Assembly: GCA_028287345.1 (NCBI GenBank)
Contig: JAQBPV010000306.1
Coordinates: 1 to 32,138, forward strand
Direction: 5' to 3'
Length of the DNA stretch: 32,138 bases
DNA from: Gemmatimonadota bacterium
Lineage (GTDB): Bacteria; Gemmatimonadota; Gemmatimonadetes; Gemmatimonadales; Gemmatimonadaceae
The notes under the pieces are model-generated. The model was not told where the DNA came from. It made no database searches and saw only the letters and a program-made list of their open reading frames with translations. This document shows, piece after piece, positions 1-32,138 of the stretch (positions within the stretch are counted from its first letter, which is position 1; the number at the start of each line of letters is the position of its first letter). The position numbers and the translations under genes are program-made.

Positions 1-2
1 TT

Positions 3-713
3 GGTTTCGATACGTCGGCCGGACGGTGGCTGTACACCAAGCGCGTGAAGTACCGCGAGGATCTGCATCATGCCGCGCGCCTACTCATGCTCGCGCGCCC
101 GAATGGGCGCGAGCCGTCGGTCGACGAACTGGTTCCGTCGCTCTATCCTGGCGACGCAGAGCGTGGCGCCGTAGATGCGCTCCTATCGCTGAATTCCGTA
201 AAGCCGGGTGATCGCATCATCGCACTCGCGCCGGGCAGCGTGTGGGGTACGAAGCAGTGGCCGTACTATCCGGAGCTCGCGCAGCAACTTGCGTCCGAGT
301 ATCGCATCGTTGTCGTCGGCGGTGCCGAGGACGCGGAGTTGGCGAGCGCCATCGTTGCCGCAGTACCCAGCGCGATCGATGCGACGGGAAAGCTTTCGCT
401 GCTCGCATCCGCGGAACTGATCAGACGCTGTGCTGCGATCGTGACCAACGACTCGCTGCCGGACCATCTTGCATCGGCGATGGCGACGCCCACCGTCGCG
501 ATCTTCGGTCCTACCGTGCCCGCGTTCGGATTCGGCCCTCTTGCTCCGCGTGCGGTCGTCATTGGTCACACGGGACTGCCGTGCCGTCCCTGCGATCGCC
601 ATGGCCCGCAGACGTGCCCCCTCGGACACTTCAAGTGCATGCGAGAGCTCGAGCCGATCGGTGTGGCCGAGCAGGTGCGTTCCCTCCTCTCTCTCGGTAA
701 CGTTGACGCATGA
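3..713 (+). CDS. Glycosyltransferase family 9 (heptosyltransferase-like), 5'-truncated
   Basis: This is the C-terminal part of an ADP-heptose:LPS heptosyltransferase-type enzyme (GT9), which adds heptose to the lipopolysaccharide inner core at the cytoplasmic face of the inner membrane. The reading frame is open from base 3 with protein-like sequence before the first GTG at 45, so the gene starts outside the window. The nucleotide-sugar-binding half is visible: the strand-loop APGSVWGTKQWP, the GKLSL segment, and TNDSLPDHLASA followed by VAIFGPT, which matches the family's TNDSGP-HLA motif with L in place of G. A cysteine-rich stretch (CRPC, then two more Cys) near the end is typical of WaaF/WaaC-like proteins. 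It overlaps the next gene by 4 nt. The exact acceptor sugar cannot be told from this part. Confidence 0.85.
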   Translation, partial: GFDTSAGRWLYTKRVKYREDLHHAARLLMLARPNGREPSVDELVPSLYPGDAERGAVDALLSLNSVKPGDRIIALAPGSVWGTKQWPYYPELAQQLASEYRIVVVGGAEDAELASAIVAAVPSAIDATGKLSLLASAELIRRCAAIVTNDSLPDHLASAMATPTVAIFGPTVPAFGFGPLAPRAVVIGHTGLPCRPCDRHGPQTCPLGHFKCMRELEPIGVAEQVRSLLSLGNVDA

Positions 714-1714
714 CCAGTCTCGAGCGCCAGCAATACATCATCGGGGTGGACCTCGGCGGCACGAACATCGTCGCCGGCGCAATGACGGCCGACGGCTCGC
801 GTCACCTCGCGATGAGGAGCATCCCGACGAATTCGTCGGTGGGAGACGAAGGAGTCGCTGAGCGCATGATCGCCCTCATCGAGGGTGTGATACTCGATGC
901 GATGAGCGAGACGGACGCCACGCGAACGGACTTCGTGGGCATCGGTATCGGAGCGCCGGGCCCATTGGATCGCGAAGAGGGTATCGTGCTCGTGGCGCCG
1001 AATCTTGGCTGGAAGGACTTCCCACTGCGGAAGCGCATCCAGGATCGGTTGAAGCTGCCGACGACGCTCGACAACGATGCGAACTGCGCCACATTCGGCG
1101 AATGGTGGCAAGGTGCGGCGCGCGGAGGAAAGAATGTCGTCGGGATCACGATCGGCACGGGCATCGGCGGCGGACTCATTCTCAACGGCGCGCTGTATCA
1201 CGGGTCGTCGGACATGGCGGGCGAGATCGGCCACACGACGATCGACCTCAATGGCCGGCACTGCAAGTGTGGCAACTATGGTTGCCTGGAGGCTTACGCC
1301 TCGGCTCCCGCGATCGCCACTCGCGCGTGCGAAGTGCTCGTGCGCGAAGAGGGTGAGTCGTCGATTCCCGCGATGGTGAACGGGAAGTTCGACGACATCA
1401 CGGCACAGATCGTCTACGATGCGGCACAGGCGGGCGACCAGATCGCGAACGAAATCGTGCGCGATACCGCCAAGTATCTCGGCGCTGGAGTCGCGAACCT
1501 GCTCAACATCTTCAATCCGGACATCGTCGTCGTCGCCGGCGGTGTGACGGCTGCTGGCGATGCGCTGTTCGTTCCGCTGCGCGCGGAGGTTCGGCGCAGA
1601 GCGTTCAGTCCTGCTGTGCGTGCCGTGAAGATCGTGCCGGGTGAACTTCCGGGGACGGCTGGGGTCGTCGGCGCAGTAGCGAGCTTCAAGCAACAGTATC
1701 TCGGCGGCGTCTAG
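710..1714 (+). CDS. ROK-family sugar kinase (glucokinase-like)
   Basis: A 334-aa cytoplasmic ROK-family kinase, most likely phosphorylating glucose or a related hexose with ATP. The N-terminus carries the phosphate-binding DLGGTN motif (about residues 14-19). The GIGAPGP segment and the catalytic-loop LDNDANC segment follow. The ROK zinc motif H-C-x-C-G-x2-G-C-L-E is complete (H184, C185, C187, C192), and a second ATP-binding segment, VVVAGGV, lies in the C-terminal third. Length is normal for a glucokinase. The ATG overlaps the upstream stop codon by 4 nt, so it is translationally coupled to the glycosyltransferase. ROK members also include N-acetylglucosamine and N-acetylmannosamine kinases; the sequence alone does not settle the sugar. 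Confidence 0.88.
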   Translation: MTSLERQQYIIGVDLGGTNIVAGAMTADGSRHLAMRSIPTNSSVGDEGVAERMIALIEGVILDAMSETDATRTDFVGIGIGAPGPLDREEGIVLVAPNLGWKDFPLRKRIQDRLKLPTTLDNDANCATFGEWWQGAARGGKNVVGITIGTGIGGGLILNGALYHGSSDMAGEIGHTTIDLNGRHCKCGNYGCLEAYASAPAIATRACEVLVREEGESSIPAMVNGKFDDITAQIVYDAAQAGDQIANEIVRDTAKYLGAGVANLLNIFNPDIVVVAGGVTAAGDALFVPLRAEVRRRAFSPAVRAVKIVPGELPGTAGVVGAVASFKQQYLGGV

Positions 1715-1727
1715 TCGTGCTGCGAGC

Positions 1728-2723
1728 GTGAAGAAGCGCGTCGGTGTCATCGGGACGTTCGTGTGGGATGTCATTCACGGCCGCGATGCGCGCAGTGTGC
1801 CCGTCGAAGAGTGGGGCGGCATCACCTACACGCTCAGCGGGCTCGATGCCGGACTGCCCGTCGATTGGGAGATCGTCCCGATCCTCAAGGTCGGCTCCGA
1901 TCTCGCCGAACGTGCGCGCGAGTATCTGCGCACACTCAAGCACATCGCACCTGATGCGGCGCTCGTCGAAGTGCCGTACCCCGGCCATCGCGTCGAGCTG
2001 CGATATCTCGACGACGAGCGGCGCACCGAACACCTGACTGGCGCGATCCCCGCGTGGAGTTGGCTTGCGCTCAAGCAACTCATCGATGAATCGCGGCTCG
2101 ATGCGCTGTACGTCAACTTTCTCAGCGGGTGGGAGCTCGATCTGGAGACCACCCAATTGCTGCGCCAGCATTTCCAGGGTCCGATCCACTGCGACCTGCA
2201 CATGAAGGTGATGGCCGTGCAGGCGGATGGCCTGCGGACGTTCCGCCCGATACCGAATGTCGCGGAGTGGTGCGCGTGCTTCGACTTCCTCCAGATGAAC
2301 GAGGAAGAGATGGCGACGATCGCGCCGGACTCGATGAGCCTTGCCGCGACAGCGCTCGCTGCAGGCGTGTCGTGCCTCCTCGTCACGCTCGGAAAGCGCG
2401 GCGCGATCTATGTGGCTAACGCAGGCTTCGATACGATATGTGATCTTCCACCTCGTGGTGGATTGTCCACGTCGCCGCGCGGAGGCATGGGAGCGCTCGG
2501 TGCCGTGCGCACTGCGTTGGTGCCCGCGGTGAATGTCAATGGGTCTGGCGATCCCACCGGCTGCGGCGATGTTTATGGCGCGACCTATTTCTCCCGGATG
2601 CTCGCCGGTGATAAGTTAGGCGACGCGATGATCGCGGCCGCTGTGGCCGCCGCCCGGAATGTCGGACACCGAGGCGCTACGGGACTCGCGGCCCACCTGC
2701 GCGGAGAACTCAGCCTCAAGTGA
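1728..2723 (+). CDS. PfkB-family carbohydrate kinase
   Basis: A 331-aa ribokinase/PfkB-type kinase. The diagnostic second PfkB signature is present as DPTGCGDVYGA, with catalytic aspartate D281 and the anion-hole GCG just before it. The N-terminal GTFVWD and the WGGITYTLSGLDA segment match the substrate-binding first signature loosely. The family phosphorylates sugars such as ribose, fructose, adenosine or 2-keto-3-deoxygluconate; I cannot assign a substrate. The GTG start follows the ROK gene stop by 13 nt and begins MKKRVGVIGTF, the expected first beta strand. It shares a 4-nt overlap with the HATPase gene downstream. Sitting behind a heptosyltransferase and a ROK kinase, it could serve cell-surface sugar activation, but that is only context. 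Confidence 0.82.
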   Translation: MKKRVGVIGTFVWDVIHGRDARSVPVEEWGGITYTLSGLDAGLPVDWEIVPILKVGSDLAERAREYLRTLKHIAPDAALVEVPYPGHRVELRYLDDERRTEHLTGAIPAWSWLALKQLIDESRLDALYVNFLSGWELDLETTQLLRQHFQGPIHCDLHMKVMAVQADGLRTFRPIPNVAEWCACFDFLQMNEEEMATIAPDSMSLAATALAAGVSCLLVTLGKRGAIYVANAGFDTICDLPPRGGLSTSPRGGMGALGAVRTALVPAVNVNGSGDPTGCGDVYGATYFSRMLAGDKLGDAMIAAAVAAARNVGHRGATGLAAHLRGELSLK

Positions 2724-3613
2724 CCAGCGTCATCACTGTTCCCCCCTCTCTGGACGACCAGACGTTCGAGCAGGTGGTGGAGCAGCTTGCGTCCGTCCCT
2801 CATGACGCCAAGCTGCTCGTCGACGCACGGCACACGCGATGGGCGTCGCCCTACGGGCTGACTGCGCTTCTGACGCTGGGCCAGACACGGCCGGAGCGCG
2901 CGACGTTCGCTGCACCCGACAACGAAGACACGTCCAGCTATTGGGCGCGTACCGGCTTCTTCAACTACGCGGAGGAGCTGTACGATCTCCGCGGTGCCGT
3001 ACCGAAGGCGCGTGGGGGCGAATCGAGCGTGCTGCTCGAGATCACGCCGGTGGTGAAGAGCGAAGATGTGCACGAGGTGGTGGGCCGCATTCAACAGAAG
3101 GCGCAGCTCATCCTCTCCAAGGAGCTCAACATCGACGCGAAGGCCACGGTGGGCTTCGCCATGACGCTTTCCGAGATCTGCCAGAATATCGTCGAGCATG
3201 CCGGACGCGGCGGCTGGGTCGCCGTGCAGACGTACACGTATCGCAAGCGACTCGCGAACCGTCGCGTCGTGGTCATCGCGGTGTGCGACGCCGGCCTCGG
3301 CTTTCGTCAGTCGCTCGAGAGCGCACCGGGCCGAGTGCGCAACGATCGATGGGATGACGCGGCGGCGCTGGAAGAGGCTGTCATTCGCGGCGTGAGCCGT
3401 TTTCGTGATCCAGGTCGCGGCCAAGGGCTTGCAGGAGTGCGACGTTACATTGGACGTTGGGACGGCAAGGTGAGCGTTCGCAGCGGCACGGCAAAAATCG
3501 CAATCGTTCCGAGCTGGGATGACGACCTCCCACTCGCCGAGAAATTGGCCCCGTTTCCGGGGTCGCAAGTTCAAGTCACGATACCTGAGCGGGTCTCCGG
3601 GGCCCCGCGATGA
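2720..3613 (+). CDS. STAS-like/HATPase regulatory protein
   Basis: A 297-aa soluble protein. Residues about 1-100 look like a STAS-like domain (a LLVDARHTRWASPYG strand-loop typical of anti-sigma antagonists). Residues about 130-290 form a GHKL-type ATP-binding domain: N-box MTLSEICQNIVEHA, G1-box CDAGLGF, and a G2-like GRGQGLAGV. There is no dimerisation/phosphoacceptor histidine domain and no membrane segment, so it is not a normal sensor kinase; it resembles serine-kinase anti-sigma factors (RsbW/SpoIIAB class). It overlaps both neighbours by 4 nt. The next gene encodes another STAS-like protein, so the pair may form a partner-switching module. Target and signal are unknown. Confidence 0.65.
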   Translation: MTSVITVPPSLDDQTFEQVVEQLASVPHDAKLLVDARHTRWASPYGLTALLTLGQTRPERATFAAPDNEDTSSYWARTGFFNYAEELYDLRGAVPKARGGESSVLLEITPVVKSEDVHEVVGRIQQKAQLILSKELNIDAKATVGFAMTLSEICQNIVEHAGRGGWVAVQTYTYRKRLANRRVVVIAVCDAGLGFRQSLESAPGRVRNDRWDDAAALEEAVIRGVSRFRDPGRGQGLAGVRRYIGRWDGKVSVRSGTAKIAIVPSWDDDLPLAEKLAPFPGSQVQVTIPERVSGAPR

Positions 3614-4179
3614 TGATGCACATCGACGTGAGCTACATGCTACGACAGACCTTGTCGTGCGAGCTCTATTCCAATCTTGTCACGCGACCGACCGGCGCCG
3701 CCGTGCGGAAGCAGATCGAAGCGCTACTCGCCGACTCGCGTGAGCGCTCCCTCACCGTCATCGACTTCTCGCATGTCGGGATGATCGATTTCTCGTGCGC
3801 CGATGAAGTCGTCGCGAAACTGTTGCTGCGCTACGTGGCGGCAGAGCGCGAAGAGCTCGAAGCGTACTTCCTCTTTCGTGGCGTCACCGACGACCACTGG
3901 GACGCCATCGAGACGGTGCTCGAACGTCATGGGCTCGCGCTGGTGCTCGAGACCGAGGACGGCGCGCGTGTCGTCGGCATGGTGAACGACGGTGAGCGCA
4001 CGGCATGGAACATGGTGAACGAGATGGGCCGCGCCTGCGCGGCGGATCTCGCCATTGCGCTCGGCTCGTTGCCCGACGAGTGCGCCCGCGTCCTCGACGT
4101 CCTGCATCGCCGCCGGCTGTTGATGCGCCTCAACGACGGCTACTTCGCGGTGGGGTTGCTCGGAGAAGCACATGCCTGA
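3610..4179 (+). CDS. STAS-like domain protein with C-terminal winged helix
   Basis: A 189-aa protein. Residues about 25-110 resemble the STAS-like fold seen in DUF4325-type proteins: TVIDFSHVGMIDFSCADE is the core beta strand and loop where partner-switch antagonists carry a phosphorylatable Ser, here S56-like in DFSCAD. Residues about 130-185 look like a winged helix, with CAADLAIALG, then RVLDVLHRRRLL and a final GYFAVG wing. A DNA-binding role is therefore possible. The start ATG is one of three tandem ATG-like codons; 3610 gives the 4-nt overlap with the HATPase gene. It overlaps the next gene by 8 nt. Domain assignments are by eye and moderate; no named family is certain. Confidence 0.6.
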   Translation: MMMHIDVSYMLRQTLSCELYSNLVTRPTGAAVRKQIEALLADSRERSLTVIDFSHVGMIDFSCADEVVAKLLLRYVAAEREELEAYFLFRGVTDDHWDAIETVLERHGLALVLETEDGARVVGMVNDGERTAWNMVNEMGRACAADLAIALGSLPDECARVLDVLHRRRLLMRLNDGYFAVGLLGEAHA

Positions 4180-4480
4180 AGATGCGCGCAGTAAAGTCCT
4201 GCGCGTGTCGTCGTTCATCGGAACGCGGCTCTCGGATCCCGACCGCGGTCCGCAGGTCCGCTTGAATCCCGAGGACGCGAAGGTCCGCCTGCTGAACGAG
4301 GGCGAGCTGGCGTGGGTGTACGGGCCGCGGCGCCAGGAGCTCGCGACGGTCATGCTCGACGAGGCAGTACGCCGTGGCGACGTGGGCCTCCGCGATGTGG
4401 CGGGCGTGTCGGTGTCAGAGCTCGTGCGCGTCGTGAAGCCGGACCTCGACTCGCATACGCGTCGCGGGCTGTTCGCCTGA
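4172..4480 (+). CDS. 102-aa protein of unknown function
   Basis: I do not recognise this small soluble protein. It has no membrane segment, no signal peptide and no cysteines. The central part (RLNPEDAKVRLLNEGELAWVY, then GPRR and VKPDLD near the end) has a weak resemblance to the double-psi beta-barrel cap of molybdopterin oxidoreductases, but that is too faint to use as a call. The start overlaps the STAS-like/winged-helix gene by 8 nt, and base composition matches its neighbours, so it is very probably a real coupled gene. Position suggests it works with the HATPase and STAS-like proteins just upstream or with the PLP enzyme just downstream. Confidence 0.6.
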   Translation: MPEDARSKVLRVSSFIGTRLSDPDRGPQVRLNPEDAKVRLLNEGELAWVYGPRRQELATVMLDEAVRRGDVGLRDVAGVSVSELVRVVKPDLDSHTRRGLFA

Positions 4481-4503
4481 AGCGGCGCTCCTCCGAGACT
4501 CCC

Positions 4504-5667
4504 GTGGCTTCCTCTCGCCGACCGCGTCCGCAGGCTCTGCCCACGCTGGCCGTGCACGCCGGCGAAGCACCGCACACTCCCGGCACGCCGGTCGTCTCGC
4601 CGCTGTACCAGAGCACCAGCTACGTGCTGGAGCCCGGCAAGTCGGACGACCTCCTCTATCCGCGTTACGGCAACACGCCGAACGCGGACGTCGTGCAAAA
4701 ACGACTGGCCGCACTCGAGAAGGCCGAGTCGTGCGTGCTCACGTCGAGCGGGATGGGAGCGACGGCGTGTGCGCTGCTCGCCCTGCTCCGCCCCGGTGAT
4801 CATCTGCTGGCGAGCCGCTGGATCTACGGCGGCACGCACAAGTTGCTCACCGACGAATTCGCGACGCTCGGCATCGACGTCACGCTCGTGGATCCGCTCG
4901 AGTCGCGCGGATGGCGCAAGCGAATGCGCAAGGAGACGCGCGCGGTGTTCCTCGAGTCGCCGGTGAATCCCACGTGCCGGGTGGTCGACCTGCGGCCCGT
5001 GAGCTACCTGACGCAGGAGATCGGGCTGGCCCTCGTCGTGGATTCGACCTTCGCGAGCCCGATCAACTTTCGTCCGCTCGAGCATGGAGCGGACGTCGTC
5101 ATCCATTCAGCGACGAAATACCTGAACGGGCACCACGACGTCCTCGGCGGCGCGGTGCTCGGTACCGCGCCATACATCGAGGAAGTGCGGCAGAAGATGA
5201 TCGTATGGGGTCAGGCACCCGATCCATTCGCCTGCTGGCTGCTGGAGCGCGGGCTCAAGACGCTCGATGTGCGCGTGCAGCGACAAAACGAGAACGCCAT
5301 GCGGATCGCGCAATGGAGCACCCAACGGAAGGAAGTGAAGGCCATCCACTATCCCGGATTGCCCTCGCATCCGGATCATGAGGTTGCCACTCTGCAGATG
5401 GACGGGTTCGGGGGAATGCTGGGCCTCGAGCTGTCTGGTGGCGGGCGCGCAGCGGACCGGTTCATCCGCAAGCTTCGGCTCATCCGGCACGCGCCGAGCC
5501 TCGGCGGTGTAGACTCCTTGATAAGCGAGCCACGGCATTCGTCGCATACGCACCTCACGCAGGAGGAGCGCACGAAAGTCGGCATTCCCGATGGCTTCCT
5601 GCGCATCAGCGTAGGGATCGAGGATGCGGACGACCTGATCGCGGACATGGAGCAGGCGCTGCACTAG
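4504..5667 (+). CDS. Trans-sulfuration PLP enzyme (cystathionine gamma-synthase/lyase family)
   Basis: A fold-type I PLP enzyme of the Cys/Met metabolism family, acting in the cytoplasm on cystathionine, homocysteine or methionine-type substrates. Family marks are in order: PLYQSTSYV near the N-terminus, YPRYGNTPN, SSGMGATA (PLP phosphate loop), the Tyr-containing IYGGTH, VDSTFASP with the PLP-pyridine aspartate, and HSATKYLNGHHD with the Schiff-base lysine K205. The C-terminal SLGGVDSLIS and HLTQEER/LRISVGIED are also typical. The GTG at 4504 gives 387 aa, the usual size. The frame stays open upstream and a CTG at 4477 would overlap the previous stop, so the start is not certain. MetB, MetC, MGL and CGL cannot be separated by motif alone. 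Confidence 0.9.
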   Translation: MASSRRPRPQALPTLAVHAGEAPHTPGTPVVSPLYQSTSYVLEPGKSDDLLYPRYGNTPNADVVQKRLAALEKAESCVLTSSGMGATACALLALLRPGDHLLASRWIYGGTHKLLTDEFATLGIDVTLVDPLESRGWRKRMRKETRAVFLESPVNPTCRVVDLRPVSYLTQEIGLALVVDSTFASPINFRPLEHGADVVIHSATKYLNGHHDVLGGAVLGTAPYIEEVRQKMIVWGQAPDPFACWLLERGLKTLDVRVQRQNENAMRIAQWSTQRKEVKAIHYPGLPSHPDHEVATLQMDGFGGMLGLELSGGGRAADRFIRKLRLIRHAPSLGGVDSLISEPRHSSHTHLTQEERTKVGIPDGFLRISVGIEDADDLIADMEQALH

Positions 5668-6804
5668 ATGAGTGAGATCATTCTGCCCGGTACGCCGGGC
5701 GAGCACGAACGACGACGCATCGAACGGCGTGTGAACGCGGCCATCGGCGAGCTGACGCTTCCCGAGGTTCGGCGCATCCTCATCACCACGATGCTCGGCA
5801 TCATCGTGCTGGGGCTGTTCCTGTGGATGGTGAAGACGGTCGTCATCGCCGCCATTCTGGGGCTGATCATCGGCTTCTACATCCGCCCGGTCCACCTGTG
5901 GCTCCTGCGGAAGACCGCCAAGCCGACGCTCTCGGCGATTCTCACGCTGCTTGCCGTGATCCTCCCGGTGCTCATCGTCCTCGCGTACAGCTACAGCGAG
6001 CTCGCGGAAGTGCTGGGCTACGCGAGCCTGCACCAGGACGAGATCGTCAAGAAGATCGATGCGGCCGTGCAGCGCGTTCCGTTCCTCAAGGGCGCGCGGT
6101 CGGCCGACGCTCTCGGCAAGTTCGTCATCGACGCGACGGCGTACGGCACGCGGCTCCCACTGGCGATCAGAGCCGCGCTGAAGGACTTCTCCGTCTCGGC
6201 GACGATCTTCCTCTTTACGGCGTTCTACATCCTGCTCGAGGCAGACAAGGTCGGGGGATACCTCTCCAGCAAGATCCCCCCGCGCTACGAGGCGCTGCGT
6301 AGCTCTCTCGAGGTCAACGTTCGCGGTGTGCTGTACGGCGCGATCTACTCCACGCTGCTGACGCAGACGCTCAAGTCGCTGATCATCCTCGGAATGAATC
6401 TCGCGTTCCGTGTGCCGCTGGCAGGTGCGCTGGCCGTGGTTTCGTTCATCATCGGATTCTTCCCGATCGTCGGTTCGTGGAGCGTCTACGTGCCGGTAGC
6501 CATCTGGCTCGTGATCTTCCGCGACGCGGTGGGACCGGCCGTCGCGATGATCGTCATCGGCACGCTGGTCAACACCGTCTTCATCTCCACTTACCTGCGT
6601 CCGAAGATCGCAGCAGACCGTTCGCGCGTCCTCAACTTCTACTGGATGTTCGTCGCCCTCATCACCGGGGTCTACACATTCGGGCTGGCGGGCATTCTCC
6701 TCGGCCCGATCCTCATCGGCCTGCTGAAGGCAGTCGTCGATACGGTGACCTCCGGGTCGACGTGGAAGCTGATCGAGAGTGAAGAAGAGTCGATGCTGAG
6801 CTAG
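5668..6804 (+). CDS. AI-2E family transporter (PerM/UPF0118)
   Basis: A 378-aa inner-membrane protein of the AI-2E/PerM family (Pfam PF01594). After a charged 30-residue N-terminus there are paired hydrophobic helices (about 36-75), another around 92-112, a soluble middle region, then a C-terminal bundle of four to five helices. The family's conserved segments can be seen: the IIGFYIRPV loop, the FFPIVGSW stretch near 270, and the LAGILLGPILIGLLKAV helix near the end. Members have been proposed to export AI-2 or act in ion/peptide transport; the substrate here is unknown. The ATG follows the PLP enzyme's TAG with no gap, and ftsE starts 9 nt downstream, so it is probably co-transcribed with both. 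Confidence 0.85.
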   Translation: MSEIILPGTPGEHERRRIERRVNAAIGELTLPEVRRILITTMLGIIVLGLFLWMVKTVVIAAILGLIIGFYIRPVHLWLLRKTAKPTLSAILTLLAVILPVLIVLAYSYSELAEVLGYASLHQDEIVKKIDAAVQRVPFLKGARSADALGKFVIDATAYGTRLPLAIRAALKDFSVSATIFLFTAFYILLEADKVGGYLSSKIPPRYEALRSSLEVNVRGVLYGAIYSTLLTQTLKSLIILGMNLAFRVPLAGALAVVSFIIGFFPIVGSWSVYVPVAIWLVIFRDAVGPAVAMIVIGTLVNTVFISTYLRPKIAADRSRVLNFYWMFVALITGVYTFGLAGILLGPILIGLLKAVVDTVTSGSTWKLIESEEESMLS

Positions 6805-6812
6805 GTGCGCGC

Positions 6813-7505
6813 ATGATCCGGTTCACTCACGTCTCCAAGACCTACCCGCGAACGGGCACGGCGGTCGACGACGTCTCGCTCAACATCGGGAAGGGGGAGT
6901 TTCTCTTCTTCACCGGCCCGAGTGGCGCCGGCAAGACGTCGCTGCTGAAGATGGTGTATTTCGAGGAGCGGCCGACCACGGGCGAAGTACGCGTGAGCGG
7001 CACGAGCTCGATCACGGCGAGCGATCGCGAAGTGGCGAAGTTGCGCCGCAAACTCGGCATCGTGTTCCAGGATTTCCGGCTGCTCGACAACCGCACCGCG
7101 GAACAGAACGTCGCGTTCGCACTGGAAGTGACGGGCGCGCCGCAGGCGGTGATCGGCCCGAAGGTCGCGCGCGTGCTCACACAGGTGGGACTCTCTGGCA
7201 AGGGAACAGCGTACCCGCGCGAGCTGTCCGGAGGTGAGCAACAGCGCGTCGCCATCGCGCGTGCGCTGGTGAACGATCCATTCGTGCTCATCGCGGATGA
7301 GCCCACGGGCAACCTCGACGATCGCGCGACGCGCGGAATCTTCCAGCTGCTGCGCGAGATCAACGCCGGCGGCACTGCCGTGATGATGGCGACGCACAAC
7401 CTCGAGCTGATTCGCCGGCAGGAGTTTCGTACGATCGAGATGAATCGCGGCGCCATCGTGTTCGATTCGCACGAACAGGCTGCCCGACACGCGAAGAGCG
7501 AATGA
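6813..7505 (+). CDS. ftsE: Cell-division ATP-binding protein FtsE
   Basis: A 230-aa ABC ATPase that pairs with FtsX at the septum and drives activation of cell-wall amidases. Walker A GPSGAGKT is at residues 35-42, the Q-loop VFQDFRLL at about 84-91, the LSGGE signature at 138-142, Walker B FVLIADE ending at E163, and the switch histidine in MMATHN. The Q-loop FQDFRLL is characteristic of FtsE as opposed to LolD/MacB ATPases. The ftsX start overlaps its stop by 4 nt, and an EnvC-like gene follows, which makes the assignment firm. Confidence 0.95.
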   Translation: MIRFTHVSKTYPRTGTAVDDVSLNIGKGEFLFFTGPSGAGKTSLLKMVYFEERPTTGEVRVSGTSSITASDREVAKLRRKLGIVFQDFRLLDNRTAEQNVAFALEVTGAPQAVIGPKVARVLTQVGLSGKGTAYPRELSGGEQQRVAIARALVNDPFVLIADEPTGNLDDRATRGIFQLLREINAGGTAVMMATHNLELIRRQEFRTIEMNRGAIVFDSHEQAARHAKSE

Positions 7506-8350
7506 AGCGCACCGTCCGCGACGCACTCATCACCTTTCGTCGCACACCGCTGCTCAGCGTGTTGAGCATCACGACGATCGCCTTCTCGCTGTTCGCATTC
7601 GGCCTGTTCGGCCTCGTGGCGCTCAACATTCGCGATGCGCTCGACCGGCTCGAGGATCGCGTGGAGATCCGCGCCTTCGTTGCCGAAGGCACGAGCCCGG
7701 AGCAGCTGGCGACCGCCGCCGGTGACATCGCGGGATATCCGGAAGTGCTCGACGCGAAGATGGTGACGCAGGAGCAGGCGCTGGTGCGCGCCAAGAAAGA
7801 GCTTGGCGACTTCCGCGACGTGTTCGAAGGCGCGGTGCTTCCGGCGTCGATCGACGTGCGCCTCAAGCCAGGCGCGCGCGATCCTGCGACGGTGAAGCGC
7901 GTCGCGTCGCGTGTGCGGGCGTTCTCGTTCATCGACGACGTCCGATACGGCGAGGAATGGATCGAGAAGCTGTATCGGCTGCGCAACATCGCCGGCATCG
8001 CGGGTCTGGTACTCGGCCTCGCGTTCGCTGCGGTGTCGGTGATCATCATCGGCGCGACGATCCGAATGGCAGTGCTTTCGCGCGCGCAGGAGATCTCGAT
8101 CATGCGGCTCGTCGGCGCGACGGACTCGTACATCCGCCGGCCCTTTCTCCTCGAGGGAATCGCGAAAGGGATCATGGGCGGGATGCTTGCGCTGCTGCTT
8201 ACCTACATCGCGCGCACGCTGATCGACCGGTACCTGATCGAGACGGTATTCTTCGACATTCGGGTGACGTTCCTCGGACTGCTGTTCGGCGCGCTGATCG
8301 GTCTGATCGGCAGCTCGTTGTCGGTCGGGAGGCATTTACGTCGGCTTTAG
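7502..8350 (+). CDS. ftsX: Cell-division permease FtsX
   Basis: A 282-aa membrane protein with the FtsX layout: one N-terminal helix (about 17-42), a large extracytoplasmic domain (about 45-160) that contacts the periplasmic activator, then three helices (about 168-195, 215-240, 255-275). The segment EISIMRLVGATDSYIRRPFLLEG just before the third helix is the conserved coupling region of FtsX (compare the family's EI-IMRLVGA-D-FIR-PF). It is coupled to ftsE by an ATGA overlap. With the degenerate LytM protein downstream, it probably transmits ATP hydrolysis by FtsE to amidase activation. Confidence 0.94.
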   Translation: MKRTVRDALITFRRTPLLSVLSITTIAFSLFAFGLFGLVALNIRDALDRLEDRVEIRAFVAEGTSPEQLATAAGDIAGYPEVLDAKMVTQEQALVRAKKELGDFRDVFEGAVLPASIDVRLKPGARDPATVKRVASRVRAFSFIDDVRYGEEWIEKLYRLRNIAGIAGLVLGLAFAAVSVIIIGATIRMAVLSRAQEISIMRLVGATDSYIRRPFLLEGIAKGIMGGMLALLLTYIARTLIDRYLIETVFFDIRVTFLGLLFGALIGLIGSSLSVGRHLRRL

Positions 8351-8373
8351 GGTGGCGGACAGGCATTTTCTCG

Positions 8374-9537
8374 TTGCTGGTGCTCGTCGTGCTCCCGTGC
8401 GCGCTACCGGCGCAGACCGCCGACGCACGCATTCGCGCCCAGCGCGAAGAGCTCGACCGCATTCGGCGCGAGCGGGCAGACCTCGAGCGCCGCATGGCGA
8501 ACCTGCAGGGCAACGTGCACGACCTGAGCGAGGAGGTGGCCAACCTCGACCGGCAGCGCGCGTCGACGGAGCTCGTCCTCAAGACGCTCGACCTGCAACT
8601 CGCGGCGATCACCAACGACGTCGCCGAAACGACCAACCGCATGGCGATGGCCGAAGGGGACCTGACCTTCCGGCGCACGGGTCTGCAACGACGATTGGTG
8701 GACATCTACAAGCGCGGACCGCTCTACTCCGCCGAAGCGCTGCTCACAGCACGGTCGTTCGGTGAGCTCATCGCGCGGTACAAGTACTTGCACGAGCTCG
8801 CCGTGCACGATCGATCACTCGTGCGCCGGGTGGAAGCGCTGCGCGACGACATCGCGCGACAGCGCGCCGAGTTGCTGAAGCTGCGCGATGCCGTCGAGGA
8901 GAATCGGGGCGACAAGCAACGTGAGGAAGAGCGCCTCGTCATTCTGTCGCGTCTCCGGTCAGGCAGCCTTCAGCAGGCGCAGACGTCGACACGGCAGATC
9001 CAGACCAGGCTTGCCGCGATCCGGCAGTCCGAGCTGCGGCTCGGCAGCGTGATCGCGACCGTGGAAACAGAGCGCCGGAGGACGGAGACGTCACGACCCG
9101 CCGCGACGCGCACGAGCAGTACACTGCGCACGTCTGACCTCGGCAAGCTCGATTGGCCGGTGGACGGTACGGTGCTGTATCGCTTCGGCCGCGTCATCAA
9201 TCCGAACAACACGACGACGCGGTGGAACGGCATCGGCATCGCCGCGCCCATCGGTACGCCGGTGAAGGCGGTGGCGCCGGGCACGGTGGTCAGCGTGCGA
9301 CCGCTCGGCACCTATGGCCTCACTGTCGTCGTCAACCACGGTGGCGGCGACTATTCCATCTACTCGTCTCTCAACACGGGAAGCGTAAAGGCAGGGAGTG
9401 TCATCAAGCGCGGCGACGTCATCGGCACAGTCGGCGTGTCCGATCCAGACCTCAAGCCGCATCTGCATCTCGAGATCCGTACTGCGCCGTCGCAGCAGGC
9501 GGTTGACCCCGAGACGTGGCTGCGCGGGGCACGATAG
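8374..9537 (+). CDS. EnvC-like murein hydrolase activator (coiled coil + degenerate LytM)
   Basis: A secreted protein with a hydrophobic leader ending in ALPAQ, a long coiled coil (about residues 25-235, rich in RERADLERRM-type heptads) and a C-terminal LytM/M23 domain (about 260-385). In the LytM domain the H-x3-D zinc motif is W284-x3-G288 and the YxHL histidine is S332; only HxH (H363, H365) remains. It should therefore bind no catalytic zinc and work as an amidase activator like E. coli EnvC, which fits its place after ftsEX. No ATG or GTG precedes the leader in this frame. TTG at 8374 gives a short leader without basic residues; an ATT at 8365 would be a rare alternative that keeps one Arg only if initiation is further upstream. 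The start is thus unsure. Confidence 0.85.
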   Translation: MLVLVVLPCALPAQTADARIRAQREELDRIRRERADLERRMANLQGNVHDLSEEVANLDRQRASTELVLKTLDLQLAAITNDVAETTNRMAMAEGDLTFRRTGLQRRLVDIYKRGPLYSAEALLTARSFGELIARYKYLHELAVHDRSLVRRVEALRDDIARQRAELLKLRDAVEENRGDKQREEERLVILSRLRSGSLQQAQTSTRQIQTRLAAIRQSELRLGSVIATVETERRRTETSRPAATRTSSTLRTSDLGKLDWPVDGTVLYRFGRVINPNNTTTRWNGIGIAAPIGTPVKAVAPGTVVSVRPLGTYGLTVVVNHGGGDYSIYSSLNTGSVKAGSVIKRGDVIGTVGVSDPDLKPHLHLEIRTAPSQQAVDPETWLRGAR

Positions 9538-9540
9538 CGT

Positions 9541-9747
9541 ATGGCGATCACGAAGCGATGTGCGGTATGTGGCCGGTTCCGCGCTTACGAGCCCGAGGAC
9601 GAATTCTGTATCGTGTGCGGAAACGACGAGCTCGAGGCCGAGTGCACGTGCGGTAGGGACTTCGAGTATACGATGAGCGAGACCGGTGACATCCACTGTC
9701 CTCGCTGCGGTCGCGTCCTGCGTGGCATGCCTGCCATCACTGAATGA
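9541..9747 (+). CDS. Small zinc-ribbon protein
   Basis: A 68-aa protein with eight cysteines arranged in CxxC-like pairs: C7/C10, C23/C26, C35/C37 and C53/C56. This suggests two structural zinc sites and a rubredoxin/zinc-ribbon fold. Nothing else gives a function; such proteins bind nucleic acid or other proteins. It starts 3 nt after the EnvC-like stop codon, and its last bases overlap the endonuclease IV start by 4 nt (ATGA), so it is part of the same transcript. The coding composition and conserved spacing of cysteines support a real gene despite its size. Confidence 0.75.
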   Translation: MAITKRCAVCGRFRAYEPEDEFCIVCGNDELEAECTCGRDFEYTMSETGDIHCPRCGRVLRGMPAITE

Positions 9748-10634
9748 CTCCTGCGCGCAAGAAGGCAGTGAAGCGTGCGTTGCCCGCTGCCCCGCTGCTT
9801 GGCGCGCACGTCAGCGCGGCCGGTGGCGTGCCCGAAGCGCCCGCGCGCGCGGCGGCCATCGGCGCGACGGCGATGCAGCTCTTTACAAAGATGGGAAATC
9901 GATGGGCCGAGCGCGAATGTCTCGACGACGAGTGTGCGAGCTTTCGCGAGCGATTGTCGACGACGGTCGTCACGGCGACGATGGCGCACGATTCGTATCT
10001 CATCAATCTCGCGAGTCCCGATCCGGTGTTGCGCGCGCGCTCCATCGAGTCGTTCACGAAGGAGCTGAACCGCTGCCGCGCACTCGGGCTGGACTATCTC
10101 GTCTCGCATCCGGGCAACTACATGGACGAGCGCGAGGCGGGCATCGCGCGAAATGCCGATGCGATCACCGAGGCCCTCGAGGCATCACCCGGTTCGACGC
10201 TCCTCTGCCTCGAGACGACTGCCGGCTCGGGGACGTCGCTCGGCGCGACCTTCGAGGAGCTGGCGGCGATCATCTCGCTCGTCGATGCACGGTATCGCGA
10301 CCGACTTGGCATCTGCATCGACACGTGCCATGTCTACTCGGCAGGCTATGACCTGGTGAAGGACTACGATGGTGTCTTTGCGCGCCTCGACGACGCGATG
10401 GGGCTGAGCCGGCTGAAGGTCATGCACCTGAATGACTCGAAGACGCCGTTCGATTCGCATCGCGACCGACATGAGCTGATCGCGGAAGGATCGCTCGGTG
10501 AGATGCCGTTCCGGCGGATCATGAACGATGCTCGGCTGGTGAGTGTGCCGAAGGTGATCGAGACGCCGAAGCTCGACGATGCGATCGTGACGGATACGAA
10601 GATGCTCGATCGGCTGCGCGGATACATCGAGTAG
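9744..10634 (+). CDS. nfo: Endonuclease IV (AP endonuclease, Nfo family)
   Basis: A 296-aa TIM-barrel AP endonuclease that cuts 5' to abasic sites in base-excision repair. Metal-ligand motifs of family 2 AP endonucleases are in place: GAHVSAAGG near residue 20, SHPGNY near 113, CLETTAGSG (Glu ligand), GICIDTCHVYSAGYD (Asp and His ligands), HLNDSK with the following HRDRHELIAEG (Asp, His ligands), and VIETPK (Glu ligand) near the C-terminus. Length is typical. It is the last gene of the co-directional run; a palindromic repeat follows. Confidence 0.93.
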   Translation: MTPARKKAVKRALPAAPLLGAHVSAAGGVPEAPARAAAIGATAMQLFTKMGNRWAERECLDDECASFRERLSTTVVTATMAHDSYLINLASPDPVLRARSIESFTKELNRCRALGLDYLVSHPGNYMDEREAGIARNADAITEALEASPGSTLLCLETTAGSGTSLGATFEELAAIISLVDARYRDRLGICIDTCHVYSAGYDLVKDYDGVFARLDDAMGLSRLKVMHLNDSKTPFDSHRDRHELIAEGSLGEMPFRRIMNDARLVSVPKVIETPKLDDAIVTDTKMLDRLRGYIE

Positions 10635-10650
10635 GGAACGTCTAACTGCC

Positions 10651-10843
10651 ACTGCCTGACACGGATGGGCCGGAGAACTGCTGGGCTTTACACGGATACG
10701 ACCTCGGGCAGGCTTCGCGCACCGAGTGTCGATCCACAACATCAAAGACTGGAGTCTTCTTGAATGTGCAGGTCTTGGTGATTGTGGCGTAGCCGTATCC
10801 GTGAAAATCCGGCAGTTTTCCGTGTGAATCCGTGTCAAGCAGT
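10651..10843. repeat. 193-bp imperfect palindrome in a convergent intergenic gap
   Basis: The two ends of this segment are inverted copies of each other. Bases 10651-10666 match the reverse complement of 10828-10843 with one mismatch, and 10691-10700 (CACGGATACG) match the reverse complement of 10794-10803 exactly. Over the full 50-bp arms, with one gap, roughly four fifths of positions agree. Near the centre is a perfect short hairpin (AAGACT, GG loop, AGTCTT, 10745-10758). ATCCGTGT-type words recur within the arms. The segment sits between nfo and yaeQ, which converge. It could be a dispersed palindromic or MITE-like element, or a structured bidirectional terminator. No transposase and no clear target-site duplication are seen. 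Confidence 0.65.
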
Positions 10844-10872
10844 TGATCTTCCGCTTTCGATCTTCGCCGTTC

Positions 10873-11412
10873 TCAGAGCAACTGATGCCGCACGATGTCA
10901 CCCTCGATCGTCACGCCGTCCACGGCGACGTAGACATGGCGGTCCGTGACAGACATCTCCCAGTTGTTGCGTCGGTCGAGCTTCGCCACGAGCCCGTCGA
11001 TGAGCTCGCGCTCGATACCATAGAACTCGAGCTCCGCCGATCGGTGAATGCGCTCCCCCGCGAGCTGCGCCACGAGGCGCGCGGCATCGCGGTGCGTGTA
11101 CACCGTGACGCGGGGCGACGCCTTGCTCGCCTTGTGCAGCCGAGCGGCATCGGGCGCGCCGACCTCGATCCAGACCTGCATCGCGCCGGTGAGATCGCGC
11201 ACGGCCAAGGCAGGTACGTCGGGCTCAGCAATACCCTTCGAGAAACCAATGCCCTCGCGATATTCCAGACAGTACGCGAGAACGCGTGAGAGCAAATACT
11301 CCTCGGTCTCCGACGGCTGGCAGGCCACGCGAAAGGAGAGGGTTTCGTACACCCCACGGTCGACGTCGGCAAGCTGGACGTCGAAGTTGTAGATCGTTGC
11401 GGTAAGCGCCAT
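10873..11412 (-). CDS. yaeQ: YaeQ family protein
   Basis: A 179-aa protein of the YaeQ family, whose fold is related to PD-(D/E)xK nucleases and whose role is unclear. The start MALTATIYNFDVQLADVDRG is the family's hallmark N-terminus. The QPSETEEYLLSRVLAYCLEY segment, DLTGAMQVWIEVG (the acidic/W-IE-G core) and the VTVYTHRDAARL strand follow in the expected order. Length is normal. It is transcribed toward nfo, with the palindromic repeat after its stop. The - strand gene for a 91-aa protein lies 46 bp upstream and may share its promoter. Confidence 0.88.
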   Translation of the reverse strand: MALTATIYNFDVQLADVDRGVYETLSFRVACQPSETEEYLLSRVLAYCLEYREGIGFSKGIAEPDVPALAVRDLTGAMQVWIEVGAPDAARLHKASKASPRVTVYTHRDAARLVAQLAGERIHRSAELEFYGIERELIDGLVAKLDRRNNWEMSVTDRHVYVAVDGVTIEGDIVRHQLL

Positions 11413-11458
11413 GCCGCGGAAGTTCGCCGGTCGCCACCATCGCCGCTACCAACCGGTA

Positions 11459-11734
11459 CTACGCGTCGAGGTCGATGGCCCGCAGCGCCGTCAGCAGCGG
11501 AGTGAGATCTTCCGCGGCCAGCTCCGGATGATGCATCTCGTCGCTCTCGATGTGGTGGAGATAGCGCGAGACTTGCACCGAGGAAGCGCCACGCGCGAGC
11601 AGCCCATACACCGAATGGGCGTGGGCGAGATATTCTTCGTGCGTGCCCGGCGTGTCGCGCACTCGGAGTGGATCCCAATGCTCGAGCAGCACCTCGGCGA
11701 TCCTGCGTTCCGCGTTTCGTGTGGGCAGCGGCAT
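11459..11734 (-). CDS. 91-aa conserved-looking protein of unknown function
   Basis: A 91-aa soluble protein, mainly helical. The N-terminal half contains AERRIAEVLLEHWDPLRV and EEYLAHAHSVYGLL, and the second half YLHHIESDEMHHPE. The HWDP-then-EEY pattern resembles small uncharacterised proteins of the DUF1871-like type, but I cannot name a function. An AGGAGG stretch ends 4 nt before the chosen ATG, which is a good ribosome-binding site and supports 11734 over the longer open frame that continues upstream without protein-like sequence. It is divergent from the desaturase gene and upstream of yaeQ. Confidence 0.65.
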   Translation of the reverse strand: MPLPTRNAERRIAEVLLEHWDPLRVRDTPGTHEEYLAHAHSVYGLLARGASSVQVSRYLHHIESDEMHHPELAAEDLTPLLTALRAIDLDA

Positions 11735-11845
11735 CCATCCTCCTGGGCGTGCGAGGAGAACAGAGGGTGACGAGAGCATGAAGTCAAGAGCGCTGGCCCC
11801 CCGGGTGGCTGGACCCTGCGTGCGAAACCTGTCAGATTGGTAGCG

Positions 11846-12811
11846 ATGACACCTCAAGAAGCCGCAACGCTCGCCAAGGTCGAAGTCCTCGCCGACCTCG
11901 AGCCGGTAGTGCACGAGCTGATGGTCGTGCACGAAGCGAAACGCGTGCTGTGGTTCCCCAGTGAATTGCTCGCTCCACCACCCGACACCGATCCCGACGG
12001 CTATCTCCGGGAGCTGCGCGGCCGAGCGGATGGTATCAGCCTGCCGGCGCGTGTCGCGCTGGCGCTGAACCTTCTCACCGAAGAGGGGCTTCCGCACTTT
12101 CACCGCCTGCTCGCGACGTACCTCGGTGGGGACACGTTCTGGTCGAAGTGGACGAACCTGTGGACCGCCGAAGAAGATCGTCACGGCGCCGTGCTGCACG
12201 ACTACATGCACGACAGCAGGATCCTCGACAACCCGGTGCTCGAGCGCATGCAGTTCGAGTACCTCCGGGCAGGGTTCGAGCCCTCGTGGGACAAGGATCC
12301 GTACCGCGTCTTCATTTACACCACGCTGCAGGAGCGGGCCACGCAGGTGAGCCACTCCAACACAGGCAAGCTCGCGGGCAAGTACGAGCCGACGATCGGC
12401 ACCGTGTTGTCGAACGTCGCGAAGGAAGAGGCCCGCCACTACACGTTCTATCGCACGATCTTCAAGGAAGTACTCGCACGTGATCCGAACACGGCGCTCG
12501 CCTCGGCGGCGGAGATCATGCCATCGATCGACATGCCGGGCGTGAACATGCCGCACTTCCGCGAGATGGCGGACGTGATCTGGCGCGCGGGCATTTACGG
12601 GCCGAGGGACTATCTCGCCATCGTCGAAGAACAGATTCGCTACTGGGCGATCGAGACGCTCGACGGGTTGGACGAGATCGGCAAGAAGGCGCAGGAAAAG
12701 ATCATGGCCATCCCGAAGCGCCTCGAGCGGGTGGCTGGTGCCATGGAGACGCGCAGTCGCGCCAAGACGTTCTCCTTCCCCGTCACCTTCGCGCGGGAAT
12801 TCGGCATGTAG
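11846..12811 (+). CDS. Acyl-ACP desaturase-like diiron protein
   Basis: A 321-aa ferritin-like diiron enzyme of the acyl-ACP desaturase family (Pfam FA_desaturase_2), which introduces a double bond into acyl carrier protein-bound fatty acids using O2 and reduced ferredoxin. Two E-E-x2-H motifs carry the iron ligands: E109-E110-D-R-H113 (after W-T-A) and E194-E195-A-R-H198. A Glu before them is in LTEEGLPHFH and another in TTLQERATQVSH. The C-terminus has no transit peptide or membrane segment. A TTG at 11837 would add three residues; ATG 11846 is preferred. It is divergent from the 91-aa gene and ends at a strong hairpin, so it is probably a single-gene transcript. Confidence 0.88.
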   Translation: MTPQEAATLAKVEVLADLEPVVHELMVVHEAKRVLWFPSELLAPPPDTDPDGYLRELRGRADGISLPARVALALNLLTEEGLPHFHRLLATYLGGDTFWSKWTNLWTAEEDRHGAVLHDYMHDSRILDNPVLERMQFEYLRAGFEPSWDKDPYRVFIYTTLQERATQVSHSNTGKLAGKYEPTIGTVLSNVAKEEARHYTFYRTIFKEVLARDPNTALASAAEIMPSIDMPGVNMPHFREMADVIWRAGIYGPRDYLAIVEEQIRYWAIETLDGLDEIGKKAQEKIMAIPKRLERVAGAMETRSRAKTFSFPVTFAREFGM

Positions 12812-12817
12812 GCCGAC

Positions 12818-12848
12818 CGGCCTCGCGCGCGTATCGCGCGTGAGGCCG
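12818..12848 (+). terminator. Hairpin after the desaturase gene
   Basis: A 13-bp GC-rich stem (CGGCCTCGCGCGC pairing with CGCGTGAGGCCG and flanks, one G-U pair) closes a 5-nt loop 6 nt after the desaturase stop codon. There is no T-tract, so termination strength is uncertain. It separates the desaturase from the tricorn-like protease. Confidence 0.6.
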
Positions 12849-12930
12849 AGCCTGTGTTCCACGGGCGCCGCTCCCCAGCGGCGCTCTTGCGCGTCCGTTC
12901 CGCGCGTTCCAGTTTGTGGCATCCAAATTC

Positions 12931-12940
12931 GGTATACCAC
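12931..12940. promoter_or_regulatory. Degenerate GntR-type operator upstream of the tricorn-like protease
   Basis: GGTATACCAC lies 38 bp before the protease ATG. Ten of the 12 positions of the perfect GTGGTATACCAC palindrome at 18822 match; the left outer bases differ. Unlike the other two sites, no good -10 hexamer stands 17 bp after it. Recognition by the neighbouring GntR protein is inferred. Confidence 0.45.
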
Positions 12941-12978
12941 ACTGGTTCACCGGCGTCCGCGCCCAAGCCCTCTCGTCG

Positions 12979-15900
12979 ATGCTCAGACGCGCACTCGTGC
13001 TGTCGATCGTCCTCGCTGCTTCCGTCGGCGCGCAAGGAACGCGCATGCTCCGCCATCCGACGATCAACGGCAACACGATCGTGTTCGCCTACGCCGGCGA
13101 CCTGTGGGCGACGAGCCGGGCGGGAGGAGCAACGCGCCGCATCACATCCACGCCCGACGTCGAAGGCGATCCACAGCTATCCCCCGATGGCACGATGATC
13201 GTGTTCAGTCGCACCGCCGGGGGCAATGCGGACGTGTACGTCGTACCAACGGCGGGAGGTGAGCCTCGGCGACTCACGTATCATCCGGGGCTGGACAAGG
13301 CGCGGGGCTGGACGCGCGACGGCAAGCGCGTCGTGTTCGCATCGGATCGCACCAGCGTGCCACAGGTTTCGTATCTGCGACTGTGGACCGTGGGCGTCGA
13401 TGGGGGATTCGAGGATGCCCTGCCGATGCCGCGCGCATTCGCCGGCGAATACTCGCCCGACGGCCGACGCTTCGCGTACGAGGAAATCTCGACGGCGTTC
13501 ATTCCCGATTGGTACGAGACCAGCCTGTGGCAGCGCTATCGCGGTGGACGCACGCAACCCGTTCGCATCATGGACATCGCGAACAATGCCGTCGAGAAGC
13601 TGCCGTGGCAGAACAGCAACGATCGCAACGCGATGTGGGTGGGCAACACCATCTACTTCCTGTCGGATCGCAACGGCGTGACGAACTTGTTCTCGTACGA
13701 TGTCGGCACGAAGGCGGTGAAGCAGCTCACGCGTCATGCCGACTTCGACGTCATGAACGCTTCGGCCGATGCGGACGCCATCGTCTATGAGCAGGCGGGC
13801 TATGTCCACCTGTTCGACCTGAAGACTGGTCAGACGAAGCGACTTGCGATCGATGTCGTCGGAGACTTTCCGTGGGCACGCCCGCAGTTCAAGCGTGTGG
13901 CGGCGATGATTCGTGACGCCGCGCTCTCGCCGACGGGCGTACGAGCAGCGTTTGAAGCGCGCGGTGAGATCTTCACCGTTCCCACAGAGAAGGGAGACGC
14001 TCGCAACCTCACGCAGACGTCGGGCGCCGATGAGCACAGTCCGTCATGGTCGCCGGACGGATCGCAGCTCGCGTGGCTGTCCGACTCAGACGCCGTGCAC
14101 CACCTCATGATCGGCGATCAAGCCGGACTGACGAAGCCGCGCGTCATCGCATTGCCGTCGGGCGGCGTTGCCTACTTCTCCGACCTCCAATGGTCGCCGG
14201 GCGGCAAGCAGCTGACGCTTCAGGACAATCATCTCGACCTCTGGCTGATCGACGTTGCGAGCGGACGCTCGTCGAAGATCGACTCCGACCTCTTCGCAAC
14301 ACCCGGACGTTCGTTCGACGCAACGTGGTCGCCCGACTCGAAGTGGATCGCGTACACGAAGAGCCTCGACACCCACCTGCGGGCCGTGTTCGTCTACGGT
14401 ATCGCCGATGGCAAGTCATTCCAGTTGACCGACGCGTTGGCCGACGCCGTGTCGCCGGCATTCGATGCAGGAGGAAAGTATCTGTACTTCCTCGCCAGCA
14501 CGGACATCGGCCCGCGCACCAGTTGGCTCGAGATGAGCCAGGTCGATCGGCCGCTGCGACGCGCGATCTATCTCGCCGTGTTGAGCGCGAGCGAGCCGTC
14601 GCCCCTGCTGCCCGAGTTGGGCGACGAGCCTGTCGGCGCCGCGGCGCCGAAGGCGCGACCGGATACGGTGGTACGCTTCGATGCCGCAGCGATCGGACAG
14701 CGAATTCTCAGTCTCCCAATCCCTGCGGGCGACTACAGCAGTCTCGTCGCCGGACCGAGTGGATCGTTCTTCTACGCCGAACCAATGGGCACGGGCCCGG
14801 CGGCGGGGCTGCGCGTGCAGCGCTTCCAACTGAAGGAACGCGCGGCAGCGATGTTTCTCGAAGGCGTGCGACTGTTCACCGTGTCGGCGGACAAGAAGAA
14901 ACTCCTCTACGCCGCGGCCGGCGGTGGTGCACCGCGATGGGGAACAGTCGGAACCGACAAGCCAGCGAAGGTCGGCGACGGCGTGCTGAACGTCGCGCAA
15001 CTGGAGGCGTGGGTCGATCCACACGTCGAGTGGGCCGCGATCTTCCGCCAGTCGTGGCGCAACCAGCGCGAGTACTTCTACGATCCCAAGATGCACGGCG
15101 CGGACTGGAATGCCGTGTGGGCGAAATACACGCCGTTCCTTCCCTACATCAACCATCGCGCCGACCTGGGCTACCTCGTCGCGCAGACGGGAGGCGAGCT
15201 CACCGTTGGTCACTCCTACCTGATCGGTCGGGGTGACGAGCCGGCCGATCAACCGGTGAGCGTCGGCCTACTCGGCGCCGACTATTCGATCGAGAATGGC
15301 CGCTATCGCATTCGCCGCATCTACACCGGTGAGAATTGGAATCCGGATCTGCGCGCCCCACTGAGCGCTCCTGGCATTCAGGTGGCGCAGGGTGACTACC
15401 TGCTCGAGGTGAATGGACGTCCGCTCGCCGCGCCGACGAACGTGTACTCATTGTTCGAGCAGACAGCGGGACGGCAGACCACGCTGCGCATCAATGCGAC
15501 GCCGTCGCTGGAAGGCTCACGTCTCGTCACGGTGATGCCGGTGGCCACCGAAGACGGTCTTCGCACGCGTGCATGGATCGAGGACAACCGGCGCAAAGTG
15601 GATGAACTGTCCGGGGGGCGACTGGCATACGTGTGGCTGCCCAACACTTCGACGCTCGGGTACACCGCCTTCACGCGCTACTTCTTCGCGCAGCAGAACA
15701 AGGAGGGCGCGATCATCGACGAGCGATACAATCACGGCGGCATGGTCGCCGACTACATCGTGAACGAGCTCGATCGAAAGCAGATGGGCTACTTCGCGAT
15801 GCGCGATGGCAGGGTGTGGTCGTCGCCGGCGGCGGGCATCTACGGTCCGAAGGTGATGCTCATCAACGAGTCCGCCGGCTCTGGCGGCGATGCCCTGCCC

Positions 15901-16224
15901 TACATGTTCCAGCAGCGCAAGATCGGTCCACTCGTGGGTACGCGGACCTGGGGCGGACTTGTCGGGACGACGGGAGTTCCGCCGACGATCGACGGCGGGG
16001 GCATCACCGCGCCGAGTCTCGCGTTCTTCAGCGACAAGGGTGAGTGGGGCATCGAGAACGTGGGCATTTCACCGGACATCGAGGTGGAATACACCGCAGC
16101 CGACGTCATCAAGGGTCACGATCCGCAGCTCGAGCGTGCGGTGAAGGAGGCGTTGCGTCTTCTCGATCAGTCGCCGCCGAAGCGGGTGGCGCGGCCGGCG
16201 CCGATCGATCGGATGCGGCCCTGA
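12979..16224 (+). CDS. Secreted tricorn-like S41 protease
   Basis: A 1081-aa exported peptidase with an N-terminal signal peptide (MLRRALVLSIVLAASVGAQG). Residues about 25-360 and 370-650 carry TolB/PD40-type beta-propeller repeats (SPDG, SWSPDGSQLAW, TWSPDSKWIAY). A helical C1 domain (about 690-740), a PDZ-like domain (about 755-850) and the S41 core follow. The catalytic residues line up with Thermoplasma tricorn (H746, S965, E1023): H745 in TVGHSY, S968 in NESAGSGGD, E1026 in GIENVG. Tricorn trims oligopeptides to small peptides; the signal peptide puts this one in the periplasm. The start at 12979 is chosen because it begins the signal peptide. A GntR-like operator copy lies just upstream. 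Confidence 0.92.
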   Translation: MLRRALVLSIVLAASVGAQGTRMLRHPTINGNTIVFAYAGDLWATSRAGGATRRITSTPDVEGDPQLSPDGTMIVFSRTAGGNADVYVVPTAGGEPRRLTYHPGLDKARGWTRDGKRVVFASDRTSVPQVSYLRLWTVGVDGGFEDALPMPRAFAGEYSPDGRRFAYEEISTAFIPDWYETSLWQRYRGGRTQPVRIMDIANNAVEKLPWQNSNDRNAMWVGNTIYFLSDRNGVTNLFSYDVGTKAVKQLTRHADFDVMNASADADAIVYEQAGYVHLFDLKTGQTKRLAIDVVGDFPWARPQFKRVAAMIRDAALSPTGVRAAFEARGEIFTVPTEKGDARNLTQTSGADEHSPSWSPDGSQLAWLSDSDAVHHLMIGDQAGLTKPRVIALPSGGVAYFSDLQWSPGGKQLTLQDNHLDLWLIDVASGRSSKIDSDLFATPGRSFDATWSPDSKWIAYTKSLDTHLRAVFVYGIADGKSFQLTDALADAVSPAFDAGGKYLYFLASTDIGPRTSWLEMSQVDRPLRRAIYLAVLSASEPSPLLPELGDEPVGAAAPKARPDTVVRFDAAAIGQRILSLPIPAGDYSSLVAGPSGSFFYAEPMGTGPAAGLRVQRFQLKERAAAMFLEGVRLFTVSADKKKLLYAAAGGGAPRWGTVGTDKPAKVGDGVLNVAQLEAWVDPHVEWAAIFRQSWRNQREYFYDPKMHGADWNAVWAKYTPFLPYINHRADLGYLVAQTGGELTVGHSYLIGRGDEPADQPVSVGLLGADYSIENGRYRIRRIYTGENWNPDLRAPLSAPGIQVAQGDYLLEVNGRPLAAPTNVYSLFEQTAGRQTTLRINATPSLEGSRLVTVMPVATEDGLRTRAWIEDNRRKVDELSGGRLAYVWLPNTSTLGYTAFTRYFFAQQNKEGAIIDERYNHGGMVADYIVNELDRKQMGYFAMRDGRVWSSPAAGIYGPKVMLINESAGSGGDALPYMFQQRKIGPLVGTRTWGGLVGTTGVPPTIDGGGITAPSLAFFSDKGEWGIENVGISPDIEVEYTAADVIKGHDPQLERAVKEALRLLDQSPPKRVARPAPIDRMRP

Positions 16225-16233
16225 GGAACGCGA

Positions 16234-16266
16234 GACGTGCTACCGCTTCCTTGCCGGTAGCACGTC
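16234..16266. terminator. Bidirectional hairpin between convergent genes, overlapping the gntR 3' end
   Basis: A perfect 12-bp inverted repeat (GACGTGCTACCG at 16234-16245 and CGGTAGCACGTC at 16255-16266) with a 9-nt loop. It lies between the protease stop and the gntR stop; the right arm and loop are inside the last gntR codons. It has no T-tract on either side. Confidence 0.6.
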
Positions 16267-17040
16267 CGGGGTCCAGTCCTGCCAGCTTCCTCGCTCGCCC
16301 TGCTTGGCGATGATGCGGGTAAGCCGCTCGGCCGCGTTGTGCCAGTTGGTCTCCGCGGCGCGCTGCGCCGCGTCGGCGTCGCCCCTGGCGATGCTCGCGG
16401 CGATCTTCTCGTGCTCCTTCACCGACGTCGCGACCTGGTCGAGCAGCACGCTCACGTAGAGGCGCGAGTAGCGATCGCTCTGCGGCTTGATCGCGCGATG
16501 GAGCGTGAGGAGTCGCGGACCGACGACGTCATCGACGTAGCGGTTGTGAAACGCGTGATCGAGCTCGAAGAACCGATCGGCATCGCCCGGCTTGTGCGCC
16601 TCGGCGGCGAGCTCCGCGTTGGCTTCGCGCAGGCTCTTCACGATCTCACGCCGGCGCGCGGCCGGCAGCAGCGCGGCGGTGCGTGCGGCGAGTCCCTCGA
16701 GATGTCCGACGATGAACATGACTTCGCGGCCATCGTCCATCGTGAGTGGCGCGACGATGAGCCGCCGCTCGCGCCCTCGGCCATTGGCGGCGACGAAGCC
16801 TTCCTGCTCCAAACGATGCAGCGCGCTGCGGACAGGCGTGCGGCTCAGGCCGAGGCGGTCGGCGATGAGGCGTTCGGAGATGCGGGAGCCAGGGGGTAAC
16901 TGCCCACTGACGATGACGAGCCGGAGCGCCTGATAGGCGCGTGTGACGTTATCCAGCTGTTCGTCGGCGTCCGAAGCGCCATTGTCGTCGGCGCGGCGTT
17001 TAACCGGTGTCTTGGCGGAGCGTGCTGCAGCTGATGCCAT
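16240..17040 (-). CDS. GntR-family regulator, FadR/VanR type with FCD domain
   Basis: A 266-aa transcription factor. Residues about 30-98 form the GntR winged helix (AYQALRLVIVSGQLPPGSRISERLIADRLGLSRTPVR region, with the wing after EGFVAANG). Residues about 105-235 form an all-helical FCD ligand domain. Its metal/effector-site residues are complete: D161 and H165 (D-x3-H), H210 and H234. Such regulators bind small carboxylates or amino acids and usually repress until ligand binds. It is divergent from the S12 hydrolase and convergent with the tricorn-like protease. A TGGTATACCA palindrome in its upstream region recurs before the nine-gene operon, so autoregulation and control of that operon are likely. 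The effector might be a D-amino acid or its N-acyl form. Confidence 0.9.
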   Translation of the reverse strand: MASAAARSAKTPVKRRADDNGASDADEQLDNVTRAYQALRLVIVSGQLPPGSRISERLIADRLGLSRTPVRSALHRLEQEGFVAANGRGRERRLIVAPLTMDDGREVMFIVGHLEGLAARTAALLPAARRREIVKSLREANAELAAEAHKPGDADRFFELDHAFHNRYVDDVVGPRLLTLHRAIKPQSDRYSRLYVSVLLDQVATSVKEHEKIAASIARGDADAAQRAAETNWHNAAERLTRIIAKQGERGSWQDWTPDVLPARKR

Positions 17041-17215
17041 GGTCGAGAAGGTTACCGGCGGTCAAATGCGCGCGCAACCTCGCGCAGTCGTCATTCTTGG
17101 AGGGGTCGGCGGTCAACAGGTCGCGCGGGTGCGCGCCAGCACGGGACGTGGCCAAGGTTGGCGATGCTGACGGGTGACGGAAGAAGAACCATCCTGACAT
17201 GCCTCATTGGTGACC

Positions 17216-17246
17216 CATTGTGGTATACCAAGGTCCGGGATACGTT
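17216..17246 (+). promoter_or_regulatory. Promoter and GntR-type operator of the S12 hydrolase gene
   Basis: The word CATTGTGGTATACCA (17216-17230) is identical to the one at 18818. It includes the palindrome TGGTATACCA (17221-17230). TTGTGG (17218) could be a -35 box, followed after 17 bp by TACGTT (17241) as -10. The operator thus overlaps the -35 and spacer, as expected for repression. It also lies 180 bp upstream of gntR on the other strand. Confidence 0.65.
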
Positions 17247-17282
17247 GGGCCGCACGCCGAGCCAGCCTTTCACCGGAACCCG

Positions 17283-18809
17283 ATGATGACGCGACGAGTG
17301 CTCACTTCATGCGCGGGAATGGCGGCGCTGGCGCTGTGGGGACTGCCTGCCCGCCTCGCCGCGCAGGAGCCCTATCCCGGGCTCGATGCCTACATCGCCA
17401 AGTCGCTGCAGGCGTCCAGGGTGCCCGGAGCCGCCGTGACGATCGTGCGCAACGACACGGTGATCTACCACAAGGGGTTCGGCGTGCTGGCCTTCGGCCG
17501 CAGTACGCCGGTGACTGAGGAGACGCTCTTCGAGATCGGGTCGAGCAGCAAGGCGTTCACGGCGACCGTCGTCGCCATGATGGTGTCCGACGGCAAGATG
17601 CGATACGACGATCTCGTCTCGAAGTATCTGCCGGACTTCAAGCTGTACGATCCGTCGGCGAGCGCGCAGGTCACGATCCGCGACGGCCTGGCGCACCGCA
17701 GTGGGATCGGCCGCGGTGAGCTCGTCTGGCTCGACGCGGGGCAGTCGCGCGCGGACGTGCTGCATCGCGTTCGCTTCCTCAAGCCGGAATCATCGTTCCG
17801 GTCGCGGTGGTCGTACCAGAACATGATGTACCTCGCCGTCGGCGAGGCGGCGGGCAAGGCGGGCGGCAGCACGTGGGATGACCTCGTGCAGACGCGCATC
17901 TTCACGCCGCTCGGTATGACGTCGAGCCGGCCGACATATCGCGGCATCACCACGACGAACCTCGCGACGGCGCACGCGATGAATCGCGATTCGATCGAGC
18001 GAAAGGGCCAGTTCGATGCGGAGAACATCGCACCGGCAGGGGCGATTCTCTCGAATGCGAACGACATGGCGCAGTGGCTGCGCTTTCAGCTCAACGATGG
18101 CGTCGTGAATGGAAAGCGCCTGGTGAGCAGCGCCGCACTGCGTGAAACGCACACGCCACAGATGCTCATCGGTGCTGGTGCCGGTCCTGGCGCAAGCGAC
18201 CAGACGCTGTTCAACACGTATGGCATGGGTTGGATCGTCCAGGACTATCGGCACGAGTTGGCGTGGCAGCACGGCGGAAATACACCCGGCATGACGACGG
18301 CCATGGGCATGCTACCGGAGAAGAAGCTCGGTGTGGTGGTGCTCACCAACATGGACCACACGCCGCTCGCGGATGCGCTGATGAAGTACGTCTTCGACCG
18401 CCATCTCGGCGCGCCGGTGCGCGACTATGCCGGTGAAGCCACTGCACGCGCCGCCGCGCAGCGCCGACCGGATACCGCGGCCGCACACAAGTCGGGCCCG
18501 CCGCCGTTGCCGCTTGCGGCATACGTCGGAACGTTCACGGACAGCCTCTACGGGGAGGCCACGGTCTCCCTGCAGAACGGACGCCTCGAGTTCACGCGCG
18601 GCCTCGCGCATGGGCCGCTCGAGTACTGGAACGCGAACAATTTCCGCTGGCTGAGCAACGCGTCGATCCCTGCGGTGACGTCGTACATCAAGTTCGATGT
18701 GGGGTCGGACGATAGGGTGACTGGCCTCTTCTTCGGATTGCCGCCGGACATTTCGCTGTTCACCCGCAAGCCGGCGAGTGGTAGAACTGGCGCCGGCGCC
18801 GAGCGCTGA
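17283..18809 (+). CDS. Secreted class C beta-lactamase-fold serine hydrolase (MEROPS S12)
   Basis: A 508-aa exported serine hydrolase. A signal peptide (MMTRRVLTSCAG to LAAQ) precedes the penicillin-recognising fold. The active-site triads are complete: S87-x2-K90 in IGSSSKAF, Y178-Q-N180 in WSYQN, and H330-G-G in WQHGG. A C-terminal beta domain (about 420-505, DUF3471-like) follows. S12 proteins include D-Ala-D-Ala carboxypeptidases, D-aminopeptidases and esterases as well as AmpC; the extra C-terminal domain and the neighbours argue for D-amino-acid peptide hydrolysis rather than antibiotic resistance. The first of two tandem ATGs is used; the start at 17220 is inside the operator and unlikely. 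It is divergent from gntR. Confidence 0.88.
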   Translation: MMTRRVLTSCAGMAALALWGLPARLAAQEPYPGLDAYIAKSLQASRVPGAAVTIVRNDTVIYHKGFGVLAFGRSTPVTEETLFEIGSSSKAFTATVVAMMVSDGKMRYDDLVSKYLPDFKLYDPSASAQVTIRDGLAHRSGIGRGELVWLDAGQSRADVLHRVRFLKPESSFRSRWSYQNMMYLAVGEAAGKAGGSTWDDLVQTRIFTPLGMTSSRPTYRGITTTNLATAHAMNRDSIERKGQFDAENIAPAGAILSNANDMAQWLRFQLNDGVVNGKRLVSSAALRETHTPQMLIGAGAGPGASDQTLFNTYGMGWIVQDYRHELAWQHGGNTPGMTTAMGMLPEKKLGVVVLTNMDHTPLADALMKYVFDRHLGAPVRDYAGEATARAAAQRRPDTAAAHKSGPPPLPLAAYVGTFTDSLYGEATVSLQNGRLEFTRGLAHGPLEYWNANNFRWLSNASIPAVTSYIKFDVGSDDRVTGLFFGLPPDISLFTRKPASGRTGAGAER

Positions 18810-18817
18810 CTGTACGC

Positions 18818-18848
18818 CATTGTGGTATACCACTTCGTCTCGTATGTT
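18818..18848 (+). promoter_or_regulatory. Promoter and perfect GntR-type operator of the nine-gene operon
   Basis: GTGGTATACCAC (18822-18833) is a perfect 12-bp palindrome. TTGTGG (18820-18825) and TATGTT (18843-18848) are separated by 17 bp and make a plausible sigma70-type promoter, with the operator covering the -35 and the start of the spacer. The GTG start of the first gene is 47 bp further on. The layout is the same as at 17216. Confidence 0.7.
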
Positions 18849-18895
18849 CGTGCCGCACTTTCGCCCTGACTCGTTCCACTCTCGACGCCCTTCGC

Positions 18896-19765
18896 GTGAA
18901 TCAGGATGCACCCCGTCGCGCCAGCGCGACTTCCGGCCCCACTCCCCTGCTCGACCTCGAGCCCGCGGACATCCGCATTCGACCGGTCACCACGCACTCG
19001 GAATTCCGCGCGTGCGTTGATTTTCAAGCGGAGATTTGGGGTCCGGCGTATACCGACAGCGTTCCCGCGTCCCTCCTGCAGGTTTCGACATATGTGGGTG
19101 GCGTCGTACTCGGCGCGTTCACCCCAGCCGATGAATTGGTGGGCTTTCTTTTCGGTCTCACCGGCATCGAGGACGGCGACGTCGTCCACTGGTCGCACCT
19201 CCTCGGCGTGCGCGATGCCACGCGCAACCTCGGCATCGGCCGGCTGCTCAAGGAAGCACAGCGCGCCGAGCTGGCGAAGCGAGGCGTGAAGCGGATGTCG
19301 TGGACATTCGATCCACTCGTCGCGAAGAACGCGTACCTGAACCTCAACCGCCTGGGCGCGCGCGTCGTCGAGTATGTGCCGAACATGTACGGCACCACGA
19401 CGAGTCCCTTGCACTATGGCATCGCGACGGACCGTCTCGTGGTGTCCGTCGACACGAACGCCGCGGCGCCTGCCCACGACTCGACTGAGCCGAGCCCAGC
19501 GCGGCAGTCGCTCATGACGCTCGAGGCGCGTGAGGGCGATGCCGTCCTCGACCCGTCGTCTCCTCCCTCTGCGCTGTGGATCGAAGTGCCGAGCGACATC
19601 CGCCAGGTGATCGAACAGTCGCCGAGTGCGGCTGCCAAGTGGCGGCTGTCAGTGCGTGAACATTTTCAATGGGCGTTGGCGCGCGGCTACGAGGTGAAGG
19701 CGCTGCAGCGTGATCCAGTGGCGTCTCGCTCGTTCTACCTGCTGCAGCGCAAGGTGGCGGCATGA
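18896..19765 (+). CDS. GNAT-family N-acyltransferase (COG3375-like), candidate D-amino acid N-succinyltransferase
   Basis: A 289-aa GNAT protein. The fold core spans about residues 25-190: the CoA pyrophosphate loop is R-N-L-G-I-G (motif A) after SHLLGVRD, and WTFDPLVAKNAYLNLNRLGA followed by YVPNMYG is the pattern of predicted acetyltransferases found beside MenC-like enzymes. The last 90 residues are an additional region ending in ALQRDPVASRSFYLL. In the Geobacillus pathway a GNAT enzyme next to N-succinylamino-acid racemase succinylates D-amino acids with succinyl-CoA, and the next two genes here are the matching racemase and hydrolase. The acyl donor is not shown by sequence. The GTG start gives a 20-residue tail before the fold; the stop overlaps the next ATG by 4 nt. 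Confidence 0.8.
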   Translation: MNQDAPRRASATSGPTPLLDLEPADIRIRPVTTHSEFRACVDFQAEIWGPAYTDSVPASLLQVSTYVGGVVLGAFTPADELVGFLFGLTGIEDGDVVHWSHLLGVRDATRNLGIGRLLKEAQRAELAKRGVKRMSWTFDPLVAKNAYLNLNRLGARVVEYVPNMYGTTTSPLHYGIATDRLVVSVDTNAAAPAHDSTEPSPARQSLMTLEAREGDAVLDPSSPPSALWIEVPSDIRQVIEQSPSAAAKWRLSVREHFQWALARGYEVKALQRDPVASRSFYLLQRKVAA

Positions 19766-20934
19766 CCGCGTCCTCCAATGGCGCCGGCACGCTGCGCATC
19801 GACCGCATGATCCTGCGCGAGATCCGCCTCGAGCTGCGCGAGCCGTTCCGCATCTCGTCGGGCATCGTCACGGATCGTCGCATCGCCTTGCTTGAGCTGT
19901 TCGACGCAAGCGGCGCTAGCACGTGGTCGGAGTGTGTCGCGTTCCAGCTGCCGAACTACACGGCAGAGACGATCGAGACGGCATGGCTGGCGATTCGCGA
20001 GTGGCTTGCGCCGCGAATTCTCGGTCGTGACTTCGCAGGTCCGGAAGAGATTCACGCGGTGCTCGAGAAGAACATTCGTGGACACAACATGGCGAAGGCC
20101 GCCGTCGAGATGGGTTGCTGGGGGCTCGCCTCCGTGCTGCGTGACCTGCCACTCTCGGCGATTCTTGGGGGCACTCGCGATCGCGTTGCGACGGGCATCT
20201 CACTCGGCATCCAGTCGGAGCCCGCGCTGCTCGTGCAGCGTGCCGAGGCCGCGGTGGCCGCCGGGTATCGCAAGATCAAGGTGAAGATCCAGCCGGGACA
20301 GGACGTCGAGTACGTGCGCGCCGTTCGTGACGCGCTCGGCGACTCGGTGGGCATGATGGCCGACGCGAACTCCGCATATACGCTGAAGGACGTCGAACAT
20401 CTCGCGCAGCTCGACGACCTCGGCCTCATCATGCTGGAGCAGCCGCTCGGCGACGACGATCTCGTGCGCCATGCGACGCTGCAACGGCGCATGAGGACGC
20501 CCATCTGTCTCGACGAGTCGATCACGTCGGTCGATCGGGCGGAGGACATGATCACGCTCCAGAGTGGGCGCATCATCAACATCAAGCCGGGCCGCGTCGG
20601 TGGACTGAGCGCGGCGAAGGCAATCCACGACGTCGCGCAGCGTGCAGGCATGCCCGTCTGGTGCGGGGGCATGCTCGAGAGCGGTATCGGCCGGGCGTAC
20701 AACGTGGCCCTTGCATCACTACCGAACTTCTCGTTGCCGGGTGACTTGAGCCCGAGCGCGCGCTACTGGGCGCGCGACATCGTCTCTCCGGAGTGGACGA
20801 TGGACGACGAGGGCATGGTGCACGTCCCTCGCGAGGCAGGACTCGGCGTCTCCGTCGACGAAGATCGCATCGAGGCACTGACGGTGCGCCGAGAAGAGCT
20901 GCGTCCGGCACGAGCCACGGTAGGTGTGACGTGA
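19762..20934 (+). CDS. N-acyl(succinyl)amino acid racemase / OSBS-type enolase superfamily enzyme
   Basis: A 390-aa enolase-superfamily enzyme of the MenC2/NSAR branch. Catalytic residues are K173-x-K175 (in IKVKI) and K275 (in NIKPGRVGG); metal ligands are D201 (ADANSAY), E226 (LEQP) and D251 (LDES). Each is exactly 12 residues beyond the equivalents in Amycolatopsis N-acylamino acid racemase (K163, D189, E214, D239, K263, from memory), so there are no indels in the core. GGMLESGIGRA is also typical. The branch has both o-succinylbenzoate synthase and racemase activity. No menaquinone genes are near, and the flanking acyltransferase and M20 hydrolase favour racemisation of N-succinyl-D-amino acids. 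It acts in the cytoplasm and overlaps both neighbours. Confidence 0.88.
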   Translation: MTASSNGAGTLRIDRMILREIRLELREPFRISSGIVTDRRIALLELFDASGASTWSECVAFQLPNYTAETIETAWLAIREWLAPRILGRDFAGPEEIHAVLEKNIRGHNMAKAAVEMGCWGLASVLRDLPLSAILGGTRDRVATGISLGIQSEPALLVQRAEAAVAAGYRKIKVKIQPGQDVEYVRAVRDALGDSVGMMADANSAYTLKDVEHLAQLDDLGLIMLEQPLGDDDLVRHATLQRRMRTPICLDESITSVDRAEDMITLQSGRIINIKPGRVGGLSAAKAIHDVAQRAGMPVWCGGMLESGIGRAYNVALASLPNFSLPGDLSPSARYWARDIVSPEWTMDDEGMVHVPREAGLGVSVDEDRIEALTVRREELRPARATVGVT

Positions 20935-22139
20935 GCGGTGTGCACCACATCCGCAGGTCGTCTCGAGCGCTCGTGCCCGACGCGCTGCGTGAGCGACTCG
21001 TTGCGCTGCGGCGTGACCTGCACCAGAACCCGGAGCTCTCGTTCGCGGAGCATCGGACGGGTGACGTGCTCGTGCGCGAGCTGGAGGAGTTGTCGCCGTC
21101 GCGGCTGGATCGCGTGGCGCGCACTGGGGTGATCGCGCGCATCGCCGGTCGCGAACGCGGGGCTCCCGTCGTCGCCATACGTGGCGACATCGACGCACTC
21201 CCGATTCAGGAAGCCACGGGACTCGCCTTCGCGTCGACGAACGCGGGCGTCATGCACGCCTGTGGTCATGACGTGCACGCGACGTGGGCCGTGGGAGCAG
21301 CCGCTCTCCTGAGCAATGCGCCTGCGGCCGGCGACGTGCTCATCGTACTGCAACCTGCCGAGGAGATCGGTGAGGGCGCGGCTGCGGTGATGGAGTCCGG
21401 GCAGCTCGACGACGTGCGGGCGATCTTCGGAGCACACGTCGACCGACGGTTCACGGTGGGTCAGGTGGTCGCGCAGGCAGGACCGCTCGCCGCGTCAGCA
21501 GATGTCTTCGAGATCGTGTTGACCGGCCGAGGTGCGCACGGAGCGCGGCCCCACGAGTCGGCGGATCCGATCGTGTGCATGGCGGCAGTGATCTCTGCGC
21601 TGCAGACGATCGTGTCGCGACGGGTGAATCCAGCCACGCCGGCGGTCGTGACGATCGGCATGGTCAACGCAGGCACGGCGTCCAACGTGATACCCGAGCG
21701 CGCCGAGCTGCGCGGAACCCTGCGCGCGACCGATCACGACACGCGCGCGCTGCTGCAGGCGGAGGTGCGTGAGATCTCCACCCACATTGCGGCGGCTCAC
21801 CACGTTCAGGCAGCGGTGACGTTCAGTGCCGGCGTGCCGCCCGTGATCAATGATGCGCGAGCCGCGCGTTGGGCGTCCGACGCTGCGGCCGAACTCCTCG
21901 GTGCGGCGTCCGTCGTGCCGCTCGGTATCACGAACATGGCCGGCGAGGACTTCGCCTGGTATCAACGGCAGATTCCGGGCTGTTTCCTGCGCGTTGGTGC
22001 GCGCGAGCACGATGAGCTAGTGATCCCGGCGCATTCGCCGCAGTTCGATGTGTCGGAAGAGGCGATCTTCGTCGGCGCGGCGGTGCTTGCGGAGTGTGCG
22101 CGTCGCGCGTCGGCGGAACTCGCTGCGGAGCGCAAGTGA
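20931..22139 (+). CDS. M20D amidohydrolase, candidate N-succinyl-L-amino acid hydrolase
   Basis: A 402-aa metalloaminoacylase of the M20D group (hippurate hydrolase/IAA-amino-acid hydrolase type). The metal ligands can be placed: C111 and H113 in HACGHDVH, E144/E145 in PAEEIGEG, H169 in GAHVD and H368 near the C-terminus in IPAHSP. The lid-domain motif GRGAHGARPHE and GEDFAWY are present. No signal peptide, so it is cytoplasmic. The GTG at 20931 overlaps the racemase stop (GTGA) and starts just before the LVALRRDLHQNPELSF helix that opens M20D proteins; the longer open frame upstream lies within the racemase gene. In the Geobacillus system an M20 enzyme removes the succinyl group from the L-isomer only, pulling the racemisation forward. 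Confidence 0.88.
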   Translation: MSGVHHIRRSSRALVPDALRERLVALRRDLHQNPELSFAEHRTGDVLVRELEELSPSRLDRVARTGVIARIAGRERGAPVVAIRGDIDALPIQEATGLAFASTNAGVMHACGHDVHATWAVGAAALLSNAPAAGDVLIVLQPAEEIGEGAAAVMESGQLDDVRAIFGAHVDRRFTVGQVVAQAGPLAASADVFEIVLTGRGAHGARPHESADPIVCMAAVISALQTIVSRRVNPATPAVVTIGMVNAGTASNVIPERAELRGTLRATDHDTRALLQAEVREISTHIAAAHHVQAAVTFSAGVPPVINDARAARWASDAAAELLGAASVVPLGITNMAGEDFAWYQRQIPGCFLRVGAREHDELVIPAHSPQFDVSEEAIFVGAAVLAECARRASAELAAERK

Positions 22140-23509
22140 CGACGCAGACGACATCGTCCGGCGAGTTGCGTCGCACACTCGGCTTCTGGGATCTCGTGCT
22201 GCTCGCGATGGGCACCGTGATCGGCTCGGGGATCTATCTCGTGCCTGGCCTTGTGCTGCGGCAGACCGGTGCGCAGACCGGGCCGGCGATGATCGTGTGG
22301 GTCGCCGCGGGCATTCTCTCGCTGCTCGGCGCGCTGACGTATGCGGAGCTCGGCGCGATGAAGCCGGAGGCGGGAGGGCTGTATGCGTTCATTCGCGACG
22401 CCTTCGGACCGCTGTCGGCATTCCTCTATGGATGGACGAGCTTCTTCGTGATCGCGAGTGGATCGGTGGCGACACTCGCAGTCGCATTTTCGAACTACTT
22501 CGCGCAGATCGTTCCAATGGGGCCTGCTGCGGCGAAGCTCGTCGCCATCGGCGTCATTGCCGTCACCGCCGCGATCAACATCCGCGGCACGCGTGGCAGT
22601 GCGAACGTGCAGAACTGGACGACAGGACTGAAGGTCGGTGCCCTGCTCGTGATGGGTATCGCGCTGATCGCGCTCGGCCATCCCCCGCACGATGAAACCG
22701 CGACGATGTGGCCGCCATCGATCACACCATCGCTGCTCACCGGTTTCGGCACGGCGATGATCGGTGTGTTGTGGGCGTACGAGGGCTGGCAGTACGTCAC
22801 CTTCTCGGCGGGTGAGACGCTCGATCCGCAGCGGACGTTCCCACGCGCCATCGCGGCGGCGACGGCGGCGCTCGTCGTCACGTATCTCCTCGCGAGCTTC
22901 GGCTATATCGCCGCACTTGGGCCGCGTGGCGCGGCTCAGAGCGATCATGTAGCGGCCGATGCTGTGGGCGTGCTGCTCGGGCCGATCGCGGGCAAGCTCG
23001 TCGGAGCGCTGATTCTCGTTTCGATCTTCAGTGCGGCCAATGGGCTGCTGCTCACGGTGCCGCGGCTGTACTTCGCGATGGCGCGCGACGGCGTGTTCTT
23101 CAAGCGTCTCGCGGTCGTTCATCCGCGCTTCGGCACGCCGGCCGTCGCGATCATGGCCATTGCGCTGTGGTCCGCCGTGCTCGCGCTGAGCGGCACGTTC
23201 GAGCAGTTGCTCACCTACGTGGTGTTCACGGCGTGGATCTTCTACGCGATGGGCGGCATCGCCGTGCTCGTCCTGCGGAGCAAGGAGCCCGACGCTGCGC
23301 GGCCGTTTCGCGTGCCGGGCTATCCCGTCACGCCGCTGTTGTTCGTGGCGTCGGCACTGTTGCTCGTGGGAAACACCGTTGTCGCGCAGCCGCAGCGCGC
23401 GGCGACCGGACTCGCCGTCGTGTTGCTCGGCACACCTGCTTTTCTCGTCTGGCGCGCGAAGGCGCGTCGCGCATCAGCCCTTTCCATACCCGCGCCAGTG
23501 GAGCGCTGA
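22136..23509 (+). CDS. APC-family amino acid permease
   Basis: A 457-aa inner-membrane transporter with about 12 hydrophobic helices. The first helix has the family's unwound glycine motif (MGTVIGSGIYLVPG), the second GALTYAELGAMKPEAGGLYAFIR, and helix 6 region YEGWQYVTFSAGE plus the cytoplasmic FPRAI. These place it in the amino acid/polyamine/organocation superfamily, LAT-like. It would carry free amino acids into the cytoplasm; given the neighbouring genes, D-amino acids released by the secreted deacylases are the likely cargo, but that is inference. The GTG overlaps the M20 stop by 4 nt (GTGA), and the deacylase ATG follows one base after its TGA. Confidence 0.88.
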   Translation: MTTQTTSSGELRRTLGFWDLVLLAMGTVIGSGIYLVPGLVLRQTGAQTGPAMIVWVAAGILSLLGALTYAELGAMKPEAGGLYAFIRDAFGPLSAFLYGWTSFFVIASGSVATLAVAFSNYFAQIVPMGPAAAKLVAIGVIAVTAAINIRGTRGSANVQNWTTGLKVGALLVMGIALIALGHPPHDETATMWPPSITPSLLTGFGTAMIGVLWAYEGWQYVTFSAGETLDPQRTFPRAIAAATAALVVTYLLASFGYIAALGPRGAAQSDHVAADAVGVLLGPIAGKLVGALILVSIFSAANGLLLTVPRLYFAMARDGVFFKRLAVVHPRFGTPAVAIMAIALWSAVLALSGTFEQLLTYVVFTAWIFYAMGGIAVLVLRSKEPDAARPFRVPGYPVTPLLFVASALLLVGNTVVAQPQRAATGLAVVLLGTPAFLVWRAKARRASALSIPAPVER

Positions 23510-23510
23510 G

Positions 23511-25262
23511 ATGCAGATTTCGTTCAATACCCGCTACCACATTCCCAGCGTGGGACTGGTGCTCGTCGCGTCCACGCTTGCCCTGACGAGTGCGTGCGGA
23601 GGCGCGCGTGCAACGAATACCGGCAGCGCGAGCGCGCCAGCTGATTCGATGTACGACCTCGTGATCGCCAACGGGCGTATCGTCGACGGCGCCGGCAATG
23701 CGTGGTTCTACGGCGACGTCGCGATTCGCGGCGACCGCATCGTAAGGATCGCGCGGCGCGGATCGCCGCTGAGTGGCGCGGCGCGGCGTCGCATCGACGC
23801 GACGGGAATGGTCGTCGCGCCGGGCTTCATCGACATCCAGGCGGGTGGCAACTACGTCTCCGGCGACGGACGTGACGTGAGCAAGGTGACGCAGGGGATC
23901 ACCACGGAAATCTTCGGCGAAGCGTACACCGGGGCGCCGATCAGCGAGCTCTCATTGGCGGACGCACCTGCAGCGGCGACGGCGACTGCGCGTCGGTTCA
24001 TGGGTGCGCGCGGCTTCGACGCGTGGCTGCGCGCCATGGAGTCGCACGGCATCTCACCGAACGTTGGATCGTTCGTCGGCGCGAGCACGCTGCGCTCATA
24101 TGGGATGGGGATGCACATGGGCGCGGCCAGCCCGGCAGCGATGGACGCGATGCGTGGCGCGATGCGCAACGCGATGGAGGACGGCGCATTCGGACTCGGC
24201 ACGGCGCTCATCTATCCGCCCGGCAACTACGCCAGCACGGAGGAGCTGATCGAGATCGTGAAGGCGATGGCGCCCTATGGCGGCATCTACATCACGCACA
24301 TGCGCTCCGAAGCCGATCAGGTGCTCGAGGCCATGGACGAGGCGATCCGCATCGGTCGCGAAGGTGGCGTGCCAGTGGAGATCTATCACCTCAAGGCGGC
24401 AGGTACGGCGAACTGGAAGAAGGAAGTCGCGATGATCGCCAAGATCGATTCCGCACGCACCGCGGGCTTCGACGTGCAGGCGAACATGTATCCGTACACC
24501 GCCGGTGGAACCGGACTGGCCGCGTGCCTGCCGCCATCTGCGTCTGCCGACGGCAAGTTGTTCGCGAACATCAACGATCCCGAGGCGCGTGCGAAGATCC
24601 GCGCCGAAGTGGCGAAGCCGACAAGCTTCTGGGAGAGCCTCTGCGAGCAGGCGACGCCACAGGGCGTGATGGTCGCTGCACTGCGCGACCCCTCGCTCCA
24701 GAAGTGGTCGGGTCATCGTCTGGGCGAAATCTCCGCAGCGATGGGAAAGGATTGGCTCGACACCGTGATGGAGCTTCTGCGCACCGAGAAGCGCGACATC
24801 GGGACGATGTACTTCCTCATGAACGAGGACAACGTCAAGCTGCAGCTCAAGCAGCCGTGGATGAAGATCGGCACCGACGCTGGGGGATCCGATCCCGACA
24901 GCACGAAGGCACTCGTGCATCCGCGCTCCTACGGGACGTATCCGCGCATCCTCGGCAAGTACGTGCGCGACGAGAAGGTGATTCCGCTCGAGGATGCCGT
25001 CCGCAAGATGACGAGTGCCGTCGCAGAGCGGTTGCTCATACCGGATCGTGGCCTGCTGCGACCCGGCATGTACGCGGACGTCGTCGTGTTCGATCCACTG
25101 CGCATTCAGGAGAACTCCACCTATGAGAAGCCATTGCAGCTCTCGACGGGCATGCACGTGGTGCTCATCAACGGCGTCGAAGTCGTGCGCGACGGCCGGC
25201 ACACAGGGGCGAAACCCGGGCGCATCGTGCGCGGGCCGGCGTGGCGTCCCACCGGGTCTTGA
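23511..25262 (+). CDS. N-acyl-D-amino acid deacylase-like amidohydrolase, likely lipoprotein
   Basis: A 583-aa exported amidohydrolase of the D-aminoacylase group, hydrolysing N-acyl-D-amino acids to D-amino acid and acid. The leader ends LALTSAC, a possible but imperfect lipobox. Ligands matching Alcaligenes D-aminoacylase are H263 (YITHMRSE), H293 (EIYHLKAAG), with the same 30-residue spacing as H220/H250, and D456 (IGTDAGG). The bridging Cys is Glu here (E137, FGEAYTG). The usual HxH after GFID is absent (Q110-A-G112). The C-terminal HPRSYGTYPRILGKY and ADVVVFDP segments are strongly family-like. Only the weakly bound metal site should be lost. ATG 23511 is chosen because it starts the leader. 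Confidence 0.88.
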   Translation: MQISFNTRYHIPSVGLVLVASTLALTSACGGARATNTGSASAPADSMYDLVIANGRIVDGAGNAWFYGDVAIRGDRIVRIARRGSPLSGAARRRIDATGMVVAPGFIDIQAGGNYVSGDGRDVSKVTQGITTEIFGEAYTGAPISELSLADAPAAATATARRFMGARGFDAWLRAMESHGISPNVGSFVGASTLRSYGMGMHMGAASPAAMDAMRGAMRNAMEDGAFGLGTALIYPPGNYASTEELIEIVKAMAPYGGIYITHMRSEADQVLEAMDEAIRIGREGGVPVEIYHLKAAGTANWKKEVAMIAKIDSARTAGFDVQANMYPYTAGGTGLAACLPPSASADGKLFANINDPEARAKIRAEVAKPTSFWESLCEQATPQGVMVAALRDPSLQKWSGHRLGEISAAMGKDWLDTVMELLRTEKRDIGTMYFLMNEDNVKLQLKQPWMKIGTDAGGSDPDSTKALVHPRSYGTYPRILGKYVRDEKVIPLEDAVRKMTSAVAERLLIPDRGLLRPGMYADVVVFDPLRIQENSTYEKPLQLSTGMHVVLINGVEVVRDGRHTGAKPGRIVRGPAWRPTGS

Positions 25263-25281
25263 TCACTCACAGGAGCTCGCA

Positions 25282-28200
25282 ATGCGAACACGGTTTAGGC
25301 AGCATCTCATGAGCAGATCGCTGGTTGCCGTGGCGCTCGTGGCCGCGACGATCAGTGTGACGGCCGCACGTCCCGCGCACGCCTTGCAGCAGGGCACCGC
25401 AATCATCACCGGTATGGTCACCGACGCGCGAAGCAAGCAGCCGGTGGCCGGCGCCTCAGTGACGATCGTCGGAACGAGATTCGGCGCACAGACGTCCGCC
25501 GACGGTCGCTACCGCATCGGCGGAGTGCCGAGTGGAAGCCCGGTGGTCTCGGCGAGACGCATTGGCTACGCGACGCAGCGACACACCGCCAACGTCACTG
25601 GCGATCAGGTCGTGAACTTCGACCTCGAGCCGGCCGCCGCGGCACTCGACGAGGTCGTCGTCACCGGTACGGCGGGTGGCGAGCTTCGCCGCTCGATCGG
25701 CAACGCGGTGTCAACGATCAATGCCGACGACGCCATCTCCAAGTCGGCCGCGCAGAGCGTGAGCTCGCTCATCGGCGCGCGCGCACCCGGCGTGATCATC
25801 GCGTCGACCACCGGACGACTGGGCGCAGGACCGTCCATCCAGATTCGCGGACGCAACAGCATCGGTCTCGACAACTCGCCGCTGCTGTTCGTCGACGGAG
25901 TGCGCGTGAACAACGCCACGAGCGCTGGTCCCGTTGCGCCTCCGGGCAGACTGGGTGGTCAGGCGTCCAACGTCTCCGGACGGTTGAACGACATCAGCCC
26001 CGAGGACATCGAGAGCATCGAGATCATCAAGGGCCCCGCCGCCGCGACGATCTACGGCACCGAGGCAGCGAACGGCGTGATCCAGATCATCACGAAGAAG
26101 GGATCGGCGGGAAACAAGCCTTCGACGACCATCAACGTCGAAGAGGGTACGATTTTCCTGCGCGATGCGGCGGGCCGAGTGCCCACCAACTATGCGAAGA
26201 ATGCAAGCGGGGCGATCATCGCGTGGAACGGCATCCAGGCCGAAGCGGATAGCGGCAGGCCTGTCTACAAAACCGGCCAGACGCGCAAGTACAACGCGTC
26301 GCTCTCGGGTGGCCGAGAGGCGCTGACGTTCTACGCGTCGACGAGCTACGAGAATGATCTCGGTGTCGAGCCGAACAATTCACTTCGGCAGGGCACGTTC
26401 CGCGCAAACCTCAACGTGCAGCCGTCGCCGAACCTCGACTTCTCGTCGAGCCTCGGCTACGTCTCGCTGTCGAGCCACCTCGGTGCAGACGTCGGGGCGT
26501 CGCCGTTGCTTGGTGCCATCGTCGGACATCCCTTGGTCTTCCCGGGTGGGCGCGGGTTCTATCCGGGCTTCACGCCCGACATTCCGCAGACGCTGTACGA
26601 CAACGCACAGGGGGTTCGCCGTTTTGTGGGCAGCGCGACGATCACGCATCGTCCCACGACGTGGTTCACGCACCACGTGATCGTCGGTGTGGACGAAACC
26701 GGCGACGACAGCCGCGCGATCGAACACTTCACGTCCCTGCCGTCACAGGTGGCATTGATCGGCGCCGTTGCGGCGGGCGGATCGATCGGCCAGACACTGC
26801 GGCACAACACCATCGTGTCGTCGGAATACACGGCGAGCGCGAAGGTGAACGTCAGCCCGGGGCTGAGCTCCGCGACGTCCGTGGGTGGACAGTTCTATCG
26901 CACGGAGCTCAACGCGAGCTTCCTCGGCGGCACCGGCTTCCCCGGACTCGGCGTCGAGACGGTAAACTCGGCGTCTTCGCCTGCCACCTCGACGCAGACG
27001 CAGACGCTGAATACGACGATCGGCGCCTATGGACAGCAGCAGTTCGGATGGCGCGAGCGGCTCTATCTCACCGCCGGCCTACGCGTCGACAACAACTCGG
27101 CGTTCGGCGACAAGCTGAAGTGGGTGACCTATCCGAAAGTCAGCGCTTCGTGGGTACTGAGTGAAGAGCCGTTCTGGAAGCAGAACGGCATCCTGAACTC
27201 GATGCGGCTGCGCGGCGCGTATGGACAGTCGGGCCGTCAGCCGGCGGCATTCTCTGCGCTGCGCACGTTCAGCCCGGCGCAGGGTCCCGGTGGCACGAGC
27301 GCCGTGACCCCGAACTCGATCGGCAACACGAATCTCAAGCCGGAGCGCGGCAGCGAAGTCGAGCTCGGATTCGAGACGCAGGTGTTCGATCGGCTCGGTC
27401 TCGACTTCACGTACTTCAACAAGAAGACGACCGACGTGATCATCAATCAGCCCGTGGCGCCGTCGAGTGGGTTCTACGTGGCCACGCCGGCGAACCTGGG
27501 GCGAGTAGACAATAAGGGAATCGAGTTGCTCGCGACGCTGCAGGCCGTGTCGCGGAAAAACTTCGCGTGGGACATCGTCGGCAACGTCGGCACCAACAAG
27601 GACGTCATCAAGGATCTCGGTGGCATCGGCGGCGTGGTGCTGAGCGCCGGCCAGACGAACGTCGTCGGTGGCCCGATCGGCGGCATCTACACGAAGCGCG
27701 TGGTGTCGGCAGATCGCGATCCAACGACCAACCTCGCGACGAACGTCCTCTGCGACGGTGGTGAGGGCAAGCCTGCCGTGGCATGCGCCAGCGCACCGTT
27801 CGTCTTCATCGGCACGCCGACGCCGAAGGTCTCTGGCTCCGTCGCGAACACCTTCACGTTCCTCAGTCACTTCCGGCTATACGGCCTGGTGGACTTCAAG
27901 CGCGGCAATCGCGTGGCGAACAACAACGAGCAGTTGCGCTGTACGGGTGCCGTGGGCGCCCCGCTCTGCCGCGCGAACTACTACCCACTCGAGTTCGACC
28001 CCGTGTACCTCGCCGAGCGCGTTGGTACGGCAGCGGCACAGGGGATCACCGATCAGTACTACCAGGACGGATCCTTCACGAAGCTGCGCGAGGTGTCGTT
28101 GACGTACACGCTGCCGCCAGCGCTGCTGCGCGGATACAACTCGGCGTCGATCACCTTCGCCGGCCGTGATCTTCACACCTGGACGGATTACGCGGGACTC

Positions 28201-28308
28201 GATCCCGAAGTGAACCTGAACAACGTCGCAACGACCGCCGCCACGGGCGACCAGGCCGTGACGCCGCCGCTCAGCCGGTTCATCGTGTCCTTCACCCTCA
28301 AGTTCTGA
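25282..28308 (+). CDS. SusC/RagA-type TonB-dependent outer-membrane receptor
   Basis: A 1008-aa outer-membrane transporter. A Sec signal peptide ends near AHA (residue ~35). Residues about 42-120 form a carboxypeptidase-regulatory-like domain (GMVTDARSKQPVAGASVTI, GRYRIGGVPSG), the mark of the SusC class. A TonB-box-like LDEVVVTGTA precedes the plug (about 130-240, with IRGRNSI, FVDGVRVN, IEIIKGPAAATIYG, ANGVIQIITKKG). The rest is a 22-strand barrel ending in the terminal aromatic of FTLKF. An AGGAG 6 nt before the ATG supports the start, 20 bp after the deacylase stop. With the SusD partner downstream it would import large substrates, here probably peptides or N-acyl-peptides given the rest of the operon. 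Confidence 0.93.
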   Translation: MRTRFRQHLMSRSLVAVALVAATISVTAARPAHALQQGTAIITGMVTDARSKQPVAGASVTIVGTRFGAQTSADGRYRIGGVPSGSPVVSARRIGYATQRHTANVTGDQVVNFDLEPAAAALDEVVVTGTAGGELRRSIGNAVSTINADDAISKSAAQSVSSLIGARAPGVIIASTTGRLGAGPSIQIRGRNSIGLDNSPLLFVDGVRVNNATSAGPVAPPGRLGGQASNVSGRLNDISPEDIESIEIIKGPAAATIYGTEAANGVIQIITKKGSAGNKPSTTINVEEGTIFLRDAAGRVPTNYAKNASGAIIAWNGIQAEADSGRPVYKTGQTRKYNASLSGGREALTFYASTSYENDLGVEPNNSLRQGTFRANLNVQPSPNLDFSSSLGYVSLSSHLGADVGASPLLGAIVGHPLVFPGGRGFYPGFTPDIPQTLYDNAQGVRRFVGSATITHRPTTWFTHHVIVGVDETGDDSRAIEHFTSLPSQVALIGAVAAGGSIGQTLRHNTIVSSEYTASAKVNVSPGLSSATSVGGQFYRTELNASFLGGTGFPGLGVETVNSASSPATSTQTQTLNTTIGAYGQQQFGWRERLYLTAGLRVDNNSAFGDKLKWVTYPKVSASWVLSEEPFWKQNGILNSMRLRGAYGQSGRQPAAFSALRTFSPAQGPGGTSAVTPNSIGNTNLKPERGSEVELGFETQVFDRLGLDFTYFNKKTTDVIINQPVAPSSGFYVATPANLGRVDNKGIELLATLQAVSRKNFAWDIVGNVGTNKDVIKDLGGIGGVVLSAGQTNVVGGPIGGIYTKRVVSADRDPTTNLATNVLCDGGEGKPAVACASAPFVFIGTPTPKVSGSVANTFTFLSHFRLYGLVDFKRGNRVANNNEQLRCTGAVGAPLCRANYYPLEFDPVYLAERVGTAAAQGITDQYYQDGSFTKLREVSLTYTLPPALLRGYNSASITFAGRDLHTWTDYAGLDPEVNLNNVATTAATGDQAVTPPLSRFIVSFTLKF

Positions 28309-28310
28309 CC

Positions 28311-29639
28311 ATGCGACTCCTCACTCATCGTCGTCACCTGGGCGCAGCGCTCGCACTCAGCCTGATGGCCACCGCGTCGGTCATCGCATGCACGGACATC
28401 ACGAGCCTGGCGCAAGAGAATCCAGGAGCGCTTTCCGGCAGCACGCTGTACGTCCCCGGCAATGCGCAGTTGATCGTGAATGGAGCCATCGGAGACTTCG
28501 AGTGCGCCTATGCGCGCTACGTCATCGGCAGCGGGCTCTTTACCGACGAACTTTCTGTCGGCATCTCCAATACCGCCAACTTCGACTACGACGCGCGTCG
28601 GGTGCTGACGAACGCCACCTACGGCACCAATAACTGCGCCGCGACGCCGAGCACCACACAGCAGCCAGGCATCTACACGCCGCTGTCCACGTCGCGAGCA
28701 ACGGCGGATACCGCTGCCGCCTACCTCGAGGTGTGGACCGATGCCGATGTGCCGAACCGGACCAAGTTGATTGGCCAGAGTTACGCGTATGCCGGCTATA
28801 GCTTGATTCTGCTCGGCGAGAGCATGTGCTCGGCGGCCATCAACCTCGGGCCGGAGATCCAGCCTGCGGCGCTGTTTGCCGAAGCAAAGATCCGCTTCGA
28901 CAAGGCGATCGCCGCGGCGACGGCGGCCAACGACGCAACGACGCTCAATCTCGCGCGCGTCGGTCGGGCGCGAGCACTTCTCGACCTGGGTGAGACGGCG
29001 AACCTGGCCGCCGCGGCTGCCGACGCCGCGCTCGTTCCCGCGACGTTCGTCCTGAACACATCGCCCGACGCAATCAACGCTCGGCGCCAGAACACGCTCT
29101 TCATCAACATCTCGCAGAGCTCATTCTCGACGGTCGACACGTCGTTCCGGAACGTGCTCATTCCTGGCGGCACCACGCAGGATCCACGCGTCGCCGTCAC
29201 GGATCTCGCCCGCAACGGGACGGCGACTGGTTCGCGTCTCTTCCTGCCCGCCAAGGCATCGACCAATGCTTCGCCGATGCGCATCGCGAGCTATGCCGAA
29301 GCGCAGCTGATCATCGCCGAGAACGCTGCGGCGACGAGTGACTTTGCTGCGGCCGTAACGGCGATCAACAACGCTCGTTCGCGCACGACTGGCCTGCCCA
29401 CCTTCGCACTCCTGCCCGGCGCCACTGCGGCGACGGTCAAAGCACAGATCATCGAAGAGCGTCGTCGCGAATTCTTCGTCGAAGGACACCGCCTTGGCGA
29501 CATCCGGCGGTACGGCCTGCCATTCACGCCGGCGGCCGGCGCGACGTATCAGTACGGCGGCCTGTACGGAACACAGACGTGCTTCCCGCTGCCCGACGTC
29601 GAGCGCATCAACAATCCAACGATCGCCAAGGGCGCTTGA
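28311..29639 (+). CDS. SusD/RagB-like outer-membrane lipoprotein
   Basis: A 442-aa substrate-capture lipoprotein that works as the lid of the SusC channel. The leader ends ASVIAC, so C27 would be lipidated. The body is helical with TPR-like repeats: residues about 140-215 (AYAGYSLILLGESMCSAAI), and a C-terminal segment around 385-405, EERRREFFVEGHRLGDIRRYG, which is the best-conserved SusD feature. It is shorter than many Bacteroidota SusD proteins (500-600 aa), as is common in Gemmatimonadota-like genomes. ATG lies 2 nt after the susC stop. The ligand cannot be read from sequence. Confidence 0.88.
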   Translation: MRLLTHRRHLGAALALSLMATASVIACTDITSLAQENPGALSGSTLYVPGNAQLIVNGAIGDFECAYARYVIGSGLFTDELSVGISNTANFDYDARRVLTNATYGTNNCAATPSTTQQPGIYTPLSTSRATADTAAAYLEVWTDADVPNRTKLIGQSYAYAGYSLILLGESMCSAAINLGPEIQPAALFAEAKIRFDKAIAAATAANDATTLNLARVGRARALLDLGETANLAAAAADAALVPATFVLNTSPDAINARRQNTLFINISQSSFSTVDTSFRNVLIPGGTTQDPRVAVTDLARNGTATGSRLFLPAKASTNASPMRIASYAEAQLIIAENAAATSDFAAAVTAINNARSRTTGLPTFALLPGATAATVKAQIIEERRREFFVEGHRLGDIRRYGLPFTPAAGATYQYGGLYGTQTCFPLPDVERINNPTIAKGA

Positions 29640-29644
29640 TCCAC

Positions 29645-30784
29645 ATGTCCGCCGTCTGCACATGGCGTCGTGCTCTCTTCGGCGCAATCGCCTACGGCGC
29701 CTGTGCCGGAGGGATTGCGTCGGCTCAGGCGATCTTGCCGCCGTCGCTGGAGCTGCGCGTTCCGAAAGCGCCGACACTCGGCACCGCAGAAAGTGGCTCG
29801 TTCCTGACGTACGAGTTGCACGTCACGAACTTCAGCGGGCAGCCGATGACGCTGAAGAGCGTCGACGTGCTGTCAGGTGACGCCACCCTCTTCACATTGG
29901 CCGACAGTGCGCTGACGCAAAGCATCGCTCGGCCAGGACAGACCGTTCCGGCGTCGGATCGCGCGAAGATCGCCGGAGGCACGCGCGCCGTGGTCTATCT
30001 CTGGGTGCCGGTCGATGCACGATCGGCCCCAGCGTCCATCCGGAATCGCGTGAAGGTCGAGCAAGGAACCGGCGACAGCACGCGCACGCAAGAACTCGAG
30101 GGTGCTGTCGTGTCCGTGTTGCGCATGGGCAGCGACATCGGGCCACCACTTCGCGGTGGAACATGGCTGGCTGGGAACGGGCCATCGGCGCGGTCGGGGC
30201 ATCGGCGTGCGCTGATACCGATTGGCGGCGCGCCCTCGATCGCACAGCGCTTCGCCATCGACTGGGTGCGCGTGAACGACACCGACAGTACGTACTCGGG
30301 AGATCGTCTCAAGAACGAGAACTACATCGCCGAAGGGAATGACGCGCTCGCTGTGGCGAACGGACGTGTCGTGGCGGTGAAGGATGGTCTTCCCGAGAAT
30401 GTGCCAGGCGTGAGCTCGCGTGCCGTGCCCATCACGCTCGAAACGGTCGGCGGGAATCACGTCATCATCGACATCGGCGGCGGCCGATATGCGTTCTACG
30501 CGCACCTCAAGCCAGGCGCAATTCTCGTGAAGGTTGGCGATACGGTGAAGAAGGGCCAGGTGATCGGTCTCGTTGGCAACACGGGCAACTCGACGGAGCC
30601 GCATCTCCACTTCCACATCTCCGACGGCAATTCTCCACTCGGCAGTGAAGGTGTGCCGTATGGTTTGGATTCGTTCGAGATCGTTGGTCGCTGCCGCACG
30701 TTCAACATCGGCTGCACGCGCGAGACGCCCAAGACGCGGCGCGGCGAGATCCCCCTCGAGAGCGTGTTGGTTCGCTTTCCATGA
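29645..30784 (+). CDS. Secreted M23-family peptidase
   Basis: A 379-aa exported protein. After a signal peptide ending at IASAQA, a beta-rich region (about 30-160) resembles an immunoglobulin-like domain, followed by an LytM/M23 domain (about 195-335). The Asp ligand D206 is in QRFAIDW, H287 in FYAHLKPG, and H320-x-H322 in PHLHFH. The His normally four residues before the Asp is R202, as in a subgroup of M23 proteins, so the metal site is not textbook and activity is unproven. M23 enzymes cut peptidoglycan cross-links or stem peptides, a source of D-amino-acid peptides. Starts 5 nt after the susD stop and overlaps the next gene by ATGA. Confidence 0.85.
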   Translation: MSAVCTWRRALFGAIAYGACAGGIASAQAILPPSLELRVPKAPTLGTAESGSFLTYELHVTNFSGQPMTLKSVDVLSGDATLFTLADSALTQSIARPGQTVPASDRAKIAGGTRAVVYLWVPVDARSAPASIRNRVKVEQGTGDSTRTQELEGAVVSVLRMGSDIGPPLRGGTWLAGNGPSARSGHRRALIPIGGAPSIAQRFAIDWVRVNDTDSTYSGDRLKNENYIAEGNDALAVANGRVVAVKDGLPENVPGVSSRAVPITLETVGGNHVIIDIGGGRYAFYAHLKPGAILVKVGDTVKKGQVIGLVGNTGNSTEPHLHFHISDGNSPLGSEGVPYGLDSFEIVGRCRTFNIGCTRETPKTRRGEIPLESVLVRFP

Positions 30785-32138
30785 GATCATGGCGCGTCGT
30801 CGGTCTCGCAGCTCTACTGGCCACCGCGCCGGCGCTGGTTGCTGCGCAAAGCGCGGGATATGACGTCGTCATCCGTAACGGTCGCGTGCTTGACGGATCT
30901 GGGAATCCGTGGATTCTCGCCGACGTCGCTATCAAGAACGGACGCTTCGCAAAGATCGGCGTCGTCCGCGAACAGGGACGCGTCGAGCTGGACGCCCGTG
31001 GCAAATATGTGTCGCCGGGGTGGATCGACGTGATGGACCAGTCGGGGAGCGTGCTCCGACGGAATCCACTCGCCGAGAACAAGCTGATGATGGGCGTGAC
31101 GACGGCGATTGGCGGTGAGGGTGGCACGCCTGTGCCGGCGAGCGAAGTCGCGAGCTACTTCAGGCAGCTCGAGCAGCAGGGCATCAGCATCAACTTCGGC
31201 AGCTACTTCAGCGAGACGCAGGCCCGCGTCGCCGTGCTGGGGATGTCGTCACGCGCGCCGACGAGCGCGGAGCTCGATCGCATGCGTGCAATCGTCGATA
31301 CGGCGATGCGCGGCGGCGCGATGGGAATGACTACGGCGCTGATCTACCCGCCGAGCAGCTATGCGACGACGAGCGAGTTGATCGAAGTCGGCAAGGCGGC
31401 GGCGCGCTATGGCGGCATCTACGCGAGCCACATTCGCGGTGAGGGTAAGGAAGTCGTGCAGTCGGTGGAAGAGGCGATCAGGATCGGCGAAGAGGCAGGC
31501 ATGCCTGTCGAGATCTTTCATCTCAAGGTCGCGTATCGTCCCGGCTGGGGTGTGCTGATGGATTCGCTGCGCCGCGTGATCGATGCGGCACGAGCGCGCA
31601 ATGTCGACGTTGCGGCTGACATGTATGTCTATACGGCTGGCGGAACGGGACTCGAGGCGACGATTCCCAGCTGGGCCTTCGACGGCGGCAGGGATTCCCT
31701 GCTCGCTCGGCTCGCGAATCCCACGATTCGCACGCGGCTCAAGGCCGAACAGAAGACAGGCGTGCCGGGATGGTGGAACATCGTCGAGGCGGCCGGCGGG
31801 TGGGACGGCGTCGTGCTGGCAAACGCGCGCAATCCGCAGAACGACCGATTCAACGGCAAGTCGCTCGCGCAAATCGGCAAGGAGCTCGGCAGGGACCCCG
31901 CCGACGTCGCCTTCGATTTCGTGGCGCAGGGGAGCGGCCGAGTCATGGCCATCTACTATATGATGAGCGAAGGGGACATCGAGACGGCACTCCGCTTTCC
32001 ATGGATCAGCATCGGCAGCGACGCCGGCGCCGCCGCGAAGGCGGGCGGTGGCGACGACCTCGGCCTTCCGCACCCACGGTCGTATGGCAATGCGGTGCGG
32101 GTCATCGCCAAGTACGTGAAGGAGCGCAACGTCATCTC
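30781..32138 (+). CDS. Second N-acyl-D-amino acid deacylase-like amidohydrolase, 3'-truncated by window end
   Basis: At least 452 residues, open to the end of the window. A signal peptide (MRSWRVVGLAALLATAPALVAAQ) is followed by VIRNGRVLDGSGNPW and the amidohydrolase barrel. H217 (YASHIRGE) and H247 (EIFHLKVA) keep the 30-residue spacing of the family; D414 is in IGSDAG and the Cys bridging position is E113 (GGEGGTP). As in the first deacylase of the operon, the HxH motif is missing (M85-D-Q87 after GWID). The two proteins are diverged paralogs, so they may take different N-acyl-D-amino acids. The ATG overlaps the M23 stop by 4 nt (ATGA), which places it in the same operon. No lipobox is seen, so it is probably soluble in the periplasm. 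Confidence 0.87.
   Translation, partial: MRSWRVVGLAALLATAPALVAAQSAGYDVVIRNGRVLDGSGNPWILADVAIKNGRFAKIGVVREQGRVELDARGKYVSPGWIDVMDQSGSVLRRNPLAENKLMMGVTTAIGGEGGTPVPASEVASYFRQLEQQGISINFGSYFSETQARVAVLGMSSRAPTSAELDRMRAIVDTAMRGGAMGMTTALIYPPSSYATTSELIEVGKAAARYGGIYASHIRGEGKEVVQSVEEAIRIGEEAGMPVEIFHLKVAYRPGWGVLMDSLRRVIDAARARNVDVAADMYVYTAGGTGLEATIPSWAFDGGRDSLLARLANPTIRTRLKAEQKTGVPGWWNIVEAAGGWDGVVLANARNPQNDRFNGKSLAQIGKELGRDPADVAFDFVAQGSGRVMAIYYMMSEGDIETALRFPWISIGSDAGAAAKAGGGDDLGLPHPRSYGNAVRVIAKYVKERNVI

What the first reader, a model, noticed from the sequence alone, without database searches (positions are those of the whole stretch)
12931..32138. Candidate GntR-controlled system for salvage of D-amino-acid-containing peptides, from outer membrane to L-amino acid
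One operon (18896 to beyond the window end) links a SusC/SusD uptake pair, a secreted M23 peptidase, two secreted N-acyl-D-amino acid deacylases, an amino acid permease and a cytoplasmic acyltransferase/racemase/M20 set. A secreted S12 hydrolase and a tricorn-like protease stand next to the shared regulator. Each family is read from motifs. The proposal is that D-containing peptides (for example from peptidoglycan or lipopeptides) are captured, hydrolysed, deacylated, imported and turned into L-amino acids. I know of the three-enzyme core from Geobacillus, but not of this full uptake-to-conversion arrangement.
Basis: partly seen in the sequence, partly recalled or inferred. Interest (0 to 1): 0.85.

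Follow-up and report, generated by a model that had tools for sequence, protein, structure and literature searches.

The report
Regulon for peptides with D-amino acids
A soil Gemmatimonadota bacterium appears to switch on, through one GntR-family regulator, a full set of genes that capture and digest peptides outside the cell and turn the mirror-image (D) amino acids they release into ordinary L-amino acids, but the actual food molecule is still unknown.

Summary
In a related genome it continues with two more hydrolases, S12 and S15. The cytoplasmic core is a GNAT, an NSAR-family racemase and an M20 hydrolase, homologous to the core in Bacillota. It is not a menaquinone gene set: no MenB was found, and the futalosine pathway is present.

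New here is a DNA site that ties the system to the GntR gene. CCATTGTGGTATACC, or a close variant, stands before the tricorn protease, the S12 hydrolase and the operon. Its only other exact copy in the bin precedes another S12 hydrolase. In 12 genomes of other genera the related TTGTATACAAT has 8 sites, each before a gene of these families.

Two readings need correction. Both "N-acyl-D-amino acid deacylases" lack the HxH motif and the cysteine ligand of known D-aminoacylases and carry glutamate instead. The M23 protein lacks its first zinc histidine. Substrate and effector remain inferred. New variant of a known kind.

The parts
12931..12945 (-). operator-like site CCAGTGTGGTATACC before the tricorn gene (1 mismatch)
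   Evidence: two-mismatch site before tricorn in G001 and G004
12979..16224 (+). secreted tricorn core protease (PD40, C1, PDZ, S41)
   Evidence: Pfam; start codon inferred from the signal peptide
16240..17040 (-). GntR-family regulator, FCD (FadR-type) subfamily; likely regulator of the set
   Evidence: orthologs; tracks the operator
17215..17229 (+). operator-like site CCATTGTGGTATACC between GntR and S12
17283..18809 (+). secreted S12 serine hydrolase with DUF3471; SxxK, YxN and HGG intact
18817..18831 (+). operator-like site CCATTGTGGTATACC before the operon
18896..19765 (+). cytoplasmic GNAT, predicted amino-acid N-succinyl (N-acyl) transferase
19762..20934 (+). predicted N-succinylamino acid racemase of the NSAR/OSBS subfamily
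   Evidence: not MenC in this genome
20931..22139 (+). cytoplasmic M20 amidohydrolase (YxeP-like), predicted N-succinyl-L-amino acid hydrolase
22136..23509 (+). APC amino acid permease
23511..25262 (+). D-aminoacylase-fold lipoprotein with Gln110/Glu137/His263/His293/Asp456 site (no HxH, no Cys)
25282..28308 (+). SusC-family TonB-dependent transporter
   Evidence: TIGR04056 over cut-off
28311..29639 (+). SusD-family surface lipoprotein
   Evidence: PF07980
29645..30784 (+). secreted M23-domain protein lacking the first zinc His
30781..32138 (+). second D-aminoacylase-like secreted protein (M-x-Q, Glu), cut by the contig end

Best explanation
This is a GntR-controlled peptide-utilisation regulon with a D-to-L amino acid conversion core. 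Proposed working: SusC/SusD bind and import peptides across the outer membrane. Secreted S12, S15 and tricorn hydrolases, with D-aminoacylase-like amidohydrolases, cut them, including at D-residues, to free or N-acylated D- and L-amino acids. The APC permease brings amino acids into the cytoplasm. There the GNAT N-succinylates the D-amino acid, the NSAR-family enzyme racemises it, and the M20 hydrolase removes succinate from the L-form, pulling D to L. The GntR/FCD protein binds CCATTGTGGTATACC-type sites and holds the set off until a small effector is present. Shown here by comparison: gene families, conservation together, the shared site, and that the racemase is not MenC in this genome. Inferred: DNA binding by this GntR protein, all enzyme activities and their order, D-specificity of the outer hydrolases, the substrate, and repression rather than activation.
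For: Racemase: TIGR01928 at 332 bits against a cut-off of 201; best PDB match is a Deinococcus-type N-acylamino acid racemase, E 2e-90 (organism recalled); KxK, Asp/Glu/Asp and the second Lys are invariant in 12 aligned. The GNAT is homologous to GNATs beside NSAR in Bacillota, where M20-GNAT-NSAR occur together in 7 of the 80 loci. Not menaquinone: MenB over cut-off in 3 of 60 genomes (own plus 59 relatives) and not in the own genome; MqnE matched in 51 of 60, own included; the three MenB genomes have none. Clustering: GNAT in 27 and M20 in 26 of 29 racemase loci; deacylase-like gene in 14, GntR in 13, APC in 10, S12 in 9, SusC in 7 of 29 (similarity limits in the full report). Operator: in 9 genomes of the genus CCATTGTGGTATACC at up to 1 mismatch has 9 matches, 8 at this locus and 1 before an unlinked S12 gene; reversed control 0. 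GTATAC core before 12 of 15 GNAT genes with a nearby GntR, 0 of 14 without (Fisher p 1e-5). In 12 genomes of other genera TTGTATACAAT has 8 distinct sites, all before GNAT, GntR, deacylase-like, SusC or S12 genes; reversed control 0. One unlinked site heads SusC-SusD-S9 peptidase.
Against: No substrate, effector or activity is known for any protein here. The deacylase-like proteins lack HxH and Cys, and mutating either HxH His abolished activity in the related enzyme PpOngB (PMC12017989, passages). M23 lacks a zinc ligand. The full set occurs only in close relatives: 14 of 29 racemase loci have neither GntR (45%) nor a deacylase-like gene (38%) in the stretch read; of the 48 more distant named loci 0 have GntR, 3 a deacylase-like gene, 1 SusC. 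69 of 89 deacylase-like genes in 27 genomes lie further than 20 kb from the racemase, and 13 of 20 contigs or regions around such genes carry no second gene of the set. At up to 2 mismatches in 5 genomes, 16 of 33 operator-like matches lie at genes of the set, 3 were not looked at, and the rest, mainly in G001 and G009, have no clear target; the reversed control gives 3 in G001 and 1 in G004. G012, G024 and G038 have GntR at the core but no exact TTGTATACAAT; their sites are variants. SusC and S12 genes may be numerous in these genomes (not counted), so a site before one is weaker evidence than a site before GNAT.
Confidence: 0.7

Rival explanations
1. General peptide scavenging: the regulon serves ordinary L-peptides (or any peptide), and the D-to-L core merely cleans up the D-residues that come with microbial necromass.
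For: Tricorn, S15, S9 and SusC/SusD are not known as stereospecific families (families; lack of stereospecificity recalled). The APC permease's best NCBIfam score is to an L-type amino acid transporter model, far below its cut-off. The core exists without the peptide genes in many relatives.
Against: In the genomes of other genera, 4 of the 8 distinct sites lie before the GNAT gene, alone or divergent to another gene, so conversion of D-amino acids looks like a central output of the regulon. The solved S12 structures matched include D-peptidases such as ClbP, Pab87 and alkaline D-peptidase (names and specificities partly recalled), but also many class C beta-lactamases.
Confidence: 0.45
2. Degradation of nonribosomal (lipo)peptides or other antibiotics: secreted S12, S15 and amidohydrolases cut antibiotics and the cell eats the pieces.
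For: D-stereospecific peptidases destroy nonribosomal peptide antibiotics (Li 2018, seen only as a citation in PMC12516957; that these belong to S12 is recalled). S15 includes alpha-amino-acid ester hydrolases and cephalosporin acylases (recalled). NSAR enzymes prefer hydrophobic residues (recalled), which are common in such peptides.
Against: No resistance or efflux gene was recognised among the genes identified; no substrate evidence. SusC/SusD suggests feeding rather than defence.
Confidence: 0.25
3. Peptidoglycan or muropeptide salvage.
For: M23 domain protein and D-residues in peptidoglycan; an S13 D-Ala-D-Ala carboxypeptidase gene lies near the operon in G004 on the other strand.
Against: The M23 protein lacks a zinc ligand. 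No amidase, glycosidase or Mur/Amp recycling gene was recognised in the operon. D-Ala and D-Glu have their own racemases (recalled).
Confidence: 0.2
4. The racemase is really the menaquinone enzyme OSBS (MenC).
For: Best NCBIfam name is o-succinylbenzoate synthase. In relative G002 the homolog lies about 2.5 kb from MenB.
Against: Own genome has no MenB match at E 1e-60 and has MqnE over cut-off with a second match beside it; linked to GNAT and M20.
Confidence: 0.03

Closest known systems
D-to-L amino acid pathway of Geobacillus kaustophilus (GNAT, NSAR/OSBS, desuccinylase; recalled)
   Same: Same three families side by side; homologous GNAT and NSAR in Bacillota loci. GkNSAR/OSBS kinetics are listed in PMC8142540 (passages).
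   Different: Here joined by operon and regulator to SusC/SusD, secreted hydrolases and a permease.
D-aminoacylases AfDam (1m7j), BbDam (3gip), Klebsiella D-acylase (9g5m), and the GlcNAc1A deacetylase PpOngB
   Same: Same fold (TMt 0.88-0.90); His/His ligands and catalytic Asp kept.
   Different: HxH absent and Cys replaced by Glu; extracytoplasmic signal sequences by eye.
E. coli NagA (Q-x-N, Glu/His/His, one metal)
   Same: Loss of HxH together with a Glu/His/His site; PMC6016474 passages state a QXN motif and a mononuclear site in the E. coli enzyme.
   Different: Different subfamily; similarity is by analogy of ligands.
SusC/SusD utilisation loci, incl. peptide importer RagAB (recalled)
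   Same: SusC/SusD pair inside an operon of degradative enzymes with its own regulator.
   Different: Peptide and D-amino acid enzymes instead of glycan enzymes; GntR instead of SusR, HTCS or ECF regulators (recalled).
S12 D-stereospecific peptidases (ClbP, alkaline D-peptidase, Pab87, resistance peptidases)
   Same: Family and catalytic motifs.
   Different: Specificity untested; ClbP and Pab87 rank among the better matches, but the best is IS11 and many matches are beta-lactamases.

Membership tests
NSAR/OSBS subfamily (enolase superfamily) | subfamily model over cut-off | tested here: met
   TIGR01928 332 bits, cut-off 200.65
NSAR/OSBS subfamily (enolase superfamily) | KxK, Asp-Glu-Asp metal ligands, second catalytic Lys | tested here: met
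   K173/K175, D201, E226, D251, K275 invariant in 12 of 12 aligned
NSAR/OSBS subfamily (enolase superfamily) | NSAR rather than OSBS role: no MenB pathway, linked to acyltransferase and hydrolase | tested here: met
   bin is 92% complete
NSAR/OSBS subfamily (enolase superfamily) | racemises N-succinyl amino acids | not testable with these tools
   needs enzyme assay
GNAT acyltransferase | GNAT fold and CoA-binding motif R/Q-x-x-G-x-G (motif recalled) | tested here: met
   RNLGIG in the window, R110 nearly invariant and G115 invariant; fold E 3e-9 to GNATs; 18 of 24 alignment members match Acetyltransf_7 at E 0.01
[quoted passage not shown]
[quoted passage not shown]
[quoted passage not shown]
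   Glu/His/His instead; definition from PMC12017989 passages
[quoted passage not shown]
   D456, 28 of 28
SusC/SusD | SusC model over cut-off followed by SusD | tested here: met
   TIGR04056 463 bits, cut-off 368; PF07980 42 bits, cut-off 23
GntR, FCD (FadR-type) | GntR winged helix plus FCD domain | tested here: met
GntR, FCD (FadR-type) | binds the GTATAC-centred site | not testable with these tools
   comparative footprint only
M23 peptidase | H-x(3)-D and HxH zinc motifs (recalled) | tested here: not met
   first His absent in 4 of 4, HLHFH kept
S12 serine hydrolase | SxxK, YxN, HxG (recalled) | tested here: met
   window protein
Tricorn core protease | propeller repeats, C1, PDZ and S41 domains | tested here: met

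The most novel reading that the evidence does not exclude
A surface-to-cytoplasm 'D-peptide utilisation regulon' of Gemmatimonadota. One GntR/FCD regulator, through GTATAC-centred sites spread over the genome, runs SusC/SusD uptake, stereospecific S12 and S15 hydrolases, a new metal-site class of D-aminoacylase-fold amidohydrolases (no HxH, Glu/His/His/Asp) and the succinylation-racemisation core. Its dedicated food would be D-rich peptides of other microbes, such as nonribosomal (lipo)peptides.
Probability: 0.35. Interest if true: 0.75.

Novelty: new variant of a known kind. Interest (0 to 1): 0.62.

Why it matters
How soil bacteria recycle D-amino acids and D-residue peptides is poorly known (my judgement), and Gemmatimonadota are abundant in soil with few cultured species (abstract beginnings listed). 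The finding gives a candidate regulator, an exact DNA site, a list of likely regulon genes in several genera, and a secreted enzyme group with an unusual metal site. All of these can be tested by cloning single genes into laboratory E. coli.

Tried and rejected
MenC reading of the racemase: rejected for this genome. Reading the shared site as a general promoter element: rejected, because it is rare genome-wide, sits mostly at genes of the set, and is not found before those genes where GntR is absent. Reading the deacylase-like proteins as dead enzymes: not favoured. Glu, two His and Asp are kept in 26 of 26 HxH-less rows of alignment A2, and loss of HxH goes with Glu: 34 sequences without HxH all have Glu, 8 with HxH have none (22 core-linked plus 20 others). 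I chose those 20 from about 150 places. Sequence search of the single GNAT against the PDB gave nothing useful. PMC13081902 (bile salt hydrolases) was read in passages and is not close. Papers on the Geobacillus pathway itself were not among the titles listed, so it is recalled. A search for the second-shell Arg of NSAR enzymes found no useful paper. A first synteny table lost genes through an overlap filter and was replaced. The pattern used to read the second Lys failed for some rows, so conservation is cited.

A search for papers with at least three of GntR, N-acylamino acid racemase, SusD, D-peptide, peptide utilization locus, D-aminopeptidase found none. Among the 15 titles listed of 3,906 and the 15 listed of 902 I saw none that describes this arrangement. 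[quoted passage not shown] No wider claim about print is made.
Full report
WHAT IS THERE. The window is a whole 32138-base contig of a 6.08 Mb, 543-contig bacterial bin that is 92% complete with 5.6% contamination. From 18896 to the end nine genes run on the + strand with overlaps or gaps of at most 19 bases: GNAT, NSAR, M20, APC permease, D-aminoacylase-like lipoprotein (Dac1), SusC, SusD, M23-domain protein, second D-aminoacylase-like protein (Dac2). Upstream are a secreted S12 hydrolase, a GntR/FCD regulator on the other strand and a secreted tricorn core protease. Signal and lipoprotein sequences were read by eye.

HOW THE OPERON GOES ON. The first 1645 bases of contig C352 of the same bin match the last 1654 bases of the window at 88.5% identity, and C352 continues with S12+DUF3471 and then S15/PepX. 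It may come from a related strain or a second copy. In relative G004, a genome of about 10 contigs, the operon is uninterrupted: GNAT-NSAR-M20-APC-Dac1-SusC-SusD-M23-Dac2-S12-S15.

THE CYTOPLASMIC CORE. The racemase scores 332 bits to TIGR01928 (cut-off 201) and is closest in the PDB to N-acylamino acid racemases (the source organisms Deinococcus and Amycolatopsis are recalled). In 12 aligned sequences K173, K175, D201, E226, D251 and K275 are invariant. The GNAT has only weak Pfam scores alone, but a 24-sequence alignment with Bacillota and Chloroflexi neighbours of NSAR has 20 invariant positions. 18 of 24 members match a GNAT Pfam at E 0.01, and the AlphaFold model (pLDDT 87) matches GNAT acyltransferases (E 3e-9). 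M20-GNAT-NSAR occur together in the Bacillota loci L176, L184, L188, L190, L199, L200 and L203. The chemistry (succinylation, racemisation, L-specific desuccinylation) is from recall of that pathway, not tested.

NOT MENAQUINONE. The 60 genomes searched are the own genome and 59 relatives. MenB is over its cut-off in 3 of 60 (G002, G008, G050) and has no match in the own genome. MqnE of the futalosine pathway is matched in 51 of 60 (over the cut-off in 41), the own genome among them and over the cut-off. The three MenB genomes have none, and 6 further genomes have neither. In G002 the racemase homolog lies about 2.5 kb from MenB with no GNAT on that 8 kb contig, so there it is probably a true MenC.

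CONSERVATION. I read stretches of up to about 20 kb on each side, shorter at contig ends, of 30 racemase genes in 29 loci of relatives (56% identity or more), plus 3 loci of the 40% class as controls. GNAT is present in 27 of 29 loci and M20 in 26 of 29. Counted at the following tblastn identities: deacylase-like (38% or more) in 14, GntR (45%) in 13, APC (53%) in 10, S12 (36%) in 9, SusC (43%) in 7, M23 (57%) in 3, tricorn (50%) in 5 of 29, two of these cut by the end of the stretch. The three control loci carry none. Order and strand differ between genera, so this is not only shared descent of one arrangement. In 27 genomes with a core (own genome and G002 left out), 20 of 89 deacylase-like genes lie within 20 kb of the racemase, 0.91 expected. 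Outside the genus it is 14 against 0.74 expected, in 9 of 22 genomes (counts taken by me). The other 69 of 89 are further away. Of 20 contigs or regions around other deacylase-like genes, 13 carry no second gene of the set; one (G055) has GntR and APC beside it, and one is the C352 operon end. Among the 48 more distant named loci 29 have GNAT, 9 M20, 5 APC, 3 deacylase-like, 3 S12, 1 SusC and none GntR. One of them, the Acidobacteria-type locus L178, has S12, APC, NSAR and an HxH-less deacylase-like gene together.

THE SHARED SITE. CATTGTGGTATACCA occurs exactly before S12 and before the operon, and with two mismatches before tricorn. At up to 3 mismatches the window has 5 matches, 0.11 expected; one of them is the other strand of the operon site and one lies inside the S12 gene. 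In 9 genomes of the genus CCATTGTGGTATACC at up to 1 mismatch has 9 matches: 8 at this locus (own genome 3, G001 2, G003, G004, G009) and 1 on contig C71 of the own genome. The other 4 genomes have none; the reversed control has 0. The C71 copy lies 80 bases before an S12 gene (signal sequence by eye) followed by an alpha/beta hydrolase. At up to 2 mismatches in 5 genomes there are 33 matches. 16 of them lie before genes of the set: besides those above, tricorn (G001, G004), Dac1 (G001), unlinked S12 genes (G001, both strands of one site; G004) and a SusC-like gene (G003). Three G001 matches had no locus of their own; one of these is the second strand of the S12 site, already counted, and the other two were not looked at. 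The rest, mainly in G001 and G009, have no clear target. The reversed control gives 3 in G001, 1 in G004 and 0 in the other three.

In relatives with a GntR ortholog near the core, GTATAC lies within 250 bases upstream of 12 of 15 GNAT genes. In loci without it the count is 0 of 14. Chance is 0.01 to 0.02 per stretch, Fisher p 1e-5; a site between divergent genes is counted for both. At least one such site is present in 13 of 13 loci with GntR and in 0 of 16 without; GTATAC also occurs elsewhere in these stretches, 41 and 28 times in all (the latter including the 3 control loci). In 12 genomes of other genera TTGTATACAAT has 9 matches at 8 distinct places in 5 genomes. All 8 precede GNAT, GntR, deacylase-like, SusC or S12 genes, 3 of them far from the core. 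Reversed control 0. Seven genomes have none: G010, G027, G031 and G050, without GntR at the core, but also G012, G024 and G038, which have GntR and variant sites. One unlinked site heads SusC-SusD-S9 peptidase with S12 next to it. GTATAC is also found in the window at 9666 and 19048, where no promoter is known. That the GntR protein binds the site is inferred.

THE DEACYLASE-LIKE PROTEINS. By sequence and fold they belong to the D-aminoacylase group. Known members use Cys/His/His plus HxH and Asp, and mutation of either HxH His abolished PpOngB activity (PMC12017989, passages). All 22 core-linked proteins, including both in the window, lack HxH and carry Glu at or next to the Cys position, with both His and Asp kept; 5 of the 22 keep the second His (Q-x-H or M-x-H). 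Of 20 unlinked homologs sampled, 12 are of the same kind and 8 have HxH without Glu. In the 28-row alignment Glu is present in 26, the other two being HxH types. E. coli NagA likewise has QXN and one metal (PMC6016474, passages). I read this as an active one-metal variant whose substrate need not be an N-acyl-D-amino acid.

OTHER WEAK POINTS. The M23 protein and its 3 relatives lack the first zinc His. The window's S12 keeps its motifs; the solved structures it matches include ClbP, Pab87 and alkaline D-peptidase but also class C beta-lactamases, so D-specificity is open. The APC permease has no substrate call.

VERDICT. The enzyme names for the deacylases and M23 need correction, and the substrate is unknown.

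Noticed in passing
G008 and G050: Both have MenB and no MqnE, and their only NSAR/OSBS homolog at E 1e-40 is the core-linked one, so that enzyme may serve both menaquinone synthesis and D-amino acid conversion (other MenC types were not searched).
   Followed up: no
L090 (G002:C252): An NSAR-like gene 56% identical to the window's lies near MenB without GNAT or M20, probably a MenC; MenB and MqnE never occur together in the 60 genomes.
   Followed up: partly
L114 (G000:C352:1-1645): Contig end matches the window's end at 88.5%, so the bin holds a second related strain or a second copy of the operon end.
   Followed up: partly
window 7957-9537: A second M23 protein with a PcsB-type coiled coil (EnvC-like), outside the operon.
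   Followed up: no
window 11459-12940 (-): 493-aa frame with no Pfam match, divergent from the tricorn gene and overlapping its operator-like site; it may not be a real gene.
   Followed up: no
L228 (G003:C179:20352) and L225 (G003:C7:6887): Two-mismatch operator-like sites near a SusC-like gene and before a gene with an anti-sigma RskA domain.
   Followed up: partly
L055 (G023:C2:533000-552900): Two racemase-GNAT pairs with different neighbourhoods about 15 kb apart in one genome.
   Followed up: partly
L133 (G055:C158): A deacylase-like gene, a GntR ortholog and an APC permease in a row on a short contig of a genome without a racemase match.
   Followed up: no
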